Assembly (NCBI RefSeq): GCF_001598915.1
Contig: NZ_BDAP01000002.1
Coordinates: forward strand, 806,001-870,000
Source of the DNA: Williamsia muralis NBRC 105860
GTDB taxonomy: Bacteria > Actinomycetota > Actinomycetes > Mycobacteriales > Mycobacteriaceae
Direction of reading: 5' to 3'
DNA length: 64,000 nt
Translations under genes and position numbers: made by a program
Shown: positions 1 to 64,000 of the stretch, in pieces
Position numbering within the stretch: position 1 is the stretch's first letter
How the letters are laid out: each line of letters starts with the position of its first letter
The notes under the pieces: generated by a model
The model's input: only the letters and a program-made list of their open reading frames with translations
Databases searched by the model: none
Told to the model about the DNA's origin: nothing

Positions 1-19
1 TGCGGGTGGTGGCGCTGAT

Positions 20-898
20 TCATGGGTGCGCGGTCCGGGCCGCAGGTGACGTCGCAAGGTAGGCGACGGCCTGGGCCGTCGACCCCACCTCCATCGGGGA
101 GAAGTCGCGCCGGAAGTAACTGAAGGTCGCGAAGACGATGGACCGAAGGGTGGGCAGCAGCCCGTTTCGGGCGCCGGAGAACCATCCCAGCCACAACCGG
201 GGGTAGCTCACCTTGCCTGCCGGGTCGCCGTGGGCGATGAAGCGGATGCCGCGGTGGATGACAAAGAGCAACGCCGGCAGAGCGACCAGCATGGCCCGGC
301 CACGTTTGAGGTAGCTGTCGCCGAAGTAGGTGGCCACATCATGTGCCACACAACGATGTTCGACCTCTTCGGCGCCGTGCCACCGGAAGAGGTCGGCCAT
401 CATGGGGTCGGCGCCGTGCTCGTCCCACTTGTTGTTCAGGGCGAAGTCGCCGAGTACGGCGGTGTAGTGCTCGATGGCGGCGATCAGCCAGAGCCGCTCG
501 ACGAGGTGCTTGTACCGTGCCTTCGCAGTGCCCTTCTCGGAGGGGCCGAGGATCTTACGGAAGATCCACTCCATCTGGCGCTGGAACGGCCGGGGGTCGA
601 GACCGTTCTCGTCGAGGAACTCCCACAGCACCCGGTCGTGGGCTTCGGCGTGCATCGCCTCCTGCCCGATGAAGCCGCGCATCGCAGCCGCGAGCACCTC
701 GTCCTTCACCAGGGGCAGCGCCTCGTTATATGTCTGCACAAACCAGCGTTCACCCTCTGGCAGCAGCAGATTGAGCATGCTGATCACATTGGACGACACC
801 GGATGGTTCGGAATCCAGTGCAGCGGGGTGTTCTTCCACTCGAACTCGACGTTGCGGGCATGCAGTTCAACTGGTCCCGGATCAAAAGCGTGGGTCAT
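20..898 (-). CDS. Predicted metal-dependent hydrolase (COG3687-like)
   Basis: 292 aa. The sequence resembles the predicted metal-dependent hydrolase family PF10118/COG3687, helical proteins rich in conserved Glu and His. Here the pairs EAMHAEAH and EEVEHR, about 100 residues apart, look like a ferritin-like diiron ligand set. A hydrophobic stretch lies near residues 200-215. The substrate is unknown. The ATG at 898 has a good ribosome site (AGGAG) and lies 13 bp after the stop of the EphD-like gene on the same strand, so the two are very probably one operon. Linkage to fused hydrolase/dehydrogenase genes suggests lipid or xenobiotic modification, but that is inference. Confidence 0.8.
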   Translation of the reverse strand: MTHAFDPGPVELHARNVEFEWKNTPLHWIPNHPVSSNVISMLNLLLPEGERWFVQTYNEALPLVKDEVLAAAMRGFIGQEAMHAEAHDRVLWEFLDENGLDPRPFQRQMEWIFRKILGPSEKGTAKARYKHLVERLWLIAAIEHYTAVLGDFALNNKWDEHGADPMMADLFRWHGAEEVEHRCVAHDVATYFGDSYLKRGRAMLVALPALLFVIHRGIRFIAHGDPAGKVSYPRLWLGWFSGARNGLLPTLRSIVFATFSYFRRDFSPMEVGSTAQAVAYLATSPAARTAHP

Positions 899-911
899 CG
901 CGGTCTCCTGT

Positions 912-2705
912 TCAGAACAACTTTGCGCGGGCCATCAGACGCGAGAGCCCGGGTGTGAAGCGGTAGATGCGGTACCAGGCGTGCGCCTCGGGGGTCACCG
1001 GTACCACCGCCTTGTTGTTCTCGATCGCGCCGAGAATCGCGGACGCCACCTTGTCCGGCGTGTAGCCGCGGCGGCGGTACATCCCACTCATCTTGTCGCG
1101 CAACTGTTGTTGCGCGTCCGCGGTGGATCCGGCGAACTCGGTGGCCGCGACGATGTTGGTGTCGACGATGCCGGGGCAGATCGCCGAGACCCCGATGTGA
1201 TGTTCGGCCAGTTCGGCCCGGAGGGATTCGCTGAACATCAGTACCCCGGCCTTGGTGGCCGCGTAGCTGCCGAGGCCCTGCTGTGGTGTGAATGCAGCTG
1301 CCGAGGCCAGGTTGACGATCTGGCCGCCGAGACCGCGTTCCACCATCGCCCGGCCGAAGACCCGGCTGCCGGTGATGACCCCGAGCAGGTTGATGTCGAT
1401 CAGGCGCCGGATCTGTTCGTCGGTGGCATCGAGGGCGTGTCCGGCGAAACCGATACCGGCGTTGTTGATCACGATGTCGGCAACTCCGTGGCGCTTGGAC
1501 ACGTCGTCGGCGAATGCGGCGAATGCGTCTTGGTCTGCCACGTCGAGCCGGTAGGCGGAGGCCAGTCCGCCGCTGGAAATGATTGCGGCTGCGGTGGTCT
1601 CGGCTGCATCGAGATTGATGTCCGCCACGATGACCTCGGCCCCGTTGCGGGCGAGCAGAATCGCCGTCTCCTTGCCGATTCCGCTGCCCGCGCCGGTGAT
1701 GACCGCGAGTTTGCCTGACACAGAGGTGTTCTCGCCTCGTCGGCGGGCGCGCTCGATGACCGGCGACACCTCACCCCCGCGGATCGTCTCGATGAAGTCG
1801 GCGGCGATCTCGGCGAGGTAGCCGGGGTTCGTGTACGGCAGCCAGTGGCCGGTCTCGGTGTCGCGACGCCACAGTTTGTCCGTGTAGCGCGGCGTGTTGG
1901 CGAAGATCGCCTTGCGCAGAGCGATGTCGCGCGTGTTCACCACCTCGAACACCGGAACGGTGGTGCTGCGTGGATTCGGATTCGCCAGTCGCGGACGGAT
2001 GTTGGCGCGGTAGTACCGCAATCCCGACACCGCATCGGCACGGAACGTGGGTGCAAAGGTGAGGTTGGCCGGGTCGGTGCCTTCGACGGCGGTGAGCAGC
2101 CGTTGCCACGTCGCGGGGTGCATGGCCGCGCCGAACAGGGCTTTGGGTACCACAGGGAGCTGGAACACGGCCGTGTAGCTCGACGACACGAGCTGAGAGA
2201 CAGCCTGTCCCACGGACTTCGGGGTGGGTCGACGAAGTCGTTCGCGGGTCCACTCACCGAGGTGGTCCAGATTGGGTCCGGACACCGAGATGAACGAGGC
2301 GATGCGGTCGTCGGCGCCGGGTGTGCAGACGGCTTCCCATGTCTGGACCGAACCCCAGTCGTGCGCGAGGACGTGAACGGCCACGCCCGGGCTGACCTCG
2401 TCGATCACCGCGAAGAGATCGCCTGCCAACTCGGGGAGCCGGTAGGGCGCGTCGCCGTCGGGCTTGGCGCTCTCGCCGTAGCCGCGGGTGTCATAGGCCA
2501 CCACGTGGTAGCGCTCGGCGAGGATGGGCGCGACCGACTGCCACAGGTGGTGGGTGTCGGGCCATCCGTGCACGAGCACCACGGTCGGATGGTCGGATGA
2601 CCGCTCGCCCAGCTCGAACACGGCCAGCTCCACGCCGTCGCGGATCACGGTGCGTGACCGCCAGGCGGGCTCGGCGGCCCTCTGGTTGCTGTCGATAGCA
2701 GTCAT
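912..2705 (-). CDS. EphD-like alpha/beta hydrolase-SDR fusion
   Basis: 597 aa in two domains. Residues about 10-310 are an alpha/beta hydrolase of the epoxide hydrolase type: oxyanion motif VHGWPD and nucleophile elbow HDWGS with the Asp nucleophile. Residues about 330-597 are a classical short-chain dehydrogenase: cofactor motif TGAGSGIG, NNAG and catalytic YAATK. This order is the same as in mycobacterial EphD (Rv2214c), which acts on epoxy-mycolate-type lipids. That role is known for EphD and only inferred here. The ATG at 2705 is preceded by a strong AAGGGGGAG site, so I prefer it to the TTG one codon upstream. It heads an operon with the metal-hydrolase-like gene. Confidence 0.88.
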   Translation of the reverse strand: MTAIDSNQRAAEPAWRSRTVIRDGVELAVFELGERSSDHPTVVLVHGWPDTHHLWQSVAPILAERYHVVAYDTRGYGESAKPDGDAPYRLPELAGDLFAVIDEVSPGVAVHVLAHDWGSVQTWEAVCTPGADDRIASFISVSGPNLDHLGEWTRERLRRPTPKSVGQAVSQLVSSSYTAVFQLPVVPKALFGAAMHPATWQRLLTAVEGTDPANLTFAPTFRADAVSGLRYYRANIRPRLANPNPRSTTVPVFEVVNTRDIALRKAIFANTPRYTDKLWRRDTETGHWLPYTNPGYLAEIAADFIETIRGGEVSPVIERARRRGENTSVSGKLAVITGAGSGIGKETAILLARNGAEVIVADINLDAAETTAAAIISSGGLASAYRLDVADQDAFAAFADDVSKRHGVADIVINNAGIGFAGHALDATDEQIRRLIDINLLGVITGSRVFGRAMVERGLGGQIVNLASAAAFTPQQGLGSYAATKAGVLMFSESLRAELAEHHIGVSAICPGIVDTNIVAATEFAGSTADAQQQLRDKMSGMYRRRGYTPDKVASAILGAIENNKAVVPVTPEAHAWYRIYRFTPGLSRLMARAKLF

Positions 2706-2715
2706 CAACTCCCCC

Positions 2716-2731
2716 TTGAGTGATTGAGTGA
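2716..2731. repeat. Tandem 8-bp repeat in the EphD-like promoter
   Basis: TTGAGTGA occurs twice head to tail, followed by GAGTTAG-like sequence. It lies 11 bp upstream of the EphD-like start codon, in the expected leader. It may be an operator half-site pair or chance; no regulator is identifiable. Confidence 0.35.
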
Positions 2732-2791
2732 GTTAGACGTTACCAGTCGTCACACATAAAACAAGGGGTGCTGAGCTGCGGTTATGTACTC

Positions 2792-4045
2792 TTACTGCTT
2801 GTAACTGGCCAAGAAGTTGCCCATTCGCTGCACTGCGTCACCCAGATCGCGCGACCACGGGAGCGTGACGATGCGGAAATGGTCGGGGTTGGGCCAGTTG
2901 AATCCGGTGCCGTGCACAACAAGGATTTTCTCGCGGACCAGGAGGTCGAGGACAAACTTCTCATCGTCGCGGATGTCGTGCACCTCGGGGTCCAGGCGCG
3001 GGAACGCGTAGAGCGCACCCATCGGCTTCACACAGCTCACGCCGGGGATCTCGTTGAGCTTCTCCCACGTGATGTCGCGTTGTTCCAGGAGCCGACCGCC
3101 GGGCAGCACAAGATCCTCGATGCTCTGGTACCCGCCGAGCGCGACCTGGATGGCGTGCTGACCCGGAACGTTCGAACACAGGCGGGTCGACGCCAGCATC
3201 TTCATGCCGTCGATGAACCCCTTCGCGTGGTCCTTCGGCCCGGTGATGGCCACCCACCCGGCCCGGTAACCGCACACCCGGTAGGCCTTGGACAGGCCGT
3301 TGAAGGTGAGGCACAGCAGGTCCGGCGCCAGCGACGCGAGATTGATGTGCTCGGCATCGTCGTACAGGATCTTGTCGTAGATCTCGTCGGCCAGGAGCAA
3401 CAGCGAGTGCTTGCGGGCCAATTCGACCAGCTGCGTGAGGACTTCCCGTTTGTAGACCGCGCCGGTCGGGTTGTTCGGGTTGATCACCAGCAGTGCCTTG
3501 GTGCGCGGGGTGATCTTCGACTCGATGTCCGCGATGTCGGGGTTCCAGTCGTTTTCCTCGTCGCAGAGGTAGTGGATCGCCTTGCCCCCGGACAGCGCCG
3601 TCATCGCGGTCCACAGCGGGTAGTCGGGGGAGGGGATCAGCACCTCGTCGCCGTCGTCGAGCAACGCCTGCATGGTCATGGTGATCAACTCGGATACACC
3701 GTTGCCCAAGATCACGTCGTCGACGTCGAAGTACGGGAAGTCCGGGATCAGTTCGTAGCGGGTGACCACCGCGCGACGAGCCGGCAGCACCCCCAGGGAT
3801 TCGCTGTACCCCTGGGAGTACGGCAACGCGTGGATCATGTCGCGCATGATCACGTCCGGCGCCTCGAAACCGAACTGGGCGGGATTGCCGATGTTCAGCT
3901 TCAGGATCCGATGCCCCTCCGCCTCCAGGCGAGCGGCGTGGGCCGTCACCGGTCCGCGGATCTCGTAGGCGACATTGCGGAGCTTCGCCGATTGCTCGAG
4001 TGGTTTGAGGTCGCGGTACACCGTCGACACGTGTGGTCTGCTCAC
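2792..4045 (-). CDS. aspC: Class I PLP aminotransferase (AspC/AlaA-like)
   Basis: 417 aa, a full-length fold-type I aminotransferase. The PLP-binding lysine lies in NGLSKAYR (about K253), the substrate-carboxylate arginine region in CGYRAGW follows, and NPNNPTGAVY and DEIYDKI are conserved cofactor motifs. It transfers an amino group between an amino acid (Asp, Ala or similar) and a 2-oxo acid; the exact substrate cannot be read from sequence. The neighbour on its 5' side is the Rv0338c-like Fe-S protein, the same order as Rv0337c-Rv0338c in M. tuberculosis, which supports the aspC name. Start is a GTG at 4045; its ribosome site is weak. Confidence 0.88.
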   Translation of the reverse strand: MSRPHVSTVYRDLKPLEQSAKLRNVAYEIRGPVTAHAARLEAEGHRILKLNIGNPAQFGFEAPDVIMRDMIHALPYSQGYSESLGVLPARRAVVTRYELIPDFPYFDVDDVILGNGVSELITMTMQALLDDGDEVLIPSPDYPLWTAMTALSGGKAIHYLCDEENDWNPDIADIESKITPRTKALLVINPNNPTGAVYKREVLTQLVELARKHSLLLLADEIYDKILYDDAEHINLASLAPDLLCLTFNGLSKAYRVCGYRAGWVAITGPKDHAKGFIDGMKMLASTRLCSNVPGQHAIQVALGGYQSIEDLVLPGGRLLEQRDITWEKLNEIPGVSCVKPMGALYAFPRLDPEVHDIRDDEKFVLDLLVREKILVVHGTGFNWPNPDHFRIVTLPWSRDLGDAVQRMGNFLASYKQ

Positions 4046-4084
4046 CTGCTTATGGTGCCAGCCTTTCGCAAATCGTTTTCGGGT

Positions 4085-7000
4085 TCAGCGTTTACCAGGA
4101 CGCTTCTTGCCTGCTGCGATGCCGAATCCCTTGGCCTTGGAGGGGCCTGATTCGGCCAGCGTCCGGCTGTCGGCCGGTGCGTCGCCGTTGGTGGCAGCTG
4201 CGCCGTTGTCGCTCTCGGTTGCTGCTGGTGCGGCTTCCGCCACCTCGGCAGTTTCGGTTGTTTCGGCGGTCTCCGTTGCCTCAGCCGGTTCAGGCTGGGT
4301 TTCGGGCTCAGGGGTCGGCTCGGGCTGGGTTTCGGGCTCCGGGGCGGGAGCGGCCTTCGCCGCGCCCGGCTTCTTCGCGCCCGGCCTCCTAGCGCTGCCG
4401 CCGATGGCTAAGCCCTTGACGGGAACGGCGGGCGACGGTTCTGATGCCCCGCCCTCCGCAGTACCCTCCGCGGCCGGTTCACTGACCTCTGGCTCGTCCA
4501 CCTTTGACGGCTCGTCGGCCACCGGTGCGGGTGCGACATCCTCGTCGGGCTTGCCTGCTCCCGGCTTCGGGGCCCCGGGACGCTTGGCTCCGGGACGCTT
4601 GGCACCTCCGCCGATGGCCAGGCCCTTGACCTGAGCGGCCGGCGGCTTCTCGCCGGCCTGTCCGGTGGTGGCCGGCTCTTCGGTGACCGATGTCGCCTCG
4701 GACTCGGTCTCGGCGGTCGCCTCCGCGGCTTCGGGGGCCTCGGCTGCCGGCTTCGCCGAACCCGGCTTCTTGGCTGCGCCGCCGGGCTTGGGTGCTCCTG
4801 GCCGCTTGGCGCCCCCACCGATCGACAGTCCCTTGACGGGTGCGGCCTTGGTCTCGGTGGTCTCAGCTGATTCGGTCGTCGCCTCCGCGGCCTCGGGGGC
4901 CTCGGCTGCCGGCTTCGCCGAACCCGGCTTCTTGGCTGCGCCACCGGGTTTCGGAGCTCCCGGACGCTTGGCGCCGCCACCGATGGACAGGCCCTTGGCG
5001 CCTTCGGCTGCGGGCGCGGTCGCCTTCTCGTCGGACGTCGGCTTTGCTGCGCCGCCCGGCTTGGGTGCGCCGCCGCCCGGCTTCTTGGCCGCGCCACCGG
5101 GCTTGGGTGCACCGCCGCCCGGCTTCTTGGCGCCGCCGCCGATGCCCAGTCCGCCGCCGACCTTCGGCTTTTCCTTGGTCTCGGTGGCTGTGGCCGCTGC
5201 CGCCTTGGCGGGCTCGGCTGCCGGTTCCTTCTCGACCGGCTTGGCCTCTGGTTCGGCGACCGGCGCCGACAACCCCAGCGACGCTGCGCCGAGGAAACGG
5301 CCGCCGCGCTTGATCTCGGGGGCGCCGCGCCTGACGGAGTCGAGGATCAGCTGCGCGACGTCGAGCACCTCGACCTTGTTCTCGAGCTCGGTGCCCGAGG
5401 TCTTCGCGGTCACGCCGTCGGTCAGCATCACGCGGCAGAACGGGCAGCCGGTGGCCACCTTCTCCGGTGAGGTGCCGAGTGCTTCGTCGACCCGGTCGAG
5501 GTTGATGCGCTTGCCGATGGTCTCTTCCATCCACATGCGGGCACCGCCGGCGCCACAGCACATCGAGCGCTCGCCGTGACGCGGCATCTCGGTCAGGTTG
5601 GCTCCGGAGGCGTCCATCAGCTCACGCGGGGCGTCGTAGACCTTGTTGTGGCGGCCCAGGAAGCAGGGGTCGTGGTAGGTGATGTCCTTGTTGACCGGGG
5701 CCACCGGGATGAGCCGCTTGTCGCGGACCAGTCGGTTGAGCAGCTGGGTGTGGTGGACCACCTCATATTTGCCGCCGACCTGCGGGTACTCGTTGCCCAG
5801 GGTGTTGAAGCAGTGCGGGCAGGTCACAACGATCTTCTTGGCCTGCGCGGGAGCGGTGCCGAACATCTCGTCCAGGGTCTCGATGTTCTGCTGCGCCAGC
5901 ATCTGGAACAGGAACTCGTTGCCTGCTCGACGGGCGGAGTCACCGTTACACGTTTCGCCTTCACCCAGGACGAGGAAGTCCACGGCGGCGATGTCGAGCA
6001 GTTCGGCAACGGCCTTGGTGGTCTTCTTCGCGCGGTCCTCGTAGGCGCCGGCGCAACCGACCCAGAACAGGTACTCAAAGCCTTCGAAGCTCTCGACATC
6101 CTGGCCGTACACCGGGATCTCGATGTCCATCTCGTCGATCCACTTGGTGCGGTCCTTGGAGTTCTGGCCCCACGGATTGCCCTTGTTCTCCAGGTTCTTG
6201 AACAGGCCCGCGAGTTCGGACGGGAAGTCCGACTCGATGAGCACCTGGTAGCGGCGCATGTCGATGATGTGGTCGACGTGCTCGATGTCGACCGGGCACT
6301 GTTCGACGCAGGCACCGCAGTTGGTGCAGCTCCACAGGGTCTCGGTGTCGATGACCGCGCCCGTGGTGCCTTCGCTCTCGCCGACCAGCTTGCGCTCGGC
6401 CTCGTTGCGGGCGGCCTCGGGGATCGCATCGAGCTTGTCCTGCAGGACGTTTCCGTCGGCGTCGACCAGACCGATCTCGTCGCCGCTGATGTCTTTCTTG
6501 CCGCCGGCGAGGAGGTAGGGCGCCTTGGCGTAACCGTGGTCACGCAGTGAGGTGATGAGGAGCTTGGGGGAGAGCGGCTTGCCCGTGTTCCATGCCGGGC
6601 ACTGGCTCTGGCAGCGACCACACTCGGTACAGGTGGTGAAGTCGAGCCAGCCCTTCCAGGTGAAGTCCTCGATCTTGCCGGCACCGAATGCGTCCACGTC
6701 GGGGTCGGCGGTCTCCATGTCGAGGACCTTGCCGCCCGATGTCATCGGCCTGGCCGCGCCGAGCGCGACCCCGCCGTCGTCCTCACGCTTGAAGTAGATG
6801 TTGAAGAAGGCCGAGAAGCGGTGCCACGCCACGCCCCAGGTGATGTTGCGGCCGATGACGGCGAGCCAGATCATGCCCGACATCAGTTTGATGAGCGCGA
6901 AGACCGAGACCATGGTCGGGCTGGCCGGGAGCAGCTTGGCGACCTGCATGGTGAAGAAGTCCGAGCCGGCGTGTGCGTGGCCGTAGGTGGCGATCTTGCC

Positions 7001-7522
7001 GGCCTTCACCATGATCATGCCCAGGCCCTCGAGCAGCACGACCACCTCGACGAAGTACGCGGCGCCGAAGCGCGAGCCGGAGAACCGGGACAGCCGCTCG
7101 GGAACCCGCGGGTGGTTGAGCTGACGGATGATGATCAGGGTGACGATGCCGACCACGGTGCCGATGCCCAGGAGCTCGTCGAGTAGGTGCCAGGCGAAGG
7201 TGTCGCCGAAGTACGGCCAGTGGAACTTGGCGTCGAACGTCTGGCCATAGGCCTCGAACCACAGCAGTGAACCGAGCAGGAACCCGATCATCACCAGCCA
7301 GTGGGCCCAGCCGACGGTTCGGAACTTCGCCATCCGCGTGTGGGCGATGAACTCGATCATCATCTGTTTGAAGCGAGGGAGCACCGGCGTGAACCGGGTG
7401 TTGTCCTTCTGCCCCTTGGCGATGGTGCGGAGCATCGTCCACACTCCGCGGAAAAACAGTGCCCAGCACACCAGGCTTGCCAGAGCAGCAATGGTGCCGA
7501 TGGTGATCGTCGCGGTATTCAC
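4085..7522 (-). CDS. Membrane Fe-S oxidoreductase (Rv0338c/HdrD-like) with repetitive tail
   Basis: 1145 aa. About six membrane helices fill residues 1-240 (nitrate-reductase-gamma-like). Two 4Fe-4S motifs follow, CTECGRCQSQCP near residue 300 and CTNCGACVEQCP near 400. Two CCG cysteine-rich domains come next (CPHCFNTLGNEYP; MCCGAGGARMWMEE). This is the heterodisulfide-reductase-related plan of mycobacterial Rv0338c, a probable membrane electron carrier whose partner is unknown. From about residue 760 to the end the protein is low complexity, with the motif KGL(S/A)IGGGAKRPGA recurring five or six times between Glu/Ala-rich spacers and ending in a basic KKRPGKR. Start is GTG at 7522 behind GAGAAAGG. 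Confidence 0.9.
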   Translation of the reverse strand: MNTATITIGTIAALASLVCWALFFRGVWTMLRTIAKGQKDNTRFTPVLPRFKQMMIEFIAHTRMAKFRTVGWAHWLVMIGFLLGSLLWFEAYGQTFDAKFHWPYFGDTFAWHLLDELLGIGTVVGIVTLIIIRQLNHPRVPERLSRFSGSRFGAAYFVEVVVLLEGLGMIMVKAGKIATYGHAHAGSDFFTMQVAKLLPASPTMVSVFALIKLMSGMIWLAVIGRNITWGVAWHRFSAFFNIYFKREDDGGVALGAARPMTSGGKVLDMETADPDVDAFGAGKIEDFTWKGWLDFTTCTECGRCQSQCPAWNTGKPLSPKLLITSLRDHGYAKAPYLLAGGKKDISGDEIGLVDADGNVLQDKLDAIPEAARNEAERKLVGESEGTTGAVIDTETLWSCTNCGACVEQCPVDIEHVDHIIDMRRYQVLIESDFPSELAGLFKNLENKGNPWGQNSKDRTKWIDEMDIEIPVYGQDVESFEGFEYLFWVGCAGAYEDRAKKTTKAVAELLDIAAVDFLVLGEGETCNGDSARRAGNEFLFQMLAQQNIETLDEMFGTAPAQAKKIVVTCPHCFNTLGNEYPQVGGKYEVVHHTQLLNRLVRDKRLIPVAPVNKDITYHDPCFLGRHNKVYDAPRELMDASGANLTEMPRHGERSMCCGAGGARMWMEETIGKRINLDRVDEALGTSPEKVATGCPFCRVMLTDGVTAKTSGTELENKVEVLDVAQLILDSVRRGAPEIKRGGRFLGAASLGLSAPVAEPEAKPVEKEPAAEPAKAAAATATETKEKPKVGGGLGIGGGAKKPGGGAPKPGGAAKKPGGGAPKPGGAAKPTSDEKATAPAAEGAKGLSIGGGAKRPGAPKPGGAAKKPGSAKPAAEAPEAAEATTESAETTETKAAPVKGLSIGGGAKRPGAPKPGGAAKKPGSAKPAAEAPEAAEATAETESEATSVTEEPATTGQAGEKPPAAQVKGLAIGGGAKRPGAKRPGAPKPGAGKPDEDVAPAPVADEPSKVDEPEVSEPAAEGTAEGGASEPSPAVPVKGLAIGGSARRPGAKKPGAAKAAPAPEPETQPEPTPEPETQPEPAEATETAETTETAEVAEAAPAATESDNGAAATNGDAPADSRTLAESGPSKAKGFGIAAGKKRPGKR

Positions 7523-7773
7523 GGCGTCACGGCCTTTCTCTCTCGAACCGCCCGCCCGATATACGTCTGTTTACGCATCGCGGTCGAATGGTTCACCCGG
7601 TCGGCCTGATGGCCCCAGATGGGGCCTGGCCCTATCGCAAGCTGTGTGGCGCTCACGGCGTCGCGTTGAATCGCTCCAGCGCACGCAGTGTTCTCCACTA
7701 GGTACGTTAAGGCCTGGCTGTGCCAAGGTTTTGCGCAGGTTGTCCTAAGTTACTGATCGGTAAGGTATTTGTG

Positions 7774-8379
7774 ATGTCCGCCATAAGTCGTTACCGAATT
7801 CTACTGCTGATCGGCGCCGGGCTGGCAGGCGTCGAGCTTGTCGTGACCATCGCCAGCACCTGGGTGTACGTGCAGGCCCATGGCCGGACGTCCGAGGCCT
7901 CGGAAGCCCCCTCGGCATCCGTGGCGCTCGTGCTGGGGGCAAAGGTGATCGACGGCGAACCCGATTCGTACGTACGTGGCCGGCTGGATACGGCACTCGC
8001 GCTGTATCGCGACGGCCGGGTGCAGCAAGTCCTCAACTCCGGGAACGGCCGCGCGGTGGCGGGCAACGAGCCGGCGGTGATGCGCGCTTATCTCGAGCGG
8101 AACGGGGTGCCCTCGTCGGACATCATCGACGACCCCGAGGGCTACGACACCGCGGCATCATGCCGTCGTGCGCACGACCTGTTCGGGGTGCGGTCGGCGC
8201 TGGTGGTCACCCAGGGTTTCCACCTCGGTCGTGCGGTGGCGCTGTGCCGCGACGCCGGTGTCGAAGCCCACGGCGTACTCGCCGAATGTGATTGTCCGAC
8301 ATGGACAATCGCGCGCAATCACCTGCGTGAGACAGTGCTGGCCCGACCGCGGGCATTGCTGACGGTACTGATGAGCTGA
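7774..8379 (+). CDS. SanA/YdcF-type DUF218 membrane protein
   Basis: 201 aa. One N-terminal membrane helix (residues about 8-30) precedes a DUF218 domain: VLGAKVIDGEPDSYVRGRLDTAL and the later VVTQGFHLGRAVALCRDAG segment are typical of SanA/ElyC proteins. In enterobacteria these act in envelope integrity and vancomycin tolerance; here the role is inferred. I chose the ATG at 7774 rather than the ATG at 7720, because the 18 extra residues are not hydrophobic and would precede the membrane helix. The last 61 bp overlap the convergent acyltransferase gene. Confidence 0.8.
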   Translation: MSAISRYRILLLIGAGLAGVELVVTIASTWVYVQAHGRTSEASEAPSASVALVLGAKVIDGEPDSYVRGRLDTALALYRDGRVQQVLNSGNGRAVAGNEPAVMRAYLERNGVPSSDIIDDPEGYDTAASCRRAHDLFGVRSALVVTQGFHLGRAVALCRDAGVEAHGVLAECDCPTWTIARNHLRETVLARPRALLTVLMS

Positions 8380-9605
8380 GCGACGTCGAACTTGTCTGGC
8401 ATCGGCAACCGGGGCCGACCGGTCAGATACGCCGACCCGGGCATCCGGCGCAGGGCCTCCACCACAAGCAGCGAGCCGGCAAGGGTGCCGAGATACACGA
8501 CGATGGTCGCCCACGGCGCGCCCATCACGTCCACCACCCACGCGACGTTGTTGCGTTGCGGGTAGAGGATGAAGAAGATCAGCAGCGCATGGACCAGGAA
8601 GACGCTGAACGAGCGGTTCGAGGCGTACTTCACCATGCGGTCGAATCGGGGGGTGTTGCGCCGGTGATGGTCGGCCCAGTGCTGGCCGACCGCGTACAGG
8701 CACGCCACCGCGGCGACTAGGAACGGGAACAACGTGGGCTGAAAAGCGGCGCTCGCATCGATCGCACGCTGATCATCACCCCACACCCGCCACCAGAAGT
8801 TGCCGAGCGCGAACAACCCGGTCACCATCAGCGCGCTGAACAACCACCAGCCCTTGCCCTGTAGCCACAGCCGGATGTCCTCGAGATGGACCGCCGTCAC
8901 CGCTCCCGCGAACACGAAGAACTGATACGGCACGAAGGTCGCGTAGTAGTGCCACCACACCCCGGCGATGCTCGCAGGTGGTTGCCAGTGCGTGATGACC
9001 ACAAAACATGCCCACTGCACTGCGGCACTGACGGCGAGCAGCGCCAGATGGCGGCCACGCGTGCGGCGCACCAGCCACAGCACCAGCGGGAACAGCAGGT
9101 ACACCTGCAGCATCACGAACAAGAAGTACATGTGGAACCCGGACAGGCCCCACTTGAGCAGATCCCAGAACTCCCCGAGGCTGCCGGGTATGTCACCGGT
9201 GCGCCCGTGCGCCCACATGTCCTCAACGGCCCAATACACAAAAGACCAGATCACAAACGGGAAGATGACCAGTTTCATCCGCCGGCGCCAGAAGTCCACC
9301 GACCGGAAGTCGACCCGCTCGAAGTTCTGGTACATCAGCACGAAGCCGCTGAGCGCAAAGAACATGTTGCGGGTGAAGTGGAGCAGCAGGGTGGTCGAGT
9401 TGACCGGAACGCTGTCCCATTCGTCGGTTGTCGCGGTCAGGCAGTGCACAAAGATGACCAGCGAGAAGGTGGTCGCCCGGATCAGGTCGACGTGGTGCAG
9501 ATACGCCCGCTTCGCGGTCGGCCGGGACCTGCTGGTGACGGTCCCAGCGCCTGCGGAATCGGCGGGGGTGGTGGCGGTCATCGTCGTACAGCATGCCGCA
9601 TCCAC
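8319..9605 (-). CDS. Acyltransferase-3 family membrane protein
   Basis: 428 aa with about ten membrane helices. The N-terminal HHVDLIRATTFSLVIFVHCL segment fits the acyltransferase-3 (PF01757) signature, with the conserved early Arg and His. These proteins O-acylate polysaccharides, lipids or peptidoglycan. No extra periplasmic domain is present. The start may be 24 bp further in, at the ATG at 9581 (MTATTPADS). The 3' end overlaps the convergent SanA-like gene by 61 bp. Confidence 0.85.
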   Translation of the reverse strand: MDAACCTTMTATTPADSAGAGTVTSRSRPTAKRAYLHHVDLIRATTFSLVIFVHCLTATTDEWDSVPVNSTTLLLHFTRNMFFALSGFVLMYQNFERVDFRSVDFWRRRMKLVIFPFVIWSFVYWAVEDMWAHGRTGDIPGSLGEFWDLLKWGLSGFHMYFLFVMLQVYLLFPLVLWLVRRTRGRHLALLAVSAAVQWACFVVITHWQPPASIAGVWWHYYATFVPYQFFVFAGAVTAVHLEDIRLWLQGKGWWLFSALMVTGLFALGNFWWRVWGDDQRAIDASAAFQPTLFPFLVAAVACLYAVGQHWADHHRRNTPRFDRMVKYASNRSFSVFLVHALLIFFILYPQRNNVAWVVDVMGAPWATIVVYLGTLAGSLLVVEALRRMPGSAYLTGRPRLPMPDKFDVAQLISTVSNARGRASTVSRR

Positions 9606-9683
9606 CTGTGATTACCCTCCTCGGTGTCTGAGCGATTTGTCACGTCCACCTACTGTCCATGTGGTGTGGAAAGGCTGTGCGAG

Positions 9684-10457
9684 ATGATCCCCGACTGGGA
9701 TGTGTTGACGTTGTTGCTGGTCGCAGCCCTTGCGGCGGGCTGGATCGACGCGGTGATCGGTGGTGGCGGCCTCGTGCTGATCCCGGCGATGCTCATCGCG
9801 TTCCCCACCGTGGCACCGGCCACTGCGTTGGGCACCAACAAGCTCGCGGCGATCTGGGGCACCGGCGCGGCCGCCATCGCGTTCACCCGGGTGACCGCCG
9901 TCCCGCGACGTCTTGCCCTGATCTCCGTACCGATCGCCGGGGTGTGTGCGGCCGCCGGTGCCACCGCGGCGTCGCTGGTGTCGGCGGACGTGATCAGGCC
10001 GCTGGTGATCGTGCTGATGCTGGCGGTCGGGATCTTCGTGGCGTGCAGGCCCTCGTTCGGCCGGAGCACCGGGTCGGGCGGCCCGCTGAGCCGCCGGCAG
10101 ATGATCGCCGGATGTGTCGCGTTTGCGGTGATCGGTTTCTACGACGGCATCTTCGGCCCCGGTACCGGGATGTTCCTCATCATCGCGCTCACCGTGGTGC
10201 TCTCCCGGAGCTTCATCGAGAGTGCGGCACTGGCCAAGATCGCCAACACCGCTACGAACCTCGGTGCCCTCGTGGTGTTCGCGATCCAGGGGCACGTGTG
10301 GTGGCAACTCGGGCTGCTACTCGCGGTGGCCAACGTCGCGGGATCACTGCTGGGATCGAGGACGGTGCTCAATCGAGGGTCTGGGGTGATCCGGGCTGCA
10401 CTGCTCGTGGTGGTCGTGGTGATGTCGGCCAAGCTCGGCTGGGATCAGTTCGCGTAG
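9684..10457 (+). CDS. TauE/SafE sulfite exporter family permease
   Basis: About 257 aa with seven to eight membrane helices. The two half-repeats show the TauE/SafE pattern: GWIDAVIGGGGLVLIPAML near the start and GFYDGIFGPGTGMFLI in the second half. The family exports sulfite, sulfoacetate or related organosulfur anions; the substrate here is unknown. The ATG at 9684 has GGAAAGG 11 bp upstream and begins right before the first helix, so I prefer it to an upstream ATG at 9624. Confidence 0.82.
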   Translation: MIPDWDVLTLLLVAALAAGWIDAVIGGGGLVLIPAMLIAFPTVAPATALGTNKLAAIWGTGAAAIAFTRVTAVPRRLALISVPIAGVCAAAGATAASLVSADVIRPLVIVLMLAVGIFVACRPSFGRSTGSGGPLSRRQMIAGCVAFAVIGFYDGIFGPGTGMFLIIALTVVLSRSFIESAALAKIANTATNLGALVVFAIQGHVWWQLGLLLAVANVAGSLLGSRTVLNRGSGVIRAALLVVVVVMSAKLGWDQFA

Positions 10458-10475
10458 TTCACTAGGCTCTGACCC

Positions 10476-10877
10476 GTGGCAATGAGTCCCGGTGAGGATC
10501 AAAACCGACGGTTGCTGCGCGCCCGCGACGCGATGGACCGCGACTATGCCCAGCCACTCGACGTGCCCCGGTTGGCGGCCGTGGCACACATGTCCGCCGC
10601 CCACTTCACCCGAACCTTCCGGGCCACCTTCGGGGAGACGCCGCACCGGTATTTGCAGCGCCGTCGCATCGAGCGAGCGATGAATTTGCTGCGCGATCCA
10701 CTGCTGCCCGTCACCGACATCGCGGCCATGGTGGGGTTCGAGAGCCTCGGGACCTTCAGCCGGACGTTTCGAACCGTGGTGGGGAATTCGCCCAGCGGAT
10801 TCCGGGCCACTGCCGCGCCGGTGAAGGTGCCGGGATGTTTTGTCAGGACCTGGTCGAGACCGAGCAGTTTTGGATAA
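10476..10877 (+). CDS. Short AraC-family transcriptional regulator
   Basis: 133 aa. It consists almost only of the double helix-turn-helix AraC domain (residues about 15-115): LDVPRLAAVAHMSAAHFTRTFR for the first helix pair and ITDIAAMVGFESLGTFSRTFR-type sequence for the second. No ligand-binding domain is present, as in MarA/SoxS-type stand-alone activators. Starts at GTG 10476 or ATG 10482, 18-24 bp after the TauE-like gene. The VOC protein gene follows 34 bp downstream and may be a target or operon partner. Confidence 0.85.
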   Translation: MAMSPGEDQNRRLLRARDAMDRDYAQPLDVPRLAAVAHMSAAHFTRTFRATFGETPHRYLQRRRIERAMNLLRDPLLPVTDIAAMVGFESLGTFSRTFRTVVGNSPSGFRATAAPVKVPGCFVRTWSRPSSFG

Positions 10878-10911
10878 GCAACGCGGCCACCCCTGCCCCT
10901 ACCGTTGAGAC

Positions 10912-11373
10912 ATGTTCAAAAACATCAGCATTCACACGGTCATGGTTCTCGATCAGGACGAAGCACTCGACTTCTACGTCGGAAAACTGGGCTTCGCAAT
11001 CAAAGACGACGTCGACATGGGGTTCATGAGGTGGCTCACCATTGCCCTGCCCGGAGACCCGGATCGTCAGATCCTCCTCGAGGTCCCGGGGCCGCCGGCC
11101 CACAGCGAAGAGGTGGCCGCATCGGTCCGCGACCTCGTCACCAAGGGCGCGCTGGGCGCCGCTGCCATGCTGACCACGGACGACTGCCGGAAGACCTACG
11201 AAGAACTGTCCGCACTCGGTGTCGAGTTCACCGAGGAACCGACGGAGCAGCCCTACGGAATCGACTGTGCACTGAGGGATCCCTTCGGCAACCACATCCG
11301 GATCACCCAACTGGCCACGGGCCCGGTGGAGATCTCCGATGACGACATCGCCCGCTGGAAGAGTGAGGCGTAG
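10912..11373 (+). CDS. VOC (glyoxalase/dioxygenase) family protein
   Basis: 153 aa, one pair of beta-alpha-beta-beta-beta modules. ISIHTVMVLDQDEALDFYVGKL at the start and the final DPFGNHIRITQ are typical of the vicinal oxygen chelate superfamily, which includes glyoxalase I, fosfomycin-resistance enzymes and ring-cleavage dioxygenases. The exact reaction is unknown. It directly follows an AraC-type regulator on the same strand, an arrangement common for such pairs. Confidence 0.82.
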   Translation: MFKNISIHTVMVLDQDEALDFYVGKLGFAIKDDVDMGFMRWLTIALPGDPDRQILLEVPGPPAHSEEVAASVRDLVTKGALGAAAMLTTDDCRKTYEELSALGVEFTEEPTEQPYGIDCALRDPFGNHIRITQLATGPVEISDDDIARWKSEA

Positions 11374-11379
11374 GCGGTC

Positions 11380-13506
11380 TCACCACCAGCCGGGTAGAGC
11401 CCTCTGCATGTCGGCGGTGAGTGCCGGGACGAGGCTGCGGACAAACGTCGCACTGAGATGGTGAAAGTCGTGCCATAGCAGGATGTTCCCGACCACGGCG
11501 GGGCAGTAGGTGTCGCTGCACATCGCGTCGGTGTAGTCCAGGAAACTCATGTTCGGGAACTGGGGCGCGATGTCGAGCGCAGGATCGGTCGGTGACATCA
11601 CCAGCGACCGTTCCACCCCGCACACCGACGGCTTCTTGCCCAGCGCAAGGCATTCCGGCGGACTCTCCTTGCCGACGGCCCACGGGTTGTCGCGTACGGC
11701 GATCACCTTCTGCCCGCGGTCGCGGAACTCGGTGAAGATGTCGAGGTAGTCCTCGGGGACGAAGTCGCCGGTGACCTGACCTTCCACCGGGCGAGTGCTG
11801 TTGGTGAACACCACGTCTGGTCTGTCCGCGGCCAGTCGTGCCATCACGTCACGCGACCACTCGTTGCATTGGTAGTACTTCTGGCCGAACCAGGTGAACA
11901 CGTAGTCCGTGGTCAGTGGGCACCCGACCTTGAGGTAGGTGGTCACCTTGAACCCGTGCTGCCTGCCGATCGCATCGAGAGCGGTGATCCAGTACTCCGC
12001 GTGGGAGCCGCCCACGAGAGCCACAGTGCGCGTGGCGTTCACGTCGCCGTACACGCCGACTCTGATCGATCCGTCCTTCCAGCCGGAGATCACCGAGTCG
12101 TACGACGTGATGGGCCAATCCTTTTCGACCACCTGCGGACTCGGTTCGGGCTCCACCCGTGGCACCGGCACGCCGTCGAGGAACGCGCGTGCGCCGGGAT
12201 ACAGACGCGGATCGAGATTCTGGGTATCCACCGTCATGTTCTGCACGTGCCGGTTCCAGCTGACGATGCCCGCCCCGGCGACCACGGTGAGTACCAGCAG
12301 AACTGCCGTCAGCACCGTCGCCGACCGTCGCCACGGCGTCTTTCGGGCCCGGATCGGGGACTCGACGTATCTGGCTGTGGCCCAAGCCAAGAGCAGCGAG
12401 ACCGCAATGATCCCGGTGCCCTCGATGAAACTCGCGCTGTCTTTGTATCGCCAGGTCAGGTAGAAGATCAGCAGCGGCCAGTGCCACAGATACAGGGCGT
12501 AGGCGATGGAGCCGAGCCAGACGATGGACGGGTGGGCGAGCCACGAACTGACCGCGCCGGGGTCGGTGCTGTCACCGGGCGCGGTCTGGCGCGAGCCACT
12601 CCAGATCAGCAACAGAGTCGCGCCGACGGGCACCAATGCGAGCGTCGACGGATACTGCTGCACCCCGACGATCCACCACCCGCAACTGATGATGAGTGCC
12701 AAAGCGATCAGGCCCAACAGGTTTCGCATCCACTGCGCCATCTTGAGCCGGGGCATCCACACGGCGAGGAGACCGCCGGCTATCGGTTCCCAGCAACGGG
12801 CGATGGTGTCGTAGTAGTTGAAGGGCTGGTTGATGCCGTGCCGGTGGTGGGCCCACGCAAAGGAGATCGCCGCGACACCGAGCAGGGCGGCGAACACGAT
12901 CCCGCGGATGACCTTCGGTCGGCGGAAGACATCGAATCTGAGTGCGAGCCCTCTCAGGACGCCGCCGACCGCCAATGCGGCCAGCAACGTGACCACAAAG
13001 AACTGTCCTTGCACCGACATCGACCACAGATGCTGCATCGGACTGTTCGCCGAGTCGGCGGCCTGGTAGTCCTGCGATGCCAGGGCCAGGTGCCAATTCT
13101 GGTAGTAGAGCGCCGAGGCGATGGCCTCGTCACCCAGCGGCGACCATCGGGTTCGAGGCATCAGCCACAGCGACAGCACCACGATGAACAGCAGAACGGT
13201 GAGAAGTGCGGGGAGCAGTCGTCGCGCGAGCCGCCAGAGGCGTGGCCCAGGATTGATCGCCGTCGACCACCGAGCAGTGGGAGAGCTGGTGGCCAGCACA
13301 TGTTTGAGGAGCGACGCCACGAAGAAGTAGCCGGACAAGGTCAGGAAGACGTCGACTCCACCGGACACGCGGCCGAACCAGATGTGGAAGACGGCCACCA
13401 GGGTGATGGCGATGCCGCGCAGTCCGTCGAGGTCGTGGCGGTACTCGGTGGACTTTTTCGATGGCGCCCCGGACACGACTGGTGGGTCGGTCATGGTGGC
13501 GCTCAC
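11380..13506 (-). CDS. Acyltransferase-3/SGNH fusion (OatA/OafB-like)
   Basis: 708 aa. Residues about 20-400 carry the ten-helix acyltransferase-3 domain beginning YRHDLDGLRGIAITLVAVFH, with the usual R-G motif. Residues about 430-708 are an extracytoplasmic SGNH domain: GGSHAEYW holds the nucleophilic serine and DFHHLS the Asp/His pair. Such two-domain proteins pass an acyl group across the membrane and O-acylate cell-wall polysaccharide. In mycolate bacteria, arabinogalactan, peptidoglycan and lipid glycans are possible acceptors (inference). Start is GTG 13506 or ATG 13494. The gene lies downstream of the IniR-like gene on the same strand, 27 bp away. Confidence 0.88.
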   Translation of the reverse strand: MSATMTDPPVVSGAPSKKSTEYRHDLDGLRGIAITLVAVFHIWFGRVSGGVDVFLTLSGYFFVASLLKHVLATSSPTARWSTAINPGPRLWRLARRLLPALLTVLLFIVVLSLWLMPRTRWSPLGDEAIASALYYQNWHLALASQDYQAADSANSPMQHLWSMSVQGQFFVVTLLAALAVGGVLRGLALRFDVFRRPKVIRGIVFAALLGVAAISFAWAHHRHGINQPFNYYDTIARCWEPIAGGLLAVWMPRLKMAQWMRNLLGLIALALIISCGWWIVGVQQYPSTLALVPVGATLLLIWSGSRQTAPGDSTDPGAVSSWLAHPSIVWLGSIAYALYLWHWPLLIFYLTWRYKDSASFIEGTGIIAVSLLLAWATARYVESPIRARKTPWRRSATVLTAVLLVLTVVAGAGIVSWNRHVQNMTVDTQNLDPRLYPGARAFLDGVPVPRVEPEPSPQVVEKDWPITSYDSVISGWKDGSIRVGVYGDVNATRTVALVGGSHAEYWITALDAIGRQHGFKVTTYLKVGCPLTTDYVFTWFGQKYYQCNEWSRDVMARLAADRPDVVFTNSTRPVEGQVTGDFVPEDYLDIFTEFRDRGQKVIAVRDNPWAVGKESPPECLALGKKPSVCGVERSLVMSPTDPALDIAPQFPNMSFLDYTDAMCSDTYCPAVVGNILLWHDFHHLSATFVRSLVPALTADMQRALPGWW

Positions 13507-13533
13507 CGGGGGAATTGTTCCAGATGTTCACCT

Positions 13534-16056
13534 TCACGATGAGGTGGCGCTCTGGGCTCCCCCTTGATTTGTTGTCGGGCCGTATCCCGCAGCTCTGAGC
13601 ATCGACAACATCTCCGACCGGGACCCGGCGCCGAGACGACGCCGAATCCTCGCCACGTGATGCTCGACGGTCTTGCCCGAGATGAACAGGCGGGCACCGA
13701 TTTCGCGGTACGTCAGCCCGAGCAGCAGGTTCCGGGCCACCTCGGCCTCGCGTTCGGTCAGCGGGCCGGCGGCCGGGTGTGCGGAATCGACATGCGTTGC
13801 GGTTGCCGCGACCGCTGGTGCGCCGACGAGTCGGGCGACCTGCAGCAATGAGGTGGCCGCCTGGGTGTCGTCGACCCGGAGTGCGGCCTCGCCGGCGAGT
13901 CGAGCCGCGTCCCAAGGCAATCCGGCCTGCTCGAGCGCCGACGCGGCCTTCTTCACCTCGGCCACATCGGGTTGTCCTTGCAGCACCCGCAGCCATGCCC
14001 GGCCTGCGTCGGCAAGGGCCGCACCGAACGGTTCGCCTGCGGCGGCCTGACCGAGCTGACGTGCATAGGGGACCAGGGCCGAGGGATCGTCCGCCAGGAT
14101 GGCGGCCTGCACGCCGTACCAACTCCACGACATCGACCACGCCGGCGGCGAGCCCAGAGCCGCGAGCAAACGGTCGGCGGCCATCACCAGGTGGGCGAGT
14201 CGCGCTGTGTCCTGCAAGCGGACCGCCGCGAGCCACAACTCGCCGAGTGGGTGCAATGCGAACAGGTCCACCTCCATCTCGGCCACCGCGGGCACGGCGT
14301 CGCGCCATGCGGCGACCAGGGCACCCATGTCGCCGCGACGTCGGGCTATCGCCACGGCAAGGGCATGGGCCACCAGCTCGTCCCGCAGGTTCTGGGGCGT
14401 GACCTCTCCGAGGATGTCCGCGGCGGTGCTCAGGTCGCCGCCGACCATCGCCGTCCATCCGAGGAGCAGTTGTTCGCGTGGGGTCTGATCGCAATCGCGC
14501 GACAGTGCGGCCTTCGCGCCGGCGAGGTCGCCACTGTGCAGACAGAGCAGCGCCGCGACGGCAGCGGCGGACTCTGGTTCGGCCCGGCGGTGCTGCGCGG
14601 AGAGGGACACCGCCCGCAGGATCGGTCCGAGGGCCGCAGCCGGCGACGACGTCAACGACGCAAGCAGGCCGGAGCTGAGCAGGGTTCCGCGGGCGTGATC
14701 GGTGGTCGGAGGCGCGGCGCCTGCGGTTGCCGAGAACTCCTCGGCCCCCGGACGATCCCCGGTCGCGAGCAGGGTTAGCACGCCGATCGTGGCGTCCGGT
14801 CCGGCGGCCTCTGGCCCCAGCCACCGGTAGAGGTCGGCCGACCGCGAATACGTTCCACGCCGTGCCGCGACCGCCGCGCCGATCCGGACGGCGTCACGGC
14901 GATCGGACGGTGAATCCGCGGCGAGGATGGTGTCGGCCAATCGGGTGGCGGTGTCGAGGTCGCCGGCGAGGGTCGCGGCGTCGGCCAACGGAACCCGGAC
15001 GACACCTGGGTCGGCGCCGGCCGTGAGCGCTGCGTGCCAGAGGTCGGCCGCCTCGGCCGGGGGAGCAGTGCGGGCCGCCGACAGGAGAAGATCCGCGAGA
15101 CGGCCGTCGACGACGCCCGAGCGGGCGGCGGCCAGGGCTCCGTCGATGGTCAGGGCCCCACGGTCGAGCAGCGCGTCCACCAGCGAGCGATGGGTGGACG
15201 CGATCTGGTGCTCGCCCCGCACCGCTCGCAGAACCGGGAGAGCGGCGGGAAGGAACTCGTCGGTGCCGGTGAGGAAACCGGAACCCCTTGCCCGATCAAG
15301 GGCTTCGATGGCTGCGGTGGGGTCGAGACCCAGGGTGTCGGCGATGGTGTGCGGATCGGGCGACGGTTGCAGGGCCGCCACGGTCAGTACGTCGTGAGTG
15401 GTGGGATCAAGCGCGCGCAGCCGTTCGTGCTGCCACTTCGCGATCGCCTCCCGGGCGGCCCGTTCGTCGGCGGCGGGGTCGGCTCGCAGGACGTCGAGGG
15501 CGGTGTCGATGGCTGCGCGGTTCCCGCCGGCAATTCGGCGGATGACGTCAGCCACGGGTGCGGACACAGTTCCGCCTGAACGGGCGATGATCGCGGGCGT
15601 GGGTAGTGGGCCCAGCTTGATGTCGGTGCCGAGGGCGGAGAACGTTCGCTGCACCTGTCGGATGTTGTTGTCGGACAGGCGCGGTTCGGCGGCGGCGATC
15701 ACCGTGAGGTCGCCGCGGTCGGCCAGGTCGGTGAGGCGGCTCAGGCTGCCGGCTTCCCAGTGGTGCACGTCGTCGACGATGACTGCGCAGCCGGGCCGGG
15801 TGGCCTCATGCTCTGGGATCGTCGTGAAAACCTGTGTGCCGGAACGGTTCAGAAGGCGACGGCAATGCTGCAACAGGTCCGATTTACCGCTCCCGGCGAC
15901 GCCGGTGACAAATGCGAGTACCGGACCGCCGGCGTGTACGGCGGACAGCAATGCTTGTGCGGCAGGCATTCCGGTGAACGCGGTGGCTCCGGGGAGGCGG
16001 TTCACCGGACTGCGGCCGACTGCGACATCACCCGCCGATTCCACCGAGGAGTCCAC
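13534..16056 (-). CDS. iniR: IniR-like LuxR-family ATPase regulator
   Basis: About 840 aa. A STAND/AAA-type ATPase domain opens the protein (Walker A GVAGSGKS, Walker B AVIVDDVHHW). A long helical alpha-solenoid region follows, then a C-terminal LuxR helix-turn-helix (LTEREAEVARNLLLGLTYRE ... SGKTVEHHVARIRRRLG). Size, architecture and position next to iniBAC match Rv0339c (IniR), the known activator of iniBAC in mycobacteria. The frame stays open to 16398, but that extension is the Pro-rich shadow of the neighbouring gene. I place the start at GTG 16056, with GTG 16044 as alternative; both overlap the 3' end of the Hsp70-like gene by under 30 bp, which implies translational coupling. Confidence 0.85.
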   Translation of the reverse strand: MDSSVESAGDVAVGRSPVNRLPGATAFTGMPAAQALLSAVHAGGPVLAFVTGVAGSGKSDLLQHCRRLLNRSGTQVFTTIPEHEATRPGCAVIVDDVHHWEAGSLSRLTDLADRGDLTVIAAAEPRLSDNNIRQVQRTFSALGTDIKLGPLPTPAIIARSGGTVSAPVADVIRRIAGGNRAAIDTALDVLRADPAADERAAREAIAKWQHERLRALDPTTHDVLTVAALQPSPDPHTIADTLGLDPTAAIEALDRARGSGFLTGTDEFLPAALPVLRAVRGEHQIASTHRSLVDALLDRGALTIDGALAAARSGVVDGRLADLLLSAARTAPPAEAADLWHAALTAGADPGVVRVPLADAATLAGDLDTATRLADTILAADSPSDRRDAVRIGAAVAARRGTYSRSADLYRWLGPEAAGPDATIGVLTLLATGDRPGAEEFSATAGAAPPTTDHARGTLLSSGLLASLTSSPAAALGPILRAVSLSAQHRRAEPESAAAVAALLCLHSGDLAGAKAALSRDCDQTPREQLLLGWTAMVGGDLSTAADILGEVTPQNLRDELVAHALAVAIARRRGDMGALVAAWRDAVPAVAEMEVDLFALHPLGELWLAAVRLQDTARLAHLVMAADRLLAALGSPPAWSMSWSWYGVQAAILADDPSALVPYARQLGQAAAGEPFGAALADAGRAWLRVLQGQPDVAEVKKAASALEQAGLPWDAARLAGEAALRVDDTQAATSLLQVARLVGAPAVAATATHVDSAHPAAGPLTEREAEVARNLLLGLTYREIGARLFISGKTVEHHVARIRRRLGAGSRSEMLSMLRAAGYGPTTNQGGAQSATSS

Positions 16057-17737
16057 CAACTGCCGCGCCCGTGCCGTCGAGGACTTGGCCCGGCACACCG
16101 AGCAGACCGCCACCGGGGTTGGGGGCCGGCGCAGGCGCGGGAGCCGGAGCCGGTGCGGGAGCCGGTGCGGGGGCAGGAGCGGGAGCGGGTGCCGGAGCAG
16201 GTGCGGGGGCAGGCGCCGGCGCCGGGGCTCCTCCACCGGGTGCCGGTGCGGGAGCCGGCGCACCGTTCTGCGGAGCGGTCGGGGCACCCGGCGCGGCGGG
16301 GGCGGGGGCAGCCGTTCCGCCTCTGGGTGCCACCGTTGTGGGCCGTCCGTCGGCGCCGGTGGTGACCGTGCCCGGGGTCCTGCTGTCGGTTCCGCCACTC
16401 GTGTCGGTCGAGGACCCGGCGGGCGAGCCGTCGGGGGCAGTCGAGGAAGCGGTCGGTGAACTCGTCACCGACGACTCTGCGGCGGCAGGCTTGGGCCCTT
16501 CGTCGTCGGTCAGGGCAGTGCCCACCGAGAGGCCTCCGGCGGTGAGGAGAGCGATCGCTGCGGCGACTCCGACCACGATGGCGGTGCGCTTGCCCCGCGA
16601 CATCGAGGCGGGCTCGACCTTGACGGTGCGGGGAGCCGGGGTGAGTGCGTGCGCGCCGGCGGGAACGACTTCATCCGAAGCCGATGCATGCGCCGGCACG
16701 ACCGCGACCGACGCCGCCGCGGCCGCCTTCGCCGCGGTGTGGGCGATGAGCGCGGCCCCGGTGGCGGTGGTGATCGCCGGGTCGTTGTTGACCGCGACCG
16801 GGATACGCAGCATCGACGACGCCAATTCACTGACAAGAGGGGTGGCCGAACCGCCGCCGGTGAGCAGGATCGTGGAGACCGCGCCCAGCTCGATGTCGGC
16901 GAGCTGTAGGGCCTCGATCACCAGGGCCATCGAACTCGCCAGGGGTGCCCGCAGCAGGTCTTCGAGCTCGGACCGGACGAGCCTGGCCTCGGTGCGGATC
17001 CCCGGAAGATCGATGGAGACAACGGTTTCGGTGTCCGAGGACAACGCCTCGCGGGCCGCCGCGCAGCGAACCCGGAGTTCGGCCAGGCCCTCCATCGTCG
17101 CCGCATCGAACGGGTCGATCGCGTCCGTGGCGCCCACCGATTCGAGGACATGGCCGAGAACGAGATGGTCGAACTGGGCGCCGCTGATCTCTTCGGACTT
17201 CAGAGGGCGGCCGATGACCACCGGGTCGGCGCCGGTGCGCACCACCGCCACATCGAGTGATGAACCACCGAGGTCGTACACCACGGTGACGCCGTCGAGC
17301 TGACCCTTGTGTTCGGCGAGCGCGGCAACCGCGGCGATCGCCTCGGGAACCACGGTCACCTCGGGCATGTCCTGCCGGGCCGCGGCCGCGCGCAGGGCCT
17401 CGACGGTGTAGTCCTGCCATTCGTTCGGGCAGGCGAGCACGATCGCGTCGGCATCCCAGGCGCCGGCGTCGGCGGCGAGAGCGGCCATCGCAGCGGCGTA
17501 GAGGTCCTCACCGGTGTACTGGCGACCGTCGTCGGTCACCAGGGCAACAGGATCACCCACCCGCTCGGTGAAACCGCCGACCCGGTACGGCCCCGGCCGG
17601 TCGACGAGTTCGGGCGAGGCGTCGGGCGCCAACTCCAGAATCGGGCCGCGCACGACAGCAGCGTCGAGGCCATCGTCGGTACCGGGGACTGCAACACATG
17701 TGGTGCTGCCGATCTTCAAACCGAGCGATGTGGTCAT
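16028..17737 (-). CDS. Membrane-anchored Hsp70-like ATPase-fold protein with Pro/Ala tail
   Basis: 569 aa. Residues 1-370 look like a DnaK nucleotide-binding domain: LGLKIGSTTCVAV (phosphate 1), VVYDLGGSSLDVAVV (phosphate 2) and LLTGGGSATPLVSEL (adenosine). There is no substrate-binding domain. Instead a membrane helix (about 385-411, RTAIVVGVAAAIALL) is followed by a 158-residue Ser/Thr then Ala-Pro-repeat tail, which would lie outside the cell or in the wall. Between the iniBAC promoter and iniR, it replaces Rv0340 of M. tuberculosis. It probably shares a divergent control region with iniB. It could be an envelope-stress sensor or a wall-spanning chaperone-like protein; neither is shown. 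Confidence 0.8.
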   Translation of the reverse strand: MTTSLGLKIGSTTCVAVPGTDDGLDAAVVRGPILELAPDASPELVDRPGPYRVGGFTERVGDPVALVTDDGRQYTGEDLYAAAMAALAADAGAWDADAIVLACPNEWQDYTVEALRAAAARQDMPEVTVVPEAIAAVAALAEHKGQLDGVTVVYDLGGSSLDVAVVRTGADPVVIGRPLKSEEISGAQFDHLVLGHVLESVGATDAIDPFDAATMEGLAELRVRCAAAREALSSDTETVVSIDLPGIRTEARLVRSELEDLLRAPLASSMALVIEALQLADIELGAVSTILLTGGGSATPLVSELASSMLRIPVAVNNDPAITTATGAALIAHTAAKAAAAASVAVVPAHASASDEVVPAGAHALTPAPRTVKVEPASMSRGKRTAIVVGVAAAIALLTAGGLSVGTALTDDEGPKPAAAESSVTSSPTASSTAPDGSPAGSSTDTSGGTDSRTPGTVTTGADGRPTTVAPRGGTAAPAPAAPGAPTAPQNGAPAPAPAPGGGAPAPAPAPAPAPAPAPAPAPAPAPAPAPAPAPAPAPNPGGGLLGVPGQVLDGTGAAVGGLLGGIGG

Positions 17738-17864
17738 GGTCTGCCGACTCCTCTGGTGCGCCTACGGCATCGACTCACCCTGTGATGCCCATCTCCCATG
17801 ATGTCGCCGCAGGTAGGGATGGTGTTACCGGTTCGGCGGGTGGTCGCGGATGTGCGGGGTCGAT

Positions 17865-17901
17865 CCCCTAGACCCCCTAATGCACCGGGGGGCTTCCCCT
17901 A
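17865..17901. repeat. Three CCCCTA direct repeats upstream of iniB
   Basis: CCCCTA begins at 17865, 17874 and 17896, in otherwise non-repetitive DNA, 36-107 bp upstream of the predicted iniB promoter elements. Reversed, each reads TAGGGG, reminiscent of the G-rich direct sites used by MalT/LuxR-type STAND activators. They are candidate binding sites for the IniR-like protein (inference). Confidence 0.45.
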
Positions 17902-17930
17902 ACGCCCCCATCAGCGACGAAGGGGGCGTT
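17901..17930. promoter_or_regulatory. 9-bp perfect inverted repeat upstream of iniB promoter
   Basis: AACGCCCCC (17901-17909) and GGGGGCGTT (17922-17930) form a perfect inverted repeat with a 12-bp spacer. It ends 6 bp before the predicted -35 hexamer, the usual place for an activator site. The left arm abuts the third CCCCTA repeat. A candidate operator for the IniR-like regulator. Confidence 0.5.
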
Positions 17931-17936
17931 GGCCCG

Positions 17937-17965
17937 TTGGGCCGGGTCCGCAGAACTCATAGCGT
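17937..17965 (+). promoter_or_regulatory. Predicted iniB promoter
   Basis: TTGGGC (17937-17942), a 17-bp spacer and TAGCGT (17960-17965) fit an actinobacterial housekeeping promoter with a TANNNT -10 box. Transcription would start near 17972 and give a leader of about 45 nt before the iniB ATG. The weak -35 box suits an activated promoter. Confidence 0.5.
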
Positions 17966-18017
17966 GGAGACAATCTCAGCGGACCCACCTGGATCCGCCC
18001 GGCAACAGGAGAACGCC

Positions 18018-21000
18018 ATGCCCAGCAACGCAGTACTCGATTTCATCCTCGGCCTCCTCCGCGACGAGAAAGCCGCCAACGCCTACTGCCTGAACCCGCA
18101 GGGTGCGCTGAACGCGGCCGGCCTGCCCGAGCTCTGCCACGCCGACATCGTCGCCGCGGCACCGATGGTTGCCGAATCCGGATTGTTCGCGGGTGGGTCG
18201 CGGTTGACCAACATCATCAATGCCGGCAATGGCGGTGGGGGCATCGGAGCGATCAACGTCGGCGCGATCGGTGGCGGCCTCGCCGTCGGCGGTCTGCAGC
18301 TCGGGAACATCGACTTCGGCGACGTGAACTTCGGTGACATCGACCTCGGTGGCTTCGAGTTCGGGAACATCGACTTCGGAAGCATCAACTTCGGGAACTC
18401 CGGCAACTTCGACTTCGGATCAATCGACCTGGGGAACATCGATCTCGGGCTCATCGATCTCGGAGGTCTCGACCTCGGCGGGATCAACTTCGGTGACCTG
18501 GACTTCGCCGGGCAGCTCGCGGTGGTGTTGGCGGCGGCACTCGCCGGTGGTGTGGCGGTCGGCGGCGAGATCGCTGCCGGTCTCGGCGTAGCCATCGGCG
18601 CCATCGTCGGCGGCATCCTGGACCTCAGCGGTGGCCTCGGAGCGATCTTCGACCTCGACGGCGTACTGGACATCGGCGCAACCGTGGCGGCTGTCCTCGG
18701 CGCCGGACTCGGCGTCACCGGTGAATTGACCGCAGGCCTGGCCGCAGCGATCAACGCCGCTCTGGCCGTGGTCGGTGGCCTCGACCTCGACGCAGCCCTC
18801 GGCTTCGCCACCGTCATCGGCGGCGCTCTCACCGCGGCGCTCGAACTCGGTGGCGCCCTTGCCGCCGGCATCGGTGCGGCCTTCGGTGCGGTGATCGGCG
18901 GCGCCATCGGACTCGGTGGTGCCCTCGCGGCGAACCTGGCCGCCGCACTCGCGGCCGGTCTCGATGCCGGACTGGCCCTGGGCGCGGCGCTCACCGGCGT
19001 CCTTGGCCTCGGTGCCGGTCTGGCCGCGCAGTTCGGTGCAGCCCTCGCCGGTGTCCTCGACGTCACCGGCGCACTCACCGGTGCACTCGCCGGACTGCTC
19101 GATGCGAACCTGCTGCTGGCCCTCGCCGGCGGCCTGACGGCGACCCTGCAGGGTGCACTGGCCGCGGCCCTGGCCGTCGGTGGTGACCTCGCCGGAGAGT
19201 TCGGATTGGCCCTCGGCGCACTGCTCGGTGCCGCAGTCGAACTGGCCGGTGTCCTCGATCTCGAGGCCCTCCTTGCCGTCGACGGTGCCCTGGCTGCTGC
19301 GCTGGCCGGTGTCCTCGGACTCGGCGGCGGTCTGACCGTCGTACTGGCCGGGGCTCTTGATGCCGCCCTCGGCGCATTCGGCGCGGTCGACCTCGCTGCG
19401 CTGCTCGCCGGCGGTGCCGAACTGGGCCTGGCGCTCGGAACCGCTCTGGCCGGTGTGCTCGCAGTCGGCGGGGAGATCGCTGCCGGACTGGGCCTTGCCC
19501 TCGGTGGTGTGCTCGGCGGACTTCTCGAAGCAGACTTCGGGGCCCAGCTGGCCGGTCTGCTGGCAGGTGGCCTGGACCTGGGACTCGCACTCGGCGCGAT
19601 CCTCGAAGGAGCTCTCGGACTGGGCGCTGTCGCAGACATCGCGGCCGGTTTCGGAGCTGCGCTGGCCGCGGCCTTCGGAGCCGGCGGCCTGCTGGCAGCC
19701 GACCTGACCGCACTGCTTGCCGGCGGACTCACCGCGACTCTGCAGGGCGCGCTGGTTGCCGTGCTGGCGGCCGGTGGTGACCTGGCAGGCGAGTTCGGTC
19801 TGGCGCTCGGTGGTGTCCTCGGTGCCGCGCTCGAACTGGCCGGCGCCGCAGATCTCGAAGCCCTCCTGGATGTCGACGGCGCACTGGCCGCGGCACTCGC
19901 CGGGGTGTTCGGACTCGGCGGCGGTCTCGCCGCCGGCCTGACCGGAGCGTTCGAAGCCGCCCTCGGCGCCTTCGGCGACCTCGACCTCGCCGCATTGCTC
20001 GCAGGCGGAGCCGACCTCGGTCTCGCCCTTGGCACCGCGCTGTCGGGAGTGCTGGCTGCCGGAGGCGAAGTCGCCGCCGGACTGGGTCTTGCCCTCGGCG
20101 GTGCAATCGGTGGATTGCTCGACGCCGACTTCGGCGCACAGCTCGCCGGGCTGCTGGCCGGCGGCCTCGACCTCGGGCTCGCGCTCGGCGCAATCGTGGG
20201 CGGCGCGCTCGGACTGGACGGAGCCGCGGAGATCGCCGGCGTCTTCGGTGGCGTGCTCGAAGCCGCACTCGCCGCAGGCGGCGTGATCGGGGCCGACCTC
20301 ACCGCACTGCTGGCAGGCGGCCTGGCCACCGAACTCGCGGCCGCACTCGCCGGGGTCCTGGCTGCCGGTGGCGAACTCGGTGCCGAGTTCGGAGGCGTTC
20401 TCGGCGCTGTGATCGGTGCGGTCGGCGACCTCGACGCCGGTCTGGGAGCCGAACTCGTTGCCGGTCTGACCGCGGCCCTGGGTCTCGATGCGGTCCTCGA
20501 CACCGATCTCGGTGCCGAGGTGGCCGCTGCGCTCGCCGCCGGTGGCGCACTGGCCGCCACCGTCGGAGCGACGCTGGGAGCAACGATCGGCGGAGCGCTC
20601 GAAGGCGCGCTGGCCGGTGAGCTCGCCGGACTGCTCGAAGGCGGCCTCGACCTCGGTGGCGCACTGGGTGTGGTCCTGGACGGCGCCCTCGACATCGACG
20701 GTGGTCTCGCCGGCGAGTTCGGCGCAGTCCTCGGTACCGCGCTCGGCGCAGCCGGCCTGGTCGCAGCCGACCTCGGCGGACTCGTGGAGACGGAGGTCGG
20801 TGCCGGGATCGGTACCGCGCTGGGTGCAGGCGGCGCGCTGGTCGGCGGAATCGACGGAGCCCTCGATGCCGGTGCGGCCGGTGGACTCGCCGCCGCTGCT
20901 GCCCTGGTCGGCGGCCTCGAAGCTGCCGGTGATGCAGGCATCGCCGGAGGACTCGGCGCCGGCGCCATCGTAGGCGGCGGTGTGGAGACCGCAGTGGGTG

Positions 21001-21581
21001 GAGTTGTCGCCGCAGGCGGCGGATTGATCGCTGATGCCGACACCTCGGCGAACGCGCTGCTGGGTGCGGCCACCGACATCGATGCAGGTCTTGTCGGCGC
21101 GGTCGGCGGTGCTGCGGGCGGTGACCTCGACGCAGGTGGCGCCATCGGCGGCGTGGTCGGCGGTGACGCCGCAGGCGGTCTGGGACTGGGCGGCGGCGTC
21201 GAGTCCGTACTGACGGGAGGGGCTACCGGTGAGCTCGAGAATGCTCTCGACGGCGTGGCCGGACTCGGCGGCGGGGTCGGTGCTCCTGCACCGCTGGATC
21301 TCACTGCGGACGCGGGTACCGGACCGGCCGAGGTGACCGGAGATGTGGTCGGCGGCGTGACCGGCGGAGTGGCCGACACCACCACCGGAGTGGTCGGAGG
21401 AAACGCGGGCGGCTGGTCGGACATCGACGCCGACAACGCATTCGGCACCGGTGACACCGGACTCACCGGGGCGCTCACCGGCGACAGCGGACTGACGGGC
21501 GGACTGCTCGGCGGAGCCGACGCCGACACCACCACCGACGGAGGCGGACAGGTCGACGCGGGCGGCGCCCTCGACGACTGA
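18018..21581 (+). CDS. iniB: Giant IniB-like Gly/Ala-rich acidic protein
   Basis: 1187 aa, more than twice M. tuberculosis IniB (479 aa). The first 60 residues match the IniB N-terminal domain (VLDFILGLLRDEKAANAYCL ... GLPELCHADIVAAAP). Next comes a region of five-residue repeats of the type (N/D)(F/L)G(N/D/S)I, about residues 95-160. The rest is Gly/Ala/Leu/Asp-rich, with a roughly 198-residue segment duplicated in tandem. After Arg62 I find no Lys, Arg or His at all, so the protein is extremely acidic. No signal peptide is evident. The ATG at 18018 has CAGGAGAA upstream; an upstream extension to 17850 runs through the promoter and is rejected. In mycobacteria the operon is induced by cell-wall inhibitors; IniB's molecular role is not settled. 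Confidence 0.87.
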   Translation: MPSNAVLDFILGLLRDEKAANAYCLNPQGALNAAGLPELCHADIVAAAPMVAESGLFAGGSRLTNIINAGNGGGGIGAINVGAIGGGLAVGGLQLGNIDFGDVNFGDIDLGGFEFGNIDFGSINFGNSGNFDFGSIDLGNIDLGLIDLGGLDLGGINFGDLDFAGQLAVVLAAALAGGVAVGGEIAAGLGVAIGAIVGGILDLSGGLGAIFDLDGVLDIGATVAAVLGAGLGVTGELTAGLAAAINAALAVVGGLDLDAALGFATVIGGALTAALELGGALAAGIGAAFGAVIGGAIGLGGALAANLAAALAAGLDAGLALGAALTGVLGLGAGLAAQFGAALAGVLDVTGALTGALAGLLDANLLLALAGGLTATLQGALAAALAVGGDLAGEFGLALGALLGAAVELAGVLDLEALLAVDGALAAALAGVLGLGGGLTVVLAGALDAALGAFGAVDLAALLAGGAELGLALGTALAGVLAVGGEIAAGLGLALGGVLGGLLEADFGAQLAGLLAGGLDLGLALGAILEGALGLGAVADIAAGFGAALAAAFGAGGLLAADLTALLAGGLTATLQGALVAVLAAGGDLAGEFGLALGGVLGAALELAGAADLEALLDVDGALAAALAGVFGLGGGLAAGLTGAFEAALGAFGDLDLAALLAGGADLGLALGTALSGVLAAGGEVAAGLGLALGGAIGGLLDADFGAQLAGLLAGGLDLGLALGAIVGGALGLDGAAEIAGVFGGVLEAALAAGGVIGADLTALLAGGLATELAAALAGVLAAGGELGAEFGGVLGAVIGAVGDLDAGLGAELVAGLTAALGLDAVLDTDLGAEVAAALAAGGALAATVGATLGATIGGALEGALAGELAGLLEGGLDLGGALGVVLDGALDIDGGLAGEFGAVLGTALGAAGLVAADLGGLVETEVGAGIGTALGAGGALVGGIDGALDAGAAGGLAAAAALVGGLEAAGDAGIAGGLGAGAIVGGGVETAVGGVVAAGGGLIADADTSANALLGAATDIDAGLVGAVGGAAGGDLDAGGAIGGVVGGDAAGGLGLGGGVESVLTGGATGELENALDGVAGLGGGVGAPAPLDLTADAGTGPAEVTGDVVGGVTGGVADTTTGVVGGNAGGWSDIDADNAFGTGDTGLTGALTGDSGLTGGLLGGADADTTTDGGGQVDAGGALDD
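19129..20317 (+). repeat. 594-bp tandem duplication inside iniB
   Basis: The coding segment beginning GGLTATLQGAL near 19129 recurs near 19723, and DLEALLAVDGALAAALAGV at 19257 recurs as DLEALLDVDGALAAALAGV at 19851, an offset of 594 bp (198 codons). A third, more divergent unit seems to follow from about 20318. Copies differ mainly at synonymous or conservative positions. Confidence 0.7.
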
Positions 21582-21640
21582 CGGACAAGACCCGAACTCG
21601 ACGACGTGGACGAGGGGTGTTGTCGCTGACCCTGTAACAC

Positions 21641-21678
21641 CATCGGTCCCGCACACGGTTACGTGTGCGGGACCGATG
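21641..21678 (+). terminator. Hairpin between iniB and iniA
   Basis: A perfect 17-bp stem (CATCGGTCCCGCACACG, 21641-21657, with its complement at 21662-21678) has a GTTA loop and is followed by TGGTTGTGTTCT. It lies between the iniB stop and the iniA start. The U-tract is imperfect, so it may act as a partial terminator or an mRNA-stabilising 3' end that makes iniB mRNA more abundant than iniAC. Confidence 0.65.
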
Positions 21679-21728
21679 TGGTTGTGTTCTCGGTAGACCC
21701 TTCATCATTTCGACGACCAGCAGACCGG

Positions 21729-23669
21729 ATGACCGATGAAAAGCGCCTCAGCATGAAGAGCATCGCCGGATCGTCGGCCGCGCCCGCCGACGGTGCACCC
21801 GAAGGCGCTCAGCCGGGCCGGCTGGGCGAGCTGTTGGGCCGGATGGGTCAGATCGCTGCCAAGTCCGGACGGCAGGACCTGGTCGACCGGCTCGAGGGAG
21901 CCCGCACTCGGGTCACCGATCCGCGCGTGCGGATCGTGGTGGTGGGGCCGCTCAAGCAGGGCAAGAGCCAGTTCGTCAACTCCCTGCTGAACGTCGAGGT
22001 GTGTTCGGTCGGCGACGACGAGACCACCGCCGTGCCCACGCTCGTGCAGAACGGGCAGCAGCCGTCCGCCGAACTGGTTCTCGCGCAACCGGGCAGTGAC
22101 CCTGTGCGCACCCCGTTGCCGATGGACCAGCTCACCTCCGTGACCCCCGACCACCCGCTGGCCGAGGGACGCGACATCACCCGGCTCGAGGTCAACGTCC
22201 CCAGCCCGCTGCTGGCCGACGGCCTGGTGCTTGTCGACACCCCCGGCGTCGGCGGACACGGGAACCCGCATGCCGCAAGCACTCTCGGGCTGATCCCATC
22301 CGCAGACGCGGTTTTTGTGGTGTCCGATGCAAGCCAAGAGTTCACCGAGCCCGAGATCTCTTTTCTTCGCCAGGTGATGACGCTGTGCCCGACCGTCGCC
22401 TGTCTGATCACCAAAACCGACCTGTATCCCCACTGGCGTCAGATCGTCGACGCCGACCGGGCACACCTCCAGCGCGAGGGGCTCGACGTCCAGCTGCTGC
22501 CGGTGTCGTCCATGCTGCGTTCGCACGCACTGCGTCTCGGCGACGACTCGCTCAATGTCGAGGCCGGGTTCGTGGAGGTGTACCGATTCCTCCGGGAGCG
22601 GGTGGTCGCCCGGGCCGACCACTCGACTCGCGAATCAGTGGCCCTGGACCTGCGTTCGGTGTCCGAGCACCTGGCCCTCACCCTGGGCAGTGAACTCGCG
22701 GCGATGCGCAGTCCCGAGACTGCCGCTGCCGCGGTCGCTGAACTCACCCGAGCCAAAACTGCCGCCGAGGACATGCAGAAGCGGTCGTCGCTGTGGCAGC
22801 AGACCCTCGCCGACGGCATCACCGACCTCGCCGCCGACATCGACCACGACCTGCGAGACCGGTTGCGCGCCATCACCCGCGAGGCCGAACAGGCTGTCGA
22901 CGAGGGTGATCCGGGCAAGGACTGGCCGCAGCTCACCGAATGGATCGAGGACCAGATCGCGGTGGCCGTCGGCGACAACTTCGTGTGGGCGCACGAGCGG
23001 GCGGTGTGGCTCGCCGAACGGGTGGCCGAGCACTTCGCCGACACCGCCGAGGCCAACCTGCCGCGCCTCGACATCACCGACATCGACGGCATCTTCGATC
23101 CGGTCACCGAACTCTCCGACCTCGAGTCCGGAAAGGTCGGCATCACCCAGAAGGTGCTGATCGGTATGCGGGGCTCCTACGGCGGAGTGCTGATGTTCGG
23201 CCTCATCGGCACCTTTGCCGGGCTCGCGCTGATCAACCCGATCTCGGTCGGTGCCGGACTCCTGTTGGGCACCAAGGCATACAAGGACGACAAAGAGGCG
23301 CGCACCAACGAACGGCGGAACAAGGCCAAGGCTTCCATCCGCAAGTTCACCGACGACGTCAGCTTCCAGGTCGGCAAGGAGTCCAAGGATCGGCTCCGCC
23401 ACATCCAGCGGACGTTGCGTGACCATTTCACCCAGGTCGCCGAGCAGTCGGCACGGTCGATAGGTGACTCGCTGCAGGCGGCCCAAGAGGCCGCGGCGAT
23501 GGCCGGCTCCGAACAGCGAACCCGGACCGCCGAACTCGAGCAGGAACTCAAAGCTGTTGCGGCGCTGCGAAAGGTGGCGTTGCAGCTGGATCCGGCCATC
23601 GAGGCCACGGGGGGCGCTGCGGCAACCCCGGCGGTCACATCGGCATCGGCGGATCGGGCCGTGGAGTGA
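21729..23669 (+). CDS. iniA: IniA-like dynamin-family GTPase
   Basis: 646 aa, close to M. tuberculosis IniA (640 aa). The GTPase domain holds VVGPLKQGKSQFVNSLL (G1), DTPGVGG (G3) and ITKTD (G4). A helical stalk and a hydrophobic hairpin (GGVLMFGLIGTFAGLALI, then GAGLLLG) lie near residues 480-520 and probably bind membrane. A coiled-coil C-terminal part follows. IniA in mycobacteria is a bacterial dynamin-like protein able to remodel membranes, which is known for that protein. I chose the ATG at 21729; ATG 21753 is an alternative, and the more upstream 21663 lies inside the preceding hairpin. It overlaps iniC by 4 bp. Confidence 0.9.
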   Translation: MTDEKRLSMKSIAGSSAAPADGAPEGAQPGRLGELLGRMGQIAAKSGRQDLVDRLEGARTRVTDPRVRIVVVGPLKQGKSQFVNSLLNVEVCSVGDDETTAVPTLVQNGQQPSAELVLAQPGSDPVRTPLPMDQLTSVTPDHPLAEGRDITRLEVNVPSPLLADGLVLVDTPGVGGHGNPHAASTLGLIPSADAVFVVSDASQEFTEPEISFLRQVMTLCPTVACLITKTDLYPHWRQIVDADRAHLQREGLDVQLLPVSSMLRSHALRLGDDSLNVEAGFVEVYRFLRERVVARADHSTRESVALDLRSVSEHLALTLGSELAAMRSPETAAAAVAELTRAKTAAEDMQKRSSLWQQTLADGITDLAADIDHDLRDRLRAITREAEQAVDEGDPGKDWPQLTEWIEDQIAVAVGDNFVWAHERAVWLAERVAEHFADTAEANLPRLDITDIDGIFDPVTELSDLESGKVGITQKVLIGMRGSYGGVLMFGLIGTFAGLALINPISVGAGLLLGTKAYKDDKEARTNERRNKAKASIRKFTDDVSFQVGKESKDRLRHIQRTLRDHFTQVAEQSARSIGDSLQAAQEAAAMAGSEQRTRTAELEQELKAVAALRKVALQLDPAIEATGGAAATPAVTSASADRAVE

Positions 23670-25132
23670 GTACCCTCGACCGCGCCCGTGAGCTGCTCGA
23701 CGCCGCCGAGAAGGTGTGCGGACGTGACCGCTGGGCGGCCGCCCGGCTGGCCGACTGTTCCGACCGACTCGACGAACCGCTGCGCATCGCCATCGCGGGG
23801 TCGTTGAAGGCGGGCAAGTCGACCCTGCTCAACGCGATGGTCGGCCAGGACATCGCACCGACCGACGCCACCGAGTGCACCCGCGTGGTCACCTGGTACC
23901 GGCGCGGAGTCAATCCCAAGGTCACGGCCCGGTACGACGGCGAGCGATCGGCCGGGATCCCCGTGTTGCGCCGAAATGGCCACCTCACCTTCGACTTCGG
24001 CGATCTGACCGCCGAACGCGTCGACCGCCTCGACGTCGAGTGGCCGGCGAGGGCGTTGCGGTCGATGACCATCATCGACACCCCGGGTACGGCGTCGCTG
24101 TCGCGGGACGTGTCGGCACTGACCGTCGACATGCTCACCCCCGAGGACGGCGAGTCGGGCGCGGACGCGGTGGTCTATCTACTGCGCACGCTCACCAGTA
24201 CCGACACCGCCTTCCTCAGCAGGATCGGGGAGTCCATCGGCGGTGAGTCCGGGCCACTGGGCGTGGTGGGTGTGGTGTCGCGGGCCGACGAGGTCGGCGC
24301 GGGCCGGGTGGACGCGATGATGTCGGCCAAACAGGTTGCGGCGCGGTTCGCCAACGAGCTCGAACGCACCGGCCTCTGTCAGGCTGTGGTGCCGGTCGCG
24401 GGCCTGCTGGCTCTCGGCGCGCGCACCCTGCGGCAGGTCGAGTACTCGGCGTTCGTTGCGTTGGCTGCCGTTGCGCCCGAAGAACTCTCGCTGGCGATGC
24501 TCTCGGCCGACCGATTCGTCCGGCCCGAGACCCCGCTGCCCGTCGAGCCTGGTCTGCGTGCGGAGTTGCTCGACCGCTTCGGTATGTACGGCATCCGGAT
24601 GGCCGTCACCCTGATCCGGCTCGGAACCCCCGACTCACCGACTCTGGCAACCGAACTGGTCGACCGCAGCGGACTCACCGAACTCCGGCAGATCATCGAT
24701 GTGCAGTTCGGGCAGCGCGCCGATCAGCTCAAGACCCACACCGCCCTGATTGCCCTGGAACGCATACTTGCGCACTATGATTCGGCCGAGACCGAAGAGC
24801 TGCGCAAGGCGACGGCGCGGATGCTGGCCGATGTTCACGGCTTCGCCGAGCTGCGGTTGCTCGGCAAACTGCGCACCGGGGGAATCCAGTTGCCGCCCCA
24901 GGACCGCGACGACCTGCAACGCATCATCGGTGGCTCGGGCATCGAACCCTGGGCCCGGCTCGGTATCGCACCCGACGACAGCGTCGATCTGCATCGCAAG
25001 GCCGCGATGGAAGCGGTGCGGCGCTGGCGCACCCGTGCCGCCCATCCGCTGTTCGACCGGCCGACAGCGGTGGCGTGCACGGTCGCCGCCCGCAGCGCCG
25101 AAGGTATTCTCGCCGAGCTCGATTCGCAGTGA
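23666..25132 (+). CDS. iniC: IniC-like dynamin-family GTPase
   Basis: 488 aa (IniC of M. tuberculosis is 493 aa). GTPase motifs: IAGSLKAGKSTLLNAM (G1), TIIDTPGTASLS (G3) and VVSRADEVG (G4 region). It lacks the long hydrophobic segment of IniA, so it may act as a partner of IniA on the membrane. The GTG start overlaps the iniA stop as GTGA, which couples translation. The gene is the third in the iniBAC operon and is followed 7 bp later by a small unknown gene. Confidence 0.9.
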   Translation: MSTLDRARELLDAAEKVCGRDRWAAARLADCSDRLDEPLRIAIAGSLKAGKSTLLNAMVGQDIAPTDATECTRVVTWYRRGVNPKVTARYDGERSAGIPVLRRNGHLTFDFGDLTAERVDRLDVEWPARALRSMTIIDTPGTASLSRDVSALTVDMLTPEDGESGADAVVYLLRTLTSTDTAFLSRIGESIGGESGPLGVVGVVSRADEVGAGRVDAMMSAKQVAARFANELERTGLCQAVVPVAGLLALGARTLRQVEYSAFVALAAVAPEELSLAMLSADRFVRPETPLPVEPGLRAELLDRFGMYGIRMAVTLIRLGTPDSPTLATELVDRSGLTELRQIIDVQFGQRADQLKTHTALIALERILAHYDSAETEELRKATARMLADVHGFAELRLLGKLRTGGIQLPPQDRDDLQRIIGGSGIEPWARLGIAPDDSVDLHRKAAMEAVRRWRTRAAHPLFDRPTAVACTVAARSAEGILAELDSQ

Positions 25133-25139
25133 CGACACC

Positions 25140-25742
25140 GTGACGCGCCTGCGTTTCGACGGCGACATCTCCGGGATGGGAACCGCTGCGGGCGTTCGTA
25201 TCGTGGTCGGGCACTGGCCGACATCACATCTGGGCGACTTCGCCGACGTCATGGTCGAGTTCGCCGACGGTGAGCGGCTGCTCATCGCACCGAGTGATGA
25301 GGTACGCGACTTCGTCACCGCCACCTACCATTTCGACCGCAGCGTGATCGCCGACGTGACCTACGAATCGGACGGCTCGCGGGTGTCGGTGCGGGCGGGC
25401 GATCTGGAGTTGTCATTTGTCGTCGGCGCGCCGACCCTGCTCGGACGGCTGCTGTCACTGATGCCGCGTGCCGTGGTCACCGCGCCGTGGTTCTGTGCCG
25501 TCAGCGACCCGATCGCCCGGGTGTTCCTGCGCGGTGTGCGAACCCGCGGCTCGGCAGGCGGAGGTCGCCGCGAGTATTACGGCGCGCGGGGTCAGCGGCG
25601 CATCGAGTCGGTGGTTGCGGGGTGGCAGGGCAACGATCTCGGCGGATTGACCGACGTCGACCCACCGGTTCGTTTCGGCTTCGGTTCCACCCCGAAGAAG
25701 CCTGCGATGACACTGATCACCACCACGATCGACGAGCGCTAG
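25140..25742 (+). CDS. Unknown protein downstream of iniC
   Basis: 200 aa, starting at GTG 25140 (VTRLRFDGDISGMGTAAGVR), 7 bp after the iniC stop. I do not recognise the family. Sequence shows a beta-rich N-terminal half (VRIVVGHWPTSHLGDFADVM, later LELSFVVGAPTLLG), one moderately hydrophobic segment (LLSLMPRAVVTAPWFCAV) and a basic Arg/Gly stretch (GSAGGGRREYYGARGQRR). No signal peptide. Its tight spacing makes it the fourth gene of the ini operon. The same strand stays open upstream, but that part is the shadow of iniC. Confidence 0.75.
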   Translation: MTRLRFDGDISGMGTAAGVRIVVGHWPTSHLGDFADVMVEFADGERLLIAPSDEVRDFVTATYHFDRSVIADVTYESDGSRVSVRAGDLELSFVVGAPTLLGRLLSLMPRAVVTAPWFCAVSDPIARVFLRGVRTRGSAGGGRREYYGARGQRRIESVVAGWQGNDLGGLTDVDPPVRFGFGSTPKKPAMTLITTTIDER

Positions 25743-25781
25743 CCCCGGTTCTCGGCGACCCCGGTTTCAGCGACCTGGTCT

Positions 25782-26342
25782 TCAACGACGAATCGGCGCG
25801 CCCTTGAGCCATCGGCTGATCGCGGGGGCGAACAGCAGTGCGGTGGCGACGGCTGCTCCTGCCGCGACTGCGAGCGGCAGCCATCCGGCCGCAGCGCCGA
25901 GGACGTCGCGGGCCGGGTCGATGACCGTCCAGAACGCGACCGCCCCGATCGCCGCGACCACACCGATGGTTGCGAGGAGGCTTCGGCTCGACGGCACACG
26001 GTCACGCAGCCGGAGAATCCCGAACAGGCCGCACGCCAACACGAGGAACGCCACCACACCACTGGCGATCATCGCGATCTTCACGGTGTCGGCGAGTTCC
26101 TCCGGGGTTGCCGACAGGTTGTCCTCGGCGAGAGAGCGGGTCAGTTCGGCGCGCACGTCTGCCTGGTCGAAGCCGACCATCGCGGCCGTCACCACCAAAG
26201 CGACCAGCGTGAGCAGCCAGATCACCGCCGCGATGTCGAGAACCCGGGGCCGCTCGTCAGGGATCGGATCGTGCAGCGGTTCGATCCGGATCTCGGGACG
26301 GGCCGGACGGGGGCGCGGAGGAATCGGATCGGGCGGTGTCAC
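25782..26342 (-). CDS. Four-helix membrane protein, unknown function
   Basis: About 186 aa from GTG 26342 (VTPPDPIPPRPRP). A Pro-rich N-terminal segment of about 40 residues precedes four membrane helices (VLDIAAVIWLLTLVALVVTA; IAMIASGVVAFLVLACGLFG; LLATIGVVAAIGAVAFW; LPLAVAAGAAVATALLF). No known domain seen. An upstream ATG at 26420 would run into the first HAIR operator, so I prefer the GTG. It is divergent from dnaK and could respond to the same operator. Confidence 0.7.
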   Translation of the reverse strand: MTPPDPIPPRPRPARPEIRIEPLHDPIPDERPRVLDIAAVIWLLTLVALVVTAAMVGFDQADVRAELTRSLAEDNLSATPEELADTVKIAMIASGVVAFLVLACGLFGILRLRDRVPSSRSLLATIGVVAAIGAVAFWTVIDPARDVLGAAAGWLPLAVAAGAAVATALLFAPAISRWLKGAPIRR

Positions 26343-26400
26343 GGTCTGAGCGTAACGAGCCTGGCGCCCCAGCCGTGGACTTCCGGAGGCAATGGCCCAC

Positions 26401-26421
26401 CTTGAGTCAGATCGACTCAAC
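26401..26421. promoter_or_regulatory. HAIR operator 1 (HspR site) upstream of dnaK
   Basis: CTTGAGT-N7-ACTCAAC matches the HspR-associated inverted repeat CTTGAGT-N7-ACTCAAG at 13 of 14 defined bases. HspR, encoded at the end of this same operon, binds such sites as a repressor with DnaK as co-repressor in Streptomyces and mycobacteria. Confidence 0.9.
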
Positions 26422-26436
26422 TATTTGAGATATTCG

Positions 26437-26463
26437 GGAACAGTTTGCGCACTTGGTCCGTTA
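26437..26463 (+). promoter_or_regulatory. SigH/SigR-type promoter of dnaK
   Basis: GGAACA (26437-26442) and GTTA (26460-26463) are 17 bp apart, i.e. GGAAC-N18-GTT, the pattern of the oxidative/heat stress sigma factor SigH (SigR) of actinobacteria. In M. tuberculosis dnaK is a known SigH target. The element lies between HAIR 1 and HAIR 2, so repressor and sigma control would overlap. Confidence 0.65.
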
Positions 26464-26477
26464 CACCTCTCGAGAGA

Positions 26478-26498
26478 CCTGAGCCGCGAAGACTCAAC
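26478..26498. promoter_or_regulatory. HAIR operator 2 upstream of dnaK
   Basis: CCTGAGC-N7-ACTCAAC matches the HAIR consensus at 11 of 14 positions with the correct 7-bp spacer. It would lie just after the start point of the SigH-type promoter. Several HAIR copies upstream of dnaK are also known in Streptomyces. Confidence 0.7.
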
Positions 26499-26531
26499 CC
26501 GGTTTGACGTGAATGGCATCGACCGGTAACA

Positions 26532-26552
26532 GTTGAGTCGATCGCGCTGAGG
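26532..26552. promoter_or_regulatory. Degenerate HAIR operator 3 upstream of dnaK
   Basis: GTTGAGT-N7-GCTGAGG keeps one good half-site and the 7-bp spacer (10 of 14 positions). It may be a weak third HspR site. Confidence 0.4.
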
Positions 26553-26643
26553 TTTCAGACCCCAAGAAGAGGTCGTCACAGACCTCAAACGTGAACAAAT
26601 TGTGCGCGCACGGTTGCGCCGCACTGCTTATAGGAGGCAACAA

Positions 26644-28488
26644 ATGGCTCGTGCTGTTGGAATCGACCTGGGCACCACCAACTCGGTGGTCTCTGTGCTC
26701 GAAGGTGGCGAACCCACCGTTATCGCCAACGCCGAGGGCGCCCGCACCACCCCGTCGGTGGTTGCATTCGCCCGCAACGGCGAGGTTCTGGTCGGACAGC
26801 CGGCCAAGAACCAGGCAGTCACCAACGTCGACCGCACCATCCGTTCGGTCAAGCGCCACATGGGCGAGGACTGGACCACGTCCATCGACGACAAGAACTA
26901 CACGCCACAGGAGATCAGCGCTCGCACGCTGATGAAGCTCAAGCGCGACGCCGAGAGCTACCTGGGCGACGAGGTCGTCGACGCGGTCATCACCGTCCCT
27001 GCGTACTTCAACGACGCCCAGCGTCAGGCCACCAAGGAAGCCGGCCAGATCGCCGGCCTCAACGTGCTCCGTATCGTCAACGAGCCCACCGCCGCCGCAT
27101 TGGCGTACGGCCTGGACAAGGGCGAGAAGGAACAGACCATCCTGGTGTTCGACCTCGGTGGCGGTACGTTCGACGTCTCGCTGCTGGAGATCGGCGACGG
27201 TGTCGTCGAGGTCCGGGCGACCTCCGGTGACAACCACCTCGGTGGTGACGACTGGGATCAGCGTGTCGTCGACTGGCTCGTCGACAAGTTCAAGGCGCAG
27301 AACGGCATCGACCTGACCAAGGACAAGATGGCCCTGCAGCGTCTGCGTGAGGCCGCCGAGAAGGCGAAGATCGAACTGTCCTCGGGACAGAGCACCTCGA
27401 TCAACCTGCCCTACATCACGGTCGACGCGGACAAGAACCCGCTGTTCCTCGACGAGCAGCTCACCCGCAGTGAGTTCCAGAAGATCACCAACGACCTGCT
27501 CGAGCGCACCCGTGCGCCGTTCCAGGCCGTGGTCAAGGACGCCGGCATCGCCGTCGGCGACATCGACCACGTCGTGCTCGTCGGTGGCTCCACCCGTATG
27601 CCCGCCGTCAGCGACCTGGTGCGTGAACTGACCGGAGGCCGCGAGCCCAACAAGGGTGTCAACCCGGACGAGGTCGTGGCCGTCGGTGCCGCACTGCAGG
27701 CCGGTGTGCTCCGCGGTGAGGTCAAGGACGTCCTGCTCCTCGACGTCACCCCGCTCTCGCTCGGTATCGAGACCAAGGGCGGCGTGATGCACAAGCTGAT
27801 CGAGCGCAACACCACCATCCCGACCAAGCGGTCGGAGACCTACACCACCGCAGAGGACAACCAGCCGTCGGTGCAGATCCAGGTGTATCAGGGTGAGCGT
27901 GAGATCGCCTCGCACAACAAGCTGCTCGGTTCGTTCGAGCTGGCCGGTATCGCGCCTGCACCGCAGGGTGTCCCGCAGATCGAGGTGACCTTCGACATCG
28001 ACGCCAACGGCATCGTGCATGTCACCGCCAAGGACAAGGGCACCGGCAAGGAGAACACCATCCGGATCCAGGACGGCTCCGGCCTGTCCAAGGACGAGAT
28101 CGATCGGATGATCAAGGACGCCGAAGCGCACGCCGACGAAGACCGGAAGCGTCGCGAAGAGGCCGAGACCCGCAACCAGGCGGAGTCGCTGGTCAACCAG
28201 ACCGAGAAGTTCCTCAAGGAGTCCGACGACAAGGTCCCGGCCGAGCTCAAGACCAAGGTCGAAGGCTCGATCGAGGGCGTGCGTGAGGCTCTCAAGGGCA
28301 GCGACCTCGGCGCCGTGAAGTCGGCTGTCGAGAAGCTGACCACCGATTCCCAGGAGCTCGGTCAGGCGATCTACGCCAACGCCGCTGCCGAAGGTGACGG
28401 AGCTGCCGCTGCCGGCGGGGCCGACGATGTCGTCGACGCCGAGGTCGTGGACGAAGGTGCTGACAGCAACGCCGGAGAGACCAAGTGA
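26644..28488 (+). CDS. dnaK: Hsp70 chaperone DnaK
   Basis: 614 aa, normal for actinobacterial DnaK. Nucleotide-binding domain: [48 protein letters not shown] and [15 protein letters not shown]. The substrate-binding domain begins near residue 360 ([14 protein letters not shown]) and ends in a helical lid and an Asp/Gly-rich tail. ATP-driven folding and disaggregation of cytosolic proteins; also the co-repressor of HspR. The ATG at 26644 has a perfect AGGAGG; the 14-codon upstream extension is in the leader. First gene of the dnaK-grpE-dnaJ-hspR operon. Confidence 0.99.
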
Positions 28489-29099
28489 CCGGTCCGGAAT
28501 CCGATCCGGTAACCGCCACGGAGGAAGCTCCTCCGGCCACGGATGCCGCGGATGCGCCCGTAGACGGCGCAGACGCGGCACCCGCTCCGGAATCGGATGA
28601 CACGGTGGATGCGGCCATCGACGACGCAGTCGCCGATGTTGCGGGCTCGGACAAGGAGTCCGAGTTGCTCGCCGACCTGCAGCGTGTGCACGCGGAGTAC
28701 GCCAACTATCGGCGTCGCGCCGAGCGCGAGAAGGTCAGCGCGCAGCAGTACGGCAAGGGTGATCTCATCAAGTCGCTGCTGCCCGTCCTCGACGACCTGG
28801 ACCGCGCACGTGCGCACGGTGACCTCGAAGCGGGCCCGCTGCGTGCGGTGGCCGATAAGATCACCGAGACACTCACCGCGGCCGGTCTCGCCTCGTTCGG
28901 GGCCGAGGGCGACGAGTTCGACCCGGCGCTGCACGAAGCGGTGCAACATGAAGGTCAGGGATCGAACCCGGTGATCGGAACGGTGTACCGGCAAGGTTTC
29001 CGGCTCGGCGACCGGGTACTGCGCACCGCCATGGTCGTGGTGGTCGACGGTCCGGAACCGGCAGTACAGACCCCTGCGGGTCAGACCAACGAAGAATGA
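28485..29099 (+). CDS. grpE: Nucleotide exchange factor GrpE
   Basis: 204 aa. An acidic, disordered N-terminal 60 residues precede the long GrpE helix ([20 protein letters not shown]) and the beta-domain ([36 protein letters not shown]). It releases ADP from DnaK. The GTG start overlaps the dnaK stop (GTGA), so translation is coupled. Confidence 0.97.
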
Positions 29100-29104
29100 G
29101 CATT

Positions 29105-29133
29105 CCGGCCCAGGCGCACCGCGCCTGGGCCGG
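29105..29133 (+). terminator. Hairpin between grpE and dnaJ
   Basis: A perfect 13-bp GC-rich stem (CCGGCCCAGGCGC, loop ACC, complement to 29133) begins 5 bp after the grpE stop. A CTTTTTG run follows 15 nt later, too far for a classical terminator. It may be an attenuator, an mRNA processing barrier, or a stabiliser that sets lower dnaJ expression. Confidence 0.6.
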
Positions 29134-29194
29134 GATCGCTACCAAGACTTTTTGCACACAACGAGATTTGAGAAAGAGAAGGAGGTGACGCCTG

Positions 29195-30379
29195 GTGGCT
29201 CCTCAACGTGAGTGGCTCGAACAGGACTTCTACAAAGCGCTGGGCGTTGCATCCGATGCGTCCGCCGACGACATCAAGCGGGCCTACCGCAAGCTGGCGC
29301 GCGAACTGCATCCCGATGCGAACCCGAACGACCCGGCTGCCGAAGAACGCTTCAAGCTGGTTTCCGAGGCGCACAGCGTGCTGTCCGACCCGGCCAAGCG
29401 CAAAGAGTACGACGACACCCGGCGGATGTTCGCCGGCGCGCGCGGTCGCGGTGGTGCTGCCGGATTCCCTGGCGGCTACGGCACCACGGCCGGAGGTCAG
29501 GAGTTCAACCTCAACGATCTGTTCGGTGACGCGGCGGGCGGACCGGCCGGCGGCGCAGGCGGATTCAGCGACCTGTTCGGTGGTCTGTTCAACCGCACCG
29601 CCACCCCCCGTGGCACCCAGACGCGCAGCCGTCGCGGCAACGACCTGGAAACCGAGACCACGCTGACCTTCAAAGAGGCGGCGCTGGGTACCTCGAAGAC
29701 CATCACCATCACCAGTTCGGCGCCGTGCACGAATTGTCATGGCAGTGGCGCGAAGCCCGGCACCAGTCCGCGGGTGTGCCCCACCTGCAACGGCGCCGGC
29801 GTCGTCAGCCGCAATCAGGGCGCATTCGGATTCAGCGAACCGTGTTCGGACTGCCGCGGCACCGGATCCAAGATCGACGATCCGTGCCCGGTGTGTGAGG
29901 GCGACGGCGCCACGGTCCGTACCCGACCGATCACCGTGCGCATCCCGCCCGGTGTGTCCGACGGCGGCAGGATCCGGCTTGCCGGGCAGGGCGAAGCGGG
30001 CCTGCGCGGAGCACCGTCGGGAGACCTGTACGTCAGCGTCCACGTCTCACCCGACCGCACGTTCACCCGCAGCGGCGACGACGTGAAGGTGACCCTCCCG
30101 GTGACCTTCGCCGAACTGGTTCTCGGCACCACGGTGTCGGTACCGACACTCGACGGCAGCGTCGGGTTGAAGATCCCGCCGAACACCGTCGACGGACGCA
30201 CCCTGCGGGTTCGCGGCCGCGGTGTCGCCAAACGCGCAGGCGGCGCCGGCGATCTGTTGGTGACTGTGAAGGTTGCAGTGCCGCCGAAGCTCGACGACGC
30301 GGCCATCGAAGCTCTTGGCAAGTACGCCGCGGCAGAAAAGGCCAGCGGTTTCGACCCGCGTGCGAATTGGGGTAAGTGA
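29195..30379 (+). CDS. dnaJ: Chaperone DnaJ
   Basis: 394 aa. J domain with HPD at about 39-41, Gly/Phe-rich linker (residues about 85-135), four zinc-binding repeats ([32 protein letters not shown]) and the C-terminal substrate domains. This is the DnaJ1 type that belongs to the dnaK operon. It stimulates DnaK ATPase and delivers substrates. Start is a GTG at 29195 preceded by AAGGAGGTGA, an unusually strong site that may offset the upstream hairpin. The stop overlaps the hspR start. Confidence 0.98.
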
Positions 30380-30789
30380 TGAGCTCCCGCCGTGAAGAAC
30401 GTGAATCCGCCGATCAATCGGCGCGGATGTTCGTGATCTCGGTGGCCGCCGAACTGGCCGGCATGCACGCGCAGACACTGCGCACCTACGACCGCCTCGG
30501 GCTCGTCACCCCCCAGCGCGCGGCGGGTGGCGGACGGCGGTATTCCAGCCGCGACGTCGAACTGCTCCGCGAGGTGCAGCGACTGTCGCAGGACGAGGGT
30601 GTGAACCTTGCCGGCATCAAGCGCGTGATCGAGTTGACCAACCAGGTCGACGCGCTGCAGAGCCGGATCCGTGAACTGGAGGCAGAGGTCGCCGCCCATC
30701 GCGCGAGCAGTCGCGGCGAGCTCGTCCCGATGCCGCGAACCAGCGCGCTGGTCGTGTGGAAGCCGCGCCGCGAGCGCGGCGACAGATGA
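30376..30789 (+). CDS. hspR: HspR, MerR-type heat-shock repressor
   Basis: 137 aa. MerR helix-turn-helix: [20 protein letters not shown], then [21 protein letters not shown] coiled coil ([20 protein letters not shown]) follows. The C-terminal end is basic. It binds HAIR sites upstream of dnaK with DnaK as co-repressor. Start is GTG 30376 or ATG 30379; both overlap the dnaJ stop (GTGATG), so it is translationally coupled. The autoregulatory loop is established for the family, and three candidate HAIR sites are present upstream. Confidence 0.95.
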
Positions 30790-30871
30790 GCACGGTATCG
30801 GCAGGAGTCGATTCCGCCTCGCAATTCGTGAGTTTCGGTAACAGCGCCTTCGATGAGAGCGATACTCAGGT

Positions 30872-32068
30872 ATGAGCCAGGTACTCGGGATTTCGATCAC
30901 CGACCTGGAGATCGCCTCGGTGGTCGCCGATTCCGGCACCGGTGAGGTATTGGCCCGCAACTTCGTGGAGTTGACGGGCCCTTCTCCTGAGATCGCCTTC
31001 GACGCGATCTATCAGTTGGTCGAGTCAGCACCCATCACGCCATCGGCGATCACCATCGCGTGCTCCGACAGCGGAATGCAGTTGGCGATCGACGACATCC
31101 TCGCCGCGAAGGTCGTGCCCGACTTCATCCTGCCCCCGAACCCGGCAGATTCCTCGGCCGGTCCGATCAAACCTGCGTGGTTCGCGCGCACGACCGTCGT
31201 CGGGACCCCACTCGCGTTCGCCGAGCTCGCGACCACTCAGTTCGGCTCACGCGGTGTTGTGGTGGTTGCCGACCTCGACACCACCGGGGCCCTGTTCACC
31301 GGCCAGTCCGTCGCACTCATCGACACCTCGGCCCGCACCGTCGTGGGGGCCAGTGCGGTGTCCGGATTCGGCGAACGGCTCCCGGTCACCGAGCCCGAGG
31401 GCGCGCAGACCCTCGCCGATGCGATCGCGGTCATCCCGAACCCCAGCAACGCCGTCCACGGAGTTGTGGTGGTGGGCCCGGGCGCGCAGGTTCCCGGCGT
31501 CGCGCCGTCGCTCGAATACGCCCTGCAACTACCCGTGCAACTGGTGGACGATCCTCAATACGCGGCAGCCAGCGGCGCGGCCATGGTCGCCGCCGCCGCG
31601 GTCGGGCACAGTCGCGACAACAACCGATGGGTGCTGCTCTCGGCGAGCGCCGGTGCCGCGCTGCTGCTGGCCGTCGGGGTGATCATCGCGGTCGTGATGA
31701 CCGGTGGCAGCAACAATCCCGAGACCGTGAGCGACGACAACTCCGTCACCGCCAAGTTCTCGAGCACCAGCACCACCACCCCTGTGACCACGTCGAAGGG
31801 GCTCTCGCGCATCTCGTCTCCGACGATCTCGGTGCCTGCCAGCAGCACTCGGACGATCCCGGCTCCGCCGCCGGCGCCGCCGACCACCATCACCCAGGCG
31901 CCGCCGCCGATCACGGTCACCCAGCCACCGCCGCCGGTGACAACTGATCCTCCGGAGACCACCGATCCTCCGGAAGAGACCACGACGACCAAGACGACGA
32001 CAACCTCCACGACAACCACTTCGGTCACCGACCCGAGTTTGCCGGCGGAAGAACTGCCGCAGCCCTAA
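30872..32068 (+). CDS. Degenerate Hsp70-fold membrane protein with Pro/Thr tail
   Basis: 398 aa. Residues 1-245 resemble a shortened actin/Hsp70 ATPase fold: an opening LGISITDLEIASVVADSGTG, a central VVVADLDTTGALFTG in place of the DLGGGT motif, and GPGAQVPGVAPSLEYALQLP then DDPQYAAASGAAMVA, the adenosine-site pattern. A single membrane helix (about 253-277) is followed by a 120-residue Thr/Pro-rich tail. Key phosphate motifs are eroded, so ATP hydrolysis is doubtful. It follows hspR by 82 bp on the same strand and ends 3 bp into the convergent flavohemoglobin gene. Its layout copies the Hsp70-like gene at 16.0-17.7 kb, although the sequences are clearly different. Confidence 0.7.
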   Translation: MSQVLGISITDLEIASVVADSGTGEVLARNFVELTGPSPEIAFDAIYQLVESAPITPSAITIACSDSGMQLAIDDILAAKVVPDFILPPNPADSSAGPIKPAWFARTTVVGTPLAFAELATTQFGSRGVVVVADLDTTGALFTGQSVALIDTSARTVVGASAVSGFGERLPVTEPEGAQTLADAIAVIPNPSNAVHGVVVVGPGAQVPGVAPSLEYALQLPVQLVDDPQYAAASGAAMVAAAAVGHSRDNNRWVLLSASAGAALLLAVGVIIAVVMTGGSNNPETVSDDNSVTAKFSSTSTTTPVTTSKGLSRISSPTISVPASSTRTIPAPPPAPPTTITQAPPPITVTQPPPPVTTDPPETTDPPEETTTTKTTTTSTTTTSVTDPSLPAEELPQP

Positions 32069-33264
32069 ACCGGGTCGTGCTGCATCAAGCTCGCTCGGAT
32101 GCCCGCGATGAGCAGGCGTCTCCGGGTGGTGGCCAGCATCTCCGGTGAACCGGCGAGCAGCACTTGATGATCGGTCCAGTCGCGGTCGTAGCCGAGTACT
32201 GCGTCGGCGAGTTGGCCCTGCATCCGTTCCAGTTCGATGGTCTGATCGTGCTCGCTCGGGGTGCTCCACCAGGGATCGGTCTCGTCCTCCACCACGGTGG
32301 TGATGGTGAGCCACGGGTTGGTCGCCGCGATCTGCCACAGGAAAGACAGATCGTAGAGATCGGCCGGGTACCGCGCACCGTAGAACAGGTGCACCTGAGG
32401 CGCGTCGACCCGCCGTGCGAGTTCGATGATCATCGCCCGCAGGGGTGCGAGCCCGGTTCCGCCCGCGATCATCAACACGTCGCGGTCGGGCGTCAGATGC
32501 AGGGTTCCGTGGTTCTGCGCGAACGTCCACACGTCGCCGACCTGGGTTTCGGTGACGATCGAGTTGCTCACCGAGCCGCCCGGAACCGCCCGGACGTGGA
32601 ACTCCAGCTCACCGGCGGGGTTGGCGGGGATGGACGGCGAGAGATGGCGCCATATCCGCGGCCATTGGGGTATCTGCACCTCGAGGTACTGGCCGGCCGA
32701 GTAGGTCAGCGGCGTGCGGCTGAGCAGCCGCACGATGGCCAGGTCGCGGGACAACCGGTACTTCTCGGCGACCGTCGCCTGCCATGTGGCAGGACCCTTC
32801 GCCGAATGTGCGGCGCCCCGCATCACCCCCGTGGTGAGCATCAGCGCCTGTGACACCACATTTGCGGACTCCTCATCCCATTGGGGGCCCATCGTCGCAG
32901 CGATCTCACGGGTCAGCGCCACGAGGAACTGCTGGTAGTGCTCCTCGGTGACCCCGAACTTGCGGTGGTCGCGGCCGAGCTGACCGAGGAAGTCCAGCAG
33001 ATGGGTATGGCTGCTGCTGTCGGGGACCGTTTCGAGTACGTAGTCGATGACCCGGAACAGGGTCGCTCGCTGATGGGCCATGTTCGCCGGAAAGAGGTCG
33101 CGCAGCTCGGGATTCATCGCGAACAGGCGCAGATAGAAGTTCGCGGTGAACCGGTCGGCATCTCGTCCCAGCACATCGCGCACCTGCAAGAGCACATGCC
33201 GTGTATGGGTACCCACGCCGAATCGGCCTTCCCTCATCGCGCTGCGAACAACGCCTGTCAGCAT
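32065..33264 (-). CDS. Type II flavohemoglobin-like protein
   Basis: 399 aa. Globin domain (residues about 10-150) with LGRDHRKFGVTEEHYQQF supplying the proximal His. A reductase follows: FAD region YLEVQIPQWPRIWRHLSPS, and NAD(P) region MIAGGTGLAPLRAMI. The FAD motif differs from the RxYS of classical NO dioxygenase Hmp, as in mycobacterial type II proteins (Rv0385), which are linked to D-lactate oxidation rather than NO removal; that link is from the literature, not visible here. The ATG at 33264 begins the globin domain; the frame remains open to 33447, but the extra residues have no globin character. Its tail overlaps the Hsp70-like gene by 4 bp. Confidence 0.82.
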   Translation of the reverse strand: MLTGVVRSAMREGRFGVGTHTRHVLLQVRDVLGRDADRFTANFYLRLFAMNPELRDLFPANMAHQRATLFRVIDYVLETVPDSSSHTHLLDFLGQLGRDHRKFGVTEEHYQQFLVALTREIAATMGPQWDEESANVVSQALMLTTGVMRGAAHSAKGPATWQATVAEKYRLSRDLAIVRLLSRTPLTYSAGQYLEVQIPQWPRIWRHLSPSIPANPAGELEFHVRAVPGGSVSNSIVTETQVGDVWTFAQNHGTLHLTPDRDVLMIAGGTGLAPLRAMIIELARRVDAPQVHLFYGARYPADLYDLSFLWQIAATNPWLTITTVVEDETDPWWSTPSEHDQTIELERMQGQLADAVLGYDRDWTDHQVLLAGSPEMLATTRRRLLIAGIRASLMQHDPV

Positions 33265-33380
33265 AGATACTTCCGCGACAGACCGTATTTTATTGTCTCG
33301 CGTTCCGCGCAGGAATGGATTGTCGCATTCGGTCGCGAACTTGCGATCAGTGTGCGTACAACGCTGGGTACAGTCATTCC

Positions 33381-34535
33381 ATGGCAAAAGGACGGGCAGA
33401 GGACTCTGCGCGATCCGAAGGGGATACGCGTTTGTCCGGTGGGGCACTCCTGGGGATCGTCCCCGGCGTCATCGACACGCACATTCACCAGTGGGATCCG
33501 CTTCGGACCCCGCGTGAGGCAGCGAAGCGCACCCGCATCTACCGGGCGGCGCCGGTACTGGGCAAGGCCATCTTCCGGTACGCCGTTGCCCAGCGCGACC
33601 GCGAACTCGTGCTCGACCCCAAGTTCGTCACCCGGCCGTATCTGCCCAAGCACTACTACGCCGATGCTGCCAAGGTGGTGCCGCTGACCGGTGTTCCGGT
33701 GGAGTCCGTGGTCCACATGCAGGCCGATTGGCGCACGGACGATCCGATGGCTGCCGCTGCCGAGACCCGCTGGGTCACCAGCCTGCCCTTCGGTCAGGAA
33801 GGTGCTCCGGAGCTTGGTGCGGTGATCGCCAGAGGTGATCCTCGTGGCCCCGACTTCTCCCAGCTGCTGGACATGCATCTGGAGATCAGTGGGCTGGTGC
33901 GCGGCATCCGGTGCATGGCAGCGTGGCACCCCGACCCCAAGGTGCGCAGCTGGGCCGACACCGACGGGCTGTTCGCGTCGGCGGACTTCCTCGAAGGGTT
34001 CGGCGCCCTCGCCGAGCGCAACCTGGTCTTCGAGGCGTGGGTTTACTCCCATCAATTGCGCGACGTGCGGACGCTGGCACGCGAGTACCCGGACACCACC
34101 ATCGTGCTGAACCATCTGGGCACCCCGGTGGGTCTGTTCGGGCCGATGGGCCAGAGCACCGGCCACACGGCCGCCCAGCGTCACGAGCTTATGCGTGCGT
34201 GGCGTGAGGACATCAGCGCAGTTGCCCAGTGCCGCAACGTGATCGCCAAGCTGTCGGGCATCGCTTTCCCGTTGCTCGGTTACGGACACCAGCGGTCGGG
34301 CAACATCGGCACCCAGCAGACACTGACGAACATGACCGGGCCGCTTCTCGAGCATGCGGTGTCGGTATTCGGGCCGGATCGACTCATGTTCGGGTCCAAC
34401 TTCCCGGCCGACAAACCCAACGCGTCGATGGCAACCATCGTGGGCACCCAACTCGACGTGCTCGCCCCCTATGGGGAAGATCTGCTGCGCAAGGTGTTTC
34501 GCGACAATGCCCGCCGGGTGTACTCGATCGACTGA
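33381..34535 (+). CDS. Amidohydrolase-2 family TIM-barrel protein
   Basis: 384 aa. VIDTHIHQWDP gives the first metal-binding H-x-H of an amidohydrolase barrel; HMQADWRTDD, FEAWVYSHQLRDV, TIVLNHLGTPVG and RLMFGSNFPADK follow in the order seen in the L-fuconolactone/2-pyrone dicarboxylate hydrolase branch. The substrate is probably a lactone or a carboxylated ring (inference). ATG 33381 chosen. It is divergent from the flavohemoglobin gene across a 116-bp gap that must hold both promoters. Confidence 0.83.
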   Translation: MAKGRAEDSARSEGDTRLSGGALLGIVPGVIDTHIHQWDPLRTPREAAKRTRIYRAAPVLGKAIFRYAVAQRDRELVLDPKFVTRPYLPKHYYADAAKVVPLTGVPVESVVHMQADWRTDDPMAAAAETRWVTSLPFGQEGAPELGAVIARGDPRGPDFSQLLDMHLEISGLVRGIRCMAAWHPDPKVRSWADTDGLFASADFLEGFGALAERNLVFEAWVYSHQLRDVRTLAREYPDTTIVLNHLGTPVGLFGPMGQSTGHTAAQRHELMRAWREDISAVAQCRNVIAKLSGIAFPLLGYGHQRSGNIGTQQTLTNMTGPLLEHAVSVFGPDRLMFGSNFPADKPNASMATIVGTQLDVLAPYGEDLLRKVFRDNARRVYSID

Positions 34536-34546
34536 TCAATGATGGA

Positions 34547-36337
34547 TCAATGACTGGGCGGCAGGTTGGCCAGCCGTAGTTGCGACAACCTGTCGTGCAC
34601 CAACGGCACCGACGACGCTCCTTCGCCGCTGGCCGAGGCCACGCGCTTCATGGATCCGCTGCGAACGTCGCCGACCGCGAAGATCCCGGGGACGCTGGTC
34701 TCGAGGAATGCCGGGGGCACGCCGTCCGCCCAGAGCTCTTTCGGCACGGACCGTCCGGTCAGCAGGAAGCCGTGGTCGTCGCGTGCGACCTGAGCGGGGA
34801 TCCAGTCGCAGGTGGGGGCGGCGCCGAGGAGCAGGAACAGGCCTGCGGCCTCGACCCGTTCGGGTGTACGGGTTCTGTTGTCGCACAGCGTGAGCCATTC
34901 CAGGTGACCGTCGCCACCGCCGTCGATCACCTCGGTGTACCCGCGGACGGTGATGCGCGGGTTGGCCTGGATCTCACGGATCAGGTAATCCGACATGGTT
35001 TCTGCGAGACCGTCGCGCCGCACCGCGATGGTGACCGCATCGGCGAAACGTGACAGGTGCATGGCCGCCTGCCCCGCCGAGTTGCCGCCACCGACCACCA
35101 CGACGTGTTTGCCGATCATCTCGCGGGCCGCGCTGGTGGCTGCGCCGTAGTAGACCCCGGCGCCGACAAGATCTTCGATGCCACGCACGCCGAACCGCCG
35201 GTACGCCACACCTGTGGCGATCACGATGGTGCGGGCGCAGATCTTGGCGTCATCCACCCGGACGTGGTGGTGGTCGGTACCCACCTCGATGCTGGTGGCG
35301 CCGCGACCGCTGAAGAACTGGGCCCCGAACCGGCTCGCCTGGATGCGGGCACGCTGGGCCAGTCGCATGCCGGAGATACCCCGGGGGAAGCCGAGATAAT
35401 TCTTGATCATCGAGCTGGTTCCGGCCTGACCACCGATCGCGCCGGATTCGAGCACTGTGGTGGACAGACCTTCGGATGCGCCGTACACGGCAGCGGCAAG
35501 CCCCGCCGGCCCTGCGCCCAGCACCACGACGTCGGAGACGGTTCCCTCGGGGATGCTGTCCGCCGAACCGTAGACCGATTCGGCCACCTGCGCGAGAGTC
35601 GGCCGCGACAGTGGTGGACGCCCGGCGCGGGAGAGGACGGGAAACTCGGCCTTGCCTTCGACCGAAGCGAGCAGGGCCCGTCCCGCAAGCGATTCGGGAC
35701 TGTGGATCTGCACGGGCATACCCATCCGGTCCAGGAAGTCGCGGATCGCGGAGAGTTCGGATGATGGCCCGTCGGTGACGATCTGGATGAAGGCGACCTC
35801 GGGTGCGGCCACCGACCAGCCCCAGTCGGACAGGTATTCGACGATCGCGGTGTGGAACTCCTCGTCGCGCTGTCCCTGCGGGATCGCGAGATATGTGTCG
35901 TACTTGCCGGCAGAGATCTCGCCGCGCAGGTCGTCGAACGAGGTGCCGAACTTGCTGGCCGGGATCAGGGCGATGCGCCGCGCTGTGGGCACCAGGTACC
36001 GCATCTTGTGCAGCAGTCGGGACCCGTCCCAACCCTCTTCGAAGGCGGACAGTTCGGAGACGATGAGCGCCACCGGAACGTCTTGCGCGAGCAGCGTCTT
36101 GACGGTCTCGATGGCGGCGGCGGCCGTCTCGGTGAAGACGACGGAGTAGTCGCGGCCGTAGCGGCTGCGGATCTCGTCGACGATGGTGTTGCGGTTGTCT
36201 TCGGTGACCACCAGCACGATGGCGGGGGTCAGTCGTTCGCCGGGTCCCAACTCATCCGTGCCCAACTCTTCTGTGCCCAACTCTTCTGGGCCGACTTCTT
36301 CTGGACCCAGTTCTTCTTCAGATGCAAATACGCTCAC
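34547..36337 (-). CDS. Fused response-regulator-like / thioredoxin-reductase-like protein
   Basis: 596 aa. Residues 1-35 are repeats of E-E-L-G-(P/T). Residues about 38-160 resemble a receiver domain (AIVLVVTEDNRNTIVDEIRS, VALIVSELS, RRIALIPAS). A small linker domain comes next, then from about residue 275 a thioredoxin-reductase-like module (VVVLGAGPAGLAAAVYGASE; IVIATGVAYRRFGV; VVVVGGGNSAGQAAMHLSR). The redox CxxC of true thioredoxin reductases is absent: YYGAATSAA occupies that site, so it probably uses another acceptor. Such fusions are widespread in actinobacteria and their role is unsettled. The receiver lacks an obvious phospho-Asp context (SEL replaces D). Confidence 0.83.
   Translation of the reverse strand: MSVFASEEELGPEEVGPEELGTEELGTDELGPGERLTPAIVLVVTEDNRNTIVDEIRSRYGRDYSVVFTETAAAAIETVKTLLAQDVPVALIVSELSAFEEGWDGSRLLHKMRYLVPTARRIALIPASKFGTSFDDLRGEISAGKYDTYLAIPQGQRDEEFHTAIVEYLSDWGWSVAAPEVAFIQIVTDGPSSELSAIRDFLDRMGMPVQIHSPESLAGRALLASVEGKAEFPVLSRAGRPPLSRPTLAQVAESVYGSADSIPEGTVSDVVVLGAGPAGLAAAVYGASEGLSTTVLESGAIGGQAGTSSMIKNYLGFPRGISGMRLAQRARIQASRFGAQFFSGRGATSIEVGTDHHHVRVDDAKICARTIVIATGVAYRRFGVRGIEDLVGAGVYYGAATSAAREMIGKHVVVVGGGNSAGQAAMHLSRFADAVTIAVRRDGLAETMSDYLIREIQANPRITVRGYTEVIDGGGDGHLEWLTLCDNRTRTPERVEAAGLFLLLGAAPTCDWIPAQVARDDHGFLLTGRSVPKELWADGVPPAFLETSVPGIFAVGDVRSGSMKRVASASGEGASSVPLVHDRLSQLRLANLPPSH
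36246..36320 (-). repeat. 15-bp tandem repeat at the 5' end of the fusion gene
   Basis: Five 15-bp units (CCCAACTCTTCTGTG and variants) begin at 36246, 36261, 36276, 36291 and 36306. Each encodes five residues of the E-E-L-G-(P/T) N-terminal extension. Copy-number change would keep the frame. Confidence 0.75.
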
Positions 36338-36442
36338 CGGTCAAATTTAGTTGGTCATTCGGTCCACCGTGATTCCAAGTGTTTCCCGTGGGCCGTGTGC
36401 TGCCAAGAATTGGCCTGCAACCGCCCGTGGAAGGTGTACCGA

Positions 36443-37864
36443 ATGACCCGCAAGATCCGGTTCAACGCGTTCGACATGAACTGCGTAGCCCATCAATCGC
36501 CAGGTATGTGGCGTCATCCCGACGACCGGTCGTGGGACTACAACACCCTCGACTACTGGGTTGAGCTGGCGAAGGCGCTCGAGGGAGGCGGTTTCGACGG
36601 GCTGTTCATCGCCGACGTACTGGGCACCTACGACGTCTACGCAGGCACCGACGAGGCGGCGATCCGGCAGGGCGCCCAGATCCCGGTGGCCGACCCGCTG
36701 TTGCTCGTCTCGGCGATGGCCCACGCCACCGAACACCTCGGGTTCGGCATCACGGCAGGTACCGGATTCGAGCATCCGTATCCCTTCGCCCGGCGGTTGT
36801 CCACGCTCGACCACCTGACACGTGGCCGGATCGGTTGGAATGTCGTCACCGGCTATCTGCCCGCTGCGGCCCGCAACATGGGTGAGGTCGACCAGCTCGA
36901 ACACGATGCCCGCTACGACCACGCCGACGAATACCTCACCGTGCTCTACAAGCTGTGGGAAGGCTCGTGGGAACGGGATGCGGTGCGCCGCGACAAGGAG
37001 CACGGTGTGTTCGCCGATCCGGCGAAAGTCCACCACATCGGCCACCGTGGAACGCATTTCAACGTTCCGGGTATCCACCTCCACGAGCCGTCGCCGCAGG
37101 GCTCACCGGTCATCTATCAGGCCGGGGCATCTCCCCGCGGGGTCAAGTTCGCAGCCGAGAACGCCGAGGCCATCTTCGTCGGGGCGCCCACCAAGGACAT
37201 CTTGCGGACCCTCGTGGAGAACATCCGCGGACAGCTGGTGGCGGCAGGCCGCGATGCCTACGACGCCAGGATCTACACACTCCTGACGATCATCACCGAC
37301 GAGACCGAGGAAGCTGCCCAGGCCAAGGCCGCGGAGTACCGGTGCTACGCCAGCGACGAGGGCGCCCTGGTGTTCATGTCGGGCTGGATGGGCATCGACC
37401 TGTCGCAATACGACCTCGACGAGCCGATCGGGAACGTGCACAGCAACGCGATCCAGTCGGCGGTGGCCGCGTTCAGCCAGGCCTCCGACACCGGCAAGGA
37501 GTGGACCATCCGCGACATCGCGGCGTGGGGCGGCATCGGAGGGATGGGCCCGCTGCTGGTCGGGTCGGGCGAGAGCATCGCCGACCAGTTGCTCGAGTGG
37601 GCAAACGACACCGATGTCGACGGATTCAACCTCGCCTACGCGGTCACCCCCGGAACGTTCACCGACGTCATCGAGCACGTGGTCCCCGCACTGGAGGCAC
37701 GCGGGGCCTACGACCGCGAGTACGTGCCGGGAACTCTGCGGCACAAGCTGTTCGGCAAGGGAGATCTGCTTCCCGACCATCACCGAGGTGCGAGCTTCCG
37801 GGTGGGCGGCGTCAACTCCACGGTGGACGACTCTCTGCGTTTCGGAGCTGTCGCACCTGCCTGA
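36443..37864 (+). CDS. NtaA/DszA-type flavin-dependent monooxygenase
   Basis: 473 aa, normal for the NtaA/SnaA/DszA/SoxA branch of luciferase-like monooxygenases: NAFDMNCVAHQSPGMWRHPD, VTGYLPAAARNMG, YQAGASPRGVKFAAENAEAI and a C-terminal long insertion. These FMNH2-dependent enzymes oxidise sulfones, nitrilotriacetate or related compounds. Substrate unknown. ATG 36443 has GGAAGG upstream. The same frame is open further upstream, but that is the shadow of the opposite fusion gene. Confidence 0.87.
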   Translation: MTRKIRFNAFDMNCVAHQSPGMWRHPDDRSWDYNTLDYWVELAKALEGGGFDGLFIADVLGTYDVYAGTDEAAIRQGAQIPVADPLLLVSAMAHATEHLGFGITAGTGFEHPYPFARRLSTLDHLTRGRIGWNVVTGYLPAAARNMGEVDQLEHDARYDHADEYLTVLYKLWEGSWERDAVRRDKEHGVFADPAKVHHIGHRGTHFNVPGIHLHEPSPQGSPVIYQAGASPRGVKFAAENAEAIFVGAPTKDILRTLVENIRGQLVAAGRDAYDARIYTLLTIITDETEEAAQAKAAEYRCYASDEGALVFMSGWMGIDLSQYDLDEPIGNVHSNAIQSAVAAFSQASDTGKEWTIRDIAAWGGIGGMGPLLVGSGESIADQLLEWANDTDVDGFNLAYAVTPGTFTDVIEHVVPALEARGAYDREYVPGTLRHKLFGKGDLLPDHHRGASFRVGGVNSTVDDSLRFGAVAPA

Positions 37865-37998
37865 CAAACGCAGCCGCCCACTGGCTCGAGTGGCCTCGAA
37901 GTGAACGTCAACCGCGCCCGGAATGTGCTTTCACATGCCATGATTCCGAAGAGGTCGCCGATTTCGGCGAGACACCATCAAGCAAGGAGTGGTCGGTC

Positions 37999-38382
37999 AT
38001 GTGGGATTCATTCTGGGATTTCATCTGGTACACCGTGGTGATATTCGCGTTCATCGCGTATCTGATGATTCTCTTCAACGTTCTCGCGGATTTGTTCCGC
38101 GATCACAAAACATCCGGATTGGTCAAAGCCGTCTGGATCATCTTCCTGATCCTGCTGCCGTACATCACCGTGTTCGTCTACTTGATCGCTCGTGGTCGGG
38201 GAATGGCAGAACGTGCGGCAGCGTCGCATGAAGCTGCCAGGAAGCAGGCCGACGACTACATCAGGCAGGCGGCGGGTACGTCACCGGCAGATCAGATCGC
38301 CCAGGCCAAGGCGCTTTTGGCTGATGGCACCATCGACCAGAACGAGTTCGAGCAGCTGAAGACCAAAGCGCTCAGTTCCTAG
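37999..38382 (+). CDS. Small membrane protein with SHOCT domain
   Basis: 127 aa. Two membrane helices (FIWYTVVIFAFIAYLMILF; AVWIIFLILLPYITVFVYLI) of the phospholipase-D-nuclease N-terminal-like type, a short charged coil, then a SHOCT motif at the C-terminus (DQIAQAKALLADGTIDQNEF). SHOCT proteins are thought to be oligomerisation modules. Good AAGGAG site before ATG 37999. A free-standing gene between the monooxygenase and a convergent LysE exporter. Confidence 0.85.
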   Translation: MWDSFWDFIWYTVVIFAFIAYLMILFNVLADLFRDHKTSGLVKAVWIIFLILLPYITVFVYLIARGRGMAERAAASHEAARKQADDYIRQAAGTSPADQIAQAKALLADGTIDQNEFEQLKTKALSS

Positions 38383-38410
38383 TTGGGGCCGGACGTAGGG
38401 CTCGGTGTCG

Positions 38411-39010
38411 TCAGGCGTTGGCGACACCGAGTCCCATGCCGAGCATGATCAAGAGCGCGCCGTTCGCGCAATTCCAACGCCGCCGGATCACGTCGCGCCG
38501 CAAAGGCCCCGACAGACGCCTTCCGGCGATCACAACCCCGACATAGACGACGATTCCGAAGACGACGTCGACCAGCCCCAGAATGGCCAATTCGAGTGGC
38601 AGTGATGCCGTCCCGGTGGCGAATTGGGGCAGTACACCAGTGACAAAAACGATCGCCTTCGGATTGAGGAGATTGGTCCCGAGCGCATTGCGAAATGCTG
38701 TCGCCGGTGACGCCGCCTCACGATCGCGGGAGTCACGGTGAACGATCAGACCGACTCCGAGATAGCACAGGTAGATGGCACCGAGTATCTGAATGATGGT
38801 GAGTGCCACGGGCGCACGCGCGACGAGAAAGCTGACCCCGGTCACCGCGAGGGCAATGTGTACGGACAGACCCGTCTGAGCTCCGGCGAGTGCGAGCAAT
38901 CCGTCGCGGCGGTTCTCTGTGGACCACCGCAAGATCAGCAGGAAGTCGGGCCCGGGCACCACGTAGGCGACAGTCAATACCGCGAGATAACCCAGCCAGT
39001 CGATCGTCAC
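38411..39010 (-). CDS. LysE/RhtB-family amino-acid exporter
   Basis: 199 aa, six membrane helices. The opening WLGYLAVLTVAYVVPGPDFL with the PGPDF signature and the mid-protein FRNALGTNLLNPKAIVFV are diagnostic of the LysE/RhtB family, which exports amino acids or derivatives. The GTG start overlaps the stop of the upstream CGNR gene (GTGA), so the two form an operon. Confidence 0.87.
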   Translation of the reverse strand: MTIDWLGYLAVLTVAYVVPGPDFLLILRWSTENRRDGLLALAGAQTGLSVHIALAVTGVSFLVARAPVALTIIQILGAIYLCYLGVGLIVHRDSRDREAASPATAFRNALGTNLLNPKAIVFVTGVLPQFATGTASLPLELAILGLVDVVFGIVVYVGVVIAGRRLSGPLRRDVIRRRWNCANGALLIMLGMGLGVANA

Positions 39011-39579
39011 CGTGGACCGTTGCGGCGATGACGATGTCGATCGACCCGCGCCCGGTTGCCGCATCCTGGACTGCACCAGCGTTGGTTGGGGCGCGCCCGG
39101 TGAAAGAACTGACCGCACAAGGGCGCATGACAGACCGCGAGGTTGGCGAGGTCGTCTCGCGCGATGAGGTCGACCACGGCGGCGGCCGCGTGACCCGTCA
39201 GCGCGATCGTCGAATCGGTCTGCGCCACAACATGTTCTGCTTCGCGTGCGTTCGCGGTGAGCAAGCGGTGAACAGATGCTGCCTGCACCGCGTCGTTGAT
39301 GTCGTCCACGGCATCGGCCGGCAGGGACTCTCCGGCCACAGCGCTGTGCAGGATGAGCAGGGCTGCGTCGCGAACCGACCGGAACCGCTCCAGGCAGTGT
39401 TCGTCGACGACCGCGGGGCGGGGCATCGGTGCTGGCTCCACGTCGAGCCAACCGACAAGATCGGCCGGCGTCGCGAGCAACTCGACCTGCCGGCCGTCCT
39501 CGATCCGGATGGTGTTGGCGACGTCGAGGGCCAGGTGATCCCCGAGCCACGGCCACTTCCGCTGCAAGGTGTCATCCAT
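39007..39579 (-). CDS. CGNR zinc-finger (ABATE) transcriptional regulator
   Basis: 190 aa. N-terminal ABATE-type ligand domain (LALDVANTIRI...), C-terminal CGNR zinc finger: CHAPLCGQFF, then RWCSPGCGNRARVDRHR, with four cysteines. These act as small-molecule-sensing regulators of adjacent operons. Its gene is translationally coupled to the LysE exporter, which suggests that it controls export of the compound it senses. A partly symmetric TTACACGACGGTCGTAAA element lies about 45-60 bp upstream of the start and could be its operator. Confidence 0.87.
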   Translation of the reverse strand: MDDTLQRKWPWLGDHLALDVANTIRIEDGRQVELLATPADLVGWLDVEPAPMPRPAVVDEHCLERFRSVRDAALLILHSAVAGESLPADAVDDINDAVQAASVHRLLTANAREAEHVVAQTDSTIALTGHAAAAVVDLIARDDLANLAVCHAPLCGQFFHRARPNQRWCSPGCGNRARVDRHRHRRNGPR

Positions 39580-39845
39580 GCCTCAGATCGTGCCGATGAA
39601 ATGGATAGGCTGTCAAAAACCATTACACGACGGTCGTAAATGCGAGTGATGTCACGATTGCCGCCAACTGCTTCTGGGGTACTTGGCTGCTGAGGATGTA
39701 GGGGAACAAGCGATCCAGACGCTCCAATACCGGGGTGAGCCGCCGCAGATCACGTGCTGACGGTGTCGCGGGTTCCGGGAATGTCTACAGACGTAGGCCG
39801 AGCACATCGATCGTGGCATTCACGGTCCTGACGAACGGTGATCAC

Positions 39846-40922
39846 ATGCGGGTTCTTGTTCTGGGAGCGACCGGTTACATCGGGTCTCGACTGGTCCCAG
39901 CTCTGTTGTCGAAGGGGCACGAGGTGGTTGCCGCATCGCGCAATCGCAGCAGTCTCGAGCGCTTCGGATGGTGCGACCGGGTGAAGACCATCGAGTTCGA
40001 CGCGCTCGACGCCGATTCGGTCCGCGACGGCATCAGCTCGGGCGGCGACATCGACGTCATCTACTACCTCGTTCACGGCATCGGACAGCCCAATTTCCGC
40101 GACGACGACCGCCGGGCCGCGGACAACGTGGCCGCCGCAGCGCGCGACGCGGGCGTCGGACGCATCGTCTACCTCGGAGGCTTTGTCCCCGACGACGCCG
40201 AACTCTCCGAACATCTCGAGAGCCGGGCCGAGGTCGGAACTGCGCTGTCGGTCGACGGGGGAGCCGACCTCGTGTGGTTGCGCGCCGCCGTGGTGATCGG
40301 CGCCGGATCCACATCGTTCGAGATGGTGCGCTACATGGCCGACCGCCTGGCCGTGATCCCGCTGCCGGCGTGGATGGACAATCCGATGGATCCGATTTCG
40401 GTGCGCGACGCCGTGCACTATCTCGCCGCGGCCGCGACCGACTCGGTGCCTCCGGGTGACTACGACATCAGCGGTCCGGAGCGGTCGTCGTACAACTCGC
40501 TGCTGTTCGCCTACCTGCGGGAGATCGGTCAGCCCAGGGTCGGCGTGCTGCTCCCGAACATCGACGTGCGACTGGCCGGTTTTGTCAGCGGTTTTATCGT
40601 CCCGGTGCCCAGCGGGCTCGCGTCCGATCTGGTGAGATCACTTGACTACCCGATGAAGGCGTCAGAACATTCGATCCGAGACCACGTCCCCGATCCGCCG
40701 GGAGGATTGTTGACCATCCGGGATGCAGTGCGCAGATCCGCCGAGAGTCCACTTCCGAGGCCGGTCGACAAACTCCGCGACATCCATCACCTGGCCGACA
40801 CCGACCCCGACTGGGCCGGCGGCGACCTGATGCGGGTGAAGATCGGGGTGCGAGACCGCTTCGGTCCGGCATGGAACCTCCTGACCGGGGTCGTCGGCGC
40901 GGTGACAGGGCGGCCCAAATGA
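39846..40922 (+). CDS. NAD(P)-binding Rossmann protein (atypical SDR, NmrA-like)
   Basis: 358 aa. RVLVLGATGYIGSRLVPALL opens a Rossmann fold; VIYYLVHGIG and RIVYLGGFVP follow. The catalytic Tyr-x-x-x-Lys of classical SDRs is not evident, so it belongs with atypical SDR/NmrA-type proteins. The C-terminal part resembles the substrate cap of nucleoside-diphosphate-sugar epimerase-like proteins. Function unknown. ATG 39846. Its stop overlaps the ATG of the CPBP gene (ATGA). Confidence 0.82.
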   Translation: MRVLVLGATGYIGSRLVPALLSKGHEVVAASRNRSSLERFGWCDRVKTIEFDALDADSVRDGISSGGDIDVIYYLVHGIGQPNFRDDDRRAADNVAAAARDAGVGRIVYLGGFVPDDAELSEHLESRAEVGTALSVDGGADLVWLRAAVVIGAGSTSFEMVRYMADRLAVIPLPAWMDNPMDPISVRDAVHYLAAAATDSVPPGDYDISGPERSSYNSLLFAYLREIGQPRVGVLLPNIDVRLAGFVSGFIVPVPSGLASDLVRSLDYPMKASEHSIRDHVPDPPGGLLTIRDAVRRSAESPLPRPVDKLRDIHHLADTDPDWAGGDLMRVKIGVRDRFGPAWNLLTGVVGAVTGRPK

Positions 40923-41623
40923 TCACACTGCCTGAGAAGGTCCAGTTCCTCATCGGCACGATGGAGGACGACTCCAACGACCCGCCCGAGACACGCGCCC
41001 AGATGTTGCGCCGCAGGATCGTCGTGGTGGTCACGTTGCTTGTGGGCAGCGTGCTGCTGAGCATCTCGCTGTCGATCGATCCCGGTGACTCGTCGTTCTA
41101 CCCGATGACCTTCGCCCTCGCGGCGGTGTGGGCCATCGGCGCGGTGCTGTCCGGGCCGCTACACCTCGGGGCATTTCCGCCGCCGCGTGGCGGGCCGGTG
41201 CGTGCCGGCGCGATCGGTGTCGCGGTGGGGCTGGCGCTGGGTGCGGTGTTTGTTGTCGGGGCGTTGGTGGTCCGGGAGATCCCACCCATCGCCGATTTTG
41301 TCTCCGATGTGCTCGACCACGCCGATCAAGGCACCTTCTCCCTGATTCTCGCGACCGCCCTTGTCAACGGCGTGGCGGAGGAGATGTTCTTCCGTGGTGC
41401 GGTGTACACGGCCCTCAAAGGCCATGCGCCCGTCATCTTCTCCACGCTCATCTACATCGTCGCCACCCTTGCCAGTGGCAACCCGATGCTGGGCTTCGCG
41501 GCCATTCTGCTCGGAGCGGTGAGCGCGCTCGAACGTCGTGCCACGGGCGGCATCGTCGCATCGATGGGTACGCACATCTCGTGGACGATCATCATGGTCT
41601 TCGCTCTGCCACCGCTGTTCTGA
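40919..41623 (+). CDS. CPBP-family intramembrane protease
   Basis: 234 aa with about six membrane helices. The CPBP (ABI, Rce1-like) motifs are visible: AEEMFFRG with the paired glutamates and Arg, then a His in MGTHISW. The family acts as intramembrane glutamic proteases or bacteriocin-immunity proteins. Coupled by a 4-bp overlap to the NAD-binding gene upstream. Confidence 0.85.
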   Translation: MITLPEKVQFLIGTMEDDSNDPPETRAQMLRRRIVVVVTLLVGSVLLSISLSIDPGDSSFYPMTFALAAVWAIGAVLSGPLHLGAFPPPRGGPVRAGAIGVAVGLALGAVFVVGALVVREIPPIADFVSDVLDHADQGTFSLILATALVNGVAEEMFFRGAVYTALKGHAPVIFSTLIYIVATLASGNPMLGFAAILLGAVSALERRATGGIVASMGTHISWTIIMVFALPPLF

Positions 41624-41675
41624 CCCGAGCCGCTCGGCGCGAAGGCCGCACAAAACAACGAAAGTAGACATTCAA

Positions 41676-42104
41676 ATGGCTGGTGTGAATGTGTCCGTCA
41701 CGTCGGAGCTCGAACCTGCTGCGGCCTGGAACATGGCGTCGGATCTGAGCCGCTTCGACGAGTGGATGACGATCTTCGCGGGCTGGAAGAGTCCGTTGCC
41801 CGCGCAGATCGAAGAGGGCACCGAGGTGTCGTCGCTGATCAAGGTGAAGGGTTTCCGCAACACGATCCACTGGACCGTGACGCGCTACGACGAGCCCCGT
41901 CTGCTCGAGTTGTCCGGCAAGGGTCGTGGCGGTGTGCGCATCGAGATCGCACTGAAGGTCACGCCGGAGGGCAAGGGCTCGATCTTCGACCTCGACGCCA
42001 CTCTCAGCGGCAGCGTCTTGAACGGCCCCGTCGGCAACCTCGTCGCGAAGGTCATCGAGTCGGATGTCCGCAATTCTGTTTCGAACTTGGTTGCGTTGCG
42101 CTGA
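41676..42104 (+). CDS. Rv0910-family SRPBCC protein
   Basis: 142 aa. WNMASDLSRFDEWMTIFAGW, VKGFRNTIHWTV and the C-terminal NGPVGNLVAKVIESDVR match the SRPBCC family typified by Rv0910, which was described as the toxin of a type II pair with Rv0909. I see no Rv0909-like antitoxin gene next to it, so a lipid-binding or cyclase-like role is equally possible. It starts at ATG 41676, 52 bp after the protease gene. Confidence 0.8.
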   Translation: MAGVNVSVTSELEPAAAWNMASDLSRFDEWMTIFAGWKSPLPAQIEEGTEVSSLIKVKGFRNTIHWTVTRYDEPRLLELSGKGRGGVRIEIALKVTPEGKGSIFDLDATLSGSVLNGPVGNLVAKVIESDVRNSVSNLVALR

Positions 42105-42154
42105 TTGTCGGTAAGGGGTTGCGCGCTCTGTAGTGGATGCGTGTGCCGGTTTTG

Positions 42155-42513
42155 CGAGCTGGACCGGATCTCGGCTCGCTTAACTGACCGAGCTCGCCCC
42201 GCAGCCCGAGCGTTTGCGGGTTTCGCGAGCTGACCCGCGACCACGCTCGCTCGGCGGGTCTTTGCTCGGTCTGTAGTCCGCGCGTTTGCCAATTTTCCGA
42301 GCTGCCCCGCGACCTGGCTCGCCCGACTGGCCGACGCTCGCCCTGTAGCCCGAGCGTTTGCCGGTTTCCCGAGCTGCCCTGCGACCTCGCTCGCCCGGCT
42401 GGTCGTTGCTCGGTCTGTAGCCCGAGCGTCTGCCGGTTTCCCGAGCTGACCCCGCGACCACGCTCGCCCGGCTGGTCTTTGCTCGTCCCACAGCCCGAGC
42501 GTGTGCAGGTTCC
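42155..42513. repeat. Five-copy 72-bp tandem repeat array
   Basis: CGAGCT begins units at 42155, 42226, 42298, 42370 and 42442, so the period is 71-72 bp. Each unit holds CGAGCT, a CGCGACC(A/T) block, CTCGC(C/T)CG, a GCTCG(G/T)C block and CCCGAGCGT near its end. The outer copy on the left is the most diverged. No gene is convincing in the array. It fills the 467-bp gap between two convergent genes. Confidence 0.85.
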
Positions 42514-42522
42514 ACAACAAAA

Positions 42523-42554
42523 CCCCCGCACCGGTTGGCAAACCAGTACGGGGG
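42523..42554 (-). terminator. Intrinsic terminator of the YihY gene
   Basis: A 14-bp stem with two mismatches (CCCCCGCACCGGTT paired with 42541-42554, loop of 4) is followed on the minus strand by TTTTGTTGTGG. It lies 17 bp after the stop of the minus-strand YihY gene and is therefore its terminator. Confidence 0.8.
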
Positions 42555-42571
42555 CTTCGGGAAAACGTGCC

Positions 42572-43654
42572 CTACTTGTCAGGCGTCTTGTCAGGCGTCA
42601 TCGTCTGGCCCTGGGATTCGCGTAGGGCCCGACCTCTCTCTACGAACTTCTGGTCGGTTGCTTCGTTCTTGTCCGATGCTTTGGTGTCACGCGGCGGGAG
42701 TTGCAGGCGCTCTTCGGCCGGCAGGCCCGCCTGGAGCTGGCGACCGCGCTCGAGCTCGGAATCGAACTCGGCACCGAACAGCAACGCGAGGTTGGTGAGC
42801 CAGAGCCACAGCAAGAACACGATGACACCGGCGAGGGCGCCATAGGTCTTGTTGTAGTTGCTGAAGTTCGCGACGTACAACGCGAACAGGGCCGAGGCGA
42901 CGATCCAGGTGACGATGGCGAGGATCGCGCCGGCGCTCACCCAGCGGAACTTCGGCTGCTTCACGTTGGGGGTGGCCCAGTAGAGGATCGCGACAACCAG
43001 GATCACGAAGATCAAGACCACGGGCCAGCGGGCGATGTTCCAGATGGTCAGTGCCGAGTCGCCCAGGCCGATGGCGTCACCGATGGACTTCGCAACCGGA
43101 CCACTCACCGCAAGCATGAAGGCAACCGCTGCGGCCATGATCAGCGCGATCAGGGTGACGAGCAGCATCACCGGACGCAACTTCCAGATCGGCCGACCTT
43201 CGTCGATCTCGTACATCCGGTTCATCGCCCGGCCGAAGGCCCCGACGTAACCGGACGCCGACCACAGGGCGCCGACGAGACCCAGCACCAGGGCGAACCC
43301 CGCGCTGGGTGCTGCAACGAGTTGCTCGACAGGTCCGCGCAGGGTGTCGACCGCGGACGAGGGTCCGAGGTCCTCGACCATCTTCAGTACGGCGTCAGTG
43401 GTTTTCTGGCCTTGCCCGAACACACCGAGCAGCGACACCAGGGCAAGCAGCGCGGGGAACAGCGACAGCACCGAGTAGTACGTGAGTGCTGCCGCGATGT
43501 CGGTGCATTGATCGCGCGAGAACTCCCGCAGCGTCTTCCGAAGCACGAACATGAAGGAGTGCTTGGTCAGCTGAGTCGGGGATTCGGGCTTGCGCGGATC
43601 TTCCGGATCGGGTGAGTCTGGGTTGTCCCGCACGTCCTCGCGCTGCTTGCTCAT
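42572..43654 (-). CDS. YihY/BrkB-family membrane protein
   Basis: 360 aa with six membrane helices. The signature ALTYYSVLSLFPALLALVSL, then SASGYVGAFGRAMNRMYEI and AGAILAIVTWIVASALF, are typical of YihY/UPF0761 (formerly annotated as ribonuclease BN). The cytoplasmic tails are charged. Function unknown; often linked to envelope or membrane stress. Followed by an intrinsic terminator. Confidence 0.88.
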   Translation of the reverse strand: MSKQREDVRDNPDSPDPEDPRKPESPTQLTKHSFMFVLRKTLREFSRDQCTDIAAALTYYSVLSLFPALLALVSLLGVFGQGQKTTDAVLKMVEDLGPSSAVDTLRGPVEQLVAAPSAGFALVLGLVGALWSASGYVGAFGRAMNRMYEIDEGRPIWKLRPVMLLVTLIALIMAAAVAFMLAVSGPVAKSIGDAIGLGDSALTIWNIARWPVVLIFVILVVAILYWATPNVKQPKFRWVSAGAILAIVTWIVASALFALYVANFSNYNKTYGALAGVIVFLLWLWLTNLALLFGAEFDSELERGRQLQAGLPAEERLQLPPRDTKASDKNEATDQKFVERGRALRESQGQTMTPDKTPDK

Positions 43655-43656
43655 GA

Positions 43657-43908
43657 TCAGTTGTCGCCGTTCTTGGCGTCGTCGACCAGGGCTTGTTCGT
43701 GCTCTGCTCGCTTGGCCAGCTCGTCGTCGTTCAGGTGTTTCGGCGACTTCGCGTGCTCGTGGTGATCTGGATTGACCGTCTCGGTCGGGATCATGACGTT
43801 GTCCAAGGTGGGGTCATCTTTTGCTGAACTCATGGACGGGGGATAGCCCGGTGGGGGAGGGTTGAAACGCTCACGCGCCGAAATCTGTACGTTTGCAAAG
43901 TTCGACAT
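43657..43908 (-). CDS. Small hydrophilic protein, unknown
   Basis: 83 aa from ATG 43908 (MSNFANVQISARER, with AAAGG 6 bp upstream), or 58 aa from ATG 43833 (MSSAKDDPTLDNV). Rich in Asp, Glu, His and Lys (NPDHHEHAKSPKHLNDDELA) with no membrane segment. It ends 2 bp before the YihY start codon, so it is probably its operon partner. No family recognised. Confidence 0.6.
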   Translation of the reverse strand: MSNFANVQISARERFNPPPPGYPPSMSSAKDDPTLDNVMIPTETVNPDHHEHAKSPKHLNDDELAKRAEHEQALVDDAKNGDN

Positions 43909-43978
43909 TGGGAACCTTTACTGAGCGCCTGGCCGCTCTGCTGCGGTCGGCAAAGACAACCGACGATAGGAAATTACT

Positions 43979-44290
43979 GTGAGTACTACTGCTGCGGCTG
44001 TTGAAATCCTTGCTGAACGCTCCACCACCACCACATCGGTGGGTGTGATCGGCTACATCATCATCGGCGGCCTCGCCGGATGGATTGCCAGCAAGTTCAT
44101 GGGCACCGACAAGCAGATGGGCATCCTGCTCAACATCGTGGTCGGCGTGCTCGGCGCGTTCCTCGGTGGCTTCCTGCTCAGCTTCGCTTTCGACACGGCC
44201 AGCGGCGGTTGGTTCTTCACCTTCCTCACGGCACTGCTCGGAGCGGTTATCCTGCTCGCGATCGTCAAGGCAGTCACCAAACGCCGATAG
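43979..44290 (+). CDS. GlsB/YeaQ/YmgE stress membrane protein
   Basis: 103 aa, three membrane helices: GVIGYIIIGGLAGWIASKFM, ILLNIVVGVLGAFLGGFLL and FTFLTALLGAVILLAIV. This is the transglycosylase-associated protein family, small stress-induced membrane proteins of unknown mechanism. Starts at GTG 43979 behind GATAGG. Divergent from the small hydrophilic gene; a clear terminator follows. Confidence 0.9.
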   Translation: MSTTAAAVEILAERSTTTTSVGVIGYIIIGGLAGWIASKFMGTDKQMGILLNIVVGVLGAFLGGFLLSFAFDTASGGWFFTFLTALLGAVILLAIVKAVTKRR

Positions 44291-44305
44291 AGGGCACACT
44301 TCTAC

Positions 44306-44332
44306 CCGGCGCGGGCCAACGGTCCGCGCCGG
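44306..44332 (+). terminator. Intrinsic terminator after the GlsB-like gene
   Basis: CCGGCGCGG (44306-44314) pairs with CCGCGCCGG (44324-44332) across a 9-nt loop and runs straight into TTTTGTTTTCTC. A classical Rho-independent terminator. Confidence 0.88.
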
Positions 44333-44357
44333 TTTTGTTTTCTCACCAAGGATCCTG

Positions 44358-45668
44358 ATGACGCAACTTCTGATCGACGACGATTGGACCCCCGAGGCGA
44401 CCGCGCCGATACCGTCACGGTGGAGCAGGCCATCCCCACCCGGGGACGACCCGTTCTATGTGCCTCCGGCCGGTTTCGACACCCTGCCCGAAGGCACGCT
44501 GCTCCGCAGTCGGGAGATCCGGTTGGCGTTGCTGGGGATCATCCCGCAGAAGGCCAAGGCATGGCAGTTGCTCTACCGGAGCAGTGATCTGCACCGGAAC
44601 GCCGAGCCCGCGGTGACGACGGTGTTGCTGCCTGCCGACGCGGACCCGGCCGAGCCCCGTCCGTTGCTCGCGTACCAGTGCGCCATCGACGCGGTGTCGG
44701 CGAAGTGTTTTCCGTCGTATGTCTTCCAGCAGGGCGCGTGGTCGCCGGGGAGCGTTCCGCCCTTCGAGATGTTCATCATCGCCAATGCGCTGCAACGTGG
44801 TTGGGCCGTGAGCATCGCTGATCACGAGGGGATGAACGGCTACTTCGGCGCCCCTCGGGAACCTGGTTATCGCGTTCTCGACGGCGTTCGTGCCGCGATG
44901 ACGTTTGCGCCGCTGGGTCTGGACGCGTCGACACCTGTTGGGGTGTGGGGATATTCGGGCGGCGGCATGGCGTCATCGTGGGTCGCGGAGATGGCGCCGG
45001 AGTACGCGCCGGAGATCAACATCGTCGGTGCAGCACTCGGTGCGCCCGTCGGAGATCCCGGTGAGACGTACATCCGTCTCAACAGCACCTTGTACGCCGG
45101 TCTGCCCGCTCTTGTGGTCGCCGGTCTGCGACACATCTACCCGGGCCTGGAGCAGGTGATCGAGGCCCACGTCGACGAGGAGGGCCGCAACCGGCTGGAC
45201 ATGATCGAGTCGATGTCAACGGTGGAAGCCGTGATCCGTTTCGCCAAGGACGATTTCGACAACTACACCAAGATCCCGCTTGCCGATGTGCTCGCCAAAC
45301 CCGAGTTGCTCGAGCTGTTCGACGACATCAGACTCGGCGATCGCATCCCGGACTGTCCGCTGCTGGTACTGCACCCCGTGCATGACCAGATCATCGCCGT
45401 CGAGGACATCGACGGCCAGGTGGAGCGGTACGAAAAGGGCGGTGCGCACGTCACCTACGTGCGTGACCGCCTCAGCGAACACCTTTCGTTGATGGTGTTG
45501 TCGGCGCCGGTGGTGCTCGACTGGTTGTCGGATCGGTTCGACAACGCGCCCCTTCCGGAGTCGGCCCGCAGCACGGTGTGGTCGAGTGCTTTCCGGATGG
45601 CGTCGCTGCCCGGATTCCTCGGAGTCGGTAAGGCGGCGGCGAAAGCGCTTCTCTCTCGCCGCCTTTGA
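44358..45668 (+). CDS. Secretory-lipase family (PF03583) alpha/beta hydrolase
   Basis: 436 aa. The nucleophile elbow GYSGGGMAS, the pre-elbow SIADHEGMNGYFG and late GDRIPDCPLLVLHPVHDQ (Asp/His region) match the LIP/secretory lipase family common in mycolate bacteria. It probably hydrolyses acyl esters or triacylglycerols. No signal peptide is evident, so it may be cytosolic. ATG 44358 follows AAGGATCC, right after the terminator of the preceding gene. Confidence 0.87.
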   Translation: MTQLLIDDDWTPEATAPIPSRWSRPSPPGDDPFYVPPAGFDTLPEGTLLRSREIRLALLGIIPQKAKAWQLLYRSSDLHRNAEPAVTTVLLPADADPAEPRPLLAYQCAIDAVSAKCFPSYVFQQGAWSPGSVPPFEMFIIANALQRGWAVSIADHEGMNGYFGAPREPGYRVLDGVRAAMTFAPLGLDASTPVGVWGYSGGGMASSWVAEMAPEYAPEINIVGAALGAPVGDPGETYIRLNSTLYAGLPALVVAGLRHIYPGLEQVIEAHVDEEGRNRLDMIESMSTVEAVIRFAKDDFDNYTKIPLADVLAKPELLELFDDIRLGDRIPDCPLLVLHPVHDQIIAVEDIDGQVERYEKGGAHVTYVRDRLSEHLSLMVLSAPVVLDWLSDRFDNAPLPESARSTVWSSAFRMASLPGFLGVGKAAAKALLSRRL

Positions 45669-45678
45669 CCGATGTCCT

Positions 45679-46107
45679 TCAGCTCTTGACCTGGTCGCGC
45701 AATCCCTTGGTGGCCATTTCGAGAATTGCCTTCTGACCACGCTTGATGATGAAGCCGGGAACCGGCGCCTTCGGATCGAGCATCATCTCGAACTCGACGT
45801 GGGTGCCCTTGTCGGTCTCGGTCAGCCGGTATTCGGCGTGCTGTGCCTTCTGCTGCGAACTCTCGACGAGATCCCAGGTGACGCCCGTGTCCGACCAGGT
45901 GTAGTCGAGGACCTGGTCGTCGGAGATGCCGAGGAGCGACGCCTTCATCTTGACCCGCTTGGGCCGCCCGTCGGGATGCCGGTCGACGACCTCCACGCTT
46001 TTGTGGATCGATGACCAGGACGGCATCGATTCCACGTCGGCGATCGCATCCAGAATCTGTGCCGGTGTCGCGTCGATGTCAATGCTTGTGCTTCCGCTGA
46101 CTGCCAT
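45679..46107 (-). CDS. SRPBCC (polyketide cyclase/START-like) protein
   Basis: 142 aa. SIDIDATPAQILDAIADVESMPSW and TWDLVESSQQKAQHAEYRLT, ending in IIKRGQKAILEMATKGL, are typical of the SRPBCC small-ligand fold widespread in mycobacteria. Start at ATG 46107; the ATG 12 codons upstream is less likely. Convergent with the lipase gene and divergent from the WS/DGAT gene. Role probably in lipid binding (inference). Confidence 0.82.
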   Translation of the reverse strand: MAVSGSTSIDIDATPAQILDAIADVESMPSWSSIHKSVEVVDRHPDGRPKRVKMKASLLGISDDQVLDYTWSDTGVTWDLVESSQQKAQHAEYRLTETDKGTHVEFEMMLDPKAPVPGFIIKRGQKAILEMATKGLRDQVKS

Positions 46108-46257
46108 GGGAAAACCGTAACGGATCGCTCGTCTATGTGACATCGGATGTGGGTAAGTTCGTTTGGCGATACGAAAACGCGAGACGCGGCATACTTCTGA
46201 CGTGTCTCGAGAAGGGGGTCACCGCCGCTAGCGCTGTGCGCGAGAAGGGGGCTGCTG

Positions 46258-47637
46258 ATGCCTTTGATGCCGATCACCGAATCGATGTTCCTGCTGGCCG
46301 AAACGCGTGAGCATCCCATGCACGTCGGGGGACTGCAGCTGTTCGTCCCGCCAGACGGTGAGGCCGAGGATTTCGGCGAGTTCGTCTACGAAACCTTTTG
46401 CAAGCAGACCGATGTGGCGCGTCTGTTCCGCAAACGACCCGCCTCGCCCGTGAACGTGATGGGCACCCTGCGGTGGACCCACGACAAGGAGCTCGACTTC
46501 GACTACCACGTGAGACGTGCGGTGCTACCGCGTCCGGGCCGTATCCGTGAACTGCTCAAATACGTGTCTGCACAGCACGGTGGCCTGATGGACCGGCACC
46601 GGCCGATGTGGGAGGTCCACGTCATCGAAGGTCTCGCCGATGGTCGGCTCGCCCTCTACACCAAGGTGCATCACTCTCTGGTCGACGGGGTTTCGGCGTT
46701 GCGGCTACTTGAACGTGCACTGAGTCCTGATCCCGAGGCCCGTGACTGCAAAGTGCCATGGGACCCGGCCCTGTTCCGCCGGCCGAAGAAGGACGGTGGA
46801 TCCCGCGGCTCGCTGAACCCACTGCATCTGGTGTCCGACGGCGTGAAGCTCGCCGGTGACATCGCGAGTCTGGCCCCGGCGGGTCTGCGGATCGGCATGC
46901 ACGGACTGCGCGATCCGAACCTGGTGTTGCCGACCGGGGCGCCCAAGACGATGTTGAACGTCCCAATCGGTGGGGCTCGACGATTCGCTGCCCAGCAGTG
47001 GCCGAAGACCCGGATACGTTCGGTGGCAAAGATTCTCGAGATCTCCACCAACGACGTCATCATCGCGATGTGTGCGGGCGCCTTGCGGTCGTACCTTCTC
47101 GACCGGAACGCGCTGCCCAGCGCGCCTCTGATCGCGATGGTCCCGGTGTCGATGCGCGAGGCCGGCGCGGACTATTCGGAGGGCAACGCCGTCACCACGA
47201 TGCTCTGTAACCTCGGCACCAACGAGGCCGATCCCGCACGACGGCTGGCCGTGGTCACGGGGTCGACGCGTCAGGGGAAACGGATGATCAAGGACCTCAC
47301 GCCGATGCAAGCGCTGGGTTTCGGCGGCGTCACCATGGCGCCGCTGCTGTTCTCCACGGTTCCCGGATTCGTCCGTTACACACCACCGCCGTTCAACATC
47401 GTCATCTCCAACGTGCCGGGATCGTCGCGGCGGTTGTACTGGAACGGGGCCCGTCTCGACGGGGTGTATCCGGTATCGATCGCGTTGGACGGGCAGGCCC
47501 TGAACATCACCGTCACCATGACGGCAGGCAAGGTAAACTTCGGACTGATCGGTGCCCGCAGCTCCATCCCTCACCTGCAGAGATTGCTGGTCCATCTCGA
47601 GAACGCGCTGGCCGAATTGGAGAAGCTCGGTGGCTGA
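46258..47637 (+). CDS. WS/DGAT O-acyltransferase
   Basis: 459 aa. The catalytic HHSLVDG motif is at about 138-144, and PLIAMVPVSMRE, NIVISNVPGS and a C-terminal NFGLIGARSSIPHLQRLL complete the wax ester synthase / diacylglycerol acyltransferase family. It makes triacylglycerol or wax esters from acyl-CoA for storage. The gene overlaps the gamma-glutamyltransferase start by 8 bp. The RBS GAGAAGGGGG occurs twice in the leader, 33 bp apart. Confidence 0.93.
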   Translation: MPLMPITESMFLLAETREHPMHVGGLQLFVPPDGEAEDFGEFVYETFCKQTDVARLFRKRPASPVNVMGTLRWTHDKELDFDYHVRRAVLPRPGRIRELLKYVSAQHGGLMDRHRPMWEVHVIEGLADGRLALYTKVHHSLVDGVSALRLLERALSPDPEARDCKVPWDPALFRRPKKDGGSRGSLNPLHLVSDGVKLAGDIASLAPAGLRIGMHGLRDPNLVLPTGAPKTMLNVPIGGARRFAAQQWPKTRIRSVAKILEISTNDVIIAMCAGALRSYLLDRNALPSAPLIAMVPVSMREAGADYSEGNAVTTMLCNLGTNEADPARRLAVVTGSTRQGKRMIKDLTPMQALGFGGVTMAPLLFSTVPGFVRYTPPPFNIVISNVPGSSRRLYWNGARLDGVYPVSIALDGQALNITVTMTAGKVNFGLIGARSSIPHLQRLLVHLENALAELEKLGG

Positions 47638-49570
47638 ACGGATTCGGCGTTCCCGTCGTCGCCTGACGTGTGTCGGCGCGGCCGTCATCATCGGGATGTC
47701 GATGGTGGTGTCGTGCTCCAACGACGAGGCGGCATCCGATGTGTGCGCGATCCCGTCGGGCCCGAACGGTGGCACGGCCGCACCTGCGACGACGGCGGCA
47801 ACCCCCGACACCACCCAGAACCTGTCGACGAATCCCGAGGTCGCGACGGGCTACCGCTCGAACATGACTGCAGTGCAGACCACTTCGTTCGCGGCGGCCA
47901 CCGCCAATCCGCTGGCGACCCAGGCTGCGTGTGAAGTTCTCGCAGACGGCGGCGACGCCGCCGATGCGCTGGTCGCCGCCCAGATGGTGTTGGGGTTGGT
48001 CGAACCGCAGAGCTCCGGTATCGGCGGCGGTGCGTTCGCGTTGTACTACGACGCGGACGATCGGTCGGTGCAGGCATTCGACGGCCGCGAGGTTGCCCCG
48101 GCCGCGGCGACCGAGAACTACCTGCGCTGGATCGATGACACCAACCGGACCGAGCCAGTACCCGACGCGCGCGCGAGCGGCCGATCCATCGGTGTCCCGG
48201 GCGTCCTGCGCATGCTCGAGCTGATGCAGTCCGAGCACGGAAACACTGAGTGGCGCAGCCTCTTCGAGCCTGCCGTCGCCCTTGCTGACGATGGGTTCTC
48301 CATCAGCTCCCGGCTGGCGGCCGCAATCGACGACTCGGCCGCGGATCTCGGCGCAGACCCCGATGCGAGAAGTTACTTCCTGCAACCCGACGGTTCGCCG
48401 AAACCTGCGGGGGATACGCTCACCAACCCGGCGTACTCGAAAACGTTGGGTGCCATCGCATCCGACGGTGCGGAGGCGTTCTACAGCGGCGACATCGCGC
48501 AGGCGATCGTCGCCGAAGCAGGGTCGACGGCGAACGGGATGACCCCGTCGCAGATGACGGACACCGACCTGGCCAACTACGAGGCCAAGGTGCGCGAGCC
48601 GATCTGCGTGCCGTATCGGGACAACCAGGTCTGCGGCATGCCCACCCCGTCGTCCGGTGGGATCGCGGTGGCCTCAACGCTCGGCATCTTGTCGAACTTC
48701 CCGATGGATCAGTATCCGCCGACCGCTCTTGATCTCAATGGCGGAAAGCCCTCGGTCAACGGTGTGCACCTGATCTCCGAGGCGGAGCGGCTTGCCTATG
48801 CCGACCGGGACAAGTACGTCGCCGACTCCGACTTCGTGCCGTTGCCCGGTGGCAGTTCCGAGGCGTTGCTCGACCCCACCTACCTCAAAGGCCGCGCCGC
48901 ACTGATCAATCCCGACCGCTCGATGGGTACGGCAACAGCTGGGACGTTCGACACCGGCCCGATGGGCTGGTTCGCCGGAGTGGAACACGGCACCAGCCAC
49001 ATCTCTGTCGTCGACGCCGAGGGCGACGCGGCGTCGATGACAACAACCGTCGAGTCGTCGTTCGGGTCTTTCCACATGGTCGACGGCTTTCTGCTGAACA
49101 ACCAGATGACCGACTTCTCCGCCGAACCCACCGACCCTCAGGGCGCGCCACTGGCCAACCGGGTCGAGCCAGGCAAACGACCACGCAGTTCCATGGCCCC
49201 GACGCTGGTTTTCGAGGCCGCCGACAACGGTCTCGGGCAGCTGAAGATGGTGGTCGGATCCCCCGGCGGCTCGGTGATCATCCAGTTCGTCGTGAAAACC
49301 CTGGTGGGACTCATCGATTGGGGCATGGATCCCCAGCAGGCGGTCTCGATGGTCGACTTCGGAGCCGCGAACTCCCCGAAGACCAATGTGGGTGGGGAGC
49401 ACCCGAACATCTCGGGGCCCGACGATCCCCTGGTGACGGGGTTGCAGAACCTGGGTCACACCGTTGAACTCGCCGACCAGTCCAGCGGCCTGAGCGCACT
49501 CCTGCGAACGGAGACGGGATGGTCGGGAGGCGCGGATCCCCGACGTGAGGGAATCGTCCTCGGCGACTGA
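47630..49570 (+). CDS. ggt: Lipoprotein gamma-glutamyltransferase
   Basis: 646 aa. A basic N-terminus and hydrophobic stretch (RRRLTCVGAAVIIGMSM) lead to the lipobox VVSC with the lipid-bearing Cys29, so it is anchored on the outer face of the membrane. The catalytic Thr lies in GTSHISVVD, the nucleophile of autocatalytic cleavage, and VVGSPGGSVI lines the oxyanion site. It hydrolyses or transfers the gamma-glutamyl group of glutathione-like or other peptides; in mycothiol-using bacteria the real substrate is uncertain. Start GTG 47630 lies inside the end of the WS/DGAT gene. Confidence 0.9.
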   Translation: MAERIRRSRRRLTCVGAAVIIGMSMVVSCSNDEAASDVCAIPSGPNGGTAAPATTAATPDTTQNLSTNPEVATGYRSNMTAVQTTSFAAATANPLATQAACEVLADGGDAADALVAAQMVLGLVEPQSSGIGGGAFALYYDADDRSVQAFDGREVAPAAATENYLRWIDDTNRTEPVPDARASGRSIGVPGVLRMLELMQSEHGNTEWRSLFEPAVALADDGFSISSRLAAAIDDSAADLGADPDARSYFLQPDGSPKPAGDTLTNPAYSKTLGAIASDGAEAFYSGDIAQAIVAEAGSTANGMTPSQMTDTDLANYEAKVREPICVPYRDNQVCGMPTPSSGGIAVASTLGILSNFPMDQYPPTALDLNGGKPSVNGVHLISEAERLAYADRDKYVADSDFVPLPGGSSEALLDPTYLKGRAALINPDRSMGTATAGTFDTGPMGWFAGVEHGTSHISVVDAEGDAASMTTTVESSFGSFHMVDGFLLNNQMTDFSAEPTDPQGAPLANRVEPGKRPRSSMAPTLVFEAADNGLGQLKMVVGSPGGSVIIQFVVKTLVGLIDWGMDPQQAVSMVDFGAANSPKTNVGGEHPNISGPDDPLVTGLQNLGHTVELADQSSGLSALLRTETGWSGGADPRREGIVLGD

Positions 49571-49584
49571 CGGTTGAACATCGC

Positions 49585-50538
49585 ATGGCACGTATCGGAA
49601 GTTCTGACCTGGATGTCTACCCGCTCAACCTCGGTGGCAACACCTTCGGCTGGACCAGTGACGCGGCCGAGTCGTTCGCGGTGCTCGATGCGTTCGTGTC
49701 CGCCGGCGGCAACTTCATCGACACCTCCGACAGCTACATGGCGTCGGCGCCCGGGAACGTCGGCGGAGAGTCGGAGACGATTCTCGGCGAATGGTTCACC
49801 AGACGTGGCCGGCGCGACGACATCGTCCTGGCCACCAAGGTGAGCCGTCACCCCGAGTTCCTGGGCCTGGCACCCGACAACATCGCGCGTGCGGCCGAGG
49901 CATCACTGCGACGCCTGAAGACCGACCACATCGATCTGTACTACGCGCACTACGACGACCCGGAGGTGCCGCTGGCCGACACCCTGGGTGCTTTCGACGC
50001 CTTGGTGAAGGCGGGGAAGGTGCGCCACATCGGTATCTCGAATTACTCAGCCGAGCGGATCAAGGAGTGGCTCGACGTCGCCGAGGCCAACCGGATCGCC
50101 AAACCGATTGCCCTGCAGCCGCATTACAGCCTGTTGGCGCGCCAGCCATTCGAGGACGAACTGCGTCCGCTCGCCGAGAAGTTCGGGCTTGGCGTCTTCC
50201 CGTACTGGGCCTTGGCGAGCGGATTTCTCACCGGCAAGTACCGCACCGCCGGGGACGTCGCGGGTGTCGCGCGAAGCAGGATCGTGGAGCGGTATTTCAG
50301 CCCCGAGGGGTTGGCTGTGGTGGATGAGCTCGATCGCGTCGCCCAATCTCGCGGCGTGCAGATCGCGACCGTCGCCCTGGCATGGACCCGTCAGCAGCCG
50401 ACAGTGGTCGCCCCGATCGTCAGCGCCAGGTCACCCGAGCAGCTCAAAGCTCTGCTCGGGTCGGTCGACCTGACGCTGACCGTCGACGAACTGGCCCGAC
50501 TCGACGATGTGTCGGCGAAGGTTCCTGCCGATCAGTAG
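49585..50538 (+). CDS. Aldo/keto reductase
   Basis: 317 aa TIM barrel. DTSDSYM (catalytic Asp/Tyr region), VLATKVSRHP (catalytic Lys), YYAHYDDPEVPL and the C-terminal VVAPIVSARSPEQL (NADPH 2'-phosphate site) are conserved. Reduces an aldehyde or ketone; substrate unknown. Starts 14 bp after the ggt stop on the same strand, so it may be cotranscribed. The last 7 bp overlap the convergent alcohol dehydrogenase. Confidence 0.88.
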   Translation: MARIGSSDLDVYPLNLGGNTFGWTSDAAESFAVLDAFVSAGGNFIDTSDSYMASAPGNVGGESETILGEWFTRRGRRDDIVLATKVSRHPEFLGLAPDNIARAAEASLRRLKTDHIDLYYAHYDDPEVPLADTLGAFDALVKAGKVRHIGISNYSAERIKEWLDVAEANRIAKPIALQPHYSLLARQPFEDELRPLAEKFGLGVFPYWALASGFLTGKYRTAGDVAGVARSRIVERYFSPEGLAVVDELDRVAQSRGVQIATVALAWTRQQPTVVAPIVSARSPEQLKALLGSVDLTLTVDELARLDDVSAKVPADQ

Positions 50539-51659
50539 TCGTCGTCGCCGTAGATGATGACGCCGCGGAGGTTCTTGCCGTCGGCCATGTCGCGGTAGCC
50601 CTGGTTGATGTCCTCGAGCTTGTAGGTTCTGGTCACCAGCTCGTCGAGCTTGAGTGCACCGCTGCGGTAGAGGTTGAGCAGCTTCGGGATCTGCGTGCGG
50701 GGACCGACACCACCGAAGATCGCGCCCTGGACGCGCTTCTGCAACAGGGTGAGTTCGAACAGGTTGAGGTCGGTGGCCACCTGGTCGTACGGTCCCATCG
50801 CGGTGACGATGACCTGGCCGCCCTTGCCGGTGAGGGACAGGCCCTGCTGGACGTACTCGCCCTTGACCACACCCATGGTGAGGATGACCGTGTTGGCCAT
50901 GGCGCCCCAGGTGAGGTCGGCGATGTCGGCGGCGGCTTCTTCCATCGACGCGTAGGTGTGGGTGGCGCCGAAGTCCAGCGCGGTCTTCCGTTTGTCCTCC
51001 ACCGGGTCGATCGCCACGACGAACCGCGCGCCTGCGTGGGCGGCACCTTGGACCGAGTTGATACCCACACCACCGATACCGGCGACCACCACGGTGTCAC
51101 CGGGCCGGGTGTTGCCGATGTCGACTGCTGATCCCCAGCCCGTGGAGACACCACAACCGAGCAATGCTGCCTTGTCGAGGGGGATGTCCTTCTCGATCTT
51201 CACGACCGACGCCTGGTGAACCGTGACGTAGGGGGCAAAGGTGCCGAGCAGGCACATCTGGACCACGGGAGCGCCGTCTTTGGTGACGCGGAAGGTGCCG
51301 TCGGAGATCGCCTGGCCGGTGAGCAGTCCGGCACCGAGGTCGCAGATGTTCTGCAGACCCTTGGCGCACGACGGACACGTGCCACAGGCGGGGATGAACG
51401 CGAGCACCACGTGGTCACCCTCTTCGAGGCCGGACACCCCTGGCCCGACCTTGGTGATGACGCCGGCGCCCTCGTGGCCGCCGAGGACCGGAAGGATCGG
51501 GATCGGACTGGACCCGTCGACGACGTGGGCGTCGGAGTGGCAGAGCCCGGATGCGGCCAGGCGTACCTGGACCTCTCCGGCGACCGGGTCACCGAGATCG
51601 ATCTCATCGATCTTCCAGTCGGTGTTCAACTCGGTCAGGATTGCGGCCTTGGTTTTCAT
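50532..51659 (-). CDS. Zinc-dependent NDMA-type alcohol dehydrogenase
   Basis: 375 aa medium-chain dehydrogenase. Catalytic zinc: C in GLCHSDAHV and H in GGHEGAGV; structural zinc: four Cys in CGTCPSCAKGLQNIC; cofactor: VVAGIGGVGINSVQGA. The overall sequence fits the NDMA-dependent alcohol dehydrogenase group of actinobacteria, which keep NAD(H) tightly bound and recycle it via another redox partner. The MftG-linked mycofactocin system is the known partner in relatives; none of its genes is in this window. ATG 51659 preferred over an upstream GTG. Confidence 0.88.
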   Translation of the reverse strand: MKTKAAILTELNTDWKIDEIDLGDPVAGEVQVRLAASGLCHSDAHVVDGSSPIPILPVLGGHEGAGVITKVGPGVSGLEEGDHVVLAFIPACGTCPSCAKGLQNICDLGAGLLTGQAISDGTFRVTKDGAPVVQMCLLGTFAPYVTVHQASVVKIEKDIPLDKAALLGCGVSTGWGSAVDIGNTRPGDTVVVAGIGGVGINSVQGAAHAGARFVVAIDPVEDKRKTALDFGATHTYASMEEAAADIADLTWGAMANTVILTMGVVKGEYVQQGLSLTGKGGQVIVTAMGPYDQVATDLNLFELTLLQKRVQGAIFGGVGPRTQIPKLLNLYRSGALKLDELVTRTYKLEDINQGYRDMADGKNLRGVIIYGDDDY

Positions 51660-51973
51660 CGCGGTGACTCTCTGCTCGCGGCCTGGCACTGTGACCCAGT
51701 CCCTGACCATGCACTTGCTGTGACCTATGCCACCTTACTGATGAATCAAGCTGAGTGCCGCGAATCCGTCAGAACCGGAAACGCCTGTGGTCAGATTCAT
51801 GCCCGGCCGGGCTGAGAGCACCACGAAACAACCTGTTAGTCCCGGCGTGACCATCCCGAAATGGATCGGGCCTGTACTTGGTCCAAGGCCGAACGCAGCA
51901 CATCGACGTGCCGCGCGCCTTGTGAAACCCAAGTCCCGCACTGCCTTTGATCACGCCATGTCAGGAGACAACC
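51660..51973. other. 314-bp intergenic region before the Nit1C-like cluster
   Basis: No convincing gene. It must hold the promoters of the alcohol dehydrogenase and the MSMEG_0572-type gene. Two short inverted repeats are visible: CCCGA-N6-TCGGG (51855-51870) and GGCCT-N12-AGGCC (51869-51890). I cannot assign GlnR or other nitrogen-regulator sites with confidence. Confidence 0.4.
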
Positions 51974-52498
51974 ATGTCCGATATCGATCAGTTGATTGCC
52001 GAGAATATCAAGAAGTCGTTGGCTGAGATCCCGCATCCGTCGTTGCCGAAGGGCAGCAACATTTATGGGGGGACGAAGTTGTTCCCGGATTATCAGGCGG
52101 AGGGTGGGGAGTCCTATTTCACGTTGGTTCATGGGATTGCGCATGAGTCGTCGGTGAGTTTTGTGGCGGTGTTGCAGGCGACGCGGGCGTTGCGTAAGGG
52201 GTTTGAGTCGGCGTTGTATTTTTATGGTCCTGGTGCGATCAATTGCCTGGCCACGCGTGGTTTTCCGACGACTGGTGATTCGGGTTTTCCGGGGGAGCAG
52301 AACATCAATGATTCGTTGGGGACGTTCATCGGTGAGGGTGGGACGGTGTATTGCTGTCGGTTCGGGTTGGCACTTCATGGTGGTCGTGAGGAGGATTTGA
52401 TCGAGGGTGTGATTCCGGCTCATCCGCTTGATGTGCAGGATGCGTTGATTCATTACGCCCGTAAGGGTGCCATCATCAACTCCACATACATGGTCTGA
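51974..52498 (+). CDS. MSMEG_0572/Sll0783-family nitrogen-starvation protein
   Basis: 174 aa. SNIYGGTKLFPDYQAEGGES, LVHGIAHESSVSFVAVLQ and YFYGPGAINCLATRGFP match the MSMEG_0572/Sll0783 family, first described as a nitrogen-starvation response protein and a core member of the Nit1C gene cluster. Biochemical role unknown. Excellent AGGAGA site before ATG 51974. Codon choice is unlike its neighbours: many TTG, GGT, GAT, CAT and TTT codons, in a window where C- and G-ending synonyms dominate. This points to a different origin or to recent replacement of this gene. Confidence 0.87.
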   Translation: MSDIDQLIAENIKKSLAEIPHPSLPKGSNIYGGTKLFPDYQAEGGESYFTLVHGIAHESSVSFVAVLQATRALRKGFESALYFYGPGAINCLATRGFPTTGDSGFPGEQNINDSLGTFIGEGGTVYCCRFGLALHGGREEDLIEGVIPAHPLDVQDALIHYARKGAIINSTYMV

Positions 52499-52508
52499 GG
52501 ACGCCGAA

Positions 52509-53408
52509 ATGACCATCCTCGCAGGCGTTTCCGCAAACTTCACCCGCGATCTCGACCAGAACTATGCCCTGATCGCCACGCTTGCCGACCAGGCCAGGCA
52601 GCAAGGCGTCGACTTCTTGGCCCTGCCCGAGGCGGCGCTCGGGGGCTACCTGTCGTCGCTGGGCAATCACGGCGACACCGTCAAGAACACCAATCGGTCA
52701 CTGCCGCCGGCCATCTCGGTGAACGGGCCCGAACTGCAGAAGGTGCAGAGCATCGTCGGCGACCTCGTGGTGGCGATCGGTTTCTGCGAGCTGGCAGACG
52801 ACGGGGAAACGCGGTACAACGCCGCGGCGCTGCTGGACGGTGGTCAGATCTACGGCACCTACCGCAAGGTGCATCAGCCGCTCGGCGAGAACATGTCGTA
52901 CTCCGCCGGAGACAGGTATCCCGTTTTCGAGACGCCGGTAGGCCGCATCGGGCTGCAGATCTGTTACGACAAGGCATTTCCCGAAGCCGCACGCGTGATG
53001 GCGCTCGACGGTGCCGAGATCATCGCAAGTCTGTCGGCCTGGCCGGCCGCCCGAACCGCTCGCGCCGACAATCTCCAGGAGGACCGGTGGACCTACCGGT
53101 TCAACCAGTTCGACATCGCCCGAGCCCTGGACAACCAGGTGTTCTGGGTGGCCTCCAATCAGTCGGGCACGTTCGGGTCACTGAACTACGTGGGTAACGC
53201 CAAGGTGGTCGACCCCGGCGGGAACATCCTCGCCACCACTCTGCTCGGCAGCGGTATGGCAGTGGCCGAGGTGGACATCAAGGCCGCGTTCGAGCAGATG
53301 CGGGGCGGCATGTTCCATCTCCGTGATCGCCGACCGGACGTGTACTCCCGGGTGACCGAACTCGACGAAGCCCGCACCGCGACCTGGCGGGAGTTGGCAC
53401 ATGCCTGA
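52509..53408 (+). CDS. Carbon-nitrogen hydrolase (nitrilase superfamily)
   Basis: 299 aa. Catalytic triad visible: Glu41 in LALPEAAL, Lys120 in GTYRKVH, Cys152 in LQICYDKAFPE. The Cys context is CYDKAFPE, not the CWE(N/H) of true nitrilases (including Sll0784 of the classical Nit1C cluster), so an amidase or carbamoylase reaction is more likely than nitrile hydrolysis. Ten bases after the MSMEG_0572-type gene and overlapping the flavoprotein start by 8 bp, so it is the middle gene of a tight three-gene operon. Confidence 0.88.
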   Translation: MTILAGVSANFTRDLDQNYALIATLADQARQQGVDFLALPEAALGGYLSSLGNHGDTVKNTNRSLPPAISVNGPELQKVQSIVGDLVVAIGFCELADDGETRYNAAALLDGGQIYGTYRKVHQPLGENMSYSAGDRYPVFETPVGRIGLQICYDKAFPEAARVMALDGAEIIASLSAWPAARTARADNLQEDRWTYRFNQFDIARALDNQVFWVASNQSGTFGSLNYVGNAKVVDPGGNILATTLLGSGMAVAEVDIKAAFEQMRGGMFHLRDRRPDVYSRVTELDEARTATWRELAHA

Positions 53409-54708
53409 GGCAGCAAAACACATTCCGGTGGTCATCGTCGGCGGTGGGCAGGCCGGTCTCTCGGTCAGCTGGTATCTGGGGCGCCAAGACATCGAGCACC
53501 TCGTCGTCGAGGCCGAGACCCCCGTGCATGCGTGGTCCGACACCCGCTGGGACAACTTCACGCTTGTGACACCCAACTGGCACTGCCGACTTCCGGGTTA
53601 CCCATATGCGGGCTCGGATCCCGACGGCTTCATGAAGCGTGACGAGGTGGTCGAGTGGCTGAACGGCTGGCTCGATACCTTCACCCCTCCGCTGCGCACC
53701 AACACCCGGGTGACCCGGCTTCGTCAGGCCCACAGCGGCGGTTTTGAGCTGACCCTGTTGTCGGAGGCCGGGTCGGAGACGGTGACGTGTGACGAAGTAG
53801 TGGTCGCGACCGGCGGATACCCCGTCCCGATCGTGCCGCCGTACGCCCCCTCTCTGGACCCCGCTGTGGTGCAACTCCATTCGGAGCAATACCGCAATCC
53901 GGAGCAGCTTCCCGACGGCGCCGTACTGGTTGTCGGCACGGGCCAGTCCGGTGCGCAGATTGCGGAAGACCTGCACCTGGCCGGGCGTCAGGTGCATCTG
54001 GCGATGGGCAAGGCGCCCCGCGTTGCGCGCTTCTACCGCGGCCGGGACTGCATGACTTGGCTCGCTGACATGGGCGTCTACGACATCGGAGTGCAGGAGT
54101 ATCCCGGCGGCCAGGCCGCGCGCGAGAAGACCAATCACTACGTCACCGGCCGCGATGGTGGCCGCGACATCGACCTGCGCGAGTTCGCGTCGCAGGGGAT
54201 GAAGTTGTACGGGCTGCTGGAGAACGGCAAAGACACAAGGCTCGAGTTCGCGCCGACCCTTCGTGCATCGCTCGATTCGGCTGACACCGTGTACAACTCG
54301 ATCTGCCACGACATCGACCGGCACATCGAACGCGAGGGCATCGACGCCCCGCCGGCGACTCGCTACGAGCCGGTCTGGGAACCGGACTCCGAGCCCGCCT
54401 CGCTCGACCTGACCGAGGCGGGTGTCACCAGCATCATCTGGGCGATCGGCTACCGGCCCGACTACCGGTGGATCGAGGCCAGCGTGTTCGACGGTGCCGG
54501 CCGCCCGATGCAGACGCGAGGGATCACTGCCGTTCCGGGGCTCTTGTTCATCGGGTTGCCCTGGATGTACACGTGGGGGTCGGGTCGGTTCCATGGGATC
54601 GACCGAGATGCGGCGCATGTCGCGGCCGCGATCATCGACCGGACCCGTCCCGCCACGAACGGCAGCCGGCCGGTGACCGACGGGGCAACACTCGCCACCA
54701 CACCCTGA
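53401..54708 (+). CDS. MSMEG_0569-family flavin-dependent oxidoreductase
   Basis: 435 aa. FAD motif VVIVGGGQAGLSVSWYLG at the N-terminus and a second Rossmann motif VLVVGTGQSGAQIAEDLHLA, typical of Baeyer-Villiger/N-hydroxylating monooxygenase-like flavoproteins. SIIWAIGYRPDYRWIE and PWMYTWGSGRFHGI match the MSMEG_0569 family, the flavoprotein of Nit1C clusters. Translationally coupled to the C-N hydrolase by an 8-bp overlap. Confidence 0.87.
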   Translation: MPEAAKHIPVVIVGGGQAGLSVSWYLGRQDIEHLVVEAETPVHAWSDTRWDNFTLVTPNWHCRLPGYPYAGSDPDGFMKRDEVVEWLNGWLDTFTPPLRTNTRVTRLRQAHSGGFELTLLSEAGSETVTCDEVVVATGGYPVPIVPPYAPSLDPAVVQLHSEQYRNPEQLPDGAVLVVGTGQSGAQIAEDLHLAGRQVHLAMGKAPRVARFYRGRDCMTWLADMGVYDIGVQEYPGGQAAREKTNHYVTGRDGGRDIDLREFASQGMKLYGLLENGKDTRLEFAPTLRASLDSADTVYNSICHDIDRHIEREGIDAPPATRYEPVWEPDSEPASLDLTEAGVTSIIWAIGYRPDYRWIEASVFDGAGRPMQTRGITAVPGLLFIGLPWMYTWGSGRFHGIDRDAAHVAAAIIDRTRPATNGSRPVTDGATLATTP

Positions 54709-54749
54709 CGGTTGCTTTGGCCCACGCAGCGATGTGCGACCGTTGACGG

Positions 54750-55667
54750 ATGAAGGTTCGCATCGGAGTCGGAGTTGTCTCGTCCACGGACCGGTCGCTC
54801 GCGGCAGGTCCCGCCCTGGCGGAGCTCGTCGACGAGTCCGAACGACGTGGCATCGACTCGCTGTGGCTGTCGGATCAGGCTTCATCTGCACACCACGTCG
54901 ATCCGCTGATCGGGCTGGCCTACGCCGCGGGCCGAACCGAGAAGTTGAAACTCGGCACCGGGGTGCTGGTCCTGCCCGGCCGTAACCCTGCGCTGGTCGC
55001 CGCGCAGTTGGCCGGCCTCGCAGCGACCGCTCCGGGCCGGATTCTCCCGGCGTTCGGCGTTCAACCGGCGACGGTGTCCGACCGGACGATGTACCCCGTA
55101 CCTCCCGGTCAGCGCGGCGCAGTCTTCGAGGAGGCACTCTCCGTGGTGAGGGCGTTGCTCACCGAACCGTCAGTAACCTTCGAGGGCAGCTTCTTTCACC
55201 TCGACGAGGCAACTGTGGGCCCGCGCCCAGCAAAACCACTCGACTTGTGGCTCGGCGGGCGCCTCCCGGTCAGCATGAGTCGGATCGGGCGACTGGCCGA
55301 CGGGTGGCTGGGCAGCTTCGTCACTCCCGGTGAGGCCGCCGACTGTCGACGGCAGATCGAAGCCGCTGCCTCAGAGGCCGGCCGGGAGGTGGAGCCCGAT
55401 CACTACGGCACGAATCTCATTGTCGCACCGCACGGTTCCGACGACACCGCCGTCGACACCGTGATCGCCGCTGTTGCACGTCGGCGAAAGGATCTCGCCG
55501 ATCCGCAGCGGCTGGTGTGCCGGGGCTGGGACGAGGCCCGTTCTGAACTCGGCCGTTTCGTCGACGCCGGTATCACCAAGTTCGTGGTGCGCCCGGTGGT
55601 GCCCGTCGAGTCGATCGCCGAGTTCCTCGACCAGATGGCCGACGAACTGTTGCCCTTGCAAACCTGA
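54750..55667 (+). CDS. LLM-class (F420/FMN) oxidoreductase
   Basis: 305 aa luciferase-like TIM barrel. LWLSDQASSAHHVDPLIGLA, LGTGVLVLPGRNPALVAAQL and LWLGGRLPVSMSRIGRLADG are typical of F420-dependent LLM proteins of mycolate bacteria. It follows the flavoprotein gene by 41 bp, so it may be a fourth member of that operon. Substrate unknown. Confidence 0.83.
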   Translation: MKVRIGVGVVSSTDRSLAAGPALAELVDESERRGIDSLWLSDQASSAHHVDPLIGLAYAAGRTEKLKLGTGVLVLPGRNPALVAAQLAGLAATAPGRILPAFGVQPATVSDRTMYPVPPGQRGAVFEEALSVVRALLTEPSVTFEGSFFHLDEATVGPRPAKPLDLWLGGRLPVSMSRIGRLADGWLGSFVTPGEAADCRRQIEAAASEAGREVEPDHYGTNLIVAPHGSDDTAVDTVIAAVARRRKDLADPQRLVCRGWDEARSELGRFVDAGITKFVVRPVVPVESIAEFLDQMADELLPLQT

Positions 55668-55744
55668 GCACCCAACTCGCCTTCACACTATGGAGTTGTC
55701 AAAGAGCAGATCCAGGTCACTTGGTGACGGTGTAGGCGAGCGTT

Positions 55745-57065
55745 CTAGGCTGCTGCCGGTGTGTTGGTGGTCCGGTGATGCGCAGGTATCGGCTTTTGCT
55801 CGCGGTCAACGCTTTTGGGCGGCGTGAACCACGGATGCCCATCGTTGCCTATGGCGACGGACCATCCGTGGTGGTGGATCATCCGGTGATGGTGCCGGCA
55901 CAATAGGACGGTATTGCTGAGGCTGGTGCTCCCGCCGGCTGACCAGTGCTCGATGTGGTGGGCATCGGTCCATCCGGCGGGCCGCCCGCAGCCGGGGAAC
56001 GCGCACCCACAGTCGCGTGCCAGCAACGCTTTACGGATTGCCGGGGTGACCGTGCGATGCTCGCGGCCGACATCAAGCGGTACCCGCTCACCGTTCAAGA
56101 TCATCGACGTCAACGTTGCATCGCAGGCCAGCATCTGCGCCGCTCGGCCACTGACCGGGCCCATCCACTGCAACCGGAACGCGGACCGATACCCCTTGTC
56201 GTCGAGGAACCGGGTGTACTCGTCGGTCGGCGCGGCCGGATCAGGTGGCGCCACGCCTTCCCCGGCCAACTCGCGGGCATCGACGGTCATCGTCAGATGC
56301 GGGCGCAACACCACCGACCGTGGGCCGATCTTCGGCCTGCAGGTAAGCATCGATCAACCGCTCGAGCCCCTCGGCCATCCGTTGCGCCGTCGATCGCTGG
56401 TCAGGTGTGCCATCCTCGCCGGGAATCGGCCGAGTCAGGGGGTCCAGGCCCGTCAACAGCTTCTCGCCGAGAATCGCATCGACATCGAACCTCCCGCGCA
56501 GGCGCCCGTCGGGACTCTGGCCTAGCGACAGCGTGTTCAGCTCGGTGTTCTCAGCCACCGGCACGCCACCGGAATCAACAGCCAGGGCGAATGCGTCTCC
56601 TCGGGCTCGTTCCCCGATCTCGGTAGGCGTGGCACCCGACCAAGCCTGCCCCAGCAGACGATTCACGCATGCTTCACGCGCCGGGCCGGGCAACTGCGCG
56701 ACAGCACGTTCCACATGTGCGATACCCCGCACGATCGCATCGACCTGCTCGCCTGAGAAATCACCGTCCGCAGCGTGATCGGCCACCCGGGGCAGCGACA
56801 CCAACGCCCGGCCGACCCGCACCATCCGGTGCGCGCACCCCGGCGCCAGCCCACCGGCCATCAGCAACGACGCGGTAGACGACTCACCAGATCTCTTGGC
56901 CACGCCCCGCCTGTCCAGTGCGCCCACCCACGCCGACAAGACGTGATCGACGAGATGGCGAATCTTGATCAACGCCACCACCTGTCCGGCCAATTCATCA
57001 TCGGCCTCAGGTGGTGACCCCTGCGCGACCACAGCCATCGCTGTGCGGATTCCCCCGATATCCAT
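55745..57065 (-). pseudogene. Frameshifted DUF222/HNH endonuclease (13E12-type)
   Basis: The N-terminal half (ATG 57065, VVALIKIRHLVDHVLSAWVG ... LNTLSLGQSPDGRLRGRFDV) is a DUF222 domain. The C-terminal half lies in another frame (RPKIGPRSVVLRPHLTMTVD ... HHIEHWSAGG, LCRHHHRMIHHHGW) and carries an intact HNH nuclease. The two frames overlap at 56241-56350, and protein similarity switches near 56340 (AYLQAEDRP to RPKIG). A single indel would join them into a normal-length protein of about 430 aa. This is either a pseudogene or a sequencing error; programmed shifting is possible but not supported. The family is multicopy in mycobacteria, in part DNA-damage inducible. Confidence 0.82.
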
Positions 57066-57093
57066 GACGCAACGATAGAACAAAACGTGGCGT

Positions 57094-57109
57094 TCGCACA
57101 AGTGTTCGA
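57094..57109 (-). promoter_or_regulatory. SOS (LexA) box upstream of the DUF222/HNH gene
   Basis: On the minus strand the sequence reads TCGAACACTTGTGCGA, matching the mycobacterial LexA box TCGAAC-N4-GTTCGA at 11 of 12 defined positions. It lies 29 bp before the ATG at 57065, the correct place to repress that promoter. Several 13E12-family genes of M. tuberculosis are known LexA-box genes. Confidence 0.75.
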
Positions 57110-57502
57110 AGGAATTGATTCTGTTGCAGCCGAACGTCTTTGAAGGGGTGGACTTCACCGAACCGTTCAGTCTAACGACCGGGTCTGACATGTTGCCGGT
57201 GTAAGCGGTGCGTGACGGTGCGGCTCTAAGGCATCAACGGGGCCCCGCCACGTGTGGTCGGATAGCCGTCGCGAGCGACCTCCTGCGCTCATCGGTCGGG
57301 CGGATCGATTGCCCGGTGACCCTCCCGAGTCGTGCCCATGCCGCCCCGCGCTGGCCAACCGCTCGGCCGGAAGAGGCTGGCAGAAGCAAACATTCGAACC
57401 AGGCAGTCAACCTTCGGCCTGCTGCCCGTTTGTTGAAGAACCCGGTTTGTCGGTGCTGTGTTGCATCATGTCGACACGCGAGTGCAGAAGGAAGGTGAGG
57501 TC
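57110..57502. other. 393-bp intergenic region
   Basis: Between the SOS box and the NmrA-like start. No credible gene, hairpin or repeat was found. It should hold the promoter of the NmrA-like gene. Confidence 0.4.
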
Positions 57503-58387
57503 ATGACGATTGTGGTGACAACCCCAACCGGTCGGGTCGGGTCGCGAGTGACGCAGCTGCTCATCCAGGCTGGGGTACGTCCGAGATTGCTGGTGCGAGA
57601 TGCAGCGAAAGTTTCAGCCGCAGTGCGTACAAAGGCAGACATCGCCGAGGTGGATCTCGGCAACGCCCCCGCGGTCGCGCGGGCCTGCTCGGGGGCGCGG
57701 GCTCTCTACTGGGTCGATCCGCCGACTCCCGACGATGACCCGGTTGCGGGATATGACCGCATGGGTGCCAGCGCCGCCCGCGCCATCGTGGAATGCGGCA
57801 TCGAGCGCGTGGTGTTCCAGAGCAGCGTGGGCGCAGAGGCAAGGCATGGTTTCGGTGAGATCGACGGGTTGGGGAAGACCGAGGACCGCCTCGACAGCAC
57901 CGGCGCTGCTGTCACTCACTTGCGATGTGGGTATTTGTTCACGAACTTGTTGATGGACTTGGAGAGCCTACGGAATGGGGTTCTCGCCACCACGCTGCCT
58001 CTCGACCAACGGGTTTCGTTTGTCGACCCCCGGGACGTCGGGGATGTTGCTGTCGCCCGACTCTTGTCGGACGATTGGGCGGGACGCCACACGCAAGGCG
58101 TCCTGGGTCCGGCCGACTTGTCGTTCAGCGAGGTTGCAGACATTCTCTCCACCGCGTCGGGCCGCGAGATCGTTGCCCAGCAGGTATCGGATGATGTTGT
58201 GGCACAGCAACTCGCAGGTTTCGGGATGACGGCCGCCCAGGTGGACGGGGTTGTAGGCATGTTGCGCGGCTTCCGTGGCAACTTCTCGCCCGAGAACTCT
58301 CGCGACGTCATCAGCACCACCCCGACCACGCTGGAGTCGTGGGCATATTCGGTACTGCGGCCGGCCTTGATCGCGATGGACGAGTGA
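57503..58387 (+). CDS. NmrA-like NAD(P)H-binding protein
   Basis: 294 aa. MTIVVTTPTGRVGSRVTQLL gives the Rossmann glycine motif of the NmrA/HSCARG group; VVFQSSVGAEARHGFGEIDG and VSFVDPRDVGDVAVARLL follow. Such proteins act as redox sensors or isoflavone-reductase-like enzymes; the catalytic Tyr/Lys is unclear. ATG 57503 has GAAGGTGAGG upstream. Confidence 0.83.
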   Translation: MTIVVTTPTGRVGSRVTQLLIQAGVRPRLLVRDAAKVSAAVRTKADIAEVDLGNAPAVARACSGARALYWVDPPTPDDDPVAGYDRMGASAARAIVECGIERVVFQSSVGAEARHGFGEIDGLGKTEDRLDSTGAAVTHLRCGYLFTNLLMDLESLRNGVLATTLPLDQRVSFVDPRDVGDVAVARLLSDDWAGRHTQGVLGPADLSFSEVADILSTASGREIVAQQVSDDVVAQQLAGFGMTAAQVDGVVGMLRGFRGNFSPENSRDVISTTPTTLESWAYSVLRPALIAMDE

Positions 58388-58391
58388 TGGG

Positions 58392-58811
58392 TCAGTCCGC
58401 GTCTGCCAAGGCGAACTTGTCCACGAAATCGTCAGCGGGCGGAATGGGGGTGATGACATCGATCAATACGCCGTCCGGCCCGTCGACAATGAAGTGACGT
58501 TGTCCGAAGTCCTCTGAGCGGATGGGCAGCAACGCGGTCAGCGGGCCCTCGGTGACCAGGCGCCGGTACTCCGCGTCCACATCGTCCACCTCCAGGTTGA
58601 TCAGGAGTCCGGCTGCAGACCGGTTGCGGTGTTCCGTGGGGATGGTCTCGTGGCCGGCGTCGAGAACGGCCAACTCGAACGAGTCGCGAACGAGGCTTAC
58701 GTACCAGTCGGCTTCGAACGTCGTCTCGAAGCCGAGGTGGGTGCGGAAGAAGGCTGCGGTGGTGGCCACGTCATCGGTCATGAGTACGGGATACAAGCTG
58801 GTGATCGCCAT
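58392..58811 (-). CDS. VOC-family protein
   Basis: 139 aa. [40 protein letters not shown] and [15 protein letters not shown] fit the vicinal oxygen chelate fold, glyoxalase/bleomycin-resistance branch. Some metal-ligand positions are not conserved clearly, so it may bind a ligand without catalysis. Divergent from the adjacent TetR gene, with which it shares a 104-bp control region and a palindromic site. Confidence 0.85.
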
Positions 58812-58835
58812 GCTGATCGCTCCTATAGATACGTT

Positions 58836-58867
58836 GTGTATGTAAACGGACTCCTTTATACATACAC
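58836..58867. promoter_or_regulatory. Palindromic operator between VOC and TetR genes
   Basis: GTGTATGTA (58836-58844) and TACATACAC (58859-58867) form a perfect 9-bp inverted repeat with a 14-bp spacer. A TATAGT -10-like box for the TetR gene follows at 58876-58881. It is the likely binding site of the TetR protein, controlling both genes. Confidence 0.7.
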
Positions 58868-58915
58868 GGAGAATGTATAGTCGGCAACAAATCCCGAACG
58901 AAAGGTGCGACAACG

Positions 58916-59515
58916 ATGCCGCGCGCGACCAAAGAGCAGAGTGAGAAGACCGCGGCACGGATCTTGGCAACGGCGCGAACAGCTTTCGCCGTTCAGGGGT
59001 ATGCCGCGGTCGGGCTCGAGGACATTGCCGCGACGGCCGGTGTCACCAGAGGGGCTGTCTATCACCACTTCCAGAGCAAGACGGGGCTCTTCCGGGCAGT
59101 CCATACCGAGACACAGCGACGTGTCGGGATCGCCGTCGACCACGCGACCGCGGGAATCGATGACTCGTGGCGGGCGCTTGAAGTCGGATGCCGTGCATTC
59201 CTGGAAGCGAGTGTCCGCGACGACGCGAGACAGATCATGCTGATCGACGCCCCCGCCGTCCTGGGCTGGGACACCTGGCGTGCGGAAGACGCGAACAACT
59301 CGGGCCGTATGTTGCTCGACGTGCTGGCCGAACTCAAGTCGGCCGAGCTGCTGGACGTGATGTCGGTAGGAGCGTGCCACGCACTGTTGACCGGCGCCAT
59401 GAATGAAGCGGCACTGTGGATTGCGTCCACGACCGATCGGGACGCTGCGCTGGCAGATGCATGCAACACGCTCGTGCGCATGCTAGATGCGCTGAGGACC
59501 CGGCCGACACCATGA
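58916..59515 (+). CDS. TetR/AcrR-family regulator
   Basis: 199 aa. N-terminal helix-turn-helix ([38 protein letters not shown]) and a C-terminal all-helical ligand domain ([20 protein letters not shown] is a common motif of one TetR_C group). Probably represses the divergent VOC gene and itself through the palindrome at 58836-58867. Confidence 0.9.
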
Positions 59516-59582
59516 TCGGACGACGAAGGTGCCGACGTATCGACTTCGGCCCCGATCCCCGGCCGGCCTTAGGATGGGCGAC

Positions 59583-60698
59583 ATGGTGATGGCTGACCGG
59601 CCCGAGGTCCAGACGGCGTCCATGCCGGTTACTGCTCTGACTGTCGTCGGGCTGGCGGAGAGCTTGCTGAACGGCCTTGCCAGAGTGCCCTTTCGACGCC
59701 CATGGCAGGGTCCCGGCGGCTTGCTGGACAACCTGGGGCAGTCGGTCACCCGGCAGGTCATCCGATCCTTCATGGGTTACTCGATGGGGCTGCCCATCGA
59801 GGAGTTCAGGTCGATGGAGAAGATCCTCGACGACATCTGCCGCGTCGTCATGCCTCCGTTCATCGAACTCACCGACAGCGTCGAGATCACACATGACACG
59901 ATTGGCGGGGTCGACGGCATCTGGTGTCGTGCCAAGGCCAGTTCGGATGCCTATGTGGACAATTGCGACGACAAGCAGACGATCGGCGCCACGATCCTCT
60001 ACCTGCACGGCGGTGGATACATCGGCACGTCCCCAATCATGTACGCAGCATTCGCCGCATCGCTGGTGAAGAACACTGGTTATGAGGTGTTCATCGCCGA
60101 CTATCGGATGGCACCAGAGTTCCCGTTCCCCGCCGGTGTGCACGACGCGGCAGACGTCTTCCAAGGTCTCCTCGACCGCGGGGTCGACCCGGAGCACCTC
60201 GTGGTCGCCGGTGACTCCGGTGGCGGCGGCCTCGCGACATCCCTGATCTCGTATCTACATTCCCGATCACTGCCCGTTCCGGCCGCGTTGGCCCTGTTCT
60301 CCCCGGAGATCGATCTCGAGCTCGATCATCCGTCGATCACCGACAACGCCCAGTACGACATCCTGCCTTGGAACATTCCGGTGACCCCGTACCTGCAAGG
60401 CGTCCCGCCGAACGACGAGCGTGTGTCAGCGGTGTACGCCATGGCAGATCCGGAGTGGTTTCCGCCGACCTTTGTGTGCTGGGGCGGCGACGAGATGTTT
60501 CGCGACGGGATCAGGAAGTTCGCCGAAGGCTTGGACAAAGCCGGGGTCAAGGTGCACGCGATGGAAGAGCGCGGCATGTTCCATGTGTTCCCGATCCTCA
60601 TGCCGTGGGCCGAGGCATCCAAACGCGTGTTCATCGCACTCCACGACCTGGCCGGACGGCACGTCACCCCCGACCACGACGCCGAACAGACCCACTGA
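59583..60698 (+). CDS. Alpha/beta hydrolase of the hormone-sensitive-lipase type
   Basis: About 371 aa from ATG 59583 (alternatives at 59574 and 59529). Oxyanion motif LHGGGY, nucleophile elbow GDSGGGGLA, then WGGDEMFRDG (Asp) and GMFHVFPIL (His) give the complete HSL-family triad. It probably hydrolyses short or medium acyl esters. An N-terminal extension of about 130 residues precedes the catalytic core. The last six codons and the stop lie in the first unit of a 19-bp tandem repeat, so the C-terminal DAEQTH is repeat-encoded. Confidence 0.88.
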   Translation: MVMADRPEVQTASMPVTALTVVGLAESLLNGLARVPFRRPWQGPGGLLDNLGQSVTRQVIRSFMGYSMGLPIEEFRSMEKILDDICRVVMPPFIELTDSVEITHDTIGGVDGIWCRAKASSDAYVDNCDDKQTIGATILYLHGGGYIGTSPIMYAAFAASLVKNTGYEVFIADYRMAPEFPFPAGVHDAADVFQGLLDRGVDPEHLVVAGDSGGGGLATSLISYLHSRSLPVPAALALFSPEIDLELDHPSITDNAQYDILPWNIPVTPYLQGVPPNDERVSAVYAMADPEWFPPTFVCWGGDEMFRDGIRKFAEGLDKAGVKVHAMEERGMFHVFPILMPWAEASKRVFIALHDLAGRHVTPDHDAEQTH

Positions 60699-60794
60699 CG
60701 CCGAACAGACCCACTGACGCCGAACAGACCCACTGACGCCGAACAGACCCACTGACGCCGAACAGACCCACTGACGCCGAACAGACCCACTGAG
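60681..60794. repeat. Six-copy 19-bp tandem repeat over a stop codon
   Basis: GCCGAACAGACCCACTGAC is repeated six times without spacers from 60681; the last unit ends in GAG. Unit 1 encodes the C-terminus and TGA stop of the hydrolase. Unit identity is essentially perfect, a sign of recent expansion. Confidence 0.95.
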
Positions 60795-60806
60795 GCGGCC
60801 AGGTGG

Positions 60807-61214
60807 TCAGTCCGGCGCGACCACACCGTCGACGTACACCCAGCGACCTTCGTGCCTCTCGAACCGGCTCCGTTCATGCAACGTGCCCGCGCCTGAACCT
60901 TTGACCCGGTAGAACGCGGTGAACTCCACCTCGCCGACGGAATCGAAGAGCGACCCGTGCAACGTGGACTCGATGTCGAGTCGGTACCACCGCATCGTGG
61001 CGTCGAGGTCCAGCACGTCGGGCCGGGTCCGGGGATGCCAGCTGTACAACAGGTAGTCCGCATCACCCACGGCGAACGCACTGAACCGAGAACGCATCAG
61101 CGCCTCGGCAGTCGGCGCCTTACGGACCTGGGACACCAGAGGTCCGCAGCAGTCGTCCCAGATCAGCCCACTGGTACACGGACAACGCCGGGGGCCGGAT
61201 GGAGGACGGGTCAC
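60807..61214 (-). CDS. YchJ-family (UPF0225) SEC-C metal-binding protein
   Basis: 135 aa. CPCTSGLIWDDCCGPL is an N-terminal SEC-C-like zinc motif; PTAEALMRSRFSAFAVGDAD and YLLYSWHPRTRPDVLDLD are the YchJ signature, and the NTF2-like C-terminus (EVEFTAFYRVKG, HERSRFERHEGRWVYVDG) is complete. Function unknown. Confidence 0.9.
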   Translation of the reverse strand: MTRPPSGPRRCPCTSGLIWDDCCGPLVSQVRKAPTAEALMRSRFSAFAVGDADYLLYSWHPRTRPDVLDLDATMRWYRLDIESTLHGSLFDSVGEVEFTAFYRVKGSGAGTLHERSRFERHEGRWVYVDGVVAPD

Positions 61215-61311
61215 CGGGTCAGATTAGGTGACCGATGCGGCTTTCCGGTTCGCGGCTTCGCTGAGGTATCGCCGGGTGTGCATGGAAAAGCCCTGCAAAC
61301 GACCGCGTCGA

Positions 61312-61774
61312 TCAAAGCCGCCGCACCATCACATCGTTGTCACGGGTGAACCCATGCCGTGAATACAGCGGCATTGACAGCTCGCTGGGGGAGAGAATCA
61401 CTTTGCGGTATCCGCGAACCTCTGCATTGTGGAGAAGGCAGTCGACCAGTCGCGCGCCGATTCCGACGCCTCGGTACTCGGGCCGTACATAAAGGTGGCC
61501 GAGATAACCCCAGCTGCCGGCTGCGCTGGTCCTGGGGCTCGGCATGCGCGTGTATTCGGTCAGGCACACCATTCCGACGGCCTGGTCCGGTGTGTGCGCA
61601 ACCCAGACCCGTGCGTTGGGGGTCGTCGGTCCATGACCTGACGGCCGCGGTGAAACTGGGTTCACCACGCCATGGGCCGATGGCATCGTCAGATTCCTGT
61701 GCCCACGACCATCTGAGCTCGGCTACAGCGGACGCCGCAGGGCTGTCAGTTATCAGAATCGACAAGGTTTTCAA
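61312..61774 (-). pseudogene. Frameshifted GNAT N-acetyltransferase
   Basis: The N-terminal part (from TTG 61774: KTLSILITDSPAASAVAEL ... FTAAVRSWTDDP) and the C-terminal part (ARVWVAHTPDQAVGMVCLTE ... YVRPEYRGVGIGARLVDCLL, YSRHGFTRDNDVMV) lie in two frames. They join cleanly as DDP-NARVWVA if one base is removed from the run of five G at 61618-61622. The acetyl-CoA loop RGVGIGARL is intact. So a +1 error in a homopolymer has broken, or seems to break, a normal 150-residue acetyltransferase. Pseudogene, phase-variable gene or sequencing error. Confidence 0.85.
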
Positions 61775-61790
61775 CCCCTAAAAGACAACC

Positions 61791-61818
61791 ATGCCCCGCT
61801 CTGTACAGAGCGGGGCAT
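61791..61818 (-). terminator. Strong hairpin terminator on the minus strand
   Basis: A perfect 12-bp stem (ATGCCCCGCTCT, loop GTAC, complement to 61818) is followed on the minus strand by GGTTGTCTTTTAGG. It lies 80 bp after the stop of the 28-codon gene and 17 bp before the GNAT start, so it ends the transcript of the small gene. Confidence 0.75.
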
Positions 61819-61898
61819 GATGCAAAACCGTTCGATCCGGCCGTAACGGGTTGAACCCGCGGACGCGAATCGGGGCAAGCGTCGGTTCGAGAACCGAA

Positions 61899-61985
61899 TC
61901 AGCCTGCGAGGCCGCCGAGGAACTCAGCGTTGTCGATGAGGAACTGGAAGACGTCAAGCAATGCAAGTTCGAAAGTCGAGGTCAT
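61899..61985 (-). CDS. 28-residue amphipathic peptide, unknown
   Basis: An ATG at 61985 with an AAAGGA ribosome site 6 bp upstream opens a 28-codon frame ending in TGA at 61899. The peptide begins MTSTFELALLDVFQFL and ends GGLAG. Hydrophobic residues recur every three to four positions, and the only charged residues are four acids (Glu6, Asp11, Asp18, Glu21), consistent with an acidic amphipathic helix. No Lys, Arg or Cys. No family recognised; short acidic helical peptides of corynebacterial cell-wall porins (PorA/PorH) are a loose analogy. The good ribosome site and own terminator support a real gene. Confidence 0.6.
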   Translation of the reverse strand: MTSTFELALLDVFQFLIDNAEFLGGLAG

Positions 61986-62294
61986 GACTTTCCTTTCGTG
62001 TTCAGTTGGACCGTGGACGGGTTGACCACGGTCGGATTACACCGCTGCAGTTCTAGAGTGTGAACCCGGATGACATTGTGGCAGCTTCTGCGAGCCACCG
62101 CACGACGAGGGCTGCCATGGGCCGTCGGCGGGCTTTGGTGTCCGTAAGGATTCAATAACATTCTGCGGCAACATAAGTCGCGCCGTCTAATGCCCGTGGT
62201 AATGCGGAAGTCGCCTCTTTGTCCCTTGTCGGCGGCTCACGGGTCACCTGTTGTGCATATTGTTTTAACCTACTGTTATTGATCGTGAACCGTG
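61986..62294. promoter_or_regulatory. 309-bp leader/promoter region of the small gene
   Basis: No second gene seen. An 8-bp inverted repeat (GACCGTGG-N9-CCACGGTC, 62009-62033) lies 24 bp upstream of the 28-codon gene, in its leader on the minus strand. The part from about 62150 to 62290 is visibly AT-richer than the surroundings and probably contains the promoter; I could not fix -10/-35 boxes. Confidence 0.45.
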
Positions 62295-64000
62295 CTAAAA
62301 GCCTCTGACCAGGCGCTCGAGGCGTATCGCCCGGCGGGCGGTCAGAGTGATGGCGGCGAAGCCCAGCACGGTCGTGGCGCCGACGATGACCCCGAAGGCC
62401 GATGGCGAGAAGACGGGGAACGGCACGCCCGACACCGCGATCGCGATCCCGGCCAGAGGTGGGTAGGCGATCACCGTGCCCGCGATTGCCGCGACCGCCA
62501 CCGCGATCAGGGACTCGAGACGGATCATGCCGCGTACCTGCCGCGGACCCGCACCGAGCAGTTGCAGCAATGCGAACTCGCGACGCCGCGCCGAGGTCAT
62601 CAGCACCAGGGTGTTGACCACCGCGATGCCGAGGAAACCCAGCAGCACCGCGAGCGCCACGACGTTCACCGAGTCCTGCGCCCGCTGGTCCTGCCGAACG
62701 GCCCCGGCGAATCCGTCGCTCCTCATCACGGTCATGCCACCAGCGGCTTCGATGGCCCGCTGCGCCTCGTCGACCCGTCCCGGTGCCGCCGACACCAACA
62801 TCTGGTCGACGAGCCCGGTTGTCGTGTGCTCTCGTACCTGTGCTGCCGGGAGGGTCACGTCGCCGAAGCCGAGACCGCGGTCGTAGGTGGCGACAACCCG
62901 TGGTGTGATCACAGCGCCATCACCCATCCGCAGCGTCACGGTGTCTCCGACATCCGCGCTCATCGCCGACGATGCGTCGCGGCTGAGCGCCACCGCGCCG
63001 TCGGCCAGCTGCTGAAGGTCGCCCTCCCGGACATCGAGACGCATCGTGGCAGTGGCGCTCGCGGCGTCGATGCCTTGCACGGGATACGCCTCGGTGGTCG
63101 GGGCCTCGGAACTGTCCGTGGTGAACAGGGCCTTGGTGCGGGTGATCGGGTTCACCGCACGCACCACGTCCATCGAGTCGATCGTCGCGGCGAGTTGGGG
63201 GCTGATGCCGCCGGGGCCGGTCACGACCAGATCGGCCGTGGTGCCGCTCTCGGATTGGCGTTCGGCTGCTGCGGTCACCGTGCTCTGGCTGAACAGTTGC
63301 ACCGCCCCGATCGCGATCGCCAACGCCAGCGGCGTGATCGCCGCGGCAAGGCGGCGTCCATGGGCGTTGAGGTTGGCGGCCGCCAATACCGGCCCGGCCG
63401 AACCGGTGCGCAGCATCGGGCCGGAGACCACGCGCATGGCGCCCGAGACGAGGGCCGGACCCAGAAGGGCGAGAGCGATGACGAGGAGAACCGCAGACCC
63501 CCCGGCGCCGGCCATCGCCGCAGGTCCGGGGATGAAGGCAGGCAGGGTTGCAGTCACCAGCCCGCTCACCCCGACCGCCAGTCCGAGGATCACGCGGGTC
63601 CGGCTCAGCTTCTCCGGCTCGACCGCTGACTCGCGCAGCGCATCGATGGGGTCGAGGCGAGCCGGTCGGCGAGCGGAGACAGCCGCAGCGAGCCGGGCGG
63701 TCGCGACCGCAGCGGCGACTGCGACAAGAGCCGGGACCGGTCCGTAGGCCAGCGCGAAGTCCGGCGGCACAATGCCGGCGTCGGCGAATCGGCCCCGCAG
63801 GACACCGGCCAGCAGGTAGCCGGGTGCCACTCCCAGAAGTGCCGCCACGCAGGCGATGGCCCACGTCTCGGCGCCGATCAGTTTGTGTATCTGACGCGGT
63901 GTCGCGCCGGTCGCGCGCAGCAGCGCGAAGTCGTGGCGGCGCTGCTGGACCGACAACGACAGCGTGCTCGACACGACGAACACAGCGATCATCAAGGCCA
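62295..64000 (-). CDS. FtsX-like ABC transporter permease (cut by window edge)
   Basis: At least 566 residues, continuing beyond the right edge. Two FtsX/MacB-like permease halves: QQRRHDFALLRATGATPRQI and later SARRREFALLQLLGAGPRQV are the paired cytoplasmic loops after a membrane helix, and about eight membrane helices are visible. A large extracytoplasmic domain lies between (about residues 240-400). Typical for two-module permeases that export lipids or peptides or control envelope processes. The ATPase gene would be expected to the right, outside the window. Confidence 0.85.
   Translation of the reverse strand, partial: ALMIAVFVVSSTLSLSVQQRRHDFALLRATGATPRQIHKLIGAETWAIACVAALLGVAPGYLLAGVLRGRFADAGIVPPDFALAYGPVPALVAVAAAVATARLAAAVSARRPARLDPIDALRESAVEPEKLSRTRVILGLAVGVSGLVTATLPAFIPGPAAMAGAGGSAVLLVIALALLGPALVSGAMRVVSGPMLRTGSAGPVLAAANLNAHGRRLAAAITPLALAIAIGAVQLFSQSTVTAAAERQSESGTTADLVVTGPGGISPQLAATIDSMDVVRAVNPITRTKALFTTDSSEAPTTEAYPVQGIDAASATATMRLDVREGDLQQLADGAVALSRDASSAMSADVGDTVTLRMGDGAVITPRVVATYDRGLGFGDVTLPAAQVREHTTTGLVDQMLVSAAPGRVDEAQRAIEAAGGMTVMRSDGFAGAVRQDQRAQDSVNVVALAVLLGFLGIAVVNTLVLMTSARRREFALLQLLGAGPRQVRGMIRLESLIAVAVAAIAGTVIAYPPLAGIAIAVSGVPFPVFSPSAFGVIVGATTVLGFAAITLTARRAIRLERLVRGF

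Follow-up and report, generated by a model that had tools for sequence, protein, structure and literature searches.

Drugs induce the well-known envelope-stress operon iniBAC, and IniR, its regulator, was found by ChIP to bind in front of it in M. tuberculosis (PMC5760070). In that study, sensing is considered probably periplasmic, yet the three named domains of IniR include no membrane segment, and how IniR learns of a signal placed in the periplasm is left open (PMC5760070). In Williamsia muralis NBRC 105860, a stretch of 64,000 nucleotides (the window) encodes a 569-aa protein, hsp70L, between iniR and iniB, and a 398-aa protein, P1, behind hspR. What is an Hsp70-like protein doing beside iniR, and does P1 form one trans-envelope signalling system with it, as an earlier note on this DNA had proposed?

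The hsp70L protein and its coupling to iniR

ORF and profile reading of the window places hsp70L at 16028-17737 on the minus strand. Its PF00012 match is restricted to the nucleotide-binding part (profile positions 95-374 of 599, E 2.6e-22; 79.2 bits against the Pfam cut-off of 20.6), and profile alignment with DnaK from the same genome covers 338 columns of this domain (probability 99.3, E 3.6e-20). No substrate-binding domain or linker was found: the Pfam match stops at 374 of 599 and is followed by a transmembrane helix predicted by hydropathy scan (residues 387-405; 16523..16579, minus strand), immediately preceded by SRGKR, and by a low-complexity Ala-Pro (Ala-Pro/Gly) tail. The earlier note had described just such a protein. 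While the nucleotide-binding domain is common to DnaK and hsp70L, the latter thus differs by the missing substrate-binding domain, by eroded catalytic residues and by the added helix and tail, which are present in the aligned f1 loci and in f16. The layout recurs in relatives at 30 of 30 loci (L056 runs off its contig). In f15, both helix and tail are missing, with a transmembrane segment in none of the seven proteins examined, so membrane tethering cannot be the mechanism throughout, and the 'trans-envelope' element of the earlier proposal cannot be central to the design of hsp70L. An AlphaFold2 model of the window sequence alone was too poor for use (pLDDT 39.5).

D8, K70, E171, D194 and T199 are the catalytic residues of DnaK. 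Their equivalents were tallied in 49 hsp70L rows aligned with DnaK. The lysine corresponding to K70 is replaced in 48 of them, the single exception (L162) retaining every catalytic residue tallied. D8 is kept in one of 27 f1 rows; D194 is replaced by Ala in all seven f15 rows and lost in all six f14 rows; f16 retains D8, D194 and T199. As judged from this alignment, hsp70L is not an Hsp70 with an intact catalytic set, and the erosion differs by clade. In the window it is a membrane-tethered and probably inactive relative of Hsp70.

The gene overlaps iniR (13534..16044, minus strand), which encodes the STAND/LuxR-type regulator of iniBAC (NF038181, 531 bits, below the cut-off of 750), and diverges from iniB. 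The start codon of iniR is uncertain, the GTG at 16044, which overlaps the end of hsp70L, being one of several candidates. Among the 70 stretches examined, a possible iniR start lies from -80 to +120 nt of the hsp70L stop, often from -4 to +10, in 54 of the 59 loci with both placed. On the other side lie iniB (18018..21581, plus strand; NF038175, 64.6 bits, cut-off 40), whose ORF opens at 17850 and whose start is placed by the IniB N-terminal domain, and two dynamin-like genes named from the earlier note and gene order, iniA (21663..23669, plus strand; PF00350, 7.5e-17) and iniC (23666..25132, plus strand; PF00350, 6.1e-11).

The arrangement extends well beyond the window. A sample of 201 genomes of the family contains 106 with IniR (E <= 1e-30), and in 93 of these, from 17 genera, hsp70L immediately precedes iniR, with both genes on one strand. 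Direct reading added three such loci (G011, G098, and G065), and in two rearranged loci of the family hsp70L is still found in the ini cluster, near iniC. It is therefore present in the ini locus of all 98 judgeable genomes, the other eight loci breaking at a contig end. L154 carries the gene, seen only on a second reading of the locus. Confinement of hsp70L to the family of the window was rejected on the evidence of loci in other families of the order, 17 of the 18 fetched having it beside iniR in the same island; in L204 (family f10), IniR is present and hsp70L was not found within the 14 kb read. In the rearranged loci L159, L162, and L207, it lies at the iniC end, away from iniR. hsp70L is thus a regular component of the iniR-iniBAC system.

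The candidate IniR operator

The gap between hsp70L and iniB contains three CCCCTA repeats (17862..17904, plus strand; 12-nt boxes from 17862, 17871, and 17893), recognized by matrix scan and genome-wide pattern. Such CCCCTAACG-type repeats are a candidate operator, to which IniR may bind and which may make the expression of hsp70L IniR-dependent. Of 59 hsp70L-iniB gaps, 58 carry CCCCTA on the iniB strand, and box pairs occur in 40 of 59 shared gaps versus none in 20 shuffle rounds; both counts are fitted figures, because the gaps scored with the box matrix are those from which it had been derived. Within the window, single boxes do not exceed the frequency expected by chance. The genome-wide box pattern has two matches, both in the hsp70L-iniB gap, and a reversed control pattern gives equally two and two.

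Beyond these gaps, 15 box pairs were found at 12 places in 784 kb, eight of which precede iniB-type genes and four of which precede second hsp70L copies. Those of the Mycobacterium-like genus g29 have box pairs of their own in four of four cases, whereas extra copies elsewhere (L087, L076, and L091) have none in three. The second-copy boxes and the order-wide boxes, the latter counted without a shuffle control, are a fairer test of the operator than the fitted gap counts. Since hsp70L shares an operon with iniR, is present in ini loci across the order and is preceded by predicted IniR boxes, its link to envelope-stress control is supported beyond the window, and it probably helps to control or carry out the envelope stress response.

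The one earlier mention found is in Boot 2017 (PMC5760070), where a single sentence places a dnaK-like gene next to iniR in M. smegmatis. The locus is the same as hsp70L-iniR, and we infer that the gene corresponds to the second hsp70L copy of g29. The accessible part of the paper assigns the gene no role and no wider distribution and gives no operator motif (PMC5760070). The open-licence literature on membrane Hsp70 with LuxR, iniA, iniB or type VII secretion yielded nothing on hsp70L, and no iniBAC operator with the box letters was found there among the matches listed.

The 398-aa protein behind hspR

The heat-shock operon dnaK-grpE-dnaJ-hspR begins with dnaK (26644..28488, plus strand; ORF opening at 26602; NF001413, 972 bits, cut-off 648; own-genome HSP70 search). 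Upstream lies a candidate HspR site (26401..26421, plus strand), an inverted repeat with one mismatch to the HAIR consensus; at up to three mismatches the window contains two matches, with 1.1 expected by chance. P1 (30872..32068, plus strand) begins 82 nt after hspR (30376..30789, plus strand; NF047375, 145.7 bits, cut-off 105), and no promoter or terminator was found around it in the scan. It is convergent with a gene for a globin and FAD/NAD reductase (32065..33447, minus strand; Pfam and gene order), which adjoins P1 in every P1 locus read. In g18 and g16, P1 sits beyond iniC, apart from hspR.

As the earlier note had stated, the protein carries a hydrophobic segment (residues 258-276 by hydropathy scan; 31643-31699) and a Thr-Pro tail, and no substrate-binding domain was found in it. 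The layout recurs in 26 loci (a 27th, L035, was read in part only). The Hsp70 identity proposed for it did not hold: neither the window protein nor the 26 members match PF00012 at E up to 0.1, the sole Pfam match is a C-terminal piece of MreB, below the cut-off, and hhalign finds nothing between P1 and DnaK (probability 0.1). The alignment of P1 with the hsp70L family is confined to 62 C-terminal columns (probability 94.9). On these two alignments P1 was rejected as an Hsp70. The P1 profile weakly matches six of the seven f15 hsp70L proteins (E 3e-9 to 4e-6), and P1 and hsp70L are therefore distant cousins. In a PDB search with the P1 profile A1, admitting E values up to 10, the best 13 of 19 matches belong to the actin/sugar kinase/Hsp70 superfamily, mostly over 45-70 C-terminal residues, and nine have E < 0.01; phmmer gave three matches, MreB among them (E 0.05 to 0.81). 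The AlphaFold2 model (window, L010, and L011 rows; pLDDT 36.6) was too poor for use.

Full-length similarity was found with DUF7159 (PF23717; 206 columns, probability 98.1, E 1.3e-13), two proteins of which (L090:2552-4228 and L090:8514-9683) also have a hydrophobic segment after the domain. By profile, the short domain of P1 appears related to both DUF7159 and the actin/Hsp70 superfamily. However, none of the 26 P1 members matches PF23717 at E up to 0.1, and the genera differ: among the 201 genomes, DUF7159 exceeds its cut-off only in g29 (14 genomes), and P1 at E < 1e-15 occurs only in g1, g7, g9, g16, and g18. Further, more distant P1-like genes were seen in G040, G059, G076, and G119 (g1). 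By its profiles, P1 is not an Hsp70 but a separate, DUF7159-like predicted membrane protein, whose gene goes with the hspR/globin neighbourhood.

Possible roles of hsp70L in envelope stress

Within the IniR circuit, hsp70L is most likely a pseudo-Hsp70 with the role of a co-regulator, and the mechanism may be pictured as follows. hsp70L would bind IniR depending on nucleotide, at the membrane where the anchor exists, and would keep it inactive until an envelope disturbance caused its release. Free IniR would then occupy the CCCCTAACG repeats of the divergent promoter that serves both sides and switch on iniBAC as well as hsp70L-iniR, a joint activation that would constitute feedback. We give about even chances to hsp70L being such a dedicated partner. 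Gene coupling, distribution, layout, residue erosion and conserved repeats were observed, and the repeat binding by IniR, its contact with hsp70L, the direction of the effect and the binding of nucleotide by hsp70L are predictions. The coupling to iniR, the CCCCTA gaps and the eroded K70 argue for the partnership, as do ChIP binding and periplasmic sensing by a regulator with no membrane segment among its named domains. Against it stand the helix-free f15 proteins, L204, the box-free extra copies, and the catalytic residues kept in L162 and f16. Moreover, the accessible part of the IniR study names a dnaK-like gene in no species but M. smegmatis, although a response is seen in M. tuberculosis and M. 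marinum, and overexpressing IniR is by itself enough to induce iniBAC (PMC5760070).

The position at the iniC end in L159, L162, and L207 also counts against the partnership and fits equally an effector, made on the order of IniR, that works with IniA/IniC at the membrane and contacts the envelope with its outer tail. The box pairs of the g29 second copies favour this too, as may Rv0312/MSMEG_0692, a one-helix protein rich in Pro and Thr that is listed as ATP-binding and partners FhaA, a protein of envelope growth (PMC11898655). An effector role is possible but rather unlikely, as hsp70L is most often joined to the iniR operon, not to iniBAC, and the f15 forms have neither helix nor tail. A role limited to helping the large IniR protein to fold, with no sensing by hsp70L, would suit the operon overlap and the Hsp70 ancestry; it is improbable given the missing substrate-binding domain, the eroded residues and the box-bearing second copies of g29.

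Least of all is to be said for hsp70L and P1 as one paired trans-envelope system joining ini and heat shock. With P1 counted at E < 1e-15 (54 genomes with weaker matches left out), IniR and P1 occur together in 22 of the 201 genomes, IniR without P1 in 84, and P1 without IniR in five. P1 is commoner with IniR (22/106) than without (5/95; Fisher p 0.0015, ignoring kinship, with 17 of the 22 from two genera), so the suggested profiling yielded some co-occurrence with the ini system, and the two proteins are distant cousins. The fixed pair is nevertheless contradicted by the 84 and five genomes and by the lack of an IniR box pair upstream of P1 (0/26), on which P1 was also rejected as a member of the IniR regulon; with P1 nearer to DUF7159 than to hsp70L, the pairing is very improbable, and what survives of the proposed stress signalling is the link of hsp70L to envelope stress.

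For the partnership of hsp70L with IniR, a model exists. E. coli MalT has the partners MalK, MalY, and Aes, and it binds direct repeats. The likeness lies in a STAND regulator held by a membrane partner and in the repeats; the difference is that IniR would contact a relative of Hsp70 rather than a transporter ATPase. The IniR study notes that IniR resembles MalT, which is held by the maltose uptake system (PMC5760070). By analogy, and tentatively, a catalytically dead Hsp70 might serve as membrane receptor or leash of a STAND regulator, linking the envelope to IniR, conserved over several families of the order and lost beside iniR in some Mycobacterium-like genomes. If true, the Hsp70 fold would here have been put to use in signalling. 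With a conserved gene that overlaps iniR and a conserved candidate operator, the question of the IniR signal becomes directly testable in harmless species.

hsp70L in the ini locus and its distribution

In the window, the hsp70L ORF (16028-17737, minus strand), encoding a 569-aa Hsp70-like membrane protein, lies between iniR and iniB, as the earlier note had placed it. Its reading frame overlaps that of iniR (13534 to about 16044, minus strand, start codon inferred), whose NCBIfam IniR match of 531 bits is below the cut-off of 750. The iniB gene (from 18018, plus strand, start codon inferred; IniB_NTERM over cut-off) is followed by the iniA and iniC ORFs and then by dnaK-grpE-dnaJ-hspR, with NCBIfam DnaK and HspR over cut-off.

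IniR is present in 106 of the 201 genomes of the window's family (f1), representing 19 of 31 genera; in at least 93 of the 106, from at least 17 genera, hsp70L is encoded on the same strand upstream of iniR within 2.5 kb. Fetched loci add the hsp70L-iniR arrangement in G011, G098, and G065 (where iniR is split); hsp70L adjoins iniC in G085 and lies near it, with one small ORF in between, in G031. Eight IniR genomes (G091, G064, G185, G175, G048, G132, G141, and G133) are broken at contig ends and were left unjudged; therefore, all 98 judgeable genomes with IniR carry hsp70L in the ini locus, of which it is a standing part. The hsp70L-iniR junction was measurable in 59 of the 70 stretches examined, and a possible iniR start falls between -80 and +120 nt from the hsp70L stop in 54 of them, commonly at -4 to +10.

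An order-wide sample contains IniR in 60 of 200 genomes, 42 of them outside f1. Among the 18 of these 42 that were fetched, hsp70L adjoins iniR in 17 loci (f15, 7/7; f14, 6/6; f16, 3/3; f3, 1/1) and was not found in the f10 locus (L204). The same 17 loci contain iniA/iniC, the IniB N-terminal domain was detected in 14, and in f3 the ini genes share a strand with iniR. Two genomes were also fetched from g29, a genus whose IniR and Rv0340-type proteins score above curated cut-offs and which is therefore called Mycobacterium-like: L206 shows the usual gene order, and the hsp70L gene of L207 lies at the iniC end. On this distribution, hsp70L is older than family f1.

Architecture and catalytic residues of hsp70L

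Residues 61-334 are matched by Pfam HSP70, and a profile of 27 hsp70L relatives aligns with the DnaK of the same genome over 338 columns; on this profile evidence hsp70L is derived from Hsp70. The genome encodes two more HSP70 matches over the cut-off (G000:C1:148036-148827 and G000:C6:134803-135129). In all 30 f1 loci examined, the domain is followed by a single hydrophobic helix and then a low-complexity tail, the stretch between domain and helix being basic in most. No substrate-binding domain was found in hsp70L, which bears out the architecture first described for it, helix and low-complexity tail included. Tail make-up is variable: the tail of the window protein is Ala-Pro, that of L089 is Thr-Pro, and many others are rich in Gly. 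Glycine repeats of the GVGGVVGG type, resembling the composition of IniB, close many of the tails. The seven f15 proteins show no hydrophobic segment behind the domain, and the membrane anchor is therefore not a conserved core of hsp70L.

Equivalents of the catalytic DnaK residues D8, K70, E171, D194, and T199 were tallied in 49 hsp70L rows aligned with DnaK. The K70 equivalent is kept only in L162, which retains every residue tallied. The D8 equivalent persists in f15, f16, and f3 and in half of the f14 rows; only one of the 27 f1 rows has it, and all four g29 rows lack it. That of D194 is kept in f1, f16, f3, and g29, replaced by Ala in 7/7 f15 rows, and lost in 6/6 f14 rows. A glycine pair in the C-terminal half is nearly invariant (49/49 and 48/49 rows), and an R-x-G-D motif occupies the K70 region in each of the 27 f1 rows and in many rows from elsewhere, those of f16 excepted. 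The pattern suggests nucleotide binding without normal turnover, arrived at separately in several clades.

A candidate IniR operator

IniR binds in front of iniBAC (PMC5760070); a text search of the main text of that paper returned no binding site, 'motif' occurring only in its references. The hsp70L-iniB gap, retrieved from 59 of 69 stretches, contains direct repeats of the type ATCCCCTAACG. On the iniB strand, 58 of the 59 gaps carry CCCCTA (at least two copies in 47), and the 7-mer TAGGGGA, on either strand, is present in 55 versus 2.6 expected; the commonest box spacing is 18 nt (33 cases). A matrix scan detected pairs of such boxes in 40 of the 59 gaps versus none in 20 shuffle rounds. 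Outside those gaps, 15 pairs were found at 12 places within 784 kb: eight precede iniB-type genes (the one in L086 lying in a gap outside the 59-gap set), and the other four stand before a second copy of hsp70L that g29 genomes carry downstream of iniR. A box pair is thus present for each of the four g29 second copies read, including the broken one of G052 (L153, about 6730-8000; internal stops or frame break), and none was found before the extra copies in L087 (g21), L076 (g18, tandem), and L091 (g15). Among 16 gaps tested from elsewhere in the order and from two further g29 loci, 15 contain CCCCTA; f15 and f16 gaps mostly contain a single box. Seven loci (L089, L152, L153, L154, L156, L159, and L171) encode two iniB-type genes (iniB* and iniB), tandem or close, and in most of these both are preceded by box pairs. 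The box pairs before hsp70L copies and in the gaps provide indirect evidence that hsp70L is a member of the IniR regulon.

P1 and a proposed mode of action of hsp70L

The 398-aa product of P1, an ORF downstream of hspR (30872-32068, plus strand), had been proposed in the earlier note as a second Hsp70, paired with hsp70L in trans-envelope stress signalling. Profile comparison contradicts the Hsp70 assignment: P1 joins DUF7159 over its full length and shares with hsp70L only a C-terminal segment. Relatives at E < 1e-15 occur in 27 of 201 family genomes (g1, g7, g9, g16, and g18); the 26 aligned (L035 was left out as partial) keep the short domain, helix, and Thr-rich tail, mostly with Pro. A profile search of 150 genomes of the order gave strong matches in the window's own genome (G000) and in G038; another 56 had weak matches. 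Some Mycobacterium-like genomes contain runs of several DUF7159 genes (G124:C102, G069:C29, G136:C180, and L090), two of them in L090 on the same stretch as an hsp70L paralogue.

The pairing also finds little support: among the 201 genomes, 84 have IniR without P1 and five have P1 without IniR (G006, G038, G104, G151, and G161). No box pair was found upstream of P1 in 26 stretches. In addition to the window, 15 P1 loci were read (13 of 20 stretches, L010, and L011), and in all of them a convergent globin-reductase gene follows P1; in the window, this globin fused to an FAD/NAD reductase spans 32065-33447. P1 is preceded by hspR in g1, g7, and g9 (with a 2.2 kb gap in L080) and lies beyond iniC in g18 and g16. 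A HAIR-like site is located upstream of dnaK in the window, and P1 may therefore be transcribed along with the heat-shock operon. The L011 record (NZ_JNYV01000013.1), titled Kitasatospora arboriphila NRRL B-24581, looks mislabelled or contaminated: the proteins compared are 96-100% identical to those of the Williamsia locus.

MalT is controlled by partner proteins, which serve as the model for hsp70L acting on IniR. In the favoured reading, hsp70L would act as a co-regulator by holding or priming IniR, and the position of the gene favours this. The rival is an effector working with the dynamin-like IniA/IniC, which would also suit the rearranged hsp70L genes close to iniC and the second copies that have boxes of their own.

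Earlier mention of hsp70L was found only in a sentence of the accessible text of PMC5760070 on a dnaK-like gene; it names M. smegmatis only, so any role of this kind may not be universal. The available text of two other papers offers neighbouring facts rather than tests of that role: HpoR represses iniBAC in BCG (PMC13413693), and Rv0312 is a partner of FhaA (PMC11898655). According to PMC5760070, there is probably no need for trehalose to pass through the inner membrane, and this leaves room for a membrane partner.
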